This document shows, piece after piece, positions 1 through 52,922 of a DNA stretch of 52,922 nt. The position numbers and the translations under genes are program-made. The stretch's first letter is position 1. Every line of letters starts with the position of its first letter. The notes beneath the pieces were generated by a model. It saw only the letters and a list, made by a program, of their open reading frames with translations, was not told where the DNA came from and searched no databases. Source of the DNA: Candidatus Omnitrophota bacterium (lineage in GTDB: Bacteria > Omnitrophota > Gorgyraeia > Gygaellales > Profunditerraquicolaceae); assembly GCA_028712175.1 (NCBI GenBank), contig JAQTQQ010000004.1, forward strand, positions 84,560-137,481. The letters are read 5' to 3'.

Positions 1-144
1 TTTACATTTAAGAATCAGCTCTATTGCCTTGACAAAATTCCTGCCTAAACGTTTTTTAAGCAGTTTGATTGCCTGTGCCTCAATATCAAAAACTTCTTTT
101 GCCCTCTTAATAACGTCTATATTCATTATAACGTCTATATTCAT
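1..144 (-). CDS. kdsD: Arabinose-5-phosphate isomerase, N-terminal fragment (runs off the left edge)
   Basis: Only the first 48 codons lie in the window. The residues AKEVFDIEAQAIKLLKKRLG followed by NFVKAIELILKCK match the N-terminal helices that precede the SIS domain in KdsD/KpsF/GutQ proteins, which convert ribulose-5-phosphate to arabinose-5-phosphate, the first committed step of Kdo synthesis. The gene follows kdsA and kdsB in the same direction, which fits the pathway. The outer ATG (142-144) was chosen because an AGGTGG ribosome site lies 3 bases upstream (148-153); the second ATG at 124-126 has none. The first 12 residues are a doubled MNIDVI caused by an 18-bp tandem duplication. 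The SIS and CBS domains expected in the full protein are outside the window, so only the N-terminal match supports the call. Confidence 0.8.
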   Translation of the reverse strand, partial: MNIDVIMNIDVIKRAKEVFDIEAQAIKLLKKRLGRNFVKAIELILKCK

Positions 145-145
145 T
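111..145. repeat. 18-bp tandem duplication over the kdsD start codon
   Basis: Two adjacent copies of TAACGTCTATATTCATT(A) at 111-128 and 129-145 are identical. The unit is six codons long and includes the ATG, so the protein starts MNIDVI twice and the gene carries two in-frame start codons. Confidence 0.9.
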
Positions 146-200
146 CCCCACCTTTTCTTTATTATTTTTTCCTGCACACAAGGAGTTATTGTGTATGCTC

Positions 201-262
201 CTCTTAGCTCTTAGGAAAACTTTTCCATGATACCTACGAACGCAAGCTATGAACTAAGGACG
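201..262. repeat. Interspersed TAGCTCN element at the kdsA stop codon
   Basis: TAGCTCT (205-211) is followed by TAGGAAAAC, then, after a spacer, AAGCTATGAACTAAGGAC. The AACTAA arm supplies the TAG stop of kdsA on the minus strand (254-256). The layout agrees with similar elements near 3.8, 17.4, 24.3, 25.1 and 45.7 kb. Confidence 0.6.
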
Positions 263-1072
263 AACCACCTGCCTAATCTTTTTTACCTGCTTGAGAAGAT
301 TTTCTAGCTCTTTGAAATCAATCATATTCGCACCGTCGCAAGGTGCATTCTTCGGATCATTATGTACCTCTAGGAATAAACCATCGCAGCCAAAAGCCAC
401 GGCTGAGCGGGATAAACCGGGAACAAATTCACTTTGCCCTCCGGAACAAACGCCTTTGCCCCCGGGAAGCTGCACGCTATGCGTAGCGTCATAAATCACA
501 GGATAGCCGAAATCCCGCATTATTTTCAGGGAGCGAAAATCGGTTACCAGGTTATTATAGCCAAAACATACTCCTCTTTCGGTAATTAATATCCGCCTAT
601 TGCCTGTAGATTCAACTTTTTTGATTATCGGTAAAATATCCCAAGGAGCCAAAAACTGGCCCTTTTTAATATTTACGACTTTTCCTGTTAGGCCTGCTGC
701 CAATACGATATCTGTTTGGCGGCATAGAAATGCCGGTATCTGAATAATGTCTAAAACTTTACCTGCCTCAGGCATATCTTTTACGCAGTGTACATCGCTT
801 AAAATAGGAACCTTGACCTGCTGCTTTATCTTCTTTAAAATCGCAAGCCCTTTCTTTAACCCCGGCCCGCGGTAAGAGTCGGAAGAAAGACGGTTGGCTT
901 TATCAAAACTGGATTTAAATATAAACGGTACGCCCTGCCTTGCCGCAATTTCTTTGATCCGCCTGGCGGCGGCAAGCGAGGAACTTTCCGATTCAATCAC
1001 GCATGGCCCGGCAATAAGAACTAAAGGCGATTTATCGCCAAATTTTATATTTCCCAGATTAACCTGATGCAT
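254..1072 (-). CDS. kdsA: 3-deoxy-8-phosphooctulonate (Kdo-8-phosphate) synthase
   Basis: Condenses phosphoenolpyruvate with arabinose-5-phosphate to Kdo-8-phosphate in the cytoplasm. The 272-residue length is normal. Recognisable motifs are LIAGPCVIES near residue 20, FKSSFDKANR near 53, SDVHCVKDMP near 96, DATHSVQ, the SRSAVAFGCDGLF segment and LEVHNDP. Cys24 in GPC, with the His, Glu and Asp of the later motifs, is the residue set of the metal-dependent class; the E. coli type has Asn at that place. The start codon directly abuts the kdsB stop, so the two are translated as one unit. The last codons and the TAG stop lie inside an interspersed repeat, which may have reshaped the C-terminus. 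Confidence 0.96.
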   Translation of the reverse strand: MHQVNLGNIKFGDKSPLVLIAGPCVIESESSSLAAARRIKEIAARQGVPFIFKSSFDKANRLSSDSYRGPGLKKGLAILKKIKQQVKVPILSDVHCVKDMPEAGKVLDIIQIPAFLCRQTDIVLAAGLTGKVVNIKKGQFLAPWDILPIIKKVESTGNRRILITERGVCFGYNNLVTDFRSLKIMRDFGYPVIYDATHSVQLPGGKGVCSGGQSEFVPGLSRSAVAFGCDGLFLEVHNDPKNAPCDGANMIDFKELENLLKQVKKIRQVVRP

Positions 1073-1813
1073 TTAGTTTATCCCCTTCTGTAATTGTTCC
1101 TTTACTTTTTCTAAATCTTGGGGGGTATCTACGCCCACCGTATCGAATGTTGTTTCAATCACCTTAATTTTAAAACCTTCGCATAAAACACGCAACTGCT
1201 CTAATTTCTCAGTCTTCTCTAAATGAGAAGAAGGCAGGTTTTTGTAGGTAAAAAGGAAATCCTTGGTATACCCGTAAAGCCCAACATGTTTAAAATAAGT
1301 TACCTGCTCTACTTCGGCATTCGGCGCCAAAAACGGTATAGGGGCACGGGAAAAATACAGGGCAAAATTATTTTTATCTACCACCACCTTTACTACATTC
1401 GGGTCAAATACCTGCAGCGAATCCTCGATTTTCTTCATAATCGTTGCCATATTAACAGAAGTATCTTCCAACAATGCCCTGGCAACGCTATCAATCATCA
1501 TCGGATGGACCAACGGCTCATCCCCCTGGATATTAATAATGACCTTTACATCCAGAGGATTGACCACCTCGCTAATCCTATCTGTACCGCATGTATGTTC
1601 CCTGGATGTCATAACGGCCTTAGCCCCAAATTTTTTCGCTGCTTTAAGGATAATTTCGCTATCGCAGGCAATTATCAAATCATCCAGCATCCGGGATAGC
1701 TTCGCGCGCTCCCAAACGTGCTGCAACATAGGCTTGCCCATAATATCCGCGAGCACCTTGCCGGAAAACCTCGTTGATGAATACCTTGCAGGTATAACTC
1801 CGATTACATCCAT
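1073..1813 (-). CDS. kdsB: CMP-Kdo synthetase (3-deoxy-manno-octulosonate cytidylyltransferase)
   Basis: Activates Kdo with CTP to CMP-Kdo, the donor used by WaaA. At 246 residues the length is typical. The N-terminal VIPARYSSTRFSGK nucleotide loop, SREHTCGTDRISEV, the metal-binding INIQGDEPLV, FSRAPIPF, HVGLYGYTKDFL and the C-terminal VDTPQDLEKV are all diagnostic. It sits between hldA and kdsA without gaps, so the Kdo and heptose precursor genes form one transcription unit. Its acceptor pathway gene waaA lies about 15 kb away on the same strand. Confidence 0.97.
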   Translation of the reverse strand: MDVIGVIPARYSSTRFSGKVLADIMGKPMLQHVWERAKLSRMLDDLIIACDSEIILKAAKKFGAKAVMTSREHTCGTDRISEVVNPLDVKVIINIQGDEPLVHPMMIDSVARALLEDTSVNMATIMKKIEDSLQVFDPNVVKVVVDKNNFALYFSRAPIPFLAPNAEVEQVTYFKHVGLYGYTKDFLFTYKNLPSSHLEKTEKLEQLRVLCEGFKIKVIETTFDTVGVDTPQDLEKVKEQLQKGIN

Positions 1814-2827
1814 TTATTTTATCCTCGCCAAAAGTTCATCGCATGTTGTAACCGCCGTCCCGGACTTACCTACAACAATACCAGCGGCAAAATTAGCGAT
1901 ATGCGCTGCTTCTAATTTTGTGCTGCCGGCACAAAGAGCCAAAGTAAATGTACTGATTACGGTATCTCCTGCGCCTGAAACGTCAAAAACTTCCTGAGCT
2001 TGCGTCGGGATATGCGTAAGGCGGCCGTTATTTTCCAATAATTTCATCCCATGCTCGCCTAAAGTAACCAAGATAGAATCCAAATTGAGATATTCCAAAA
2101 TTTCCCCAGCGGCCTGATTTAGCGAATTATCCGTAAATAATTTATCAGTTCTGATTTTAAAACGGTTCGCTGTGTCCTGTATCTTAAGGTTTCTTACTGC
2201 ATTCTCAAGCTCTTTGCGGTTAGGAGTAATCGAGGTTACTCCGCGATAATACCGGAAATTTTCTTCTTTCGGATCAACCGTGATAATTTTCTTATATTTC
2301 CTTGAAAAGGCAATAAGTTTTTCAAGCAGAGCTACGTTAATCACGCCCTTGCCGTAATCTTCAATAATTATCCCGTCATATAAACCAATGTTCTTTTCAA
2401 TGAATTTTAAGATCTTAGCATTAACCTCACCCGTTAAATCATGCGTATGCTCCCAGTCCACCCTCACAACCTGCTGATGACCGGCAAGAATCCTTGTTTT
2501 TACCGTCGTATGCCTGTCTCTTTCGATAAAAATACTATCGGTGTTAATTTTTCTTTTTTTAAGCTCACCAAGTAAAATCCTAGAATTAGCGTCATCTCCT
2601 GTTACCCCGAGCAAAGTAACTTTGCCCTTAAGAGAACTGATATTATTCGCAACATTAGCCGTGCCTCCGGGAACATATTCGCGCCGATCCGCCCAAAGTA
2701 CAGGCACCGGAGCCTCAGGAGAGATCCTCTCCACAGATCCTCGGATATATTCATCAAGGATTAGGTCTCCTACAACCAGAATTTTAACCTGCTTAAATTT
2801 TTTTATAATACCCTTCAAATTCTTCAT
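1814..2827 (-). CDS. hldA: D-glycero-beta-D-manno-heptose-7-phosphate kinase (RfaE1-type)
   Basis: PfkB/ribokinase-family kinase of ADP-heptose synthesis. VVGDLILDEYIRGSVERISP near residue 18, GGTANVANN near 55 and the anion-hole motif DVSGAGDT near 282 are all present. The protein is 337 residues and stops after the kinase domain; the adenylyltransferase half found in the bifunctional HldE is absent, so a separate RfaE2-type gene must lie elsewhere. It overlaps the preceding gene by 4 bases (ATGA) and abuts kdsB. The neighbouring heptosyltransferases are the likely users of its product. Confidence 0.93.
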   Translation of the reverse strand: MKNLKGIIKKFKQVKILVVGDLILDEYIRGSVERISPEAPVPVLWADRREYVPGGTANVANNISSLKGKVTLLGVTGDDANSRILLGELKKRKINTDSIFIERDRHTTVKTRILAGHQQVVRVDWEHTHDLTGEVNAKILKFIEKNIGLYDGIIIEDYGKGVINVALLEKLIAFSRKYKKIITVDPKEENFRYYRGVTSITPNRKELENAVRNLKIQDTANRFKIRTDKLFTDNSLNQAAGEILEYLNLDSILVTLGEHGMKLLENNGRLTHIPTQAQEVFDVSGAGDTVISTFTLALCAGSTKLEAAHIANFAAGIVVGKSGTAVTTCDELLARIK

Positions 2828-3753
2828 ATTTTTTCAATTACGCTTTGCGCTAAAAGCGGAAGCATTATTTCATGATGGCCGATAATATAATAACCGTTAC
2901 CACCGGAGAGCGTAGGCCGGTTTACCACATTCTGGCTGGATCGATATTGATAAATCATATCGAAATTTGCCGCGGTAAAATTACGGACACCATTTCCCAT
3001 ATTACGCGCAAGGTTAAGCGCTTTTAAAAATACCTCGGGCAGCAATACCGCCGAACCAAAATTCAACACCACCCCTCCATGGTTCAGCGAACAAATATTA
3101 TCGACGAGAATATGAAAATCCCTTAATGAGCCCTGCGCGGTAAGGGGTGCGTCAAAAGACGGATGTTGATGGATTATATCCGTGCCGATTCCCACAAAAA
3201 CGCAAACCGGTACCTTATGTTTATAGGCGTTATAAAGCAAACTTAGATCTTTATTTGCTAAATCCGTTGTCGCTATTGCACTGGCTACCGCATAACCTAG
3301 CCCGAAACCCTTCTTAACCCCATCTTTTGCGGCACAGTTTAAGAAATCTGCTGTCTCCTTAGCCATACCAAACTTTCCGGTTTTAAGGTTCTCGGCGACA
3401 TCTTCAGAGGTTTTCCCCTGGAAGGCAATCTCAAAATCATGAATAATACCTGCACCGTTTAAACATATGCAGGTAATTATCTTTCTTTTAATCAACTCAA
3501 TCAAAACCGGATTAAGCCCGCATTTAATAACATGGGCTCCAGACATAAAAATGACTCCTTTACTCTTCTTACGCGCCGAAACAATGTCAGAAGAAACCGC
3601 CCGTAAATCCTTGGCTTTTAAGATATTGGGTAAAGAATCAAAGAAGTTGCTAAAGCTCTTAGCCTTAACAGGCCTAAGCGCAAAATCCTTCGCATTCACC
3701 TTGCTCTTACGGCTATTGACCGAATATGTCTTTATCTTATTCATTTTTATCAT
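2824..3753 (-). CDS. Deoxyhypusine-synthase-like protein of unknown function
   Basis: 309 residues with a Rossmann-like pattern. FMSGAHVIKCGLNPVLIEL near 69 and LNGAGIIHDFEIAFQGKTSE near 98 recall the NAD-binding part of deoxyhypusine synthase. VVLNFGSAVLLPE, then NFTAANFDMIYQYRSSQNVV and GHHEIMLPLLAQS, sit where that family has its glycine-rich and acidic substrate segments. The family call is by motif order only, and bacteria of this kind lack eIF5A, so another substrate is likely. Its place directly before hldA (ATGA overlap), kdsB and kdsA suggests a role in envelope sugar or polyamine chemistry, which is inference. No ribosome site precedes the ATG; the bases before it read ACCTCCTT, and a promoter ends about 12 bases upstream (3766), so the transcript may be nearly leaderless. 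Confidence 0.6.
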   Translation of the reverse strand: MIKMNKIKTYSVNSRKSKVNAKDFALRPVKAKSFSNFFDSLPNILKAKDLRAVSSDIVSARKKSKGVIFMSGAHVIKCGLNPVLIELIKRKIITCICLNGAGIIHDFEIAFQGKTSEDVAENLKTGKFGMAKETADFLNCAAKDGVKKGFGLGYAVASAIATTDLANKDLSLLYNAYKHKVPVCVFVGIGTDIIHQHPSFDAPLTAQGSLRDFHILVDNICSLNHGGVVLNFGSAVLLPEVFLKALNLARNMGNGVRNFTAANFDMIYQYRSSQNVVNRPTLSGGNGYYIIGHHEIMLPLLAQSVIEKI

Positions 3754-3765
3754 AAGGAGGTAATA

Positions 3766-3793
3766 ATTTTAGCACATTTCTCTCTTAAAGCAA
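3766..3793 (-). promoter_or_regulatory. Sigma70-type promoter close to the ATG of the 3753 gene
   Basis: On the minus strand TTGCTT (3793-3788), a 16-base spacer and TAAAAT (3771-3766). Transcription would begin about 3759, leaving a 5' leader of roughly six bases before the ATG at 3753. It would drive the hldA-kdsB-kdsA-kdsD group separately from the glycosyltransferase genes upstream. Confidence 0.45.
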
Positions 3794-3820
3794 ATCTATT
3801 TATTCTCAGAAATAAGCTTT

Positions 3821-3941
3821 TTAGCTCTTAGCTTTTAGCTTTTGGGTATTGGCTCTTAGAAAACCGTATATTAAATAATAATTCAAGCTTAATAAACACT
3901 AGGTTTTCTACGACCTAAGCGCCATGAACTAAAAACTAAAC
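3821..3941. repeat. Interspersed TAGCTCN element with hairpin core
   Basis: TAGCTCT-TAGCTTT-TAGCTTT in heptamer register (3822-3842) is followed by TAGAAAACC (3857-3865) and its exact inverted copy GGTTTTCTA (3902-3910), then AACTAAAAACTAAA. The last arm supplies the TAG stop (3936-3938) of the GT9-GT9 gene. It fills most of the 182-base gap between two genes. Confidence 0.7.
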
Positions 3942-5966
3942 CCGATCCTTGGCATTTAATATTAATTCAGCAACGGAAACCACATCCTCTACGCTTATCG
4001 CCTTAAGACAGGCAAACTCTTTTTTGCAATTATGCGCAAGGCAGCGGATACAACCTAGGTCCTTATGAAGATACTTATCACATTTACCCAACGGCCCCCA
4101 GCGCCGCACGCTTAAGCCCGGCTGATTACGCCCGAAAATCGAAATAACCGGCGTACCTAACGCAGAAGCAATGTGCACCGGTCCGGAATCATTGGATATA
4201 AACAAAACACATCTTTTGATAATGCTCGCTGTCTGGCTTAAAGAAGTCTTTCCTGCCAAATTAACCACCTTACCTTTAATCCCATGATGCAGCGTTATTT
4301 TATTTGCTAAAGACATTTCTTTGGGCCCAGATAGAATCAAAATCTTAAAACCATACAAAGCGGATATTTTTTCAGCTACCTGCGCAAAACGCTCCACAGG
4401 CCAAAGTTTTGATGGACAGCTGGCCCCGGGATTAATTGCCAATATCTTATCATTCTTTGAAATCCCTTCTTTTCTAAAAATCTCATCGACATATAGCTCT
4501 GATTCGGCTTTTAGCGGCATAAATAAATCGCCGCAAGAAGCGGTTATACCCAAACCTTTAAGCAAATCGAGATTATATTCCGCTTCGTGCTTTAAACCCT
4601 CCTGTTTTGCATGGAGTACCCTGCGGTTATTTAAGAAACCAAATTTACGGTTATAGCCCAGGCGAACGGGGATACCCGCCAAGAATACTAACAGGTGTAC
4701 GCGGTTAGTCGGATGCAAAATAACAGCCAAATCAAATTTCTTCTTCTTTAACCTGCTGGAAAATTTTAATGTGCGCAGCCAACTTTTATGCTTGCCGTCT
4801 TTATCGTAAATAATAACTTCATCTAGATAAGGGTTGCCATCAACAATGTCTCTGGCAATTGGCGAAACCATCATAGAAATATATGCCTGCGGGAATTTAT
4901 CCCTTAACGCCTTAATAACCGGGGTTGACAAAAGCACATCCCCAATACGGTCAGTTCGCGAAATAAGTATCCTGCGCAGCTGCCTATGGCTATCTTGAGA
5001 GTCCGAATTTAGCTCATTAGTAAGCAAAGATTTTACCTGATTAAAAATGTCTTCCGGTTTTATGCTCGATAAACAGGCAAGTGTCCCGAAGCGGCACAGC
5101 GCTTTTTCGCATGGGCGGCAGATAATATCCTTTTTAATAACCACGCACTTTTCTGACCAAGGACCGTATTTTGCTTCATTTGTTGGGCCGAATATCGCAG
5201 CAACCGGTATATTTAAATAGCTGGCTAAATGCATTACCGCGCTGTCATTGGTAATCAAAAGCTTTGCTTTCTTCAATAAGGCGGCCAGCTGGCTTATCGA
5301 TGTTTTTGCGCAAAGATTAATGGCCGAAGGAAGCTCTTGTTGCACATATGCGCATATAGATTGATCGTTATTATCCCCCACCGAAACTATCTTCCAGCCT
5401 TCGTTAATGAACAGGCGGCAAAGGCGGGCAAAATTTTGTTTATCCCAGCATTTAAGCTGGCTCCTTGCGCCGGGGGCAACAAGTATTAATCTATTGTTAT
5501 CAAATAAATTGTGCTCGCTTAGAATGTCTTCGACGTATTTAAAATCATCTTGCCTAATAAATAATGATTTACGCATCTTGCTATCTATTAACGCGCCGGA
5601 AAATCCAGCCCAGAATAAATGCCTGTTTTTACTATGTTTTATTTTTGAGGGGATAATACGTAAAGGCGAACTTCTTTTCTTAGCCGGCAGGAATGCCCCA
5701 AAGAAACTATTTCGCAAATCAATGACTATATCAAAATTTTCCCTGCTTAAAGCAAGAAATAACCTGGCTTTATCCATTAATTTAATATGCTTGTCAAAAA
5801 TAACCACTTTATCAACTGCCGGATTGTTAACAAAAATTTCCTTCGGGCGCATAGGTACAAGGCAGGTAATTTTTGCATCGGGGTACCTAGAACGCAAGGC
5901 GTCTAAAACCGGCAGGGTTAAAATACAATCACCGATATTGCTTAAAGTTATAAAGAGGATTTTCAT
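3936..5966 (-). CDS. Tandem fusion of two GT9 heptosyltransferase-like domains
   Basis: 676 residues, about twice a normal WaaC/WaaF protein. Domain one starts MKILFITLSNIGDCILTLPV and has its C-terminal NDSAVMHLASYLNIPVAAIF donor-site segment and a Cys cluster (CRPCEKALC, then LACL). Domain two starts near residue 331 with ILISRTDRIGDVLLSTPVI and ends with SNDSGPVHIASALGTPVISI and CIRCLAHNC. Both retain the GD motif after the first strand and the Cys-rich tail usual in GT9 proteins, so both halves look active. They probably transfer heptose or a related sugar to the LPS inner core at the cytoplasmic face. It overlaps the waaF-like gene by 4 bases. The two halves are clearly diverged, so this is not a recent duplication. 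Confidence 0.85.
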   Translation of the reverse strand: MKILFITLSNIGDCILTLPVLDALRSRYPDAKITCLVPMRPKEIFVNNPAVDKVVIFDKHIKLMDKARLFLALSRENFDIVIDLRNSFFGAFLPAKKRSSPLRIIPSKIKHSKNRHLFWAGFSGALIDSKMRKSLFIRQDDFKYVEDILSEHNLFDNNRLILVAPGARSQLKCWDKQNFARLCRLFINEGWKIVSVGDNNDQSICAYVQQELPSAINLCAKTSISQLAALLKKAKLLITNDSAVMHLASYLNIPVAAIFGPTNEAKYGPWSEKCVVIKKDIICRPCEKALCRFGTLACLSSIKPEDIFNQVKSLLTNELNSDSQDSHRQLRRILISRTDRIGDVLLSTPVIKALRDKFPQAYISMMVSPIARDIVDGNPYLDEVIIYDKDGKHKSWLRTLKFSSRLKKKKFDLAVILHPTNRVHLLVFLAGIPVRLGYNRKFGFLNNRRVLHAKQEGLKHEAEYNLDLLKGLGITASCGDLFMPLKAESELYVDEIFRKEGISKNDKILAINPGASCPSKLWPVERFAQVAEKISALYGFKILILSGPKEMSLANKITLHHGIKGKVVNLAGKTSLSQTASIIKRCVLFISNDSGPVHIASALGTPVISIFGRNQPGLSVRRWGPLGKCDKYLHKDLGCIRCLAHNCKKEFACLKAISVEDVVSVAELILNAKDRV

Positions 5967-7000
5967 AATTTGGCTTTCTTCTCTGCATGGGCAAAAACTT
6001 CTTCCGGAGTTACCGCCTTCATGCAGCGGTTATCTTTGCAGCTTACCTTATAACAGGGTATCAAACAACCCACATCTTTTTGTAAAACAACTGCGTTGTT
6101 ATCTGGATACGGCCCGGTAATTTCTTTAGCTGTCGGCCCGAAAATGGCAATTATTTTCTTTGCCCGAACACTAGCTGCAATATGCAATGGCCCGGTATCA
6201 GCGGTAATAAACAGATCCACTTTGCTGGCTAAGGCACCTAATTGTTTTATATTGAATGCCCCAGAGGCAACCAGCGGAGGCTTTTTCATTAAGCCTTTAA
6301 TCTGATTTACTAATACTACATCAGCAGAGCTGCCGGTTATAATAACCTTGGCATTTAAACCGCTGATTAATTTGTCGCCAAGCGCAGCCCAATAATCCTT
6401 GGGCCAGCGCTTAGGCAGCCAATTTCCTCCCGGATTAAGCGCCACTACAAAATCACCCTTAAGAACGGAATTCTTGGCGAAGAATTTCTCAACGGTCTCC
6501 TCATCTGCATGGTCATAAATGAAATCCATATACCTGTCTTCAACGCGCAACCCCGCTTTCTCAATTATATCCAGATAATAATCTATACGATGCAGGGAAT
6601 CCTTCTTGGGGGGAACGATTTTTTTAGTCAGGAGGAATGCCCGCTTTTTGGTAACATGGCCGATTCTCTCACTGATACCCGCCAGGCGGCAGATCAATGC
6701 CCTGCTAAATGAACGATGCAATAAAAACACGGTATCAAACTGCTTTGCTTTAAGCATGTTTACAAAATTCATCTTGGCAAGCACACCTTTATGCCTGTCT
6801 TTTTCGTCAAAAATAATTACTTCATCCAAATAGGGATTGCCTTTTAATATCGGATAGCAGCGGCTGGGGATAACACAAGCAATGTAGCTATCCGGATAAT
6901 TCCTGCGGATATTCCTTATGGTTGCAGTAGAAAATAAAACATCTCCCAGCCAGTTGACATTAAAAATAAGTATATGTTTAGCAGTAAGCTCTTTAACCAT
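5963..7000 (-). CDS. waaF: GT9 glycosyltransferase, lipopolysaccharide heptosyltransferase II-like
   Basis: Single GT9 domain of 345 residues, normal for WaaF. The N-terminus ILIFNVNWLGDVLFSTA carries the conserved NWLGD of heptosyltransferase II. VALNPGGNWLPKRWPKDYW is the phosphate-binding turn, TADTGPLHIAASV the donor-binding segment, and CLIPCYKVSC with RCMKAVTPEEV the family Cys tail. It probably adds a heptose to the LPS inner core. It is translationally coupled to the GT9-GT9 gene (4-base overlap) and follows a GT4 gene without a gap. WaaF is the best of several paralogous assignments; exact acceptor cannot be read from sequence. Confidence 0.8.
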   Translation of the reverse strand: MVKELTAKHILIFNVNWLGDVLFSTATIRNIRRNYPDSYIACVIPSRCYPILKGNPYLDEVIIFDEKDRHKGVLAKMNFVNMLKAKQFDTVFLLHRSFSRALICRLAGISERIGHVTKKRAFLLTKKIVPPKKDSLHRIDYYLDIIEKAGLRVEDRYMDFIYDHADEETVEKFFAKNSVLKGDFVVALNPGGNWLPKRWPKDYWAALGDKLISGLNAKVIITGSSADVVLVNQIKGLMKKPPLVASGAFNIKQLGALASKVDLFITADTGPLHIAASVRAKKIIAIFGPTAKEITGPYPDNNAVVLQKDVGCLIPCYKVSCKDNRCMKAVTPEEVFAHAEKKAKL

Positions 7001-8101
7001 TTATTGGCACCTTCGCCCTAGACATTTATTATAGATCCTCTCTGTTTTATCAACCATATCTTCTTTTGCAAAATACCCTGAAATGAATTTACGCGCGTTT
7101 ATTCCCATACTACGGCGCAGCTGCCCGTCTCTAAGCAGCGCAATAATCGCGTCGGCCAAGCCTTGAGAATCAGCAGGATTAACAAGTAACCCGTTAATTT
7201 TATCCTGAATTAAAGTTTTTATTCCTCCTACCTTCGAGCCTACCACGGCCAAGCCCTGCGCCATTGCTTCCATAAGCGCAAGACCTAAACCTTCCTGCAG
7301 TGAGGGCATTACAAAAATATCCATTGCCGAAAGAAGATCCTCAGTCCGGCCTGCCTTGGGTAGAAATAAAACATAACCCTTAATACCCAGCTCCTCGGTT
7401 TCTTTAACCAAAGCCTCCCTGGTTTTACCCTCTCCAACAATAAGCAATTTTATGGAAGAAAAAGTTTTTATGACCCTATGCACCGCCCGAATAAGATAGA
7501 CATGGCCCTTTACATCTGAAAGCCGGGCAATAATACCGACCAAAGGCTCATCTTTTACCCCAAGATTCTCACGCATATTATCCCTTTGGGAGAAATCGCC
7601 GAAATTCTTTATATCAATTCCGTTATTTATTACGCATATTTTTGCCTCATTAAGCTTAAAATCAGAGATCAAATGCTCCTTTACCTCCTGGCTTATAGCA
7701 ACTATATACTCCCCCCAACAAGGAAAAAGCCTGCGCGATAATTTCGGCTTGAAAAAACCGTGGCATGTAAAAACATGGGGGATATTAGCGGCACGGCTTA
7801 ATAAATTGCCCAAAACCTGGGTAGTGCGGCTATTAGAATGGACCAAATCAATATTATTAGCTTTTAACGCTTTATTTAATACAAAAAAACTGGAGATAAT
7901 TTTCGGGCTGATTTCTTTTTTCGTATTTAGCGCAACCTTGATATGGCTTATCCCGGACTCGGTAAACTTATCTGCCAATTCTCCGCCGCTTGAAGCCAGA
8001 TAAATATTATGGCCTTTTTCTTTTAAGCCGGAGGCCAAAGTAAATAAATAACTGGAAATTCCGCCGACATTAAGATGATTGGCAATAAACAGTATATTCA
8101 T
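7001..8101 (-). CDS. GT4-family glycosyltransferase
   Basis: GT-B retaining glycosyltransferase of 366 residues. The N-terminus MNILFIANHLNVGGISSYLF has the GG turn of GT4 enzymes, followed by VHSNSRTTQVLGNLL and FTCHGFF. The C-terminal half has GIIARLSDVKGH and the EX7E nucleotide-sugar motif in SLQEGLGLALMEAMAQG. The ATG at 8101 is preferred to the GTG at 8113 because a GAGG ribosome site lies about 6 bases before it inside TTAGGTGAGGGTGCGG. The site could be masked by pairing with CCGCACC 58 bases upstream. The enzyme belongs to the LPS core cluster; the sugar it transfers is unknown. Confidence 0.85.
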   Translation of the reverse strand: MNILFIANHLNVGGISSYLFTLASGLKEKGHNIYLASSGGELADKFTESGISHIKVALNTKKEISPKIISSFFVLNKALKANNIDLVHSNSRTTQVLGNLLSRAANIPHVFTCHGFFKPKLSRRLFPCWGEYIVAISQEVKEHLISDFKLNEAKICVINNGIDIKNFGDFSQRDNMRENLGVKDEPLVGIIARLSDVKGHVYLIRAVHRVIKTFSSIKLLIVGEGKTREALVKETEELGIKGYVLFLPKAGRTEDLLSAMDIFVMPSLQEGLGLALMEAMAQGLAVVGSKVGGIKTLIQDKINGLLVNPADSQGLADAIIALLRDGQLRRSMGINARKFISGYFAKEDMVDKTERIYNKCLGRRCQ

Positions 8102-8113
8102 CCGCACCCTCAC

Positions 8114-8179
8114 CTAATATTTACTAATTAATTTTACACCCACACCTAAATAGCTGAGTAAACAAGGTGCGGGATTCAT
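8114..8179 (-). CDS. Possible 21-codon coupling mini-ORF between two glycosyltransferase genes
   Basis: The ATG overlaps the TGA stop of the upstream GT4-GT9 gene in an ATGA arrangement (8176-8179). The frame runs 21 codons (MNPAPCLLSYLGVGVKLISK, then Tyr) to a TAG at 8114-8116, 12 bases before the ATG of the next gene and overlapping its ribosome site. It fills exactly the only sizeable gap in this part of the operon. It may serve to carry ribosomes across the gap rather than make a useful peptide. Chance cannot be excluded for such a short frame. Confidence 0.35.
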   Translation of the reverse strand: MNPAPCLLSYLGVGVKLISKY

Positions 8180-10269
8180 TTTAGCATTTTTTCAACCGCC
8201 GCAAGCACTTCCGCCGGGCTGATTTGTTCCATACAACGTTTAGAACGGCATTTAGTTTTATAGCAAGGACTGCAATTTAAATCTTTATTGATCACAATAT
8301 GGTTTTTACCGGGAGGCAGATGCCGGCGGTGGTCCGTTGGCCCGAATAAGGCGATGAAAGGAGTACCCACAGCGGATGCAATATGCAGAGGCGAAGAATC
8401 CGCGGAGATAAAGACATTGCATTTCTTAATCAACACAGCCAGCTCATTGATGCTTGTTTTGCCGCAGGCATTAATAATCTTGGTATTTTTTAGAGAGTTA
8501 ACGAGTATATTTGCAAAAGGAACATCTTCTTCTGTCCCGGTTATTACCACGCGGATATCTTTTAACCCAAGCTCTTCGCATAAAGAAATCAAATATTCTA
8601 AAGGCCAGGTTTTAGTGCTCCATCTTTTGGACGCGCTAATATTAATCCCGACTATTTTCTGTATCTGGCTCAACCACTGGGCATTCAAAAGCTCATCCAC
8701 TGCCTTTATGTCCTCGGCAAAAGGCCAAAGCTCAAGGCGGTTATCTAAAAGGTCAATACCAAGCATCTTTAGGATTCTAAACTGATGCGTCACTGGATCA
8801 ACCAGGGGTTTTTCATCTTTGATAACGTGATTAAGCAAAAATGAAAATTTCTTATTATCATAACCGTAACGGTTAATAGATCCGCTCAAATAAGATAATA
8901 TATGGCTTGCGCGGTTATTTTGCAGATCTATAACTATATCGAAATTTTTCTTCCGTAATATATTGCCAATGCTCCATAAACCCGCCAGGCCCTTGTCTTT
9001 ATTTTTTAGTTCGCAAACCAACAACTCATCAATATATGGGCTCCTTAATAGAATGTCCTTATATTCTTCTCCGATTAAAAAACTTATCTTAAAATTATTC
9101 CGCATGAATTTTTCACGAATCGCCCTTAATGCAGCCGTACTCAGAATTATATCCCCTAAAGAACTAAGCTTTATTACAAGGACCTTAAAATTGCTTAAGG
9201 CATCACGGTAAACATCCAGGGTATTTTTGACCATCAACTCAACATTATATTTTTCTTTAACCTTAGCGTAAGCATGCTGGGCCAATTCTTGCGCTAACTG
9301 CAAATCATTAAATATACGCAGTATTGCATCAGCCATGCTTTTATGGTCTGCCGGAGGCACAAGAAGGCCATTCTTACCGTCTTCGATAATATCTATTACC
9401 CCTCCGACCTTGGTAGCTACTACCGGAACACCTGCGGCCTGAGCTTCAACAATCACTCTGCCAAATGCCTCATGAGTTGTCGTCGCTAAAACTACCAGGT
9501 CCAAATGCGCCAGTATCCCGGGGATATCCCTCTGTGTACCAAGAAATTCCGTACAATGCCAGATTCCCAAACGGCGCACCAAAACCTGCAGCTCTTCTTT
9601 ATATGCCTCCTTTGAAAGAGGCGCATCTCCCACAATCCAAATCTTTAAGCGCGGCACAGCCCTTGAGACACGCGCCATAGCTTTAATAAAATGCAAGTGC
9701 CCTTTTAAAGGAGTTATCCTGCCGATAATCCCCACATTAAAAGTTTCTTTTCTTTTTTCTTTGGGGCAGAGATACTTAAATCTTTCTAAGTCAACGCTGC
9801 GCGGGACAAGCCTGATCCGGTCATGCGGAACCGCAAAATCCTCAATCATATGCCGGGCGATAACGTTGCTTAAGACAATTACTCTTTTAGCCCATCCCAT
9901 CGGCGAGCTAAAAATATGTTTTTTATAATAACCGTGGCAGGTAGTAATAAATACCGCACTGGTTGAGCGGCAGGCAAAATAAGCAATCCATGCAGGCACC
10001 CTTGAGCGGGCATGAACAATATCAATCTCTTCATCTTTGATTATCTTAGCCAACACAGGGACTAGCTTAAACATGGAAATAATAGACTTTTTGTTTACAG
10101 CCAGCATATAATGCTTAGAACCTGCGGATTCTAAATCTTTTACCAATGAGCCGCCGGCAGAAACAACCACTGATTTATGCCCTAGGCGAACCAAGTATTT
10201 GGCAAGGTCCACAGTTCCGGTCTCAACCCCTCCGACATTAAGTTCGGGAACTACCTGTAATATTTTCAT
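8176..10269 (-). CDS. GT4-GT9 fusion glycosyltransferase
   Basis: 697 residues in two complete catalytic units. Residues 1 to about 350 are a GT4 domain: ILQVVPELNVGGVETGTVDL, TTCHGYY, VGIIGRITPLKGHLHFI and the EX7E motif in THEAFGRVIVEAQAAGVP near 265. From about 358 a GT9 domain begins with VLVIKLSSLGDIILSTAALR, continues with GINISASKRWSTKTWPLEYL and SADSSPLHIASAVGTPFIAL, and ends with the Cys tail CSPCYKTKC and RCMEQISPAEV. The enzyme could add two different sugars in succession to the LPS core, with heptose the likely GT9 product. It overlaps the LpxL-ELM1 gene by 4 bases. Both domains keep their signature residues. Confidence 0.88.
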   Translation of the reverse strand: MKILQVVPELNVGGVETGTVDLAKYLVRLGHKSVVVSAGGSLVKDLESAGSKHYMLAVNKKSIISMFKLVPVLAKIIKDEEIDIVHARSRVPAWIAYFACRSTSAVFITTCHGYYKKHIFSSPMGWAKRVIVLSNVIARHMIEDFAVPHDRIRLVPRSVDLERFKYLCPKEKRKETFNVGIIGRITPLKGHLHFIKAMARVSRAVPRLKIWIVGDAPLSKEAYKEELQVLVRRLGIWHCTEFLGTQRDIPGILAHLDLVVLATTTHEAFGRVIVEAQAAGVPVVATKVGGVIDIIEDGKNGLLVPPADHKSMADAILRIFNDLQLAQELAQHAYAKVKEKYNVELMVKNTLDVYRDALSNFKVLVIKLSSLGDIILSTAALRAIREKFMRNNFKISFLIGEEYKDILLRSPYIDELLVCELKNKDKGLAGLWSIGNILRKKNFDIVIDLQNNRASHILSYLSGSINRYGYDNKKFSFLLNHVIKDEKPLVDPVTHQFRILKMLGIDLLDNRLELWPFAEDIKAVDELLNAQWLSQIQKIVGINISASKRWSTKTWPLEYLISLCEELGLKDIRVVITGTEEDVPFANILVNSLKNTKIINACGKTSINELAVLIKKCNVFISADSSPLHIASAVGTPFIALFGPTDHRRHLPPGKNHIVINKDLNCSPCYKTKCRSKRCMEQISPAEVLAAVEKMLK

Positions 10270-12188
10270 AATATTTTATCTAACGCCTCAATAACTTTTA
10301 AATTATCTTTTGGGAAATTAACTTTAGGTCTTTTTTGCCAAAGCCAGTTAATACTATCGGCTAATTCATCAGCCTGTTTTAAATATATATACCCCTTGTT
10401 TTGATAATTCTTTAAAAAAAAGCGGTGCCTTTTACTAAGCCCGTTTTCATCAAACACTAAAACATATTTTCCCGCTTTTGTAGCCTCAGAGATCATTGAA
10501 ATACTTTCCGGCGAACTGATTATTATATCACTTAACCCCAATATGCCTCCGACGGCATCCGGATGGTTATTCTGGTTAGCAATGACCAATAGCTTAGAAC
10601 GCGGATAATTAATAAATTCATTCTTGATCTGCTCCTCAATTTCAAGGCTTGTCCGGCGGGAAGTAGAAATAAAAATACCGGCATTTAACAGCTCAGCTGC
10701 TTTCTTAATTTGTCCGCATAGCTCAGCTATCGTTTTTGGGCTTATAAAAAAACTCTTGCTATTGCCCCCTATTAATACTCCGATACAAGGGTTAAACACC
10801 GGGCCCTTAATCAGCCCGGACTGCTCCAGCCCCCTGGATCTCTGAGCCAAATACTCCGAACTTATTAAATTGAGCGCACCTTCGGTTGCCACTACGTTCT
10901 TTCTTTTAACCGGGCGGTCATGCTCCGGAATAATCGCCAAATTGAATTTCTTTATACTGCAATTAGCCGGCCGCATCAGGCAAATAGATTTTGCCTGGTT
11001 CTCTTTAGCCAAAAAATAGCACAATTTGCTTATTGAGGTGCCCGCGGAAACAATAATATCGGGTTTTAAACTCATCAGGTCATGCCAGCTTTTATCGGTC
11101 AAAGCATTACGCAAACCATTTATGCCGCAGCCGAATAAATTAAATATAAATTTAGATAAACCAGGGCGAAACTTTACTTCTTTGATAAACAGGCTGGCTT
11201 TTATCTGACGCTTAGTTAGGACTTGATTAATCAACTGCACTGCCCCTTCAGACTGGCGCAGGTGTCCGGTTGAACCATCAGAAAGAATCAGGATATCTCT
11301 TTCTTTGCCATACTTCCATATCTTATAGGTCCAAAGGTATTCATGCGGGTACCTTCGGATATAATTTTCAAAGATATTCATTAACCTCTGCAAATTTTCT
11401 TTTACATCGTTTTCGGGGCGAACGCTCCTTGAAACCGTGTAAACCCGGTCCAGAATAACCGAGGTATACGGGCCCTTAATGCGCGTATAAAAAACAGGGA
11501 TAATTGAACAATCATATTTTAATGCCAGCTTAACTGCGCCCGTAGACATCGAAGCCTCTTTGCCGAAGAATTTCACAATCTGGCCGCCTCTACCGCCCTG
11601 ATCCGCGGTCAGGCCGATTGCCTGATTGCTTTTAAGCACTTCAATTAACTGGCGCACTCCGGCCTTTTTATGAATAATTTTTGCTCCATTCTTAAGCCGA
11701 TAAGAATTAAGCAAGGCATTTAACTTAACAAATGCCTGATCACGCACAAAGAGAGTAAACGGAAAACCTAAGTTTGCGCAGATAATATTAGAAAGCTCCC
11801 AATTTCCCTCATGCACAGCCAAAAAAATTACTCCTTTGCCCCGCTTAAAGGCGGCATCGATACTTTCCTTATTTTTAATATCTATATATTTTTTAAGATA
11901 CTGTTTATTTATTCTTCCGACAAAAGAAATCTCGATGAGGTTTTGCCCAAATGCCCGATATGCAAGGCGCGTAATTTCTTTGCATTTACGGTAATTAAGC
12001 TCTTTCTTAAAAGCATGCCTGATATTTGCATAAGCAATAAGCCGATGCTTCTTATCGAATAGATAGATAAGCTCGCCAAGCCTGCGCCCGAAGAAAAGGC
12101 TAAGGTTTAAAGGCAGGAAAGAGGTAAAGAAGCTTACCGACCTAAAAAGAATACAGCTTAAGTAGTCTGCGAACAAATTCTGTTTCAT
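10266..12188 (-). CDS. Fusion of LpxL-type lipid A acyltransferase with an ELM1-like domain
   Basis: 640 residues. Residues 1 to about 290 are a lysophospholipid acyltransferase of the LpxL/LpxM (HtrB) family: a hydrophobic N-terminus, the HX4E catalytic motif in AVHEGNWELS near 125, TADQGGRGG, FFGKEASMSTGAVKLAL and the closing PHEYLWTYKIWKYG. It should add a secondary acyl chain to Kdo-lipid A at the inner membrane. From about 293 the protein becomes ELM1-like (DUF1022, a GT-B-type fold first named in plant mitochondrial fission): LILSDGSTGHLRQSEG, PDIIVSAGTS, VLIGGNSKSF, SDIIISSPESISMISEATKA. The bacterial role of ELM1 domains is unknown. The start lies 47 bases inside lpxK without a clear ribosome site. 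I know of no standard name for this fusion. Confidence 0.85.
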   Translation of the reverse strand: MKQNLFADYLSCILFRSVSFFTSFLPLNLSLFFGRRLGELIYLFDKKHRLIAYANIRHAFKKELNYRKCKEITRLAYRAFGQNLIEISFVGRINKQYLKKYIDIKNKESIDAAFKRGKGVIFLAVHEGNWELSNIICANLGFPFTLFVRDQAFVKLNALLNSYRLKNGAKIIHKKAGVRQLIEVLKSNQAIGLTADQGGRGGQIVKFFGKEASMSTGAVKLALKYDCSIIPVFYTRIKGPYTSVILDRVYTVSRSVRPENDVKENLQRLMNIFENYIRRYPHEYLWTYKIWKYGKERDILILSDGSTGHLRQSEGAVQLINQVLTKRQIKASLFIKEVKFRPGLSKFIFNLFGCGINGLRNALTDKSWHDLMSLKPDIIVSAGTSISKLCYFLAKENQAKSICLMRPANCSIKKFNLAIIPEHDRPVKRKNVVATEGALNLISSEYLAQRSRGLEQSGLIKGPVFNPCIGVLIGGNSKSFFISPKTIAELCGQIKKAAELLNAGIFISTSRRTSLEIEEQIKNEFINYPRSKLLVIANQNNHPDAVGGILGLSDIIISSPESISMISEATKAGKYVLVFDENGLSKRHRFFLKNYQNKGYIYLKQADELADSINWLWQKRPKVNFPKDNLKVIEALDKIL

Positions 12189-13203
12189 TTGTAATTAGTT
12201 TCAATTTTATATTCAAAACCCAAATACTAACACCCTTAACTCCCAACTCCCTGATCTTAACGGCATCTTTCTCTGTGGTAATTATTGTTTCCAGGTTCTT
12301 TTCTTTAGCCTCCTCGGCAATCTTATAAATATCATCATGCGTATAATCATGGTGATCGGCAAACTTTATTGAACAGGCGATATTAATCCCTAAACTAAGA
12401 ATTGTATTTTCGAATCCTTTAGGATTGCCGATACCGGAAAATATCATAACGGGCCTGCCTTTAAAAGAATCCACGCTTAATATCCGCTGCGGATTGTCTA
12501 TATCGCTAAACCACTCCGGCTGATGAATTGACTCAATAATCAGGGCCCGTGGATTTATATATCGTAATTTAGCGACTAAACATTTTGTGTCCTGCTTAGG
12601 ATCGCATTGAGTCAAGACAAAAACATCTGAGCGCCTCAACGCCCCTAACGGCTCCCTCAAAAAACCGGCTGGAAGCATGCGGTAATTACCAAAAGGATCT
12701 CCTGCGTCAATAGTTATAATCTCTAAATCTTTAAATATCCGCCACTGCTGCATACCGTCATCAAGTATCAATGTGTCTACCGCATAATCCTTGATTGCAT
12801 GAGACGCTGATTCCAGCCTGTTTTTATTAACTACTACGCGGGCAAAAGGTAATTTCCTTTCTAACATCGCCGGCTCATCGCCAATGTAACTTATGCCTCG
12901 GCCTTTTAAATTTCTTTTATAGCCGCGGCTCAATATCGCAACCTTCTTTCCTTCTAAATTAAGCCTATTGGCAAGGTATTCTACAAAAGTAGTCTTGCCT
13001 GAACCGCCTAAAGTGATATTGCCTACGCTGATTACCTTTGCGGCAAGTTTGGATGGCCTTAACCTGTAAAAACCTGCTAAAATAATCACAGCCAACCCGT
13101 AAACAAGAGAAAATAAAAACAAAATTGTCCTTAAAAATGAAGATACCGGTCCCATGGACTTACCGGTAACCAAATTATAGAGATACCCCTTCGGTACAAA
13201 CAT
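12142..13203 (-). CDS. lpxK: Tetraacyldisaccharide (lipid A) 4'-kinase
   Basis: Phosphorylates the 4' position of the lipid A disaccharide at the inner membrane. The 353 residues contain a hydrophobic N-terminal anchor (about residues 20-45), the P-loop SVGNITLGGSGKTTFVEYL, LSRGYKR, VVVNKNRLESA, the catalytic LILDDGMQQWRIFKDLEI, AGFLREPLGALRRSDVFVLT and SIKFADHHDYTHDD. These match LpxK throughout. It is the second gene after the promoter near 13.55 kb and overlaps the acyltransferase that acts after it in the lipid A pathway. Confidence 0.95.
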   Translation of the reverse strand: MFVPKGYLYNLVTGKSMGPVSSFLRTILFLFSLVYGLAVIILAGFYRLRPSKLAAKVISVGNITLGGSGKTTFVEYLANRLNLEGKKVAILSRGYKRNLKGRGISYIGDEPAMLERKLPFARVVVNKNRLESASHAIKDYAVDTLILDDGMQQWRIFKDLEIITIDAGDPFGNYRMLPAGFLREPLGALRRSDVFVLTQCDPKQDTKCLVAKLRYINPRALIIESIHQPEWFSDIDNPQRILSVDSFKGRPVMIFSGIGNPKGFENTILSLGINIACSIKFADHHDYTHDDIYKIAEEAKEKNLETIITTEKDAVKIRELGVKGVSIWVLNIKLKLITNETEFVRRLLKLYSF

Positions 13204-13213
13204 AAGTTTTCAC

Positions 13214-13486
13214 CTAGATTGCCTTAATCAACATTAAGGCCCCGATTAAAATGAACAAAGAAGCTCCGATGTAGCGGATCAATTCCGGCCTAATAAATTT
13301 TGCCGCCAGCGACCCCAGAAAAACCGAAATTATCGTAACAACTATATAAGCACCGACCGAACCTATCCAGACAGATAAGGGCTTACCGGTTTTAGCAGCC
13401 AAACCAATCCCTACCATCTGCGTTTTATCCGCCAATTCCGCAAAAAATACCGCCCCAAAGGTAGCGGCAATAATCTTCCAGTCCAT
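13214..13486 (-). CDS. Half-size GDT1/TMEM165 (UPF0016) membrane transporter
   Basis: 90 residues with three hydrophobic segments and one copy of the family motif, AELADKTQM near residue 17, which in GDT1/TMEM165/MneA proteins lines a Mn2+/Ca2+ path. Most family members carry two such repeats; single-repeat bacterial forms are thought to pair. Only one copy is seen here. The GGAG ribosome site precedes the ATG. It is the first gene of the lipid A run, 10 bases before lpxK, so metal supply to envelope glycosyltransferases is a possible but unproven reason for the linkage. Confidence 0.88.
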   Translation of the reverse strand: MDWKIIAATFGAVFFAELADKTQMVGIGLAAKTGKPLSVWIGSVGAYIVVTIISVFLGSLAAKFIRPELIRYIGASLFILIGALMLIKAI

Positions 13487-13526
13487 CTGGACTCTCCTTT
13501 TTAAAATGTGTGCACTTTAATGACAT

Positions 13527-13555
13527 ATAATATCACACAAGAACTCTCTGGGCAA
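13527..13555 (-). promoter_or_regulatory. Promoter for the GDT1-lpxK-glycosyltransferase operon
   Basis: On the minus strand TTGCCC (13555-13550), a 17-base spacer and TATTAT (13532-13527), about 40 bases before the first ATG of the run and followed by a normal ribosome site. Confidence 0.45.
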
Positions 13556-13624
13556 ATGATTTTAAGACTAAAAACGCAAGAGCGGCAACAGGATATGGAT
13601 TTCTGAAAGCCGATCAAACCTGCC

Positions 13625-13669
13625 TAGCCTCTTAACTCTTAGTTCGAAGGCCTTAAACCGCAGAAACCA
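13625..13669. repeat. Degenerate interspersed TAGCTCN element
   Basis: TAGCCTC-TTAACTC-TTAG in heptamer register followed by GCAGAAACC resembles the left half of the other elements; the right arm is not convincing. It lies in the 263-base gap 13487-13749, which otherwise holds the two promoter-like sites described separately and no credible gene. Confidence 0.35.
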
Positions 13670-13693
13670 TTTTATTGATAAAAACTTAAATTA

Positions 13694-13723
13694 TTGACAC
13701 AGTTATAGACTTTTGTCTATACA
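13694..13723 (+). promoter_or_regulatory. Plus-strand promoter-like site over a palindrome
   Basis: TTGACA (13694-13699), 18 bases, TATACA (13718-13723). The spacer and -10 hold a perfect 7-bp inverted repeat TATAGAC-TTTT-GTCTATA (13704-13721). Nothing credible is encoded downstream on this strand, so the product would be antisense to the STAS-PilZ gene or the site is fortuitous. Confidence 0.3.
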
Positions 13724-13749
13724 ATTTCGAGCAATGAAGCCCATAGGTG

Positions 13750-14472
13750 CTAATCGGAGGACATAAAGGAAAGATTGCGTTCGATAAATTCAATTAATTT
13801 CTGCTGGTTATCCGTAGATATATTAGAGAACTCCACCCCGATCCCCGGATATTCATGTGGCTGGACCGCTTTATCCGGGATCCAGACTACGCGTGCGGCA
13901 AGCAGGAGCTCCTCCTGCCTTGGCGCAAGCTTCATCTTGAGGACTACTTCGTCTCCAAGCTTAAATTTATTGCAACCGAATATAAAAGCGCCTACGGCGC
14001 TCAAATTAATTATATCAACTTTTAGGCATACCGGAGGGTCTTGTCTTTCGGATTTTAACTCAATCTTTAAATCAATGGGCAGGCGTTTAAACCTGCGGCG
14101 CAGCTGCATCTTTTTAATATTCTCAATAATTTTATCCTCTTTAAAGCTATTTAACGCTTGGTCCTCGGAAGCATAAATCTCGATCACCCTATCCATCCCG
14201 GAAACTGACAACGTAGCTCTAAGCTGGGCAGGGATACAAGTAAACTTCATCCTGCCCTGATGGTTAACCACCTCTTTGTAAGCAATGGCAACCACTGAAA
14301 TACCCATATAATCTATTTGATCGATATCCTCGAAATTGCAAAGGATATCCGCATATCCGTCGCGCACACATTGGCCGACTACCTCCACCAAATTAGCCGA
14401 ATCCACATCTATGCGGCCGCTCAAATCTAAAATAACAATACTGCCTGTTTGCCTAATTTTTATTCCTAACAT
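13750..14472 (-). CDS. STAS-PilZ two-domain regulatory protein
   Basis: 240 residues. Residues 1 to about 105 form a STAS (anti-sigma antagonist-like) domain: IVILDLSGRIDVDSANLVE and IDQIDYMGISVVA. From about 122 a PilZ domain follows with both c-di-GMP ligand motifs, RRRFKRLP (RxxxR) and NLSAVGAF (D/NxSxxG), and the closing YPGIGVEFSNIS. In SpoIIAA-type antagonists a phosphorylated Ser follows the Asp of the DSSGL turn; here the turn reads DYMGI, so regulation by that kinase route is unlikely. The PilZ motifs are intact, so c-di-GMP may control a partner bound by the STAS part. It lies alone between the prenyltransferase gene and the lpxK operon, with no stated target. Confidence 0.9.
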   Translation of the reverse strand: MLGIKIRQTGSIVILDLSGRIDVDSANLVEVVGQCVRDGYADILCNFEDIDQIDYMGISVVAIAYKEVVNHQGRMKFTCIPAQLRATLSVSGMDRVIEIYASEDQALNSFKEDKIIENIKKMQLRRRFKRLPIDLKIELKSERQDPPVCLKVDIINLSAVGAFIFGCNKFKLGDEVVLKMKLAPRQEELLLAARVVWIPDKAVQPHEYPGIGVEFSNISTDNQQKLIEFIERNLSFMSSD

Positions 14473-14511
14473 ATATAAAGACTCCGATTTATTCTGCGAA
14501 ACTATTCATAT

Positions 14512-15420
14512 TTACTTCATTAATACCCCTAATATACAACTTAAAGATGTCCCCAGGCTTACTAAAATGGTCATCATGCACATCTTTTCTAATCTACACC
14601 TATCGTTATATACGCCCTTAAGCATCCTGCCGGCTAAGATTACCGAAATAACTAATACCGGCAGATAAATCACTGCGCTGATAAGATGCAGTCCATTGAT
14701 TACTACCAATGAGAATGTAACAGCCGTAAACATAACAAGCACCGCATAAAGAAGGGCGCCTTTTTCTTTACCTATACGCACCAATAAATTTTCCTTAGCG
14801 GTAAGTTTATCCGCCGGGTAATCCGGATACTCATTGATTAATATTATATTTACCACAGCACAGCTAATAGGCAGAGAAACCAGCGTAGCAAAAATATCAA
14901 AATGCGCAGTTTGTATATAAAATCCCACATTTACAGCCAGCCAACCGAAAGCATAAGCTATAAGAAGCTCGCCCCACCCCCTGGCCACCCAGCGTAAAGG
15001 CGGTTTGGAATAAAAAAGTCCACAGATTATTCCGGAGATCCCCAATAGTAAGGTCCATTTTCCGGTTTTAAAATAGAATTGCAACATACATCCTATAGCC
15101 AAAGCCAACAAGACAACCGAACCGATTAAAATCTTTACGTTCCTTTGCGGAATACGGTTTTCTACTACCACCTGGCTTCCTCCGGAAAAAAAATTCTTTT
15201 CCAGGGTTATACTTAGGCGGTCTTCTGCGATATCATAGACTTCTCCGCTATAATGCGAAACTAATTGTACCAACACGGCCCCCCACAGCCCGAACAGGAA
15301 CACCGGTAAATTAAAATTCCCCGAGATCCGGTTGGCAAGCAAAGCACCCAAAATATAGGGTAAGACCATAACAGTAAGAAAAGGAATACGGGAAAGCAAT
15401 AACCAGTCTTTTAGCACCAT
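14512..15420 (-). CDS. UbiA-family prenyltransferase, MenA-like
   Basis: 302-residue integral membrane protein with eight or nine hydrophobic segments. FFSGGSQVVVENRIP and the second acidic loop LINEYPDYPADKLTAKENLL resemble 1,4-dihydroxy-2-naphthoate polyprenyltransferase. The first acidic motif, NDxxD in classical members, is here GEVYDIAEDR, so the usual Asn-Asp pair is changed. The reaction would attach a polyprenyl tail to an aromatic or similar acceptor. No other menaquinone gene lies in the window, so the acceptor is uncertain. An AAAGG site inside the preceding small ORF supports the ATG at 15420. Confidence 0.8.
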   Translation of the reverse strand: MVLKDWLLLSRIPFLTVMVLPYILGALLANRISGNFNLPVFLFGLWGAVLVQLVSHYSGEVYDIAEDRLSITLEKNFFSGGSQVVVENRIPQRNVKILIGSVVLLALAIGCMLQFYFKTGKWTLLLGISGIICGLFYSKPPLRWVARGWGELLIAYAFGWLAVNVGFYIQTAHFDIFATLVSLPISCAVVNIILINEYPDYPADKLTAKENLLVRIGKEKGALLYAVLVMFTAVTFSLVVINGLHLISAVIYLPVLVISVILAGRMLKGVYNDRCRLEKMCMMTILVSLGTSLSCILGVLMK

Positions 15421-15423
15421 AGC

Positions 15424-15591
15424 TTAACCTTTCTGTTTGCGGATACTCCTACGAATAGCCTTGACCATACGGTCATATGCTTCTTTAGGAGTTTTGCCTT
15501 CAGTAAGATGTTCAAAACAAACAGCCGCAAACCCAGCCCTGTTTTTAATCTTAAAAATATCTACTTTTAAATGCCCGATCTTCTCCTGCAT
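15424..15591 (-). CDS. Small basic protein, 55 residues, unknown
   Basis: An open frame of 55 codons lies exactly between greA (its stop is 6 bases before the ATG) and the MenA-like gene (3 bases after the TAA). It reads MQEKIGHLKVDIFKIKNRAG, then FAAVCFEHLTEGKTP and KEAYDRMVKAIRRSIRKQKG, a pattern of an amphipathic helix with a very basic C-terminus that could contact nucleic acid. The tight spacing, composition like the neighbours and absence of any other use of the space argue that it is real. No ribosome site is evident, so it may be translated by coupling to greA. Function not recognised. Confidence 0.65.
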   Translation of the reverse strand: MQEKIGHLKVDIFKIKNRAGFAAVCFEHLTEGKTPKEAYDRMVKAIRRSIRKQKG

Positions 15592-15597
15592 TTTAAT

Positions 15598-16068
15598 TTA
15601 ACGCGATATCTTAATTATCTTATATTTCAACGTGCCTGCGGGTATTTTTATTTGGGCAATCTCATTCTCCTTATGCCCCAATAAACCCTGCCCGACCGGA
15701 GAAGTTACCGAAATCTTGCCTTGTTCATAGTCTGACTCTAATTCCGAAACTAAAGTATATTCCAACTCTTCATCGGTATCCATATCTTTTAATTTGACCG
15801 TTGCCCCGATCAAAACTTCATCAGTGGGCATATTCTTATCCAGTATGCGCGCTCCAGCCAGTTTATCTTCCAGCTCCCTAATCTGCTTTTCATTGTGAGC
15901 TTGAGCATCTTTAGCAGCATCATATTCGGCATTTTCGCTGATGTCCCCGTGCGCTCGTGCCTCTCCTACGGCTTTGGAAAGCTGGCGGCGTTTAACTGTT
16001 TTTAGGTTTTCAAGCTCATTGACCAATTTTTCATAACCTTCCTGTGTCAAATAAAATTCATTTGCCAT
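15598..16068 (-). CDS. greA: Transcription elongation factor GreA
   Basis: Stimulates cleavage of backtracked RNA by RNA polymerase. The 156 residues contain the N-terminal coiled coil with LTQEGYEKLVNELENLKTVK, the tip loop ARAHGDISENAEYDAAKDAQ carrying the acidic residues that enter the polymerase secondary channel, and the C-terminal GREAB domain ending in TSPVGQGLLGHKENEI. Length and motifs are ordinary. It follows waaA by 12 bases and is followed by the 55-residue gene. Confidence 0.97.
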   Translation of the reverse strand: MANEFYLTQEGYEKLVNELENLKTVKRRQLSKAVGEARAHGDISENAEYDAAKDAQAHNEKQIRELEDKLAGARILDKNMPTDEVLIGATVKLKDMDTDEELEYTLVSELESDYEQGKISVTSPVGQGLLGHKENEIAQIKIPAGTLKYKIIKISR

Positions 16069-16080
16069 AATTACACCTCT

Positions 16081-17352
16081 TTAGTTTAAGTTTGTCTTAC
16101 TTATGGCTTGGATATTTTTCTGCGTTGCGCCTCTATTCTTTTTGATCAAATCATAAGCTCGATCAACTAATTCTTTAGCCATAGCATCGGATTTAAGTAT
16201 TTCTTTTATTTTACCGGTCAGCCCTTTGCTATTGTAAACCATAATAGCGGCATTATTTCTCAGGAATAATTTACTGATCTGGCGAAAATTAAACATGTGC
16301 GGCCCGAAGATCACCGGTTTTTTAATACTGGCCGGTTCAAGAATATTGTGGCCGCCTTTTTTAACAAGGCTGCCGCCTATAAAAACAATATCTGCGGCAG
16401 AATAATAATTAAATAATTCCCCAATTACATCAAGTATAAACACGGGCCTATTGACACAAGTAGGGCACGCTTTGGGTACGCTTGAAATAAAAATCGGCAT
16501 AAAACCGCAGCGGGACGCTAAATTTCCGATATCCCGGCTCCTCTCCGGATGGCGCGGAGCGATAAGAAGCTTAAACTTAGGTAAAACAACTAGAAGCTTC
16601 TTATAGGCCTCAAAAATTATTTCTTCCTCCTTCGGGTGCGTGCTTCCGCAAACTAACAGCTTGTCCTCCGCGGTGAGCCAAAGCTTTTGCCGGTAACTTA
16701 AGGCAAACTCCGGCAAAACATTCTCCGGATTAATATCAAATTTTACGTTGCCTGTAACTAAGACCCTATCTTTATCTACCCCTAAATCTCGTAAACGCAT
16801 AAAATCGGTGTCTGTTTGCACGCAAAATTGCGTAACCTTTCTTAAGATCGGCCTGATAAAAAATTTAATCGCACGATACCCCTTGTAAGAACCATCTGAA
16901 ATCCTGCCGTTAACTGTAATTATCGGAATATTCTGCCTGTAAAGACAGCTGATCAAATTTGGCCAAATCTCTGTTTCGGCTATAATAAACATGCAGGGTT
17001 TAATCCTTTTAAGCACTCCTCCAACAATAAAACTGAAATCAAGCGGCAAATAAGTCAAAAAATCTCCTTCCTTTGCCAGAGTATTGGCGATTTTATTCCC
17101 TGTGGATGTTACAGTAGAGATAACTATTTTTTTCTGCGGGTAAGTCTCCCTTAAACCGGCAACTAGTCCTTTTATAGCAACAGCCTCACCTACGCTTACG
17201 GCATGTACCCAGATCGGCCTTTCTAGGTTTAAATTATCGGGCAAAAAGCCAAGCCTCCGGCTAAACCCATTATGAAACTTACCGCGCAACAGATACAGAG
17301 GCAAATTAAATATGGTAAGAATTAGAAATATCAGATCATAAACGATAAACAT
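16081..17352 (-). CDS. waaA: 3-deoxy-D-manno-octulosonic acid (Kdo) transferase
   Basis: Transfers Kdo from CMP-Kdo to lipid A precursors at the inner membrane. The 423 residues have an N-terminal membrane anchor, WVHAVSVGEAVAIKGLV, VISTVTSTGNKIA, AETEIWPNLI, VNGRISDGSYKGY, the APRHPERS motif, DVIGELFNYYSAADIVFIGG and GHNILEPASIKKPVIFGPHM. These are characteristic of WaaA/KdtA. How many Kdo residues are added cannot be read from the sequence. GGAG precedes the ATG. The upstream side borders an interspersed repeat that separates it from the xer gene. Confidence 0.97.
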   Translation of the reverse strand: MFIVYDLIFLILTIFNLPLYLLRGKFHNGFSRRLGFLPDNLNLERPIWVHAVSVGEAVAIKGLVAGLRETYPQKKIVISTVTSTGNKIANTLAKEGDFLTYLPLDFSFIVGGVLKRIKPCMFIIAETEIWPNLISCLYRQNIPIITVNGRISDGSYKGYRAIKFFIRPILRKVTQFCVQTDTDFMRLRDLGVDKDRVLVTGNVKFDINPENVLPEFALSYRQKLWLTAEDKLLVCGSTHPKEEEIIFEAYKKLLVVLPKFKLLIAPRHPERSRDIGNLASRCGFMPIFISSVPKACPTCVNRPVFILDVIGELFNYYSAADIVFIGGSLVKKGGHNILEPASIKKPVIFGPHMFNFRQISKLFLRNNAAIMVYNSKGLTGKIKEILKSDAMAKELVDRAYDLIKKNRGATQKNIQAISKTNLN

Positions 17353-17366
17353 GCTTTCTCCATCTA

Positions 17367-17458
17367 TAGCTCGTAGCTCGTAGGAAAACCGATTAATAGC
17401 CTATGAAATATTAGTTCAATACAGCCAACAAACTATCAGCTACAAACCAAAAGCTAAA
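17367..17458. repeat. Interspersed TAGCTCN element
   Basis: TAGCTCG twice in register (17367-17380) and TAGGAAAACC, then after a spacer AACTATCAGCTACAAACC and AAAGCTAA. The element ends one base before the xer stop codon (17459-17461). Confidence 0.65.
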
Positions 17459-18328
17459 TCACGCGTGCGGATGCGCATTATCATAAACACTTTTTAATTT
17501 TTCAGTAGTTAAATGCGTATAAATCTGCGTCGTAGATAAATTTGCATGGCCCAAGAGCTCCTGCACCGTGCGCAGGTCAGCCCCGCGATTTAACAGGTGC
17601 GTTGCAAAAGAATGACGGAAGGTATGCGCTGAAACCCCCGGCTTAATCCCGGCTAAGCTTAAATATCTTACCAAAACGTAACGCACTCCGCGGGCGGTAA
17701 TGCGCCTGCTGTTATTATTCAAAAAAACGGCATCTGCCTGTTTTTTCCTTTTGTCTAAATATTTCTTGATCGCCTTAAGTGCCGTTTCGCCGATAGGCAC
17801 AATTCTTTCCTTCTTGCCTTTTCCTCTAACCTTAATTATCCCGCTGATAAAATCAATATCATCAAGGTTTAACCCGACCAACTCTGAAATACGCAGGCCG
17901 CTTGAATAAAATGACTCTAAAATCGCCCGGTCGCGTAGACCCAAAATATCTTTTTCATTCTTAGCAAAAGCAGATTCAATAAGCTTATAAACTTCATCCT
18001 CGGACATAAATGAAGGCAGGTGTTTTTCAAGCTTGGGGCTAGAAAGCATCAAAATGGGATTAGTTTTTATATATCCTTCCCGTGTAAGAAACCTGAAGAA
18101 ACTGCGCAATGCCGAAAGTTTGCGTCCGACGGAACGATTGCCTAAATTTTTTTCTTTTAGGACGGCCAAATACTTTCTTAACATCAAATAATCGATTTTT
18201 TCAAGCTCGGTACCTGAGATAAATTTATTAAACCCCTCAAGATCTATTTTATAATTTGCAATGGTATAAGGGGAATAGTTTTTTTCAATTTCCATATAGC
18301 GAACGAACTTCTCAACATATTTTTCCAT
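17459..18328 (-). CDS. xerD: XerC/XerD-type tyrosine recombinase
   Basis: 289 residues, the usual length for chromosome-dimer resolving recombinases. The N-terminal SAM-like core-binding domain begins YVEKFVRYMEIEKNYSPYTI. The catalytic domain has the first Arg in SSGLRISELVGLNL near 142, Lys in RGKGKKERIVPIG, HTFRHSFATHLLNRGADL near 237 (His-x-x-Arg), LLGHANLSTTQIYTHL with the His and the nucleophilic Tyr near 269. All catalytic residues are present. Xer proteins act at dif on replicated chromosomes; no dif site was recognised here. It is followed by, and directionally linked with, topA. XerC versus XerD cannot be decided, and an integrase role is unlikely given the housekeeping context. Confidence 0.92.
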   Translation of the reverse strand: MEKYVEKFVRYMEIEKNYSPYTIANYKIDLEGFNKFISGTELEKIDYLMLRKYLAVLKEKNLGNRSVGRKLSALRSFFRFLTREGYIKTNPILMLSSPKLEKHLPSFMSEDEVYKLIESAFAKNEKDILGLRDRAILESFYSSGLRISELVGLNLDDIDFISGIIKVRGKGKKERIVPIGETALKAIKKYLDKRKKQADAVFLNNNSRRITARGVRYVLVRYLSLAGIKPGVSAHTFRHSFATHLLNRGADLRTVQELLGHANLSTTQIYTHLTTEKLKSVYDNAHPHA

Positions 18329-18334
18329 ATATAT

Positions 18335-20332
18335 TTATGAGCTATCCTTTTCCTCTTTATCCTCGGGTAGAGTACGCGAGGTAAATGTGCACTTAGGGAA
18401 ATTAGAACAGCCAAAAAATACCCCGCGTCTTGAATGCCGCTCGATCAATTCACCCCCGCAATTATCAATAGGACACCTAACCCCCGAGGTGATCGATTTA
18501 GAGTTCTTGCACTCCGGGAAACCTGAACAACTTAAAAATTTACCGCGCCTGCCCCATTTAACAATCATCGGCTTGCCGCATTTCTCACAAACCTGGTCCG
18601 TAGTTATAACTTCTTTAACAATATTCGCCTGCGCAAAATCCAAACTTTGCTTAAACGGAGCATAAAAATCATCCAAAACCTTTTGGCGGCTAAGTGAACC
18701 CTCTTCAATCTCATCCAGCTCCTCTTCCATAAGTGCGGTAAATTTAAAATCAAGGATCTTAGGGAAATATTCAACCAGCATATCATTAACCTTAAACCCT
18801 AACTCCGTAGGATAAAGGTAACCTTTTATCCTACGCACATAATCGCGCATGATAATCGTATAGATAATCGGGGCGTAAGTTGAAGGACGCCCGATACCTT
18901 CTTCTTCCAGTGCCTTAATTAAAGAACTGTCCGAATACCTCGGCGGCGGCTTAGTGAAATGCTGAGACGGAGTAAGAGAGACCAACCCCAGAACCTCCCC
19001 TGCCTCAAGCGGAGGAATAACATTCTTTTCTTTTGATTTTTCTTCTTCTTCCTCCTCTTCATCCTTAGCATAAGCAGCAAGGAAGCCCTCAAAAATTAAA
19101 TGGCTTCCGTTAGCTACAAATAAATATTTATCCGCCATAATATAAACAGCCGTAGCTAAATATTCGGCCGGCTTCATCTGGCTGGCTAAAAAACGGCTAT
19201 AGATAAGATCATAAAGCCGCAACTGGTCATGATCGAGAAAATCTTTCAGGCTTTCAGGGGCTCGCCCTATATAGCTTGGACGGACCGCCTCATGTGCTTC
19301 CTGAGCGGATTTTTTCGCCTTAAAAATATTCGGCTTCTCCGGAAGGGATTCTTTACCAAAACTCCTTCCGATATATTCACGCACCTCCGCTATTGCCTCA
19401 GGGGCGACATTCGGAGAATCCGTACGCATATAAGTAATCAAACCTACGGGATTATCCTCCCCGATATTTATTCCTTCATAAAGCTGCTGCGCGATCAACA
19501 TAGTTTTTGAAGCGTTAAACCTAAGCTTATTAAACGCCTCCTGCTGCATAGTGCTTGTAATAAACGGCGCCGGGGCATAACGCTTTTTTTGGGTTTTTCT
19601 AACCTCCAGAACCTTAAACTCTTTATTTTTTAGGTTATCACAGATACTCTGCGCATCTATCTCGGATATAATCTTTGCTTCTTTACCGTCAATTTTATCA
19701 AGCTTTGCGGTAAATGCACTCTCCCCGGAAACTTTAGGCTTGAATAATTCAGCCACAATCTCCCAATACTCGCTGGCAACAAATTTTTGAATAAGGCGCT
19801 CCCTCTCCACGATAAGCCTTAACCCCACGGATTGCACGCGGCCTGCACTTAAGCCCCGAGCAAGTTTTTTCCATAATAAAGGGCTTAAAAAATACCCTAC
19901 GATACGGTCAAGGATACGTCGGCCGACCTGCGCTTCAATCATATTAAGATCGAAGTTACGGGCGCTTTTAAAAGCCTCGCCAACGGCATGCGGGGTAATT
20001 TCATGGAAGCTAACACGCAAGACTTCTTTAGCCTTAAAAAGCTTTTCTTTTATCTGCCAGCCGATCGCCTCGCCTTCACGGTCAGGATCGGTAGCGATAT
20101 ATATATTTTCTTTTCCTTTGGCTTCTTTTTTTAACTGCGCCAATAATTTCTTCTTAATCGGAATAACCACGTACTCCGGTTTAAAATTATTTTCTACATC
20201 TACGCCTAATTTCTTTGCGGGCAAATCGATAATATGGCCCATGGATGAAACCACGGTAAAATCTTTGCCTAAAATCTTGCCGATAGTCCTGGCTTTGGTT
20301 GGCGATTCGACAATTACTAAATTTTTACTCAT
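18335..20332 (-). CDS. topA: DNA topoisomerase I (type IA)
   Basis: Relaxes negative supercoils. 665 residues: Toprim domain (LVIVESPTKARTIGKILG, IYIATDPDREGEAIGWQIKE), VGRRILDRIVGYFLSPLLWK, GRVQSVGLRLIVERE, the catalytic Tyr in GLITYMRTDSPNV near 302, and EALEEEGIGRPSTYA-type helices (here IKALEEEGIGRPSTYAPII). The tail has two tetracysteine zinc ribbons: CEKCGKPMIVKWGRRGKFLS with CSGFPEC, and CPIDNCGG with CSNFPKC. Two ribbons rather than three or more make it a short form. An acidic stretch DEEEEEEEKSKEKN interrupts the core near 430. It lies between dprA and xer, a common bacterial order. Confidence 0.98.
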   Translation of the reverse strand: MSKNLVIVESPTKARTIGKILGKDFTVVSSMGHIIDLPAKKLGVDVENNFKPEYVVIPIKKKLLAQLKKEAKGKENIYIATDPDREGEAIGWQIKEKLFKAKEVLRVSFHEITPHAVGEAFKSARNFDLNMIEAQVGRRILDRIVGYFLSPLLWKKLARGLSAGRVQSVGLRLIVERERLIQKFVASEYWEIVAELFKPKVSGESAFTAKLDKIDGKEAKIISEIDAQSICDNLKNKEFKVLEVRKTQKKRYAPAPFITSTMQQEAFNKLRFNASKTMLIAQQLYEGINIGEDNPVGLITYMRTDSPNVAPEAIAEVREYIGRSFGKESLPEKPNIFKAKKSAQEAHEAVRPSYIGRAPESLKDFLDHDQLRLYDLIYSRFLASQMKPAEYLATAVYIMADKYLFVANGSHLIFEGFLAAYAKDEEEEEEEKSKEKNVIPPLEAGEVLGLVSLTPSQHFTKPPPRYSDSSLIKALEEEGIGRPSTYAPIIYTIIMRDYVRRIKGYLYPTELGFKVNDMLVEYFPKILDFKFTALMEEELDEIEEGSLSRQKVLDDFYAPFKQSLDFAQANIVKEVITTDQVCEKCGKPMIVKWGRRGKFLSCSGFPECKNSKSITSGVRCPIDNCGGELIERHSRRGVFFGCSNFPKCTFTSRTLPEDKEEKDSS

Positions 20333-21418
20333 CTAATTCCTCACAAACTGTTTCCCGGGCAATTCCTTAATTAATTTTCTAAATTGCAGTTTTAAAATTA
20401 AACTAAATACCCGGTTGCTGGGTAAAGAAGCCTTCTCAATCAACTCGTCAATCGCGATTGCCTGGTTCCCTATGCAATTATAAAGCCTGTCTTCATCTTG
20501 CCCGCAAACCTTATTATAATTTATTAAATCATCATCCTGTTTTTCTGTCACGGATTGATTTAAATTCAGCTCCTCTAATATATCCTGGCAACAGGTAACT
20601 AGCTTAGCGCCCTGCTTAAGCAGGGCATTTGTGCCTACGGATCCGCTTGAATCTATCCTGCCCGGTAAAGCAAAAACTTCCCTGCCCTGCTCCAAAGCAA
20701 AATCAGCGGTAATTAATGCCCCGCTGTTTCTTGCGGCCTCGGTAATTAGAATGCCTAAACTTAAGCCGCTAATTAAACGGTTGCGCCTTGGAAAATTAGA
20801 CGGCAAGGGAGCCGTATCCATGGAAAATTCCGAAATAACCGCCCCGGATAAAGAAATCTGTTTAGCTAAATCTTCATTTTCAGGAGGATAGATGCGGCTA
20901 AAACCGCTTCCCATTACCGCGATGGAGCGGCCGCCTGCTTTTAATGCGCCACGATGGGCATAGGTATCTACCCCCCGGGCCATTCCCGAAACGATAGTTA
21001 TTCTCTCAGCGCTTAATTCAGCGGCAAATCTTTCGGCATTGCTTAAGCCATAAAACGAGGCACGGCGGGAACCCACAATACCGATAGCTGTTCTATCTTC
21101 TGCTGTTATATCGCCCAAAACATAAAGAACAATCGGACAGCCCGGGATCTCTTTAAGTGCCGGCGGATAATCCCGGTCTAAAAACGTAATAATCTTTATA
21201 CCTGATTTTCTAGCATCAAGTAAATCCTGCTCCAGAAGTTTTTTATTAAAAGAGTTGATGCTCTCCGCTATTTTAGCCCCTGCCGCCATAGACAGTTCTC
21301 CGGGTTTTGCCTTAAATATGGCTTCCGGGCTATTAAAATATTTAAGCAAATCCCCGAGACGAACGCTTCCAATCTGCCCAATAAGATTTAAACTCACCAA
21401 TGCTTCAAGGGTATTCAT
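20333..21418 (-). CDS. dprA: DNA-processing protein DprA (Smf)
   Basis: Binds incoming single-stranded DNA and loads RecA during natural transformation. The Rossmann domain carries GIVGSRRASFYGLSNAERF, VSGMARGVDTYAHRGALKAG, IAVMGSGFSRIYPPENEDL, FPRRNRLISGLS, EAARNSGALITADFALEQGR and FALPGRIDS. An N-terminal helix-hairpin-helix region and a C-terminal winged-helix-like segment bring the length to 361 residues, typical for the full-length form. It overlaps aroK by 4 bases and abuts topA. Other competence genes are not in the window apart from a comEB-type deaminase, which is not itself proof of competence. Confidence 0.96.
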   Translation of the reverse strand: MNTLEALVSLNLIGQIGSVRLGDLLKYFNSPEAIFKAKPGELSMAAGAKIAESINSFNKKLLEQDLLDARKSGIKIITFLDRDYPPALKEIPGCPIVLYVLGDITAEDRTAIGIVGSRRASFYGLSNAERFAAELSAERITIVSGMARGVDTYAHRGALKAGGRSIAVMGSGFSRIYPPENEDLAKQISLSGAVISEFSMDTAPLPSNFPRRNRLISGLSLGILITEAARNSGALITADFALEQGREVFALPGRIDSSGSVGTNALLKQGAKLVTCCQDILEELNLNQSVTEKQDDDLINYNKVCGQDEDRLYNCIGNQAIAIDELIEKASLPSNRVFSLILKLQFRKLIKELPGKQFVRN

Positions 21419-21936
21419 TTATTATTTTTAAGTATTTTAGAAATCTTGGCAGCTACCTGTTTAATGGAAAAACCCGAGGTATCTATTACTTTGTCTGCTT
21501 TCATATAGTAAGGATTACGCATTTTTAACAAAAGCTCAATACGCTTCCTCTGGTCTCCTACATTTAAAAGTGGCCGATGTAAATCCGCTCGAACCCTTTT
21601 TAAAATTTCTTCGCCTGAAGCACTTAAACAAATCAATGAACCGGTCTTTCTCATCAGCTTAATGTTATCTTGATCCAAAACTATCCCGCCGCCGCAGGCA
21701 ACAACAAATTTTTTTTGGGTAGAAATATCTTTTAATATCTTTTTTTCAATTTTACGAAAATACGGTTCTCCCTCTTTAGCAAAAATATCTACGATCCTGC
21801 GCTGCTCTTTAAGCTCAATTAATTCATCAAGGTCAACAAAGCTCCACCCTTTATTTTTAGCCAACAGCCTGCCCACAGAGGTTTTTCCGGTTCCCATAAA
21901 TCCTACCAAATAAATGTTCATTTTTTTATCAACCAT
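21415..21936 (-). CDS. aroK: Shikimate kinase
   Basis: Phosphorylates shikimate at O3 in the chorismate pathway. 173 residues with the P-loop LVGFMGTGKTSVGRLLAK, FVDLDELIE (the DxD shikimate and Mg site), EPYFRKIEKKIL (Arg contact), VVACGGGIVLD and the lid region RADLHRPLL. The first possible ATG is used although no clear ribosome site precedes it; an internal Met five codons on is an alternative start (21921). aroC of the same pathway lies 0.7 kb upstream, separated by spoVG and one small gene. Confidence 0.95.
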   Translation of the reverse strand: MVDKKMNIYLVGFMGTGKTSVGRLLAKNKGWSFVDLDELIELKEQRRIVDIFAKEGEPYFRKIEKKILKDISTQKKFVVACGGGIVLDQDNIKLMRKTGSLICLSASGEEILKRVRADLHRPLLNVGDQRKRIELLLKMRNPYYMKADKVIDTSGFSIKQVAAKISKILKNNK

Positions 21937-21959
21937 TTAACTGTCGAGCTTCATTATTC

Positions 21960-22080
21960 TGATTTGATAGACTATAGCTAGGGCCAATAAAACCGGCATA
22001 TTGAGATTTTTATCGGCCATAGACTATAGATTGTTGAGGCTGATTGGGTACAACCTTCGAACTAAGAACTGACAAACTAG
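21960..22080. repeat. Compound interspersed element: ATAGACTATAG repeats plus AACTAA arm
   Basis: ATAGACTATAG occurs at 21967-21977 and again at 22019-22029. Between them GGCCAATAAAA and TTTTATCGGCC form an inverted repeat with one mismatch. The end reads CGAACTAAGAACTGACAAAC and provides the TAG stop of the spoVG-like gene (22077-22079). It occupies nearly all of the 140-base gap. Confidence 0.6.
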
Positions 22081-22334
22081 CTGCCTTGATACGCCTCCAA
22101 AACAGCTTCACTTAATTGAAGCTTAAGCTCTTTTGATTCCGGATAAACGGTGTCATACCATTTCCCATCTTTGCCCTGATGGCGCGGCATGCTCACAAAT
22201 AATCCCTTTTCGCCGTTTACCACGCTAAAGCCTTTAATCAAGATACCCGAAAACGAGACATCCGCAAAAGCCTTAAGCTTGGAATCTGTTTCAAGCTTAT
22301 AGATACGGCTGACGCTTATTGCATTACTTCCCAT
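22077..22334 (-). CDS. spoVG: SpoVG-family RNA/DNA-binding regulator
   Basis: 85 residues. The pattern SVSRIYKLETDSKLKAFADV, IKGFSVVNGEKGLFVSMPRH and YPESKELKLQLSEAVLEAYQ follows SpoVG along its length, including the GLFVSMP signature. SpoVG proteins bind nucleic acid and tune many genes; despite the name they are common in non-sporulating bacteria, and no sporulation gene is seen here. The ATG at 22334 is chosen over the GTG at 22343 because the AAGGGGG ribosome site is 8-9 bases before it and would touch the GTG. Sits between aroK and aroC but has no known tie to that pathway. Confidence 0.88.
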   Translation of the reverse strand: MGSNAISVSRIYKLETDSKLKAFADVSFSGILIKGFSVVNGEKGLFVSMPRHQGKDGKWYDTVYPESKELKLQLSEAVLEAYQGS

Positions 22335-22404
22335 TTCAATCACCCCCTTCTTAAGCTAATAGACGAAAGAGGCGATTTTTTCTCACAAAGTATTTTTCTT
22401 CGGG

Positions 22405-22692
22405 TTAAAAACCGCTTTCAACATATATTTCATGGTGGGTTATATCTTTACCCACCTGGCTGTAATCAAGCTCATCGATTACTTTTTCGAATGATTTGGT
22501 TGTGCCGCTTTGCAGCCCATTAACAACAAAAATAGTATTCGATATAGGTGTATTTTTGACAAAAAGCACAATGCGTCCGGCAATAGTAGCGTAATTCTTT
22601 CCGCCAAGGTTAGTAATCTCCCCTGTAACGATTATACTGTTAGAAGCCTTATCTTTTTCAATCTTTACATTATGAAAATCAAAATTACGCAT
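22405..22692 (-). CDS. Small FxLYD-like beta-sandwich protein, unknown
   Basis: 95 residues without signal peptide or membrane segment. VKIEKDKASNSIIVTGEITN, then LGGKNYATIAGRIVLFVKN and GLQSGTTKSFEKVI, follow the alternating beta pattern of FxLYD-type domains (local gain of a conserved N-x-G-x-x-Y turn). Such domains are usually extracytoplasmic, which is odd for a protein with no export signal. It overlaps the aroC stop by 8 bases and lies 71 bases before spoVG. The domain call is tentative and the function unknown. Confidence 0.55.
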   Translation of the reverse strand: MRNFDFHNVKIEKDKASNSIIVTGEITNLGGKNYATIAGRIVLFVKNTPISNTIFVVNGLQSGTTKSFEKVIDELDYSQVGKDITHHEIYVESGF

Positions 22693-23731
22693 GAGCTATC
22701 CTCTTTAGGTAAATCTTATAAGATTCTTTAATATCGGCTAACGAATCTGCTCCGAATTTCTCCAGAAACGCCTGGGCTAAAACAAAAGAAACCGCAGACT
22801 CTCCTACCACCCCGGCAGAAGCAACCACGCAGACATCGCTTCTTTCAACTGCCGCCTTAGCAGATTTTTTGGTATGGATATTAACCGAATCCAAAGGATT
22901 CATCAGCGTTGCAATAGGTTTCATGCAGGCGCGCAAAATAATTGCATTTCCGTTAGATACGCCGCCCTCTATCCCGCCGGCATTATTAGTTAAACGATAA
23001 TACCGTTTCTTGCTATTATGATAAATCGCATCATGGACTTCCGAACCGAAACTAACCGCATACCCTAAACCTAAACCAACCTCAAAAGATTTAATTCCCG
23101 GTATAGAAATAATTGCTTCAGCCAGTCTACTATCAAGCCTGCGGTCTGCCTGCACATAGCTCCCAAGCCCAACCGGAACATTTTGAGCAATTACTTCAAA
23201 AATTCCCCCTACCGTATCTTTATTTTTAATCGCCTCGCTTATTTTTGCGGTTATCCCCTCTTTTGTCGACTCACCGCCGACAGACAATACCCTGCTTGTA
23301 ACAACAATCCCGAACTCACTAAGCAGTCTTTTACATAAAGCGCCAATTCCTACGGTTGCAACCGTACTGCGCGCAGAAGCTCTTTCTAAAACTTCTCTGA
23401 TATCGCTGAAACCGTATTTTAATAAACCCGCCAAATCCGCATGCCCCGGCCGGGCAGCTAAAACTTTATGTAATTTCTCAATGCCAGAGTCTTTATTCTT
23501 AATTATTAAAGTGAGCGGGCTGCCCAAGGTATAGTTATGCCTTAAGCCCGAGGTAATCTCTGCTTGGTCGTTCTCTATTTGCATGCGCTTGCCCCGTCCG
23601 AATCCGGATTGCCTGCGTTTTAATTCTTTATTTATAGCTGCTAAATCTATTCTTAACCCTGCGGGAAGACCCTCAAGAATAGCAACTATGCCTTTTCCGT
23701 GCGATTCGCCTGCCGTTAAGCATCTCAACAT
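22685..23731 (-). CDS. aroC: Chorismate synthase
   Basis: Last step to chorismate: 1,4-elimination of EPSP using reduced FMN. 348 residues with LTAGESHGKGIVAILEGLPA, RRQSGFGRGKRMQIENDQ, SGLRHNYTLGSPLTLII, RPGHADLAGLLKYGF, LERASARSTVATVGIGALCK and NNAGGIEGGVSNGNAIILRA, all typical. The ATG at 23731 was chosen over an upstream in-frame one at 23773 because AGGAGG stands about 6 bases before it and the longer version would run into the nuclease gene. Linked with aroK on the same strand. Confidence 0.97.
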   Translation of the reverse strand: MLRCLTAGESHGKGIVAILEGLPAGLRIDLAAINKELKRRQSGFGRGKRMQIENDQAEITSGLRHNYTLGSPLTLIIKNKDSGIEKLHKVLAARPGHADLAGLLKYGFSDIREVLERASARSTVATVGIGALCKRLLSEFGIVVTSRVLSVGGESTKEGITAKISEAIKNKDTVGGIFEVIAQNVPVGLGSYVQADRRLDSRLAEAIISIPGIKSFEVGLGLGYAVSFGSEVHDAIYHNSKKRYYRLTNNAGGIEGGVSNGNAIILRACMKPIATLMNPLDSVNIHTKKSAKAAVERSDVCVVASAGVVGESAVSFVLAQAFLEKFGADSLADIKESYKIYLKRIAHA

Positions 23732-23744
23732 AAAAACCTCCTGT

Positions 23745-24305
23745 TTATTTCCAAAGCCCGCGTTTATTTTCACGGGCCAGCCGATATAATTTCAAAAATA
23801 AATCCGCATACTTGACGTTCGGCGAATAGGTTAAAAGCGAAGCGTAGCCCTGCGCTACGATTTCCGCATTTACAAATGTCCCGTCCGCTAAATAAACATA
23901 GGCCAGTATCCTCTTATATTTATCATACCTTTCTACATCAAACTCTAATTTTACCTTTTTACCCTCAACAAGTTTTTTAGTAAATTCGTAAGACTCTTTT
24001 CCCATCCGCTTAATTGATGCCGCATCAGTACCTGAACGCTTGGCATCACGGCTAAGCTTAAAAGAATCATGTATCTCGGGAGTATCAATTCCGATCAGTC
24101 GTACCCGCTGGCTATTTTCTAAAACAAGCGTATCCCCGTCTACAACCCTGGTTACCAGTACATCATTGTAATCAAAGCTCTTGCCAAAAGGTATTTGCCA
24201 CTTGACCTGCTCTTTGGAGTGGTAAACCGGGTCAAGGTCGCCGCAAAAAAGATATCCGGTTAAAGCTAATAAACCGATGAATAAGATTATAACTACTCTA
24301 TACAT
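23745..24305 (-). CDS. Exported thermonuclease-like (SNase) protein
   Basis: 186 residues. An N-terminal hydrophobic stretch (about residues 3-20, VVIILFIGLLALTGYLFCG) looks like a signal peptide or lipoprotein signal, with a Cys at 21. The SNase domain has VTRVVDGDTLVLEN, VRLIGIDTPEIHD (metal and Arg site), DKYKRILAYVYLADGTFVNA and GYASLL, matching staphylococcal nuclease. The catalytic Arg, Glu and Asp pattern seems kept, so degradation of extracellular or periplasmic nucleic acid is likely. AAAGGAG precedes the ATG. It stands between aroC and an interspersed repeat. Confidence 0.92.
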   Translation of the reverse strand: MYRVVIILFIGLLALTGYLFCGDLDPVYHSKEQVKWQIPFGKSFDYNDVLVTRVVDGDTLVLENSQRVRLIGIDTPEIHDSFKLSRDAKRSGTDAASIKRMGKESYEFTKKLVEGKKVKLEFDVERYDKYKRILAYVYLADGTFVNAEIVAQGYASLLTYSPNVKYADLFLKLYRLARENKRGLWK

Positions 24306-24319
24306 TTTATTTCTCCTTT

Positions 24320-24405
24320 TAGCTCATAGCTCATAGCTCATAGCCCTTAGCCTGCAACCCGCAGAAAACCTCTGTAATGAAACCCGCGAGCTGATAGCGA
24401 TGAAC
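24320..24405. repeat. Interspersed TAGCTCN element with four heptamers
   Basis: TAGCTCA three times and TAGCCCT in exact 7-bp register (24320-24347), then GCAGAAAACC, TGTAATGAAACCCGCGAGCT and GATAGCGATGAACCAA. It begins 15 bases upstream of the nuclease ATG and ends just before the DUF3786 stop (24412). Confidence 0.75.
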
Positions 24406-24411
24406 CAAATA

Positions 24412-24963
24412 CTACAATTGAGCGCTAACTAATTGCGCCAAAACTACAATATCCTCAATACAAAAAATGTTCTTTATGCTTGCGTCAAAATAAATATTGG
24501 CATCAGGTCCAAACTCTTCATCCGCAAACCATAATTTAATCAGAATAGGGATATCCCGGAAAGGCCTGATAATAATACTTACGTCGGCCCCATCCGAAAG
24601 TTCTCCGGAAAACCTGTTTAGAACATCCTTAAACGCATCCGGATTCTTGCCATACTTGCGGATTATCGGTTCTATTGAACGCTTATAATAAGCGTCATAA
24701 TAACCCTCAATCCCCGAAAACTCCCTAAAAGTAAGCCACACTCTTCCGGGCTTAGGTATCCCCTTTTGTTCCTGAATCAAATAATGCAACAGGAGTATAG
24801 CCAAAAAATCCTTTGCCGCACTATTACAGGATAAGGACAATATACGCCGAGATACAACATCCACACTATATTCATCGGCCATGAATCTTACCGATAAATT
24901 CTTGGGCGCCTTTTGGTTAGCTAAATCTTCCCAAGCCTTCTTAAGCGCATCCTCATATCCCAT
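24412..24963 (-). CDS. DUF3786-family protein
   Basis: 183 residues, probably cytoplasmic. FLAILLLHYLIQEQKGIPKP, VWLTFREFSGIEGYYDAYYK, IIIRPFRDIPILIKLWFADE with EEFGPDANIYFDASI, and FCIEDIVVLAQLVSAQL follow the DUF3786 pattern, a family of unknown function seen in anaerobes with corrinoid and one-carbon metabolism. No such genes are nearby. A promoter whose -10 ends 6 bases before the ATG suggests a leaderless transcript. It is divergent from the Ski2-like helicase gene. Confidence 0.8.
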   Translation of the reverse strand: MGYEDALKKAWEDLANQKAPKNLSVRFMADEYSVDVVSRRILSLSCNSAAKDFLAILLLHYLIQEQKGIPKPGRVWLTFREFSGIEGYYDAYYKRSIEPIIRKYGKNPDAFKDVLNRFSGELSDGADVSIIIRPFRDIPILIKLWFADEEFGPDANIYFDASIKNIFCIEDIVVLAQLVSAQL

Positions 24964-24969
24964 TGATGC

Positions 24970-24998
24970 ATTATATTATTTTTACATGGATAAATCAA
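24970..24998 (-). promoter_or_regulatory. Promoter giving a predicted leaderless DUF3786 transcript
   Basis: On the minus strand TTGATT (24998-24993), 17 bases, TATAAT (24975-24970), then GCATCA and the ATG. The A of the ATG lies 7 bases after the -10, where transcription normally begins. No ribosome site is present. Confidence 0.6.
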
Positions 24999-25018
24999 TC
25001 ATTTTAAGCTTGGCAGAA

Positions 25019-25075
25019 TATAGCCGATAGACGATGGAATATAGAATAGCCGATGGACGGTTGACTATAGTTAAT
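25019..25075. repeat. TAGACGA-type repeat cluster
   Basis: ATAGCCGATAGACGATGGAA, then ATAGAATAGCCGATGGACGG and TTGACTATAG form degenerate tandem copies of a GATAGACGATGG-like unit. The same words occur inside purM near 47.38 kb and, as ATAGACTATAG, near 22 kb. Confidence 0.6.
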
Positions 25076-25105
25076 AAAATTAAATATCCTACGTATTTTA
25101 GCTGT

Positions 25106-25180
25106 TAGCTCATAGCTCTTAGTCCCTAAAAAACCATTACAATGAAGCCTGCGAGCTACGAGCAACAAACTAAGAGCTAA
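25106..25180. repeat. Interspersed TAGCTCN element
   Basis: TAGCTCA-TAGCTCT-TAG (25106-25122), CTAAAAAACC, AATGAAGCCTGCGAGCTACG, and a right arm CTAAGAGCTA (25170-25179) that is the exact inverse of TAGCTCTTAG (25113-25122). It lies just upstream of the helicase promoter, so a hairpin or protein bound here could affect that promoter. Confidence 0.7.
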
Positions 25181-25190
25181 ATGAAAATCG

Positions 25191-25218
25191 TTGCGATTAG
25201 ATGAATTTCATTTATAAT
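25191..25218 (+). promoter_or_regulatory. Promoter giving a predicted leaderless helicase transcript
   Basis: TTGCGA (25191-25196), 16 bases, TATAAT (25213-25218), ATAAATA, then the ATG at 25226. The start codon coincides with the expected transcription start and there is no ribosome site. Confidence 0.65.
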
Positions 25219-25225
25219 ATAAATA

Positions 25226-27106
25226 ATGATTTACGACCGTTTTCAACAGGAAGCCATAGATTATATAAATAACGGACATTCGGTAATTGTCTCCGCCCCC
25301 ACCGGTGCCGGCAAGACAGCTATCGCCGAATACATCATAAGTAACGCTATCACTAATAATTTAGGGGTAATCTACACTGCCCCAATCAAGGCACTATCCA
25401 ACCAGAAATTCCGCGATTTCACATCCCAATTCAAAGAGAATATCGGAATACTGACCGGCGATGTTTCCATTAACCCGGAGGCGCCGGTTTTAATCATGAC
25501 TACGGAGATCTTCCGTAATAAAATATTTGACCAGCCGGAAAGCCTAAATAAATACTCCTGGATAATTTTTGACGAAATCCATTACATCGATAATCCCGAA
25601 CGCGGCACGGTCTGGGAAGAATCGCTTATCTTTCTGCCTAAGCAGATGAAGCTGCTGGGGCTGTCTGCTACGATCCCCAATATCAAACAATTTTCCGCAT
25701 GGATCGAATCTATTCATGATAAAAGCGTTAAAGTAGTTATCGAAAATAACCGGCCTGTCCCCTTGCATTTTCTCTTCCAGTGCCAGAATGAAATCGTCGA
25801 CAAAATAGAATACCTTAGGCGCATGCGTTCAAACAAACCAAACAAGTTAAGCTCTCTGATTGAATACCTGAGTAATAATGACGGGCTGCCGGCGATTTAT
25901 TTTGTTTTTTCCCGCAAGCGCGCCGAAGAACTTGCTCAAGAGCTATACGGGTTTAAATTTTTAAATGCCAAAGAAAGCCGGGCAATCACTCAGATGTATG
26001 AGGATCTGCTCGAAAGATTTGATTTAAAAAACGAGGAGTCGGCGCAAATCCTTCATCCTCTGGTGCAAAGAGGAGTTGCTTACCATCACGCAGGCATGCT
26101 GCCCACATTAAAAGAAGTCATTGAAAGGCTGTTCACCAGCCGCCTGTTAAAGGTCATTTTTACAACCGAAACATTTGCCTTAGGGATCAATATGCCCAGC
26201 CGCTCGGTTGCCTTTGACGGCCTGCGTAAATTTTACGGCACCTACGTGCGCAACTTAAAAACGCGTGATTTTTATCAGATGGCCGGACGCGCAGGCAGGC
26301 GCGGTATCGATAAAGAAGGTTTTGTTTATACACGGGTCAACCCGCAAAGGATCAATTTCGAAGAAGTGCGCAGGATAATTTTCGGCAGCCCCGAAGAAGT
26401 AAAGAGCCAGCTTAATACTTCATATGCAACCATTCTTAACCTTTACGAAAAATACAAAGAAGATTTATTTCAAATCTACCCCTTATCATTGCATTATTAT
26501 CAATCCAAGAAAAACGAACAAAAACAGGCCTTAAATCTTCTTGACGCAAAATTAAGGCTGCTTAAGGAACTTGGTTATATACACGAAGGCTCGCTCACCG
26601 AAAAAGGAAAATTTGCCAAAACTATTTATGGCTACGAATTGGTCCTTTCCGAGTTATATGAGGAGAATATACTTGAACAGCTGGATGAGTTCGGCTTAGG
26701 GGTAATTGCCGCCTCGGTTGTTTTTGACCCGCGCAAAAATCAACGCATGCCTTCAGGCATCTCAAAATCCAGCCGCTCGATTAAAAATACCTGCGAAGAA
26801 GCTTATGATAAGATAAAAAATAAAGAACGCCGTTATAAAATATACCCTTTTAGCAAACTACCGTATTTTCATTTATGTTCTGCTATGGAGGCATGGCTGC
26901 GCGGGACTAGTTTTGATAAGACCCTGCAATTTACGGACTGCGATGAAGGTGAAGTAGTGCGGTATTTCAGGATGAGCGTGCAAGTTTTAAGGGAGATAGC
27001 GCTTGGGCCGGCTGCTTCCTACCTGCTTAAAGATAAAACCAAAGAAACTATCCGGGTAATTAACCGTGACATCGTTGACGCCGAGAAACAGCTGCGCGAA
27101 GGTTAA
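25226..27106 (+). CDS. Ski2-like DEAD/DEAH-box RNA helicase
   Basis: 626 residues, the only plus-strand gene in the window. Helicase core: Q-motif region [12 protein letters not shown], Walker [47 protein letters not shown] (DEIH motif II), LGLSATIPN (motif III), then RecA2 with [35 protein letters not shown] and MAGRAGRRG (motif VI). The C-terminal part resembles the helical region of Ski2/Mtr4-like enzymes and lacks the long arch insertion of Mtr4. Such enzymes unwind RNA for decay or maturation; the bacterial substrate is unknown. Its last codons overlap the macro-Nudix gene tail to tail by 4 bases. Confidence 0.93.
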
Positions 27107-28038
27107 CCTTTCTTCGATTTCAAATAATCGCTAATAATTTTCTTGTGGTCAAAGGCAAACTCTATTTTTTCTATCTGGCTTAATTTTACTATTCTTAAAG
27201 CCGCGGCATCATCCCCTGCCCTAGGAACCCCTTTTGCCTTTGCAGTAAAGACCGTACCAATAGTATGAAATCTGGGATCGCGCTTGGGATCGGAATAGGT
27301 ATGAAATTGTTTAACCTGAATTAAATCTAACCCGGTTTCTTCTTTTGCCTCCCGGACGATTGCATCCTCAAGGCTTTCCCCGTAATCTACAAACCCCCCG
27401 GGTAAAGCCCAGCCAAAAGGCGGATTGCTTCGCTCAATAATTACAATACCCTGATCGAGCTCAATAATCGCATCTACGGTAACATAAGGCCCACCGGATA
27501 ATTTTGTAGTTACATATTCCAGATACCCCAAAACGCCTTTTTTAAAAACCTCGAATGCCTCCCGGTTATTTACACAAAAGGTTATTTCCTCAAGCGTTGT
27601 GTTTTGTCCGCGCAAGTGCCTTAAGACCTCCTGAGCCATAATTTTGGAGGATGCCAATAGAGGGAACCTTCCGGTGCCGCATCCTAATGCCGGGAATATA
27701 ATTGAACTGATCTTTAATTTAACGGCCAAATCCAGAGAGCTTCTGCAGGCATCGCGTATTTTTACTTCATCTGTTTTAAAGTTCATGCCCATTGTTACAG
27801 CATGAATCACATATTTCGCCGCCAGTTCACCTGCCGTGGTTGCAATTGCAGCTCCTATCTCAATCGGGGCCTTCTTTACCGCCGCATCCTCAATAATCTG
27901 GCCGCCTTTTTTTCTGATTACCCCGGCAACTCCTCCACCCATTACCAACTTATTGTTGGCGGCATTAACAATCGCATCAGCCCTAAGTTCGGTAATGTCC
28001 CCCATTACAACCTTAATTTCCGTATTCTTTATCTTCAT
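27103..28038 (-). CDS. Macro domain-Nudix hydrolase fusion
   Basis: 311 residues. Residues 1 to about 165 are a macro domain: [43 protein letters not shown] and [13 protein letters not shown] are the ADP-ribose-binding loops. From about 185 a Nudix domain follows with the box [20 protein letters not shown] preceded by [10 protein letters not shown] and followed by [16 protein letters not shown], which resembles ADP-ribose pyrophosphatases. One chain could thus bind or release ADP-ribose (or O-acetyl-ADP-ribose) and hydrolyse it to AMP and ribose-5-phosphate. The combination points to NAD-derived signal or waste clearance. It overlaps the convergent helicase gene by 4 bases and follows the spermidine-synthase-like gene closely. 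Confidence 0.93.
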
Positions 28039-28045
28039 CTTTATC

Positions 28046-30247
28046 CTACCACCTGAAGGGCTGAAAATATTTGAGCGAATTTAATATATCTTTTAACCTC
28101 ATAATTAAAATCATATTTGAATATTTATCGGTCCAGCGCCTAAGAAGCCTGCCTCTATTGGCAGTATGCCTGCCCCACTTTAACTCTTTTACCAATGTAT
28201 TATGGGTATTTATATCCCAGGTCATCGTAAACCAGGTTGTGGCAAAAAGGCTCTTTTTTATATCATCGGAATTTTGCTTACAATTTGCATAGGCATTCAG
28301 ATAATTGGCGTTACTCAACAGAACCGGAATAAAATCAAGATAACGGTTTGAGATATGAAACAATATTATCCCTTTATGCGTTAAGCGCTTGCGGTATTCA
28401 TCGATCGCCTCGGTAGTTAAAAGATGCACGGGAATCGCATCGCCGCTAAAAGCATCCACCACTAAAAGGTCATACTTTTTAGGGAGCATTTCTTTAATAG
28501 TAATCCTGGCGTCCCCGTAAATAAAATTGGTCTTGCCTTTGGTATTTTTGATAAAGTTAAATACTTTATCGGCAATAGGATAAACATCCGGATCAATCTC
28601 GAAATAATCAATTTCCTGCCCCTCTTTAGCATAAGCTGACAGGCCGCCGGTGCCCAAACCAATGATCCCGATATTCTTAAAATTAGAGGCAAGGGTAGAA
28701 CGTAACAACCCTCCCGCAGGGGTTAAACGGTGATAATAAGCCAAAGGCTCGTTTTCTCTTTTTTTATCCAAAAACTGTGCGCCATGAATAGTAGAGCCGT
28801 GAGTTAATATGCGTTTTCCAAAGGCTGTGTAAACTCTGTACTGCCCATAATAGTTCCGGTGGCGGTAAACATCCTGGGTTCTGGACCACATCGAATCAAG
28901 CGGCGGCATAATCAATAATATCAAAATAGTGCTAAAGAAAAGCGAGCGGGGGAATTTAAAAAGATGGCTATAGCAAATCTTAAAAGCAAAAACAAGAGTA
29001 AGTATCCCGAAAATATTATACCTTTTAAAAAATACTGGCCAGACAATCAGCATTATACAAACATAAGCTACGAAAAATATATTTCGCCAGCCCATAAGTT
29101 GCGATTTAGTGCCCACGGATAAAGCCAAAGCAATCAAAGCCAGGCCCAACAGATATTCGCTGGTTGAAAACGAAATAAGCGGCATTACCCAGGTAGTAAT
29201 AAGGCCTCCGAGAAACCCGCCGGCGGCAATTACCAGATAAAACAAAGGCAGGTTATCCAGGTTAACCGGCCTGTGTTTATACAGCTTGCGCTGGCAAAAC
29301 ATACAGATATGAAATAAAAATATGCAAAGCGGAATCAGCTCCACAAAAAAAGGGACAAAACCGCTTAAAATTATAAAAAACCAGGCTATGCTCAAAGCAA
29401 ATGTTAAATAAAACTTATCTTCTACCCAAGCAGGAGCCCATGGTCTTTGTTTAAAGTTCAGGACAAAAGAAACAAGATATATGCATAAAGGCACTACCCA
29501 TAACAAAGGAATGGGCGCAATCTCATAGGTAATAATGTTAGTTACCGAAAGAAACATAACCACCCCGGATGCGCTAAAAAAGAGCCAGCGGAAACAATCC
29601 GCACCCGTTGCTCCGTTAGTATTCCAGATCTTTCCTAGTTTGCTTTCATGGCTGACCTTAACCGTAAAGACGGCATAAGCAATTAAGGCTAAAAGCAAAA
29701 AATACAACAATCTCCATATCAAAAACTGCTGGCCTATATCCAAAAATAACTCGAATAAAAAAGGATAGGTAAGCAGCGCGGCAAAAGACCCTAAATTTGA
29801 GACGGCATAAAGCGTATAAGGATTGTTTTTTTCGTCTAGCTCCGAATCTGACAACCAAGATTGCAGCATTACACTGGCAGTAGATAAGACAAAAAACACC
29901 GGGCCGATGGTCCAAAGCAGATGCATAAAAACATTGAGCACAAGCGGAATGCTAAAATTAGCCGGCAAGATCTCCGGAAAGCTTCTGCCCGGAAAAAATA
30001 AAAGCGGAAGAAGAAATAAACCTAAATAAAACGGCAGGTATTTTTGGATCCCTATTTTCCTAAGTATGGCATATGAATAAAAATACCCAAGAAACAAAAC
30101 AGCCTGAAAAAACACAACACAGGACCCCCAAACAAGATAACTGCCGCCAAAATCAGGAAGCAGGCGCTTAGAAATGATCAATTCGATTTGAAATAACAGA
30201 AAAGCCGCTAAAAAAGTTATGAACTTAAGCGCAAATATTTTTCGCAT
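28046..30247 (-). CDS. Membrane protein with spermidine-synthase-like C-terminal domain
   Basis: 733 residues. About twelve hydrophobic segments fill residues 8-470, resembling the MFS-like part of the known fused MFS/spermidine synthase family. The cytoplasmic C-terminus has a Rossmann methyltransferase fold: [16 protein letters not shown] near 520 binds the S-adenosyl ligand, [15 protein letters not shown] holds the acidic ribose contact, then [11 protein letters not shown] and [19 protein letters not shown]. In aminopropyltransferases the catalytic Asp lies in that last motif. The substrate is not known and polyamine synthesis is not proven for the family. yjbQ is directly upstream with 4 bases between. 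Confidence 0.85.
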
Positions 30248-30251
30248 TAGC

Positions 30252-30668
30252 TTATTCTCCGATTATTTTGATCAGCACGCGTTTTTTCCTCTGACCGTCG
30301 AACTCTCCGTAAAAAATCTGCTCCCATGGGCCAAAATGCAATTTGCCTTGCGTTACAGCTACCACTACCTCTCTGCCCATAATCACCCGCTTTAGGTGCG
30401 CATCCGCATTATCCTCGCCGGTAAGATTATGCCGGTATTTATCTACGCCATACGGCGCAAGTTTCTCAAGCCATAAAGAAAAATCTTTATGCAGCCCGCT
30501 TTCATCATCATTAATAAAAACACTGGCGGTAATATGCATCGGATTGACCAAACACAGTCCTTCCTTGATCCCGCTTTTAGCCAAAGCTTCATTAACATCA
30601 CCGGTAATATTAATAAAATCCTGCCGATTCTTGGTATTAAAGAATATTTCCTGGGTATAGACCTTCAT
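30252..30668 (-). CDS. yjbQ: YjbQ/UPF0047 family protein (secondary thiamine-phosphate synthase-like)
   Basis: 138 residues. [20 protein letters not shown], then [20 protein letters not shown] and the closing [20 protein letters not shown] match the family; the conserved His residues (HITAS, NADAHL, LHFG) form its metal site. E. coli YjbQ shows weak thiamine-phosphate synthase activity, but its real role is uncertain. The inner ATG at 30668 is used because it has GGGAG six bases upstream and overlaps the trpB2 stop as TGATG; the earlier in-frame ATG (30674) has no room for a ribosome site. Confidence 0.9.
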
Positions 30669-32059
30669 CACCATCTCCCTGTTTTAATTTTTCTTGCCTT
30701 GGGAAAATTCTTTAACGGGCGCAAAGACTCTTCTATTTTATGCTTAGGCATGGAATAAGCGGTAAGTTTTCCAGAAAGAAATTTATCATACCCGGCTAAA
30801 TCCATCAGCCCGTGGCCGCTGTAGCAAAACAGGATCACTTTCTCCTTGCCCTCTTTTTTGGCCTTTTTTGCCTCATCTATTGTACAGGCAATCGCATGGC
30901 TTGTTTCAGGGGCGCAAATCGTCCCCTCGGTTTTTGCCCAAAGCATGGCTGCTTCATAGCATTTTATCTGATCAAATGCACGCGGATTAATCAAGCCTTC
31001 AACTGCTGCCTGGCTGACAAGAGGCGCCATCCCGTGGTAACGCAGGCCCCCGGCATGAATCGGCTCAGGCACAAATCCATGGCCCAAGGTATACATAGGC
31101 AATAAAGGCGTAAGTCCTGCGGTATCGCCAAAATCATAAGTAAACGGGCCTTTGGTTAAAGTCGGGCATGCCGTCGGCTCAACCGGGATTATCTCAATTT
31201 TTTCGCCGTGGATCTTATCGCATATAAAAGGAAACGCGATACCGGCAAAATTACTTCCGCCGCCTACGCAGCCGATAACCACATCTGGTTTTCTCTCACC
31301 CGCAATTTTTAACTGTTTCTTTGCCTCAAGGCCAATGACCGTCTGGTGCAGTAAAACATGGTTTAATACACTGCCTAAGGAATACCTCGAGCTGCCGCTT
31401 TTATCCGTTACCGCATCCTCAACTGCTTCGCTTATAGCTATGCCCAGGCTTCCCGGGGTATGCGGCATCTTCTTTAAAATCTGCCTTCCTGCGTGAGTTT
31501 GTCCGCTTGGACTGGCAATGCAGTTTGCGCCCCATGTCTGCATCATTATTTTACGAAGCGGCTTTTGGTCAAAGCTGATGCGCACCATATATACTTTACA
31601 TTCAAGGCCGATTAAATTGCAAGCAAATGCCAAAGCGCATCCCCACTGCCCTGCGCCGGTCTCGGTAGTTAACCTCTTGATCCCGAATTTTTTATTGTAC
31701 CAAGCCTGGGCGACGGCAGTATTTGGTTTATGGCTTCCGGCTGGGCTTGTGCTTTCATCTTTATAATAAATGTGCGCAGGGGTCAATAAATACTTCTCAA
31801 GCGCAAGCGCCCGACGCAAAGGCGCAGGCCTCCACAAAGTTAAAAGTTCTAAAATCTCATCCGGGATATCAATCCAACGCGCAGTTGAAACCTCCTGTTC
31901 AATAATATTCATCGGGAATACCTTAGCAAGCATTTCAGGCTTAAGTGGATTGCCGTCAGGGCCAAGCGGCGGCTGCATCGGGCTGGGCAGGTCTGCGGCC
32001 AGATTATACCACCTTCTGGGAATATCTTTTTCATTAAGGAATATTTTCTTAAAAGGCAT
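30668..32059 (-). CDS. trpB2: TrpB2-type tryptophan synthase beta chain
   Basis: 463 residues, longer than TrpB1 as expected for TrpB2. The N-terminus has the family [20 protein letters not shown], the PLP lysine is in [33 protein letters not shown] is the indole side, GGGSNFAG binds the cofactor phosphate, and [12 protein letters not shown] closes the active site. TrpB2 converts serine and indole to tryptophan, often with no trpA alongside; none is present here. Whether it makes tryptophan, salvages indole or acts as a serine deaminase is open. AAGGAG precedes the ATG. It is coupled to yjbQ. Confidence 0.96.
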
Positions 32060-32071
32060 TTTTCTCCTTAC

Positions 32072-32746
32072 TTAGCGCGATTTATCTACGCCTATTCTTT
32101 TACAAATTTTGGCTACATTACATCTGCTGCAAAAAGGCGAAACCGGCAAACATAGGTTCTGGCCAAAGGTTACCAGTGTTGTATTTATATCTATCCATTC
32201 ATTCTTCGGCAAAATCTTTTCCAAGGCGAACTCAGTTTCTTTAGGATTACGTGTATTAACCCAGCCCAACCGGTTTGAGATCCTGTGGACGTGCGTATCC
32301 ACACAGATCGCAGGTATCCTAAAACCCAGGCTTAAAACAAGATTAGCGGTTTTTCTACCCACACCTTTTAAATCCAGCAAGGCATCAAGGGAAGCCGGGA
32401 CTTTAGCCGAATAATCTTTGATCAGCCTCCTGCTTGCATCCAATATCTGCCGGCTTTTATTCCGGTAGAAACCCACAGGATAAATCAGTTTCTGAATTTT
32501 AACTAAACTTAATTTTAGCATACTTTCAGGGTTATCTGCAACTTGAAAGAGCCTAAGGCTTGCATCAATAGTAATTTTGTCTTTTGTGCGCAGGGAAAGT
32601 ATGCAGGAAATCAAAACCCGGTACGGATCATGTTTTTCGGAAATCTTGGTTACAGAAGGAACAATATAATTCTTCGTTTGCTTTTCAATAAGCCTTATAG
32701 TTTTTAGCAACATTAGAAAGCTACTTCGGTTTGCCGAAGATAACAT
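32072..32746 (-). CDS. nth: Endonuclease III (DNA glycosylase/AP lyase)
   Basis: 224 residues. LISCILSLRTKDK, the helix-hairpin-helix LKGVGRKTANLVLSLGF with the catalytic Lys position, VDTHVHRISNRLGW with the catalytic Asp, and the iron-sulfur cluster CLPVSPFCSRCNVAKIC (Cys-x6-Cys-x2-Cys-x5-Cys) are intact. It removes oxidised pyrimidines in base-excision repair. The start used lies 26 bases inside the AsmA-like gene with AAGGG 8 bases before it; a Met eleven codons later (32713) is an alternative. Confidence 0.96.
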   Translation of the reverse strand: MLSSANRSSFLMLLKTIRLIEKQTKNYIVPSVTKISEKHDPYRVLISCILSLRTKDKITIDASLRLFQVADNPESMLKLSLVKIQKLIYPVGFYRNKSRQILDASRRLIKDYSAKVPASLDALLDLKGVGRKTANLVLSLGFRIPAICVDTHVHRISNRLGWVNTRNPKETEFALEKILPKNEWIDINTTLVTFGQNLCLPVSPFCSRCNVAKICKRIGVDKSR

Positions 32747-35162
32747 CAGTTAGGCCCTTAATCAAGTTGCCTACTGCCGGCCTGAAGCTATATTTCGGCT
32801 CTTTAAGTGTCCCGCTTAATTTAATCACTCCGAATTTCCCGGCAGTACCGACCAACGCAGTAGTCAGATCTTTTAATGTTCCGCTCACCGGGACCATGTC
32901 GCTTAAAATCTCAACATCTAAAGATCCCTCAAGAGAATTATCAAAACCAATTTTCATCGGGCCGGTTAAATTGGCGATATTGCTTCTTAATTTCAGGCTA
33001 TCCGTATAAATAAATTTATCCTTTACCAGAAAATTCGAGCTGCATTCAGAAATATTAATATTGGCCAAGTCCCTGGCAAAAAGCAGCTTGCCTATACCCT
33101 GAAGCAGGTTTAGTTCCCAAAGCTTTCCTTCTTTAACAGAAAAACTACCAGACCCGCCAAGCTTGGCCGGTTCAGCAATAAAACCACTTAGCTTAACTTC
33201 ACCAACAAATACCCCGGCTATATTTTTATTTTTTGAAACTGTATCCATCTTAAGTTTCTCTAACTTTATGCCGTTTGCCTCTATCACCAGCTGATAAGAA
33301 AAACCGGATGTATCCAAATTTATAGCTCCGCTTCCTTCGATGGAACCGTCATAAAAACCAACGCGTAGAGAAGCGATCTTTGCGATTTTCTGGTCCTGGA
33401 ATAGATCCATAGATAAGCTTTGAGTTTTTAATCCATAGAGTGAAAAATTATTGCCGATAAGTTTTGCCTTTAAATAACAGTTTCTAAAATCAGCTGGGCT
33501 TCCGCTTAAATTAAATTGGCAATCTATCTGGCCGGATAATTTCATATCTTTTATCGCCGGGTATTTTTTCTCTAATAATTTATTTAAATTATTCATATCC
33601 AGGCTAATTTTACCGCTTAAGTCTACTGCGGTCTTGGAAGGATCCGCATTATCAATGTCCCCGCTTAATAAAAACTGCGAATTAATGTATTTACCTTTGA
33701 GCTGGGAGATTTTTAGCTTCTTTCCCGACAAGTTCAGATTACCGGTCAACGATAAATCCGAAGAGTCAAGTGTCAGCTTAACTGTGGGGGTGATAAAATT
33801 ATCTAATGAACCGCTAGACTCGTAATCTATTCCCTGATATTTAAATTTTGCGTTTTCCCAGTTAAGGCCGTTCTGGCTAAACCCTAATTTTGCAAAAATA
33901 TTTTCTACGGGGATATCCTGTTTATCTAATTTTAGGGTCGCCCCGTTTATCCCCATATTCCCCTGCACTACCCAGGCACCGGATTTATCCGGATGCGTTT
34001 TTATATTCAATGCTGCCCGGCCGCTTGCGGAATTAACTAAAGAGAATTTAAATTTATCCTTCAGGATATTGGGCAGGGCGCTTAAATCCAAATCAGTATT
34101 GATACTTAACACCGGCGTGTTAAAATCCTTGATACCAAGCTCAACCTCAAATTGCTTGCCCAATAATTCCGCTTTTAAGCTATCAGCAACTAAAGAACGC
34201 TGGCTAAAGGCAAATTTACCGTGCAAGTTTTTAATATCCCCCACAATTGGCGCCCCTAAGATATCTGCTTTTAGAATATCGCATGAACCTTTAAAACTAA
34301 TTTTCTTGGTATCTAAACCATAATCAATATGGGCGTCGAGGACGGAAGTTAGCTTGGCCTTTAATTTATCCTTTTCTAAAACCAGATCATTGCCTTTTGC
34401 CGTAAATTCGACTTTAAGCAAAGAATCCTTGAGCTTAACCTGCCCCTCCATGTCAATTAAACCTGAAACCAAATCGCCAAATTCGCTATAGTAGGCCTTA
34501 AACTCCTGAACGGATAAATTCTTAACCGTTATATAGCTTATCAATTCCTTGGCCAAAATTTTGTATTGCCCAGAGGCAGCCACAAAAACCCACGGATTAT
34601 CTTGAATCTCCCCCTTAAAATTAAATTTCACGCTTGCAGGTAAACCCAAATGAAGGTTAAACTGGATATTCTTAATCTCTTTCTTAAATTTAGCGCTAAG
34701 CGTATCATCCTGAAAAACAATATATCCGTTTGTTACTTTAATTTTAAACACAGACACGTTGAAATCAGATTTTTTATCCGGGGATGATGCGGGAAAAATT
34801 AAATCCTGGAGATTAAAAGTTTTATCCTGCCGGCGCTGAAGGAAAATATAAGGGCTTTTAAGGGTAATACTGGGGATAACAATTTGTTTTCTGAAAATAG
34901 GCCAGATAAAAATACTGCAGGTAGCCTGGCGCGTACTTAAAATCACATTCTGGTTATCGGTCACAACCAAGTCGCGTACAATCAGCCCGGAAAATAAGCT
35001 AAATTCCAGTGATTTTAAGGTTACATCTTTACCAGTCTGCTTTTTCAGGGAAGAGATAATAATTGCTTTTATTTTTTGAGGCAGGATTACCTGATTTAAA
35101 TAAATTACGCCGGCACTTAGGATTAAAAATAATATTAGTGCAATTATGAGAATCTTCTTCAT
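32721..35162 (-). CDS. AsmA-family envelope protein
   Basis: 813 residues with one N-terminal membrane anchor (about 5-27, IIALILFLILSAGVIYLNQV) and a long periplasmic beta-rich body. IKAIIISSLKKQTGKDVTLK followed by SLEFSLFSGLIVRDLVV is the usual AsmA start, and the C-terminal segment GFDNSLEGSLDVEIL with LSGTLKEPKY is the AsmA C-domain. Relatives such as YhdP and TamB form bridge-like grooves that move phospholipids to the outer membrane, so a similar role is likely. It overlaps the CCA-like gene by 4 bases. The central repeats are diverged and do not reveal a specific subfamily. Confidence 0.85.
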   Translation of the reverse strand: MKKILIIALILFLILSAGVIYLNQVILPQKIKAIIISSLKKQTGKDVTLKSLEFSLFSGLIVRDLVVTDNQNVILSTRQATCSIFIWPIFRKQIVIPSITLKSPYIFLQRRQDKTFNLQDLIFPASSPDKKSDFNVSVFKIKVTNGYIVFQDDTLSAKFKKEIKNIQFNLHLGLPASVKFNFKGEIQDNPWVFVAASGQYKILAKELISYITVKNLSVQEFKAYYSEFGDLVSGLIDMEGQVKLKDSLLKVEFTAKGNDLVLEKDKLKAKLTSVLDAHIDYGLDTKKISFKGSCDILKADILGAPIVGDIKNLHGKFAFSQRSLVADSLKAELLGKQFEVELGIKDFNTPVLSINTDLDLSALPNILKDKFKFSLVNSASGRAALNIKTHPDKSGAWVVQGNMGINGATLKLDKQDIPVENIFAKLGFSQNGLNWENAKFKYQGIDYESSGSLDNFITPTVKLTLDSSDLSLTGNLNLSGKKLKISQLKGKYINSQFLLSGDIDNADPSKTAVDLSGKISLDMNNLNKLLEKKYPAIKDMKLSGQIDCQFNLSGSPADFRNCYLKAKLIGNNFSLYGLKTQSLSMDLFQDQKIAKIASLRVGFYDGSIEGSGAINLDTSGFSYQLVIEANGIKLEKLKMDTVSKNKNIAGVFVGEVKLSGFIAEPAKLGGSGSFSVKEGKLWELNLLQGIGKLLFARDLANINISECSSNFLVKDKFIYTDSLKLRSNIANLTGPMKIGFDNSLEGSLDVEILSDMVPVSGTLKDLTTALVGTAGKFGVIKLSGTLKEPKYSFRPAVGNLIKGLTDVIFGKPK

Positions 35163-36601
35163 TTTTGCTGTTTAATTATTTTTGCTGCCATGGCTAAAGC
35201 CTGTTTTTTGTTTTTAATTTTACCGATAGCCTGCGCCTCTTCCAGCTCATCAAGCACTGTACCGATTAAAGGAGATCCAGGTAATCTAAATTTTCTTATA
35301 ATATCATCGCCGTTTATAAGACGAACCGGTTTTTTCTCGCTGTTTTTCTTAAGCAGCCTGCCAATCAAGAGTTTAATCATTTTCTCATGGCGCAGGCGCG
35401 AAAGCGCGGTAGTCAACGGCCCCTTAGTTGCGCGCTGGTCAGCCAGGGATAATAAAATTACGGCTAAGGCATCGCTCCCTGTGTCCCGGAAATAACGAAA
35501 AATTGCCCTCTCGGTAGGACGCTGGTTATCCGCAAGATACCCCGGCCTTAGATGCCAGAGCACGATTCTTTCTAAAGAACGGCACTCTTCATTAGATAAT
35601 TTTATTCTGCGGCAGATACTCCGGGTTATACCTAAACCTATTCTTTCATGGCCATGGAAAATAATCTTTTTCTTTTCCCTGCGCAATGCCTTTGGCTTAC
35701 CTACATCGTGCAAAATGCAGGCAAACTTGAGCAGGCTTGATCTTTTGCGTAATCCGGCGAGCTCTTCGTTAAGATAATTATTGATCTGTTCTTTCTTAAT
35801 TGATTTTAGAATCAGCTCGAATTGGTTTAAGGTCTCTAAGGTATGCTGCCAGACATCAAGGTGATGATAGGGGCCTTGGCCGATATTGCGCATAGGCTTT
35901 ATTTCGGGGAATATTATCTCTAAAATTTTAAGTTTATCTAAAACGACCAAAGACTGATAGGCTGATGAACTTTCAAAGATCTTAAATAGTTCCTCCCGGA
36001 TGCGCTCAGGCGAAACGCTGCTAATCTTATTTCTCTCTTTTTTAGCCAGGCGCAGAGTTTCTTTGTCCATGCTAAATTTAAAGATGCAGCTAAAGCTAAA
36101 AGCACGCAGAATCCTTAATGGGTCTTCACTAAAAGATCCCGGCCCGGTAATTTTAATGGTCTTGGCTTTAAGATCTTTTCTTCCGGAATACGGATCGATA
36201 ACTAATGCATCCAAATCTTGTTTACTAAATACATCCCCCAAATTAAGAGCCATAGAATTTATCGTAAAATCACGGTGCAGGAGGTCTTTTTCTAGAGTTT
36301 TTGCGCGGAAATCAGACAGGTCAAAGGTATAAATCTTGCCGTCAATTTTCTTAACTAAACGACAGGCAGCGTGCTCCTCATCCAAAAGCACAAAAGCAGC
36401 CCTTAGGGATTCAGCGAGCAGGCGCCCGAAACTTAAGGCGCCGCGCTGCAGGCAAAAATCAAAATCCGGGTTTTCTTTCTTTCTTCTTAGGACCAAATCG
36501 CGCAGGGCTCCGCCCACAAGGTATAATTTTATTCTTTTGGCTTTGGCAAAATTATAAACTATACGCAGGATATCTTCTTCTTTTTCGCTGAATTTAAGCA
36601 T
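35159..36601 (-). CDS. cca: CCA-adding enzyme/poly(A) polymerase-family nucleotidyltransferase with HD domain
   Basis: 480 residues. The class II nucleotidyltransferase head has YLVGGALRDLVLRRKKENPD with FDF (GGxxRD and DxD motifs), LLHRDFTINSMALNLGD, VIDPYSGRKDLKAKTIKITG, FSEDPLRILRAFSF and SVSPERIREELFKI. An HD domain follows, with QHTLETL and CILHDVGKPKAL and a GHERIGLG loop. It adds or repairs CCA at tRNA ends; an A-adding or poly(A) variant cannot be told from motifs alone. It is the second gene of a run beginning with the DUF151 protein and overlaps the AsmA-like gene. Confidence 0.9.
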   Translation of the reverse strand: MLKFSEKEEDILRIVYNFAKAKRIKLYLVGGALRDLVLRRKKENPDFDFCLQRGALSFGRLLAESLRAAFVLLDEEHAACRLVKKIDGKIYTFDLSDFRAKTLEKDLLHRDFTINSMALNLGDVFSKQDLDALVIDPYSGRKDLKAKTIKITGPGSFSEDPLRILRAFSFSCIFKFSMDKETLRLAKKERNKISSVSPERIREELFKIFESSSAYQSLVVLDKLKILEIIFPEIKPMRNIGQGPYHHLDVWQHTLETLNQFELILKSIKKEQINNYLNEELAGLRKRSSLLKFACILHDVGKPKALRREKKKIIFHGHERIGLGITRSICRRIKLSNEECRSLERIVLWHLRPGYLADNQRPTERAIFRYFRDTGSDALAVILLSLADQRATKGPLTTALSRLRHEKMIKLLIGRLLKKNSEKKPVRLINGDDIIRKFRLPGSPLIGTVLDELEEAQAIGKIKNKKQALAMAAKIIKQQK

Positions 36602-36622
36602 AGTTTGGTCTTAGGCGGGTAC

Positions 36623-37036
36623 TTACTGCTTATCTTTGTTGAATATCTCGTATTGATTGATAATTGCATCTTCAACAAAAATCGGCGCATGGAACCTCAC
36701 CGCTAGCGCAATGCTGTCGCTTGGCCGGGCATCAATAGTCTTTAATCGTCCGTCTGCCAATTTAATAATGATCTTTGCGTGAAAAGTATTTTCTTCAAGC
36801 TTATCAATAACAATCTTATCAACAGACACGTTAAGGTCATTAAGCATGGTAAATATCAGATCATGCGTTAATGGCCGCGGCGGATTAAACCCGCTGATCT
36901 TCAGTTTTATAGCCGAGGCTTCATTTAAGCCGATTACAATAGGTAAAACCCTGCTGCCTCCCTTTTCCTTTAAGGCAATCAGCTGGTCATGCCTTTTCTC
37001 ATCAATTACAATCTTATTTAACTCCATCTCCACCAT
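36623..37036 (-). CDS. DUF151/bifunctional-nuclease family protein
   Basis: 137 residues. VLPIVIGLNEASAIKLKISG, PRPLTHDLIFTMLNDL and KTIDARPSDSIALAVRFHAP with IFVEDAI are the signature of DUF151 (BFN) proteins, reported as nucleases in plants and thermophiles. GAGGAG stands 5 bases before the ATG. A promoter with TTGTAA and TATAAT lies about 36 bases upstream, making this the likely first gene of a run through the CCA enzyme, AsmA, nth, trpB2 and yjbQ. Function in this organism is unknown. Confidence 0.9.
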   Translation of the reverse strand: MVEMELNKIVIDEKRHDQLIALKEKGGSRVLPIVIGLNEASAIKLKISGFNPPRPLTHDLIFTMLNDLNVSVDKIVIDKLEENTFHAKIIIKLADGRLKTIDARPSDSIALAVRFHAPIFVEDAIINQYEIFNKDKQ

Positions 37037-37071
37037 TACCGCTCCTCTGTATTTTTAGGCGATTATTTTAT

Positions 37072-37100
37072 ATTATAAAGCTTACTAGAGAGATTTACAA
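37072..37100 (-). promoter_or_regulatory. Sigma70-type promoter for the DUF151-cca-asmA run
   Basis: On the minus strand TTGTAA (37100-37095), exactly 17 bases, TATAAT (37077-37072). The predicted start near 37065 gives a leader of about 28 bases with a GAGGAG ribosome site. Confidence 0.6.
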
Positions 37101-37144
37101 GAAAATTCAGTTTTAGAAGGTATCCAAGGAAGGCTTATTGAAAA

Positions 37145-37348
37145 TTACACAATCTCAACCCGCTGTTGGCCAAATTCCACGCTATCATGCAAACGCAGCT
37201 TGCGGCGGATACGGTTTTCAACTTGGCCATTAACTTTGACCGCGCCCGACTGAATAATTTGCTTTGCCTGTGCTGCGCAAGGAGCCAATTTCAACACTTT
37301 AAGCAGATTATCCAGTTCAATAAAATCAGCTTTAAGCTGAAAATCCAT
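37145..37348 (-). CDS. Small S4-domain RNA-binding protein
   Basis: 67 residues, almost entirely an S4 domain. LDNLLKVLKLAPCAAQAKQI, then SGAVKVNGQVENRIRRKLR, is the RNA-binding helix-turn with the usual VNG-x-x-E-x-R-x-R-K finger. It resembles YbcJ/RlbA-type proteins linked to ribosome quality or assembly. Its gene follows the 53-residue membrane-protein gene with one base between, so it may be coupled to it. No clear ribosome site of its own. Confidence 0.88.
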   Translation of the reverse strand: MDFQLKADFIELDNLLKVLKLAPCAAQAKQIIQSGAVKVNGQVENRIRRKLRLHDSVEFGQQRVEIV

Positions 37349-37349
37349 A

Positions 37350-37511
37350 TTAACTATTTTGTTTTATTAGAACCAAGCCGCTTATTACCGAGAATATTAT
37401 CGTGGCAAAGTTATAGATGAGCCAATATGTGTCATTATTAATAACCATACCCATAATTGTCAAAATCGCTAAGGCTAATAATAAAACCCCAACTATTTTA
37501 TTCTTCTTCAT
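37350..37511 (-). CDS. Small two-helix membrane protein, 53 residues, unknown
   Basis: An open frame with a good GGAGG ribosome site 5 bases before the ATG. It reads MKKNKIVGVLLLALAILTIM, GMVINNDTYW and LIYNFATIIFSVISGLVLIK, with QNS at the end: two hydrophobic helices joined by a short polar turn, N-terminal positive charges inside. It ends one base before the S4 gene. No family recognised. The strong ribosome site and exact fit between features favour a real gene. Confidence 0.7.
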   Translation of the reverse strand: MKKNKIVGVLLLALAILTIMGMVINNDTYWLIYNFATIIFSVISGLVLIKQNS

Positions 37512-37570
37512 AGTTCCTCCCATTAAATATTCAGAACCTGATTTATTATTTCGACTTTTGACCTTGAGTT

Positions 37571-37617
37571 TTTAGCATTATGCGGCTTAGCTGATAGCTA
37601 TCAGCTAAGAACTAAAT
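37571..37617. repeat. Interspersed element with perfect 24-bp palindrome
   Basis: CTTAGCTGATAG and CTATCAGCTAAG (37586-37609) form an uninterrupted palindrome, followed by AACTAAAT as in the other elements. It lies between the 53-residue gene and the DUF1622 gene. It could form a cruciform or bind a dimeric protein; no T-run follows on either strand. Confidence 0.8.
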
Positions 37618-37629
37618 CAGCTCTTTGTA

Positions 37630-37956
37630 TCATATCTTTTTTAAATCTATAGTCAGAAAATAGCTCAATACTGTTCGGATCACAATAATCGCTCCCAATA
37701 TCCCTAAACTTTCCCAAGTAGGAGTAATGATGGTTTTAATGATATCTCCGGCAATAAAAAATTCCAAAGCCAAAACCAGATATCCTCCTAAACGAATACG
37801 CATAGTTTCATTTAACTGCGTGGTTTTACTTCTGTCCCCGGTCTCATTTTTGATAAATTCAAACAAGGCAATGCACACCCCCCAAATAATAATCAAAGCA
37901 CCCATGATGTTTAATACAAGGTTGATATTATTAATGATGCCATGCAGTGTATCCAT
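37630..37956 (-). CDS. DUF1622-family membrane protein
   Basis: 108 residues with three hydrophobic segments. NIMGALIIIWGVCIALFEFI, then RIRLGGYLVLALEFFIAGDI and IRTVLSYFLTIDLKK, are typical of DUF1622, whose role is unknown. The conserved RIRLGGYLVLALEF segment on the second helix is the clearest match. It stands apart from its neighbours by repeats and a 146-base gap to nrdR and is probably transcribed alone or with the small gene after it. Confidence 0.88.
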   Translation of the reverse strand: MDTLHGIINNINLVLNIMGALIIIWGVCIALFEFIKNETGDRSKTTQLNETMRIRLGGYLVLALEFFIAGDIIKTIITPTWESLGILGAIIVIRTVLSYFLTIDLKKI

Positions 37957-38102
37957 CTTATGCGCCTTCCTTTCTTTCTATAACAATTTATCCGGATTAT
38001 TCAATTGTACCCGGGGCTTATAAGAAAACAAACTGATTGAACTTGGAATGGTCACTTCCCCTATTGGAATAATGGTATCTGGCATTTTCTATTTTTATAT
38101 AT

Positions 38103-38570
38103 TCATTTTTTCTTCTTATCTTTCCCCAGAATATCCTTCAACTCCACCATAAACTGCCCTACATCCTTAAATTGTCTATAAACCGAAGCAAAACGCACAT
38201 AGGCAACATCATCGATTAACTTAAGCTTCTCCATGATCAACTCGCCGATCTTGCTTGATACTACCTCCCGGTCGCTTTTTTTCTGAATGGCGCGCTCAAC
38301 CTGCGTCACCACTTCCTCCATCTTCTCAACACTCACCGGCCGCTTTTCGCAGGCGCGGATAATCCCGGCTAAAACTTTTTTACGGTCAAATACCTCACGC
38401 CTGCCGTCTTTTTTGATGACAAGCAGCGAAACTTCCTCAACATATTCATAGGTAGTAAAGCGCTTGCCGCATTTTAAACATTCGCGCCTTCGCCTGACTG
38501 CCGATTCTTCGGCTGTAGCGCGGGAATCCACTACCTTATCTTCTTTATATCCGCAAAACGGACATCTCAT
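38103..38570 (-). CDS. nrdR: Transcriptional repressor NrdR
   Basis: ATP/dATP-sensing repressor of ribonucleotide reductase genes. 155 residues: zinc ribbon [17 protein letters not shown] with [17 protein letters not shown] (four Cys), then the ATP-cone domain [20 protein letters not shown] to [14 protein letters not shown]. It overlaps the dCMP deaminase gene by 4 bases, so two nucleotide-balance genes are co-expressed. No NrdR-box pair was recognised in the window and no nrd genes are present. Confidence 0.97.
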
Positions 38571-39031
38571 TTAAGCTTCCTTACCTTGATTTTTGCAGCT
38601 CTTAAAAATTCCATTGCCATTTTATCCGGATAACCCTGGGTAATTATAATCTCTTTTATCCCGGCATTAATCAGCATCTTGGCGCAGATTACGCAAGGCT
38701 GGGTTGTAGAATATAATGTCGCGCCTTTTACGCTTATGCCATGCAAGGATGCCTGGATAAGCGCATTCTGTTCGGCATGCAGCGCGCGGCATAATTCGTG
38801 GCGCTCTCCTGAAGGAACTTTCAGCTTCTGGCGCATACAGCCAATTTCAAAACAATGCTTAAGCCCGCTTGGCGCGCCGTTATAACCGGTGGCTAAAATT
38901 CTTTTCTCCCTCACCAAAACAGCCCCTACGCTACGGCGCAAGCAAGTAGACCTCTTGGAAACCAACTCTGCCATCTCTAAAAAATATTCATCCCAACTCG
39001 GCCGGCGATGTAAAATTTTTTTCTTTGTCAT
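38567..39031 (-). CDS. comEB: dCMP/cytidine deaminase family protein (ComEB-like)
   Basis: 154 residues. The zinc site is [14 protein letters not shown] (His and catalytic Glu) and [17 protein letters not shown] (PCxxC), preceded by [20 protein letters not shown], which marks dCMP deaminases. The reaction supplies dUMP for dTMP synthesis, and this fits coupling with nrdR and glyA (methylene-tetrahydrofolate supply). The gene follows glyA by 2 bases. ComEB is the family name only; a competence role is not implied. Confidence 0.93.
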
Positions 39032-39033
39032 TA

Positions 39034-40278
39034 TTAAAATAACTCCGGATATAATGGAAATTTCTTGGTTAAAGCAACTGTGTCTAACTTGGTTTGCGCT
39101 AACTTTACCGCGTTGGCATTATTTTCAATGGCATCATTAATGAGGCAGGCGATCTTTTGCATTTCCGGCTCTTTCATTTTTCGCGTGCTTACTGCCGCGG
39201 TCCCCAAACGGATACCGCTTGTAACCAACGGACTCTTATCATCAAAAGGAATAAGGTTCTTATTTACCGTAATATTAACTTCTCCTAATATCCTTGAGGC
39301 ATCTTTACCCGTAACGTTCTTCGGATTTAAATCAACAAGCATCAAATGCGTATCCGTACCCCCTGAAACAATACGAAAACCTTTTTTCTCTAAGGAGCTT
39401 GCCAGCTCCACCGCGTTCTTAGTCAGTTGAATTTGATATTGCTTAAAATCCGGCTGCATTGCTTCGCCAAATGCCACGGCCTTGGCCGCCACCACATGCA
39501 TTAACGGACCGCCCTGGATTCCGGGAAATATCTGGCTATCAATTTTCTTGGCGAATTCTTTTTTACAAAGAATAAACCCTCCGCGGGGGCCGCGTAAAGT
39601 TTTATGCGTAGTTGAGGTGACAAATTCCGCATAAGGAACAGGCGAAGGATGAATGCCTGCGGCTACTAATCCTGCGATATGCGCCATGTCCACAAATAGA
39701 TAAGCCCCCACGCTATCTGCGATATGGCGGAATCTTTTAAAATCAATTGTCCTAGGATATGCCGATGCGCCGGCTAAAATCATCCTTGGCCTATGCTCCT
39801 TGGCTAATTGGGCAATTAGATCATAATCAAGGCTTTCGGTTTTTTTATCTACGCCATAGCCGACCATCTTAAAGAATCTTCCCGAAAAATTATGCGGATG
39901 GCCGTGGGTAAGATGGCCCCCTGCGGATAGGTCCATTGCTAGCACCGTATCTTGGGGTTTAACCGCGGCAAAATAAACTGCCATATTTGCCTGAGAACCT
40001 GAATGCGCCTGGACGTTTACATGCTCTGCGCCAAATAATTTCTTTGCCCTTTCTATTGCAAGGCTTTCGGCAATATCGACATATTCGCACCCACCGTACC
40101 AACGGCTGCCCGGGTATCCTTCGGCATACTTATTGGTTAACACCGATCCCTGCGCCTCTAAAACCGATAACGAGGTAAAATTCTCCGAGGCAATAAGCTC
40201 TAAATTATTATTCTGGCGGTTTAATTCTTTTTGAATTGCCGCATAAATCTCCGGGTCTGTAGTTTTTAAGTATCTCAC
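39034..40278 (-). CDS. glyA: Serine hydroxymethyltransferase
   Basis: PLP enzyme interconverting serine and glycine with tetrahydrofolate. 414 residues, the usual bacterial length. [54 protein letters not shown], the PLP lysine in [18 protein letters not shown] and SGIRLGTAA are typical. It lies in a run with rpiB and a Sua5-phosphatase gene, as in Firmicutes, and overlaps rpiB by 4 bases. One-carbon units from this enzyme feed both purine and thymidylate synthesis, whose genes are nearby. Confidence 0.98.
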
Positions 40279-40736
40279 TTTGCGCCGCTCCTTATTAATT
40301 TATCAATACGGTTAATTAATTTTACTCTTCTTAAATGCCGCCCCCCTAAAAACTTGGTGTTTAACCACGCTATAACCATTTTCTTGGCTAAATCCGGTTT
40401 TACAAAACCCGAACCTAAAACCAAAACATTACTGTCATTGTGCTGGCGTGTTAGTTTTGCTATTTTTAAATTATGGCAAAGCGAAGCGCGCACTCCTGGC
40501 ACCCTATTAGCAACTATAGAAGTGCCTACTCCGCTTTTGCAAATTAGTATGCCGCGTCTGGCTTTTTTAAAAGAGATAGCTTTTGCTAATTCATAAGCGT
40601 AAAGCGGATAATCGCATCTTTCTCTGGAATACGTGCCCAAATCTTTGGCAGCGATACCTTTTTTCTCTAGAAATTTTTTTAGTTTTTCTTTTAAATCAAA
40701 TCCCGCATGATCCGAAGCAATCAATATCTTGCTCAT
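40275..40736 (-). CDS. rpiB: Ribose-5-phosphate isomerase B
   Basis: 153 residues. [60 protein letters not shown] and [20 protein letters not shown] with NVLVLGSG are the RpiB/LacAB signature. The usual catalytic CGTGIG segment reads CKSGVG with the Cys kept. It interconverts ribose-5-phosphate and ribulose-5-phosphate; ribulose-5-phosphate is also the substrate of KdsD. Overlaps glyA and the tsaC fusion by 4 bases each. Confidence 0.95.
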
Positions 40737-41794
40737 ATTATTTTACTTATCCTTTCTACGGCATCTTTAATAGTGGAAAATATTTCCTTATAAAATTCGT
40801 AGGACCCTCCAACAGGGTCGGCAATGTTTAAGCTATTGTCATTTATTTTAGCAAACTCTTTTAATAAAAACAGCCTATTTTTGACTCTGGGAGCAAGCTC
40901 TAAAACCCTCTCCTCGTGAATTTTTTCCATCACCAAAATAATATCCGCACGGTCAACTAACTCTTTTGTCACTCTTTGGGCCCGGTGCATCCCTGCATCT
41001 ATGCCTTCTTGCGCAAGCACCTGCCGCGTCTCAAAACTTGCGCCGGCGCCCTCAAGCGCCATCATCCCGGCGCTTGAAACCTCGACATCTTCTCTTTTCA
41101 TTTTTGTCAGGAGTTTTTTTAAATACATCTCCGCCATTACTGAACGGCAGGAATTTCCTGTGCAGACAAAAAGTATTCTTTTAAATTTAGTTACAGCGTT
41201 TATCTCTTCGTCTTTTATTGCGCCGTATCTGACTATCTTTAACGTCCCGGCCGATAAATCAACGATGGTAGATTCTACCCCCAATTTTGTCGGGCCTGCA
41301 TCGATAGCTAAATCCACAAGGCCGTCCAGGTCTTTAATTGCTTGCTGAAAATCTCCGGGCGCAGGATTATCCGAAATATTCGCCGAAGGACAAGCCAGAG
41401 GAACATCCGCCCGAGCGATAACCCCTAAAGCAATCTGATTATCCGGAATGCGCAGGCCGACTTTATTCTGTTCCGCTGCATTTAATATAATTGTAAGCGG
41501 GCCGGGCCAAAATTTATGCATTAGCTTGTAGGCAACCACGGGTATATCCCGGCTAAATTCTTCGGCCCTTGCTTTATCCGAAATAAGTATGGCAAAAGGT
41601 TTATCCTTGGGCCGTTTTTTAATTTCATAGAGCTTATCCAGCGCTTTTTTATCTAAGGAATTTGCGGCAACTCCGTAAACAGTATCTGTCGGTATAATTA
41701 CTAACCCGCCGCTTGTTATAATTTTAGCCGCCTGATTAATAAGGGAATCTTGCGGCTGAAGCGGATTAATTTTTATTATCTTTGTCAAACTCAT
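40733..41794 (-). CDS. Fusion of threonylcarbamoyl-AMP synthase (Sua5/YrdC) and low-molecular-weight phosphatase
   Basis: 353 residues. Residues 1 to about 195 are a YrdC domain: IIPTDTVYGVAANSLDKKAL, KKRPKDKPFAILISD, RIPDNQIALG, LACPSANISDNPAPGDFQQA and GVESTIVDLS. It makes threonylcarbamoyl-AMP for the universal t6A tRNA modification. From about 205 a low-Mr protein-tyrosine-phosphatase domain follows with the loop VCTGNSCRSVMAEM (Cys211 nucleophile, Arg at +6) and the acid in IADPVGGSYEFY. In B. subtilis the same neighbours are separate genes, ywlC and the arginine phosphatase ywlE next to rpiB and glyA. The residue after Asn is Ser, whereas YwlE has Thr there. It overlaps purE by 4 bases. 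Confidence 0.93.
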   Translation of the reverse strand: MSLTKIIKINPLQPQDSLINQAAKIITSGGLVIIPTDTVYGVAANSLDKKALDKLYEIKKRPKDKPFAILISDKARAEEFSRDIPVVAYKLMHKFWPGPLTIILNAAEQNKVGLRIPDNQIALGVIARADVPLACPSANISDNPAPGDFQQAIKDLDGLVDLAIDAGPTKLGVESTIVDLSAGTLKIVRYGAIKDEEINAVTKFKRILFVCTGNSCRSVMAEMYLKKLLTKMKREDVEVSSAGMMALEGAGASFETRQVLAQEGIDAGMHRAQRVTKELVDRADIILVMEKIHEERVLELAPRVKNRLFLLKEFAKINDNSLNIADPVGGSYEFYKEIFSTIKDAVERISKII

Positions 41795-42273
41795 ACCTTA
41801 ATTTTAGTTTTCTTAATTTTATTGCGCATCTGTTTCTTATATTTAAGAAGTTTTGCGCTAATTTTTTTATCGCCAAGCCCAAGTATAGCCAAAACAAAAA
41901 GTGCGGCATTTTTCGCTCCTGCCTTACCAATTGCCATCGAGGCAACCGGAACTCCTCCGGGCATCTGCACGGTAGATAAAAGCGAATCCATCCCTTTTAA
42001 GCTTGAAGTTTCGATTGGAATTCCGATAACCGGCAGAACTGTATGCGCGGCGATTACGCCTGCTAACGCGGCTGCTCCTCCGGCTGCAGCGATAAAGACC
42101 TGGGTCCCTTTTTTAGGGGCTTGATCAACATATTCAGCCAATTCATAGGGGGTCCTATGCGCTGATAAAACCCGCACATCAAACTTGACTTTAAATTCTT
42201 TTAATACCTTGATCCCTTCGTTAACAGTTGCTAAATCCGACTTACTACCCATGATTATGCATATTTTTGCCAT
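41791..42273 (-). CDS. purE: N5-carboxyaminoimidazole ribonucleotide mutase
   Basis: Purine synthesis step six. 160 residues: IIMGSKSDLATVNEGIKVL, VRVLSAHRTPYELAEYVDQA, AAAGGAAALAGVIAAHTVLP, VIGIPIETSSLKGMDSLLST and VQMPGGVPVASMAIGKAGA are the class I PurE pattern, which goes with PurK; no purK is seen in the window. It follows purD by 11 bases and overlaps the Sua5-phosphatase fusion. Confidence 0.97.
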   Translation of the reverse strand: MAKICIIMGSKSDLATVNEGIKVLKEFKVKFDVRVLSAHRTPYELAEYVDQAPKKGTQVFIAAAGGAAALAGVIAAHTVLPVIGIPIETSSLKGMDSLLSTVQMPGGVPVASMAIGKAGAKNAALFVLAILGLGDKKISAKLLKYKKQMRNKIKKTKIKV

Positions 42274-42284
42274 ATCCTCCCCCT

Positions 42285-43556
42285 TTATTTTAAAGCTTTC
42301 TTTGCGATATCCTTGCGGTAATGCATACCTTCAAAATTTATTTTCTCCACTGCCGCATAGGTTTTATTGATCGCATCTTTAATCGTCGCGCCCAACGCGG
42401 TTACGTCGAGGACCCTCCCTCCGTTAGTTAGAATTGTGTTTTCCATTTGCCTAGTGCCGGCATGAAAAATAACCACATCCGGCATCCGCCCGGCTTGGTC
42501 TAACCCGGTAATCTCTTTATCTTTTGGGTAATTCCCCGGATAACCTGCGCTTGCGCAAACGACACAAACACAAGCCCTGCTATCCCACTCCAAAGATCCT
42601 ATTTTAGAAAGTCTGCCTTCGCTTGCTGCCAACATCACTTCTACAAGATCCGATTTTAATCTGGGCAATATTACCTCTGTCTCTGGATCGCCGAAGCGCA
42701 CATTAAACTCTAAAGCCTTGGGGCCGTCTTTAGTCAACATTACTCCGGCGTACAAAACCCCGCGGTATCCTATTCCTTCCTGAACAAGCCCGTCTATAGC
42801 GCGGTAAATTATTTTTTGTTTGATCTCCTCTAAAATATCCGGCGTAACTATCGGAGCGGGAGAATACGCACCCATGCCTCCGGTATTCGGGCCCTCGTCA
42901 TTATCAAATACCCTTTTATGATCTTGAGAAGTAACCAAGGTAACCACATCTTTTGAATCGGTAATTACCAGAATCGAGGCCTCTTCCCCGCTCAAGCACT
43001 CCTCAATAACAATTTGAACCCCCGCTTCACCGAAAATCTTAGCCTGCATCATCGAAGTTACGGCATTTTTTGCTTCCTCAATAGTGCCGGCCACAACCAC
43101 GCCTTTACCCGAAGCTAAACCGCTAGCTTTAACTACGCACGGAACACCGATTTCATCAATATATTTTTTTGCCTCCTCCGGGCTGTTAAAGACCTTAAAC
43201 TCCGCGGTGGGCACTTTATATTTTGCCATTAACTCTTTAGAAAAAACCTTGCTTGCCTCAAGATTTGCGGCTTTGATGTTCGGCCCAAATATTTTAAGCC
43301 CGGATTTTTCAAATTCATCAACAATGCCTAAAGACAAAGCTACCTCTGGGCCAACCACTGTAAGATCAATTCTTTCCTTGCGCGCAAACCCAAGTAAACC
43401 GAAAACATCATCAGCTTTTATATCGATACACTCGGCAAGCCCGGCAATTCCGCCGTTACCGGGCGCGCAAAATACCTTATCCACCAGTTTGGATTGGGCG
43501 ATCTTCCAAACCAGCGCATGTTCTCGTCCTCCGGAGCCTACAACTAATATACGCAT
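42285..43556 (-). CDS. purD: Phosphoribosylamine-glycine ligase
   Basis: Second step of purine synthesis. ATP-grasp enzyme of 423 residues: ILVVGSGGREHALVWKIAQS, FCAPGNGGIAGL, KASGLASGKGVVVAG, EECLSGEEASILVITD, SQDHKRVFDNDEGPNTGGMG and LEFNVRFGDPETEVILPRLK. These match PurD from end to end. It starts a purD-purE pair that continues into the Sua5-rpiB-glyA run and begins 24 bases after an unknown secreted protein gene. Confidence 0.98.
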   Translation of the reverse strand: MRILVVGSGGREHALVWKIAQSKLVDKVFCAPGNGGIAGLAECIDIKADDVFGLLGFARKERIDLTVVGPEVALSLGIVDEFEKSGLKIFGPNIKAANLEASKVFSKELMAKYKVPTAEFKVFNSPEEAKKYIDEIGVPCVVKASGLASGKGVVVAGTIEEAKNAVTSMMQAKIFGEAGVQIVIEECLSGEEASILVITDSKDVVTLVTSQDHKRVFDNDEGPNTGGMGAYSPAPIVTPDILEEIKQKIIYRAIDGLVQEGIGYRGVLYAGVMLTKDGPKALEFNVRFGDPETEVILPRLKSDLVEVMLAASEGRLSKIGSLEWDSRACVCVVCASAGYPGNYPKDKEITGLDQAGRMPDVVIFHAGTRQMENTILTNGGRVLDVTALGATIKDAINKTYAAVEKINFEGMHYRKDIAKKALK

Positions 43557-43580
43557 TTACCTTCCCTTTTCTAATATTGC

Positions 43581-44267
43581 TTAAAACACATCGCCTGATT
43601 TAAGTGTAACCGCGAAAACATCCGAGAACGGGCGATCAGCTATCCAGCTATCCATAACCAGAATATCCTTTACCGGCTCATCCTTACGGGGATTGGTAAA
43701 ACTAATATGAAACATGCTGCATTTTTTGCGTACCGGGTTTTCACCCAGAGACTTAATCCTTGCCCCATCTTTACTCCATGAACCCGGGCCTAAACTAAAC
43801 CAATCCCAAAATACAGGCACGGACATTTCTTTATAAACTCCGTCTTCATAAACAAAAATAACCGTAAGTGTTGCGTAAAAGTACTTGTCTCCGTACAAAC
43901 GCATTAATCCGTCATGCTCATAACTATTGCCGTAATTTCCTCCTGCCAAGAAATGAACTTCCTCAACCTTTATCCCGGCTGAAATAGGAAGAGAAAAAAT
44001 ATTATTACCTTCAAGGTTAAGCCTTCCGTAATCGATCCAATTACTTGCCCCGCGAACCAGAAAATTAATCCCGTCGTATTTCAAATATTTATGGGCAAAC
44101 TGGTTGGGCCCTGCACCCGGCAGGCTAAAATTCTGACGGGTATCTTTGCTAAGATAATAGTAATCCCCCTGCCTTTCCCACTCTCCTGCCAGACAAACAG
44201 GCAGGCCCGTAAAAAACAGCGCCAAAGGTAAAAACACTGTTGCTATAACAGATAAAATTTTCTTCAT
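43581..44267 (-). CDS. Secreted or periplasmic protein of unknown function
   Basis: 228 residues with a clear signal peptide (MKKILSVIATVFLPLALFF, cleavage probably after VCLAG). The mature part is rich in Tyr, Trp and Gly and looks like a beta structure: GEWERQGDYYYLSKDTRQN, YLKYDGINFLVRGASNWIDY, LAGGNYGNSYEHDGLMRLYG and VFWDWFSLGP. This is reminiscent of carbohydrate-binding modules in having jelly-roll-like aromatic turns, but no family is recognised. Three bases of overlap link it to the YbaB gene (1-base overlap of stop and start). Confidence is high that it is a gene, low on role. Confidence 0.75.
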   Translation of the reverse strand: MKKILSVIATVFLPLALFFTGLPVCLAGEWERQGDYYYLSKDTRQNFSLPGAGPNQFAHKYLKYDGINFLVRGASNWIDYGRLNLEGNNIFSLPISAGIKVEEVHFLAGGNYGNSYEHDGLMRLYGDKYFYATLTVIFVYEDGVYKEMSVPVFWDWFSLGPGSWSKDGARIKSLGENPVRKKCSMFHISFTNPRKDEPVKDILVMDSWIADRPFSDVFAVTLKSGDVF

Positions 44268-44563
44268 CAGGTTAAACCTGGAATATTAATCCCAGTAACA
44301 TCCTTCATCTTCTGCGCTGCGATATCCTGTGAACGCTTAATTGCCCGGTTAAAAGTATCCTTTAGCGAGCTTGCTAAGCGGGCTCTTTCTTGATCCTCGA
44401 GATTATCCTTGATTGTAATTTCCTGCACCACTTGAGCACCATTCATCGTAATCTTGACCGCTCCGTCCGAGCTTTGTATGTCAAAATTTGCACTATCAAG
44501 ATGGCGCTTAACCTCCTGCATCTTTTTCTGCATCTCAAATAAAGCCTTCATTTTGTCAAGCAT
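44267..44563 (-). CDS. YbaB/EbfC-family nucleoid-associated protein
   Basis: 98 residues. MKALFEMQKKMQEVKRHLDS and GAVKITMNGAQVVQEITIKD followed by KDTFNRAIKRSQDIAAQKMK are the coiled-coil and core of YbaB dimers, which bind DNA with little sequence preference. Of the two close starts the ATG at 44563 is preferred because AAAGG lies 6 bases before it; the ATG at 44569 has almost no spacing. Unlike many bacteria the gene is not next to dnaX or recR. It overlaps the VanZ gene by 16 bases. Confidence 0.88.
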   Translation of the reverse strand: MLDKMKALFEMQKKMQEVKRHLDSANFDIQSSDGAVKITMNGAQVVQEITIKDNLEDQERARLASSLKDTFNRAIKRSQDIAAQKMKDVTGINIPGLT

Positions 44564-44922
44564 GAGCATCCTTTCCTGATCTTAATAAAAATAAAGAAAC
44601 CAATAATACCAAGGGCATCGATTAAAACATCTCCCAACGAACAATTCCTGCTTAAAACAAAATATTGATGGATCTCATCGCTTATAGCATAGAGCAGGGC
44701 AAAAACGCCCGAATAGATATAAAGGCGCCAGGGATTCATGTTAAACGATCCTTTAAATGCCCGGTATAAAAGAAAGGTAAGAATAAAATATTCAAAGATA
44801 TGCGCAAGCTTTCTTAGAACAAAATCATATTCAAGTTCTGTCTCTAAACCGGATATACTGGAAAACAAGAATATGCCCCCTGCCCAGATAGCTACCGGAA
44901 CCCATAATTTAATAAACTTCAA
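44548..44922 (-). CDS. VanZ-like membrane protein
   Basis: 124 residues with four hydrophobic segments. FLFSSISGLETELEYDFVLR with KLAHIFEYFILTFLLYRAF is the conserved VanZ segment, and FALLYAISDEIHQYFVLSRN with SLGDVLIDALG is the second, containing the DE-x-x-Q motif. VanZ-like proteins affect glycopeptide sensitivity or envelope phosphatase activity in other bacteria; the role here is unknown. Overlaps ybaB and is 3 bases from the cupin gene. Confidence 0.88.
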   Translation of the reverse strand: MKFIKLWVPVAIWAGGIFLFSSISGLETELEYDFVLRKLAHIFEYFILTFLLYRAFKGSFNMNPWRLYIYSGVFALLYAISDEIHQYFVLSRNCSLGDVLIDALGIIGFFIFIKIRKGCSCLTK

Positions 44923-44925
44923 CTG

Positions 44926-45246
44926 CTACTCCTTTATCATGACTAAAAGCATCTTAAAGCGGTCTATCGCCTTAAGGGAATGCGGCTTATTTGACGGCAT
45001 AATAATAGTTTCACCGGTTTTTAAAGAATGCGGTTTACCGGAAATATTAATCTGGGCATTTCCGTCAAGAATATATACCAAAGCGTCGAAAGGCGCAGTG
45101 TGTTCGCTTAGCCCTTGGCCTTTATCAAAAGCAAAAAGCGTTACTGTCCCCTTACCCCTCTTAATAACTTCCTTACTGACAACAGAGCCATCCTGATAGT
45201 CGACTAAACTAACCAGGTTTCCTGCTTTTTCGGTTATATCTATCAT
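44926..45246 (-). CDS. Small cupin-domain protein
   Basis: 106 residues forming one cupin barrel. LFAFDKGQGLSEHTAPFDAL holds the first His of motif one (S-EH), with a Thr where a second His is common. DGNAQINISGKPHSLKTGET and IIMPSNKPHSLKAIDRF supply motif two with one His. The reduced ligand set means metal binding is uncertain. Cupin_2 proteins of this size are often small-molecule sensors or isomerases; nothing in the neighbourhood settles it. GAGAAG precedes the ATG at 45246, 10 bases from the inverted repeat. Confidence 0.85.
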   Translation of the reverse strand: MIDITEKAGNLVSLVDYQDGSVVSKEVIKRGKGTVTLFAFDKGQGLSEHTAPFDALVYILDGNAQINISGKPHSLKTGETIIMPSNKPHSLKAIDRFKMLLVMIKE

Positions 45247-45255
45247 TCTTCTCTC

Positions 45256-45324
45256 GAATAATGGGGTCAGAACTAATTTTCTAAAGAATAAGGGGACAGA
45301 AAATTAGTTCTGACCCCATTATTC
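45256..45324. repeat. Perfect 25-bp inverted repeat with 19-base loop
   Basis: The arm 45256-45280 (GAATAATGGGGTCAGAACTA, then ATTTT) is exactly inverted at 45300-45324; the loop 45281-45299 contains GGGGACAG, a variant of the arm word GGGGTCAG. The element fits precisely between the start of the cupin gene and the stop of the next gene. It resembles palindromic units moved by REP-associated tyrosine (Y1) transposases. No transposase lies in the window. Confidence 0.85.
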
Positions 45325-45693
45325 CTAATATATTGTTTCTTTCAGCTGATCTTCAGGCTGCTGGAAGGCCACACACTTATTATTGACGCAGGTCGGCTGA
45401 GGGGCCTTGACACAGTCATTTATTGCCTGGTCGCATTTTTCATAATATTCATACATTCTCTGATAAAGCGCCTCTTTATCAGTCACCTTATTCACAAAAT
45501 GATAGCATCCAAATCTGATCAGACGCCCTCCAAGCTCAAGAACATCGCAATCAGCGTCAGTAAAACAATAGTTAGACTTAGAAATCTCGCTTTTGATATC
45601 TTTATACATGGATTTGCAGTATTCGGATTTGCCGTCAGCAAAAACAGCAAGCGGTAAAGCGAGAAAAAGTAAAACGATTAAATTTTTTTTCAT
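45325..45693 (-). CDS. Secreted cysteine-rich protein, unknown
   Basis: 122 residues with a signal peptide (MKKNLIVLLFLALPLAVFA). The mature chain has nine cysteines: EYCKSMY, NYCFTDADCDVL, RFGCYHFVNK, KCDQAINDCVKAP and TCVNNKCVAF. The C-x-x-D-x-DC motif followed by GC and a C-x3-4-C pair recalls small disulfide-knit domains in predatory and social bacteria, but no family is named with confidence. The stop codon is the first base after the inverted repeat. GGAG precedes the ATG. The protein probably acts outside the cell. Confidence 0.72.
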   Translation of the reverse strand: MKKNLIVLLFLALPLAVFADGKSEYCKSMYKDIKSEISKSNYCFTDADCDVLELGGRLIRFGCYHFVNKVTDKEALYQRMYEYYEKCDQAINDCVKAPQPTCVNNKCVAFQQPEDQLKETIY

Positions 45694-45725
45694 TTGCTCT
45701 CCATGTTATCTCAATTTACCGGTTT

Positions 45726-45788
45726 TAGCCCTTGGATCCTAGAAAACCGTACAATCGCACCTACAGAACTACAAGCTAATAACTAAAC
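45726..45788. repeat. Interspersed TAGCTCN element (degenerate)
   Basis: TAGCCCT-TGGATCC-TAGAAAACCGT in 7-base register (45726-45750), then CTACAGAACTACAAGCTAAT and AACTAAAC. Same order of parts as the 3.8 and 17.4 kb elements. It lies between the YggT gene and the Cys-rich protein gene. Confidence 0.6.
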
Positions 45789-45803
45789 ATAGCCAGGCAT
45801 TGC

Positions 45804-46115
45804 TTAATATCCTGCTTTAAGCCTCATGCCCAAATCAAACAACGACCTGACCACAAATGACTTTAAGAACATTATGCTCAAAAATACAATTATCGGCGAA
45901 ATATCAATGCCAAAACGAAAAGCCAGCGGCAAGCGCCTTCTTACCGGCCCTAAAATCGGTTCGGTTGTCTTATAAAGAAACTGCACAATCGGATTATTCG
46001 GGTCGGGATTTACCCAACTAAGCAATGCCCGGACAATTACGAACCAGTATAATACGGTCAACAGAACATCCAGGATATTAGCCGCGGCGAATATAAAATT
46101 AGCTAAAACAAACAT
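45804..46115 (-). CDS. YggT-family membrane protein
   Basis: 103 residues. VLYWFVIVRALLSWVNPDPN followed by NPIVQFLYKTTEPILGPVRR is the YggT signature, and ISPIIVFLSIMFLKSF the second half. Four hydrophobic stretches, the last less certain. In chloroplast and cyanobacterial relatives it helps partition or cytochrome assembly; in other bacteria it is linked to osmotic or potassium stress. Follows the SPFH gene with a hairpin between. Confidence 0.9.
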   Translation of the reverse strand: MFVLANFIFAAANILDVLLTVLYWFVIVRALLSWVNPDPNNPIVQFLYKTTEPILGPVRRRLPLAFRFGIDISPIIVFLSIMFLKSFVVRSLFDLGMRLKAGY

Positions 46116-46141
46116 AATAAATACCCCTTTTATTGATTGAC

Positions 46142-46165
46142 CGGCCCCTACCGAAGCAGGGGCCG
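46142..46165. terminator. GC-rich hairpin between the SPFH and YggT genes
   Basis: CGGCCCCT and AGGGGCCG form an 8-bp perfect stem (46142-46149 and 46158-46165) round ACCGAAGC. Its place after the SPFH stop suits an attenuator or RNA-stabilising stem, but no T-run follows on the minus strand, so a simple intrinsic terminator is doubtful. Confidence 0.4.
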
Positions 46166-46172
46166 AAAGAAC

Positions 46173-47042
46173 TTATCTCTTATCTTCCTTAGTCTTTATC
46201 GGTAGAAAACCTGCCATCTCGCCTATTACGTTGACCAGCTCGGTATTGGCCGGGACCACGATCTTGGCATTATTCTCCAAAGACTTCTCTACAGCCTCTA
46301 ATTTACGCAGTATCTGTGCATTTCCGGTAAAATACTTCTCTGCCGCTTCATTGACTAACCTTATGGCCTCCGCCTCGCCTTCAGCTGCCAGGATCCTTGC
46401 CTGCTTGATACCTTCGGCTTTTTTAATCTCGGCGCGTTTCTGGCCGTCAGCTGCAGTTTCTGTAGCAGTAGCAAAATCAATCGCCGAAATTTTTTCATTT
46501 TCCGCTTTAACTACTTTGTTCATTGTCTCCTGAACATCCTTAGGAGGATCAATTTCTTTAAGTTCGGTCCTGACTATCTCAAGGCCCCAACTGGCTGTCT
46601 CTTCGCAAAGAGTTTTATGCAGCTCTGCGTTAATTTTCCCTCTTTCGCTGTTAGCGGATTTTAAGGTGAGCGTGCCGATAATATTCCTTAAAGTGGTACG
46701 CGCTAAATTCACAATCTGCCACTGATAATTATTCACGCTATACTGGCAATTTTTAACATCATTTTCATCAGCCTTTACTTTAAAATACACCTGAGCATCT
46801 ACCTTGGCGTTCAAGTTATCGTTAGTAATAATCTCCTGCGGTTCCGCATCGACCATTTGTTCGGTAACATTGACTTGATAAAGGACTTCAATTATAGGAA
46901 ATACCCAATTAAATCCCGGGCTGGCAAAACGATTGTATTTGCCGAATCTTTCAATTAAACCACGATGCGTAGGGCGTACAATCCTAATCCCCATTAAAAA
47001 TATCACAATTGCCGTAACAACAATTAACGTCAATACATTCAT
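46173..47042 (-). CDS. SPFH/Band 7 membrane protein (stomatin/QmcA-like)
   Basis: 289 residues with one N-terminal membrane segment (about 3-19). RPTHRGLIERFGKYNRFASP, NVTEQMVDAEPQEIITNDNL, VDAQVYFKVKADENDVKN, LARTTLRNIIGTLTLKSANS and WGLEIVRTELKEIDPPKDVQ match stomatin/prohibitin homologues of the QmcA/YbbK type. A heptad-rich helix AEIKKAEGIKQARILAAEGE follows. Such proteins form membrane cages that hold proteases or NfeD partners; no nfeD gene is adjacent. GGAGG precedes the ATG. Confidence 0.95.
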   Translation of the reverse strand: MNVLTLIVVTAIVIFLMGIRIVRPTHRGLIERFGKYNRFASPGFNWVFPIIEVLYQVNVTEQMVDAEPQEIITNDNLNAKVDAQVYFKVKADENDVKNCQYSVNNYQWQIVNLARTTLRNIIGTLTLKSANSERGKINAELHKTLCEETASWGLEIVRTELKEIDPPKDVQETMNKVVKAENEKISAIDFATATETAADGQKRAEIKKAEGIKQARILAAEGEAEAIRLVNEAAEKYFTGNAQILRKLEAVEKSLENNAKIVVPANTELVNVIGEMAGFLPIKTKEDKR

Positions 47043-47056
47043 CGATCCCCTCCTTT

Positions 47057-48070
47057 TTAAACTATATCAACCGTTTTATTTCCTCTGACTGCCCGGCCGA
47101 TTATCCAGGCCTGTAATTTAAGCTCGGATAATTTCTTAATTATTGCGCCGGCTGAATCCTTCTTAACAATTAGGACCAAACCAATGCCCATATTTAAAGT
47201 ATGATAGATTTCCTTATCTTCGATATTACCCTTACTTTGTATGAACCTGAATATTTCAGGCACCCTCCAGGAGTTTTTTTCAATTTGCACATTGATATCT
47301 TTCGGAAGTATCCGGCTGATTTTATCATAAAAAGCGCCGCCGGTAATATGAGAAATCCCGTGGATGACCGATAGACGATAGTCGATAGACGATAACAAAG
47401 ACAGGATGGGCTTAACATAAATACGGGTCGGCGTAAGCAGTTCTTTACCCATCCGCCTGATTTCATTATTCGAAAGAACTTTACGCACTAGAGAATATCC
47501 ATTAGAATGCAGGCCGCTTGAGGCAATGCCGACAACTGTATCCCCTGCTTCAATTTTATTGCCGTTAATAATCTTTTCCTTTTCAACCACGCCTACGCAA
47601 AAACCTGCGATATCATATTCGCCTTGACGGTACATCCCGGGCATTTGCGCTGTCTCCCCTCCGATTAAAGAACAGCTTGCCATACGGCAACCCTCATTTA
47701 CCCCTTTAACTACATCAACCAGGACTTCCTCTTTAACTTTAGTAAAAGCAATGTAGTCTAAAAAGAATAACGGCTCTGCTCCCGCACACAAAATGTCATT
47801 CACATTCATTGCCACAGCATCAATACCTACAGAGTCATGCTTATTGGCTAATTTTGCAATCATTAGCTTTGTGCCCACTCCGTCGCTTGAAGAAACAAGC
47901 ACCGGATCTTTGTATTTATTTTTATCCGGCTTAAAAAAACTGCCAAAACCGCCGATATCCGTCAAAACCTCTTTACGGAATGAACTGCGCACCAAAGGCT
48001 TGATTTTAGATTTAAAAATATTTGCGCTTTTTATATCCACTCCGGAATTCTTATAAGTAATTTTTCCCAC
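47057..48070 (-). CDS. purM: Phosphoribosylformylglycinamidine cyclo-ligase (AIR synthetase)
   Basis: Fifth purine step. 337 residues: VSSSDGVGTKLMIAKLANKH, DAVAMNVNDILCAGAEPLFF, GCRMASCSLIGGETAQMPGM, GDTVVGIASSGLHSNGYSLV, LLTPTRIYVKP and ISHITGGAFYDKI. The segment between the last two, SLLSSIDYRLSVIHG, is about five residues longer than I expect from the family; its DNA (47369-47396) is a tandem repeat. The reading frame is intact and the catalytic motifs are unaffected. It lies 20 bases after purF. Confidence 0.97.
   Translation of the reverse strand: MGKITYKNSGVDIKSANIFKSKIKPLVRSSFRKEVLTDIGGFGSFFKPDKNKYKDPVLVSSSDGVGTKLMIAKLANKHDSVGIDAVAMNVNDILCAGAEPLFFLDYIAFTKVKEEVLVDVVKGVNEGCRMASCSLIGGETAQMPGMYRQGEYDIAGFCVGVVEKEKIINGNKIEAGDTVVGIASSGLHSNGYSLVRKVLSNNEIRRMGKELLTPTRIYVKPILSLLSSIDYRLSVIHGISHITGGAFYDKISRILPKDINVQIEKNSWRVPEIFRFIQSKGNIEDKEIYHTLNMGIGLVLIVKKDSAGAIIKKLSELKLQAWIIGRAVRGNKTVDIV
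47369..47396. repeat. Tandem TAGACGA repeat inserted in purM
   Basis: Two 14-bp copies, CGATAGACGATAGT (47369-47382) and CGATAGACGATAAC (47383-47396), differ at two positions. They encode about residues 225-234 of PurM (SSIDYRLSV). The same word CGATAGACGAT occurs in the intergenic cluster at 25.03 kb. Confidence 0.75.
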
Positions 48071-48090
48071 TCTATCTCCTTTGGATAAGA

Positions 48091-49557
48091 TTATATCTTA
48101 TTTTTAGGCTGACTCTGCACTTCTCCCTGGCCGCAGCAACGCCTTTCTAAAGAAAATTTACTGTGCCGTTTTTCCGCTCTTACCGCATATTTTCCCGTCC
48201 AGCAAGCTGTGCAGTAATTTTGACTTCCTTTATCTAAACAACTAAGCATCCCGGGCAAACTTAAATAACCCAAGCTGTCTACCTCTAGATATTTACTTAT
48301 TTTCTTAAGTGTTTCATACTTATTGGCAATCAATTCGCTTGAGAGATGAAAGTCAATTCCGTAAAAACACGGGAAGCGGTGCGCAGGGCATGAGATCCTC
48401 AAATGCACTTCTTTCACTCCTGCCCTGCGTAAATTGCGCACACGGATCTTAGAAGTAGTGCCGCGCACAATAGAATCATCAACCACAATAATACTTTTAC
48501 CTTTTAAGATATCCTTTAAAGTGTTAAATTTTACGCGCACACTCATATCGCGCTCATCCTGCGCCGGCTGGATAAATGTCCTTCCGACATAATGATTGCG
48601 GATTATACCCATCTCTAAAGGTATCCCTGATTCCTGCGAATAACCTAATGCCGCTGAAAATCCCGAATCCGGAACCGGTACCACAAAATCCGCCTGCACC
48701 GGATGCTCCTTAGCCAATTGCGCCCCGAATCTGCGGCGTACAGTATGGACAGTTTCACCGAATACCTTTGAATCCGGACGCGAGAAATAAACATGCTCAA
48801 ATGCGCAGAAAGCAGGACGAGACGCAACCAGCGCCGCGGGTTTAATTGACCTAAACTCTCCCTGATTATTGGTAAAAATAATCTCGCCCGGTTCAATTTG
48901 TCGGACAAATTTTGCACCGATCAGGTCAAAGGCGCAGGTTTCTGAAGCCAGACAATAGGAAGATCCTAATTTTCCTAAAACAAGCGGCCGGAACCCATGC
49001 GGATCCCTTATTCCGATAAGATATTCACTATTCATCATCACTAAAGAATACGCCCCCTTAACTCTTTTTAAAGCATAAACCAAACTATCTTGCAGGCTAC
49101 GCTTATTGCTACGCGCCATAAGATGTATGATAAGCTCGGAATCAGTAGTTGTCTGAAAGATAGAGCCGGATTTCTCAAGTTTCTGCCTGAGTTCAAATGA
49201 ATTAACTAAATTCCCGTTATGCGCGATACAGATCGAACCATTGGCATAATCAATTAAAAGCGGTTGAGAGTTTTTGAGGACACTGGAACCGGTAGTTGAA
49301 TAACGCACATGCCCTACCGCCATGTTGCCCCTTAAGCGGCCAAGCACCTTTTCGCTGAATACGTCGCTGACTAACCCCATATCTTTATGTATAGAAAGCG
49401 AGCCCCGGTTATTAGCCACAATGCCGCATGCCTCTTGCCCGCGGTGCTGCTGCGCAAAAAGCCCAAGGTAAGTAAGCCATACCGCTTGTTTGTTGCCGGT
49501 TATACCGAATAAACCGCAATGCTCTTTCGGCTCAAGGTTATCTTTTTTTACGAACAT
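48091..49557 (-). CDS. purF: Amidophosphoribosyltransferase
   Basis: First step of purine synthesis. 488 residues: short propeptide then the N-terminal nucleophile in EHCGLFGITG (Cys14), HRGQEACGIVANNRGSLSIH, GHVRYSTTGSSVLKNSQPLL, AHNGNLVNSFELRQKLE, and the PRPP domain with VDDSIVRGTTSKIRVRNLRR. NYCTACWTGKY closes the enzyme core. Ntn-hydrolase and phosphoribosyl-transfer sites are all present. The gene starts 20 bases inside a second purF-like gene. Confidence 0.97.
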   Translation of the reverse strand: MFVKKDNLEPKEHCGLFGITGNKQAVWLTYLGLFAQQHRGQEACGIVANNRGSLSIHKDMGLVSDVFSEKVLGRLRGNMAVGHVRYSTTGSSVLKNSQPLLIDYANGSICIAHNGNLVNSFELRQKLEKSGSIFQTTTDSELIIHLMARSNKRSLQDSLVYALKRVKGAYSLVMMNSEYLIGIRDPHGFRPLVLGKLGSSYCLASETCAFDLIGAKFVRQIEPGEIIFTNNQGEFRSIKPAALVASRPAFCAFEHVYFSRPDSKVFGETVHTVRRRFGAQLAKEHPVQADFVVPVPDSGFSAALGYSQESGIPLEMGIIRNHYVGRTFIQPAQDERDMSVRVKFNTLKDILKGKSIIVVDDSIVRGTTSKIRVRNLRRAGVKEVHLRISCPAHRFPCFYGIDFHLSSELIANKYETLKKISKYLEVDSLGYLSLPGMLSCLDKGSQNYCTACWTGKYAVRAEKRHSKFSLERRCCGQGEVQSQPKNKI

Positions 49558-50965
49558 TTTTCGCTCCGTTCTTAGGCTCTTTTCCCGTCCAACAATACAG
49601 GCAAAGTTTTTCTTTAGCTAAACCAATGGCCGTAATCATATCCTCCAGTTTTTGATATTTTAAGGTAGTCGAACCTAAATCTTTATTGATCCAATCAACC
49701 ATCCTTTTATATTCTTTACTGTTTTCATCAAGGTATTTACATAAACTTTTTGGCTCCTTCCCTTCGATATTTTTAATTGCCCTGCGCGCGACCAATTCGT
49801 TGATACTGCGGGTAGAATAATTAAATTTGCAGGGAAACATCAGTGGAGGACATGCTATGCGTAAATGCACCTCTTTTACCCCGTGTTTTTTTAATTTTTG
49901 TATCGTAAAATTCTTAAGCTGCGTACCGCGCACAATAGAATCATCACAAAATATAATGCGCCTGCCTTTGATTATTTCCGGCACAGGAATAAGTTTCATT
50001 TTGGCGACTAAATCCCTGCGCTCCTGCGAAACCGGAGTATAACTGCGGTCAAAACCCGGAGTGTATTTTACCAGAGGCCTGCGCAAAGGTATCCCCGATT
50101 GCATGCTATAACCAATGGCATGGGCAGTTCCCGAATCGGGTATACCCGCAACCATATCGGCAATAATATCATCATCTTTGGCCAGTTGCGCCCCGCAGCG
50201 CTCGCGCGATGTCTCCACGTTAATTGACTCATAGTTAGAAGCGGGAAACCCGGTATATACCCAGAGGAAAGAACAAATCTGGTTAGCCTTTGAACCTTTA
50301 CGTTTTAATTTTAAACCCGATTCGGTGATTAAAATTATTTCTCCCGGCTCAAGGTATTTTACCAGTTTGTAACCTAAATTAAGAAAAGCGGCGGATTCGG
50401 TTGATACTGCCCAATCTTTTCCGCGTTTGCCGATGACTAAAGGCGTCAGCCCTAACCTGTCGCGACAGGCATAAATTCCATCTTTATTTAACAAAAGCAG
50501 CGAACAAGAACCATGAATTTTTGCAAAAAGTTTTTCCACTCCGCCGACTATACTATCGCCGGAAATAATGATCTTGGCCGCCATCTCTGCGAAATTGATT
50601 TTTCCTTCGGCAACTTCGGCAAAAGATCTTCCTTTTTTAAATAACTCCTTGGCGATATAATCGGCGTTTTCAATAAAACCATTGGTACAAATGGCAAACG
50701 GGCCAAACTTTGAATTCATCACAATAGGCTCTTCATCGCGGGCGCTGATTATTCCTATCGCTTTATCACCTTTCAGCTTTAGGTAATCTTCGTGGAACTT
50801 TGCCTTAAATTGGCTGCCTTTGATATCATGAATTTTACGGGTAAGTTCTTTACCGTAAACTGCCAGCCCGGCAAACTGCGTGCCCAAATGCGAATGATAA
50901 TCCGTCCCGTAAAATAAATCCTCGGAACAATTCTTCTTGGAAATTACCCCGAACATTCCGCTCAT
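49538..50965 (-). CDS. Second PurF-like protein lacking the catalytic N-terminal Cys
   Basis: 475 residues, related to PurF but of a separate clade. The start MSGMFGVISKKNCSEDLFYG has Ser where the processed glutaminase Cys should be, and no other Cys fits the position. FYGTDYHSHLGTQFAGLAVY, TNGFIENADYIAKELF, QICSFLWVYTGFPASNYESI, GIPDSGTAHAIGYSMQSGIP and CDDSIVRGTQLKNFTIQKLK are conserved, so the PRPP domain (DDSIVRGTQ) is complete. Either it uses ammonia, pairs with purF product, or has another role. Similar Cys-less forms exist in Bacteroidota, from memory. Tight overlap with purF supports joint expression. Confidence 0.85.
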   Translation of the reverse strand: MSGMFGVISKKNCSEDLFYGTDYHSHLGTQFAGLAVYGKELTRKIHDIKGSQFKAKFHEDYLKLKGDKAIGIISARDEEPIVMNSKFGPFAICTNGFIENADYIAKELFKKGRSFAEVAEGKINFAEMAAKIIISGDSIVGGVEKLFAKIHGSCSLLLLNKDGIYACRDRLGLTPLVIGKRGKDWAVSTESAAFLNLGYKLVKYLEPGEIILITESGLKLKRKGSKANQICSFLWVYTGFPASNYESINVETSRERCGAQLAKDDDIIADMVAGIPDSGTAHAIGYSMQSGIPLRRPLVKYTPGFDRSYTPVSQERRDLVAKMKLIPVPEIIKGRRIIFCDDSIVRGTQLKNFTIQKLKKHGVKEVHLRIACPPLMFPCKFNYSTRSINELVARRAIKNIEGKEPKSLCKYLDENSKEYKRMVDWINKDLGSTTLKYQKLEDMITAIGLAKEKLCLYCWTGKEPKNGAKNVRKKR

Positions 50966-50977
50966 TTAGATTCTCCT

Positions 50978-51757
50978 CTAGAAGTTCTTCTTGATAAAAT
51001 CAACGCCGTTCTTGAAGATTTGTAAGCCGTCGCCGGATTTTTTAGTCCCTAAATTCCAATTCCGCGGATGATGCATTGAAAAAATATGCCTTTCCGGATG
51101 CGGCATTAACCCCAGGATCCTGCCGGTCTCATCGGTTATCCCTGCGATAGATTCATGCGAACCGTTTGGATTATCCGGATATCCGGATAAGTTCCCGCTT
51201 GCGTCGCAATACTGAAAGACAATTTGCTTATTTGTTTTAAGCCTATTTAATACCGACTTTTCTTTTGCTATAAACTTTCCCTCGCCGTGAGCGACCGGGA
51301 GGTAAATTATCTCCTTTAACCCCCTGGTCCAGGCGCACCTTCCGGAGGATTTTAAATATACCCAGCGGGCTTCAAACTTTCCCGAATCGTTAATAATCAG
51401 GCTTGTATCCTGCTCTAATTGCGCGCCATTAGGCAGGAGGCCGCTTTTTACAAGAATCTGAAAACCATTGCAGATACCAATAATTAATTTACCGCTCCCT
51501 ATGAATTTATGCAGAGAGTCGGCGAGCTTAAACCTCAACTCATTGGCAAAAATCTTTCCCGAGGCAACATCATCCCCATAACTAAAGCCTCCGGGCAATG
51601 CCAAAATATGAAAGTTATCAAGAGATTCTTTCCCTCCAACTAAACTATTAATATGCAATAATTCAGGTTCTGAGCCAGCAAGCAAAAACGCTGATGCAGT
51701 TTCTTTATCGCAATTTGTCCCTGCGGTTCTTAAGATGCAAACTTTAGGTTTTTTCAC
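50978..51757 (-). CDS. purQ: Phosphoribosylformylglycinamidine synthase subunit PurQ
   Basis: Glutaminase subunit of FGAM synthase. 259 residues: VCILRTAGTNCDKETASAFL, ILALPGGFSYGDDVASGKIF, IGICNGFQILVKSGLLPNG (Cys nucleophile of the class I triad), PVAHGEGKF and LMPHPERHIFSMHHP (His and Glu). The separate small PurQ together with the purL end at the right edge shows the split enzyme. Follows the LOG gene and precedes the Cys-less purF-like gene by 12 bases. Confidence 0.97.
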   Translation of the reverse strand: MKKPKVCILRTAGTNCDKETASAFLLAGSEPELLHINSLVGGKESLDNFHILALPGGFSYGDDVASGKIFANELRFKLADSLHKFIGSGKLIIGICNGFQILVKSGLLPNGAQLEQDTSLIINDSGKFEARWVYLKSSGRCAWTRGLKEIIYLPVAHGEGKFIAKEKSVLNRLKTNKQIVFQYCDASGNLSGYPDNPNGSHESIAGITDETGRILGLMPHPERHIFSMHHPRNWNLGTKKSGDGLQIFKNGVDFIKKNF

Positions 51758-51796
51758 TTCGTTAGAAACCTCCGTTTTCCCCGTTAGCTATATTTT

Positions 51797-52471
51797 CTAA
51801 CGGGTCACGTAGAATTTTTTTATCGCCTGTGCTACTTCCTTAGGCTGATCAACTAAAATAAACAGCCCTAAGTCTTCTTTATGAATATTACCACAGGCAT
51901 AAACTGTTTTCTTAAGCCACTCCAATAACGGATTCCAATATGCGCTGTTAAAAAGAATAACCGGAAACTTCGGGATCCTGTGAGTCTGGATAAGCGTAAT
52001 TGCCTCGAAGAATTCATCTAATGTTCCGTATCCGCCGGGTAAGATTACAAACGCCTTGGCATATTTTACAAACATCACCTTGCGCACAAAAAAGTAGCGA
52101 AAACCCAAAATAGTATCTACGTATTTATTGGGCTTCTGTTCGCAGGGCAATTGAATGTTTAAACCTATAGAATACCCTCCGGCGCGCTGGGTGCCTTTAT
52201 TAGCTGCCTCCATTGTACCCGGGCCGCTTCCGGTAATTACGGCATATCCTGCTTTAGCAATATGATAAGCCACTTCCTCTGCTAATTTGTAAAATTTGCT
52301 GTCTTGTTTGGTCCGCGCCGAGCCGAAGATAGAGACTGCCTTACCTACTTTAGAAAGTACCTCAAACCCATCAACAAACTCCGACATGATACGGAATATC
52401 CGCCAGGTGTCCTCTTTGGTAAAATCATCCTCTACCAATAAACTCTTGGGACAAGGTTTAACTTTTGCCAT
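51797..52471 (-). CDS. LOG-family protein (TIGR00730-like nucleotide phosphoribohydrolase)
   Basis: 224 residues. VSIFGSARTKQDSKFYKLAE, ITGSGPGTMEAANKGTQRAG, FRYFFVRKVMFVKYAKAFVI and LPGGYGTLDEFFEAITLIQT (PGGxGTxxE) are the LOG/lysine-decarboxylase-like signature. Family members hydrolyse nucleoside 5'-monophosphates to base and ribose-5-phosphate, and plant LOG makes cytokinin. Being between purL and purQ suggests a purine-salvage or nucleotide-repair task. AAGGAGG 6 bases before supports the ATG at 52471 rather than an earlier in-frame one at 52489. Confidence 0.93.
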   Translation of the reverse strand: MAKVKPCPKSLLVEDDFTKEDTWRIFRIMSEFVDGFEVLSKVGKAVSIFGSARTKQDSKFYKLAEEVAYHIAKAGYAVITGSGPGTMEAANKGTQRAGGYSIGLNIQLPCEQKPNKYVDTILGFRYFFVRKVMFVKYAKAFVILPGGYGTLDEFFEAITLIQTHRIPKFPVILFNSAYWNPLLEWLKKTVYACGNIHKEDLGLFILVDQPKEVAQAIKKFYVTR

Positions 52472-52482
52472 TTTATGCCTCC

Positions 52483-52922
52483 TTACCATCTTAGAGGTTT
52501 CTGCCAGGCCTCTTTTAATTTAGCTATATCCGAATCCAGGCAAACCTTACCGTCCAGCCCGTATATTTTAAAACCGGGTTTCTCTGTCAGGCACCCTGCC
52601 AAACCGAAAGAAACACCTTTTAAGGATTTTTCAAATTCTTTCTGGTTAGATTTTCTGACTTCAACTACAAAACGTGAATTTGATTCCGAAAATAAAAGAG
52701 AATCGTTGCGCTTTGAAGCTAAAATATACGGAACTTCCGAAAGAAATAACTCTAACCCCAAACCGCCGCTAAAGGCAACTTCGCTAAGAGCAACAGCCAG
52801 GCCTCCGTCAGAACAATCATGCATTGCTTCAACTAAACCTTTTTCCGTAACTCTGCTTAGCGCAGTAAAAGTTTTCATTGCATCTTTATGATATACTTTA
52901 GGAACACAATTCCCTATAGCGC
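52483..52922 (-). CDS. purL: Phosphoribosylformylglycinamidine synthase subunit PurL, C-terminal part (runs off the right edge)
   Basis: At least 145 residues of the C-terminal end. GNCVPKVYHKDAMKTFTALS, GLVEAMHDCSDGGLAVALSE and GLELFLSEVPYILASKRNDS with LLFSESNSRFVVEV match the last domain of small-type PurL. The frame stays open to the edge of the window, so the start is beyond it. It is 11 bases from the LOG gene. It works with PurQ (and PurS, not seen). Confidence 0.93.
   Translation of the reverse strand, partial: AIGNCVPKVYHKDAMKTFTALSRVTEKGLVEAMHDCSDGGLAVALSEVAFSGGLGLELFLSEVPYILASKRNDSLLFSESNSRFVVEVRKSNQKEFEKSLKGVSFGLAGCLTEKPGFKIYGLDGKVCLDSDIAKLKEAWQKPLRW

Follow-up and report, generated by a model that had tools for sequence, protein, structure and literature searches.

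Paired heptamer repeats in bacteria

Rehm and colleagues described GGGAATC heptamers in Xanthomonas that stand in convergent pairs beside stop codons and are of unknown function (PMC4692102). These intergenic 7-mers come in arrays of at least two units near or overlapping a stop codon, form convergent inverted pairs (70-75 per Xanthomonas genome), and are under-represented between divergent genes. In Geobacter metallireducens, tandem heptanucleotides and octanucleotides termed 'global regulator binding sites' (classes 1-3) form opposite-strand pairs at variable distance in tens of copies (PMC2700814). The repeats reported here, called family A and found in a Candidatus Omnitrophota bacterium, resemble both systems in these respects. 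Their architecture is of the same kind as that of the Xanthomonas and Geobacter heptamer pairs, which are their closest published relatives. However, the Xanthomonas units differ from family A in being G-rich and quadruplex-forming, with no conserved inter-arm core reported (PMC4692102), and the Geobacter sites in having other units, a class 1 linked to the insertion sequences ISGme8/9, and a function that is just predicted (PMC2700814). The TAACTGA heptamers of the Beggiatoaceae are, like family A, intergenic, provide stops in all three frames and are patchily distributed across phyla, but they are mostly direct repeats of a single orientation that immediately precede start codons and have no paired arms or core (PMC4679880).

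MITEs and foldback elements are also short, non-coding, dispersed, nested and lineage-specific, with inverted ends. The ends of foldback elements are likewise built of short tandem repeats. Unlike these elements, family A shows no visible target duplication, and no transposase was found for it in the families searched (see below). The REP/BIME and TIRYT palindromes (PMC3733652) share with family A an extragenic location mostly downstream of genes; family A, by contrast, is without a single GTAG/CGTC tag and does not stand beside Y1 transposase genes. What is new over the published heptamer pairs is the shared core, a sister family, empty slots and nesting, and paired heptamer repeats are hereby extended to an uncultured phylum.

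Anatomy and copy number of family A

The window, that is, the whole stretch of 52,922 nt that was analysed, corresponds to positions 84560-137481 of contig C18 of a draft genome of 1.26 Mb in 24 contigs (G000). Family A elements follow the plan (TAGCTCN)n-TAG-NAAACC-n-CAATGATACC-TA-(NGAGCTA)n, in which two inward-facing arrays of 1 to 9 heptamer units each surround a core. The elements are non-coding and about 55-160 bp long, and the aligned short copies yield the consensus TAGCTCTTAGCTCTTAGnAAACCnnnnCAATGATACCTAnGAGCTA. The core is asymmetric yet nearly palindromic; when the 42 loci are scored with a core consensus derived from those same copies, 14 of them reach or exceed the 99th percentile of shuffles.

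An earlier note on the window had reported one plan at eight sites. Six of them show the full arrangement of heptamers, a TAGRAAACC-like core and an opposing arm, whereas the site at 13625 is a degenerate half and that at 37571 a core-less palindrome. Among the full copies, the element at 198-263 has just one exact TAGCTC heptamer, and the minus-strand gene 254-1072 has its stop codon in an arm of this element. The element at 3815-3945 lies between the stop of gene 3936-5966, which it supplies, and the promoter of gene 2824-3753. The paired arms at 17367-17456 and 24313-24407 (core degenerate, GCAGAAAACC) are considered below in relation to their empty counterparts. The element at 25099-25186, with the core AAAAAACCATTACAATGAAGCC (degenerate, CTAAAAAACC), stands between divergent genes, and that at 45719-45785 has paired degenerate arms and the core AAAACCGTACAATCGCACC. 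The two partial sites are a weak single array on the plus strand without opposing arm (13626-13649, score 14.1) and a short perfect two-heptamer palindrome, TTAGCTGATAGC/GCTATCAGCTAA, at 37591-37614. In addition, a degenerate minus-strand half-arm (TAGTTTG TCAGTTC TTAGTTC) is seen in the sequence at 22048-22083, adjoining a family B element; gene 22077-22343 stops at the first TAG of this half-arm. The proposal that elements supply the stops at 254, 3936 and 22077 thus holds, all three being TAG codons within element arms.

The heptamers are far more frequent than expected by chance. The two-heptamer pattern TAGCTCNTAGCTC, with at most one mismatch, has 8 matches in the window against 0.22 expected, and in the whole 1.26-Mb genome the pattern has 111 matches against one for the reversed control, split evenly by strand (55/56). 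This bears out the expectation that copies would exceed chance genome-wide. Seven is the sole clearly enriched tandem period among 4-12, with 288 near-perfect self-match positions against at most 19 at any other period, and the period-7 units are enriched in intergenic DNA. Element anatomy was studied in 813,587 bp (65%) of the genome, a sample whose densities are biased since it consists partly of contigs picked for having matches; the whole-genome heptamer counts are free of this bias. The part read holds about 40 short non-coding palindromes of family A (42 loci), and 31 of its 55 arrays are opposed by a second array no more than 300 bp away, forming the convergent pairs typical of Xanthomonas and Geobacter. 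If the density of this sample held throughout, the genome would have about 65 element slots. Short, non-coding, with terminal inverted repeats and in many dispersed copies, the elements have the general appearance of MITEs.

Two tandem paralogous copies were observed elsewhere in the same contig (C18:20130-20259 and C18:20446-20608), which differ by an insertion of about 54 bp with a family B arm. N runs occur inside or beside elements at C22:57109-57279 and C15:106033, as if the assembly broke there; annotators should be aware that gaps in draft assemblies can fall at repeats of this type.

Sister family B and nesting

A second family, B, has CGATAGN/CTATAGN heptamer arms and the core CGATAAAACC..AAATTTTTATCG, and shares with family A the AAAACC junction. 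In the window it is represented by an element with CGATAGN-type arms and the core AAAACC..TTTTTATCG at 21965-22044 (RNA fold z -4.64), by a degenerate plus-strand array at 25018-25073, and by a degenerate single plus-strand array, CGATAGACGATAGTCGATAGACGATAAC, at 47362-47395. The last lies inside the predicted gene 47057-48070, so the array must be translated unless the gene has been miscalled.

Elements are nested in one another on contig C16: a family A element stands between inward-facing family B arms at 7125-7310, half of an A element is likewise enclosed by B arms at 18751-18913, and a GGGGACG palindrome is nested in the loop of an A element at 84067-84217.

Position relative to genes

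With gene calls from a simple in-house caller, 36 of the 42 family A loci lie between genes of the same direction, two between convergent and three between divergent genes, and one within a gene. The upstream stop is nearer than the next start in 32 of 37 tandem elements, where 18.3 were expected, a trait of paired repeats of the Xanthomonas/Geobacter type; 20 of the 37 lie within 5 bp of that stop (5.0 expected). If the 50 bp before the next start are treated as untouchable, the expectation becomes 16.2, with a p value of 0.02. The closeness to the stop is therefore mostly explained by a narrow permissive slot squeezed by the signals of the next gene. The association with gene ends proposed in the earlier note is thus genuine, although a slot of this kind predicts most of the proximity to the stop.

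Since the unit contains TAG and the repeat length is 7 (1 modulo 3), the arrays carry stops in all three frames, a property that MacGregor noted for TAACTGA (PMC4679880). With TAG/TAA in every frame at either end, an element that lands where a gene ends terminates translation at once, which is why the element so often supplies the stop codon. Typical gene/element junctions are TGA|TTTAGC and TAA|TTAGC. Genes abutting elements end in TAG in 9 of 30 cases against 140 of about 780, counts too small to claim an excess. For annotation, it should be kept in mind that the 3' ends of genes, as called, are set by the TAG in these arms. A TA-rich hot spot behind stop codons was considered and ruled out, as the TA density right after stops is 0.090 against 0.099.

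Probable mobility and origin

Four syntenic congeners were compared, and at 70-80% identity the insertion points are not base-exact. With this precision, family A is present in our genome and absent from congeners at two orthologous slots: the gap holding the 17367 element (slot at 17353) measures 11-13 bp in three congeners and 106 bp here, and the gap holding the 24313 element (slot at 24306) measures 19-20 bp in two congeners and again 106 bp here. Corresponding gene-end slots of the congeners (L330-L339) are filled by palindrome families of their own, for example GGGGACGGTTCT..AGAACCGTCCCC and long TTTCGCCGTGTGC..GCACAC elements. The GGGGACGGTTCT..AGAACCGTCCCC palindrome stands in congeners where our genome has family B, and the slot of the B element at 21965-22044 is occupied by a different palindrome in four of them. 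In the distant relative G260, a TGGCTCA arm is commonly combined with a TAGCTGA arm in one element, which implies that copies descend as whole units.

The empty slots, the nesting and the distinct arms in G260 make mobility of family A likely, judging from sequence comparison. With moderate confidence, we regard family A as a lineage-specific, non-autonomous palindrome of MITE- or foldback-like type, whose mobility we infer from these patterns rather than from observed movement. Among the three possibilities raised in the earlier note (a mobile or replicating non-coding element, a 3'-end RNA structure or a nucleoid-binding site), the first is the best fit, given the lineage-specific copies, empty sites, nesting and distinguishable arms. 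On this reading, family A would have spread through the genome without coding for its own mobility, presumably copied by an enzyme that acts on its heptamer ends, and heptamers within an arm would multiply or decay singly, probably by slippage. Copies would survive chiefly between a stop codon and the start signals of the next gene, because this is almost the sole dispensable DNA.

An unlikely alternative is that the arrays are ordinary heptameric simple repeats generated in place by polymerase slippage, with the inverted partner produced by template switching, so that the repeats would be immobile and the core incidental. Slippage has been put forward for 7-mers before (cited in PMC4692102 and PMC4679880), and the arrays here do range from 1 to 9 units. 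Moreover, plain TAGCTC arrays are widespread outside the phylum among the matches listed, and pure arrays that lack both core and partner are seen in Halomonas, Alcanivorax, Salinicola, Chromohalobacter, Bacteroidota, Acidobacteria and others. However, only one of 130 arrays outside the phylum has the TAG-NAAA junction and eight of 130 are paired, among the matches listed, whereas the junction is present in 20 of 45 arrays here, 13 of 31 in G260 and 7 of 13 in G191; in G312 it is scarcely seen (1 of 22). The TAGCTC heptamer is therefore found in two settings, as a plain simple repeat and within an element. Exact heptamer pairs are patchily distributed, in 59 of 384 genomes of the phylum, with none in most congeners, and the same arrays are found in a named Omnitrophota record (L181). 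That the core and the TAG-NAAA junction are common to unrelated sites and to distant Omnitrophota, that A is nested in B, and that G260 has distinct arms all speak against slippage. As to how such repeats originate, the occurrence of whole units with a shared core, the empty orthologous slots and the nesting favour copying as elements over slippage alone.

A narrower form of the mobile reading, which we consider improbable, is that a foldback-like element inserts at TA, including the TA of TAA/TAG stops, and that the sister families A and B, which differ in their heptamers but have the AAAACC junction in common, are moved by one enzyme. The element end would begin with G, so that TA|G would rebuild TAG and make insertion at a gene end self-neutral. 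At the boundaries listed no longer target duplication was seen, and a TA duplication would be masked by the TAG of the arm.

RNA structure and binding sites

A hairpin selected at the 3' end of transcripts, which would end transcription or protect mRNA 3' ends, appears doubtful, and we give it little credence. The elements do stand directly behind stop codons and ahead of promoters. Of the six full family A copies in the window, five give a better fold than their shuffled versions (z between -1.3 and -3.2). In Xanthomonas, G4-forming heptamer repeats coincide with transcript starts or stops more often than control repeats do (PMC4692102). The earlier note had looked to compensatory changes in the arms and to a bias in orientation relative to genes, and neither was found. 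Three separate tests gave no sign of covariation: arm similarity is 0.709 within an element and 0.712 between arms of different elements; rare heptamers are common to both arms in 6 cases against 5.1 expected; and pairing cells in the alignment amount to 75.4% against 76.4% after shuffling. With respect to the upstream gene, the core faces one way in 7 cases and the other way in 6, a balanced distribution. Some copies lie 4-17 bp ahead of the next start on the same strand, without room for a promoter, and the same slots in congeners do without the element. The lack of covariation, the balanced orientation and the missing promoter room make both a conserved RNA and an efficient terminator less likely. 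No T-run stands behind the elements in the sequence, unlike in an intrinsic terminator with its GC-rich hairpin and U-tract, and Rfam returned no match above the gathering score in the window. The statement that the repeat is not a CRISPR, an IS or a classical terminator was correct. CRISPR and integron attC were dropped on anatomy alone.

That the arrays are binding sites of a DNA-binding protein, either a nucleoid protein or a global regulator, is very improbable: the direct repeats in fixed 7-bp register and opposed pairs recall the Geobacter metallireducens 'global regulator binding sites' (PMC2700814), and the arms evolve as independent arrays, but the arrays are located at 3' ends rather than promoters and are missing from the orthologous slots of congeners, and nothing points to a nucleoid-binding site in particular.

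Search for a mobilizing enzyme

Each of the seven genomes checked contains Y1_Tnp genes, and none of their 27 loci has a heptamer array within about 1.5 kb. Where the Y1_Tnp loci have ends at all, these are of the GGGGTCAG or GGGGTCAC type and are never heptamers, and no RAYT gene flanked by the repeat was found there; a RAYT link was thus ruled out. Transposases of the IS630-type DDE_3 family are absent from G000, and those of DDE_Tnp_1 from G000, G260, G191 and G312. In the search for an autonomous copy, whose arms would lie 0.4-3 kb from each other, the sole close pair of facing single arrays (C16:16889 and C16:18836) has ordinary genes between the two arrays as judged by eye, and heptamer arrays are present on viral contigs, among which there is no clear carrier. 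No autonomous partner with matching ends was therefore found within DDE_3, DDE_Tnp_1 and Y1_Tnp, and because the search covered these transposase families only, family A is not classified as a proven MITE.

Three Y1_Tnp loci (L329, L424 and L427) are flanked on either side by ends of the GGGGTCAG or GGGGTCAC type. Within the window, a perfect 27-bp inverted repeat with GGGGTCAG (GAATAATGGGGTCAGAACTAATTTTCT) was observed at 45256-45324, and its GGGGTCAG ends also flank a Y1 transposase gene of the same genome (L329). These ends fit the GGGGWSAS motif of TIR-associated tyrosine transposases (PMC3733652). At around 2490-2600 of L329, the sequence upstream of a gene resembles, by eye only, a c-di-GMP-I riboswitch.
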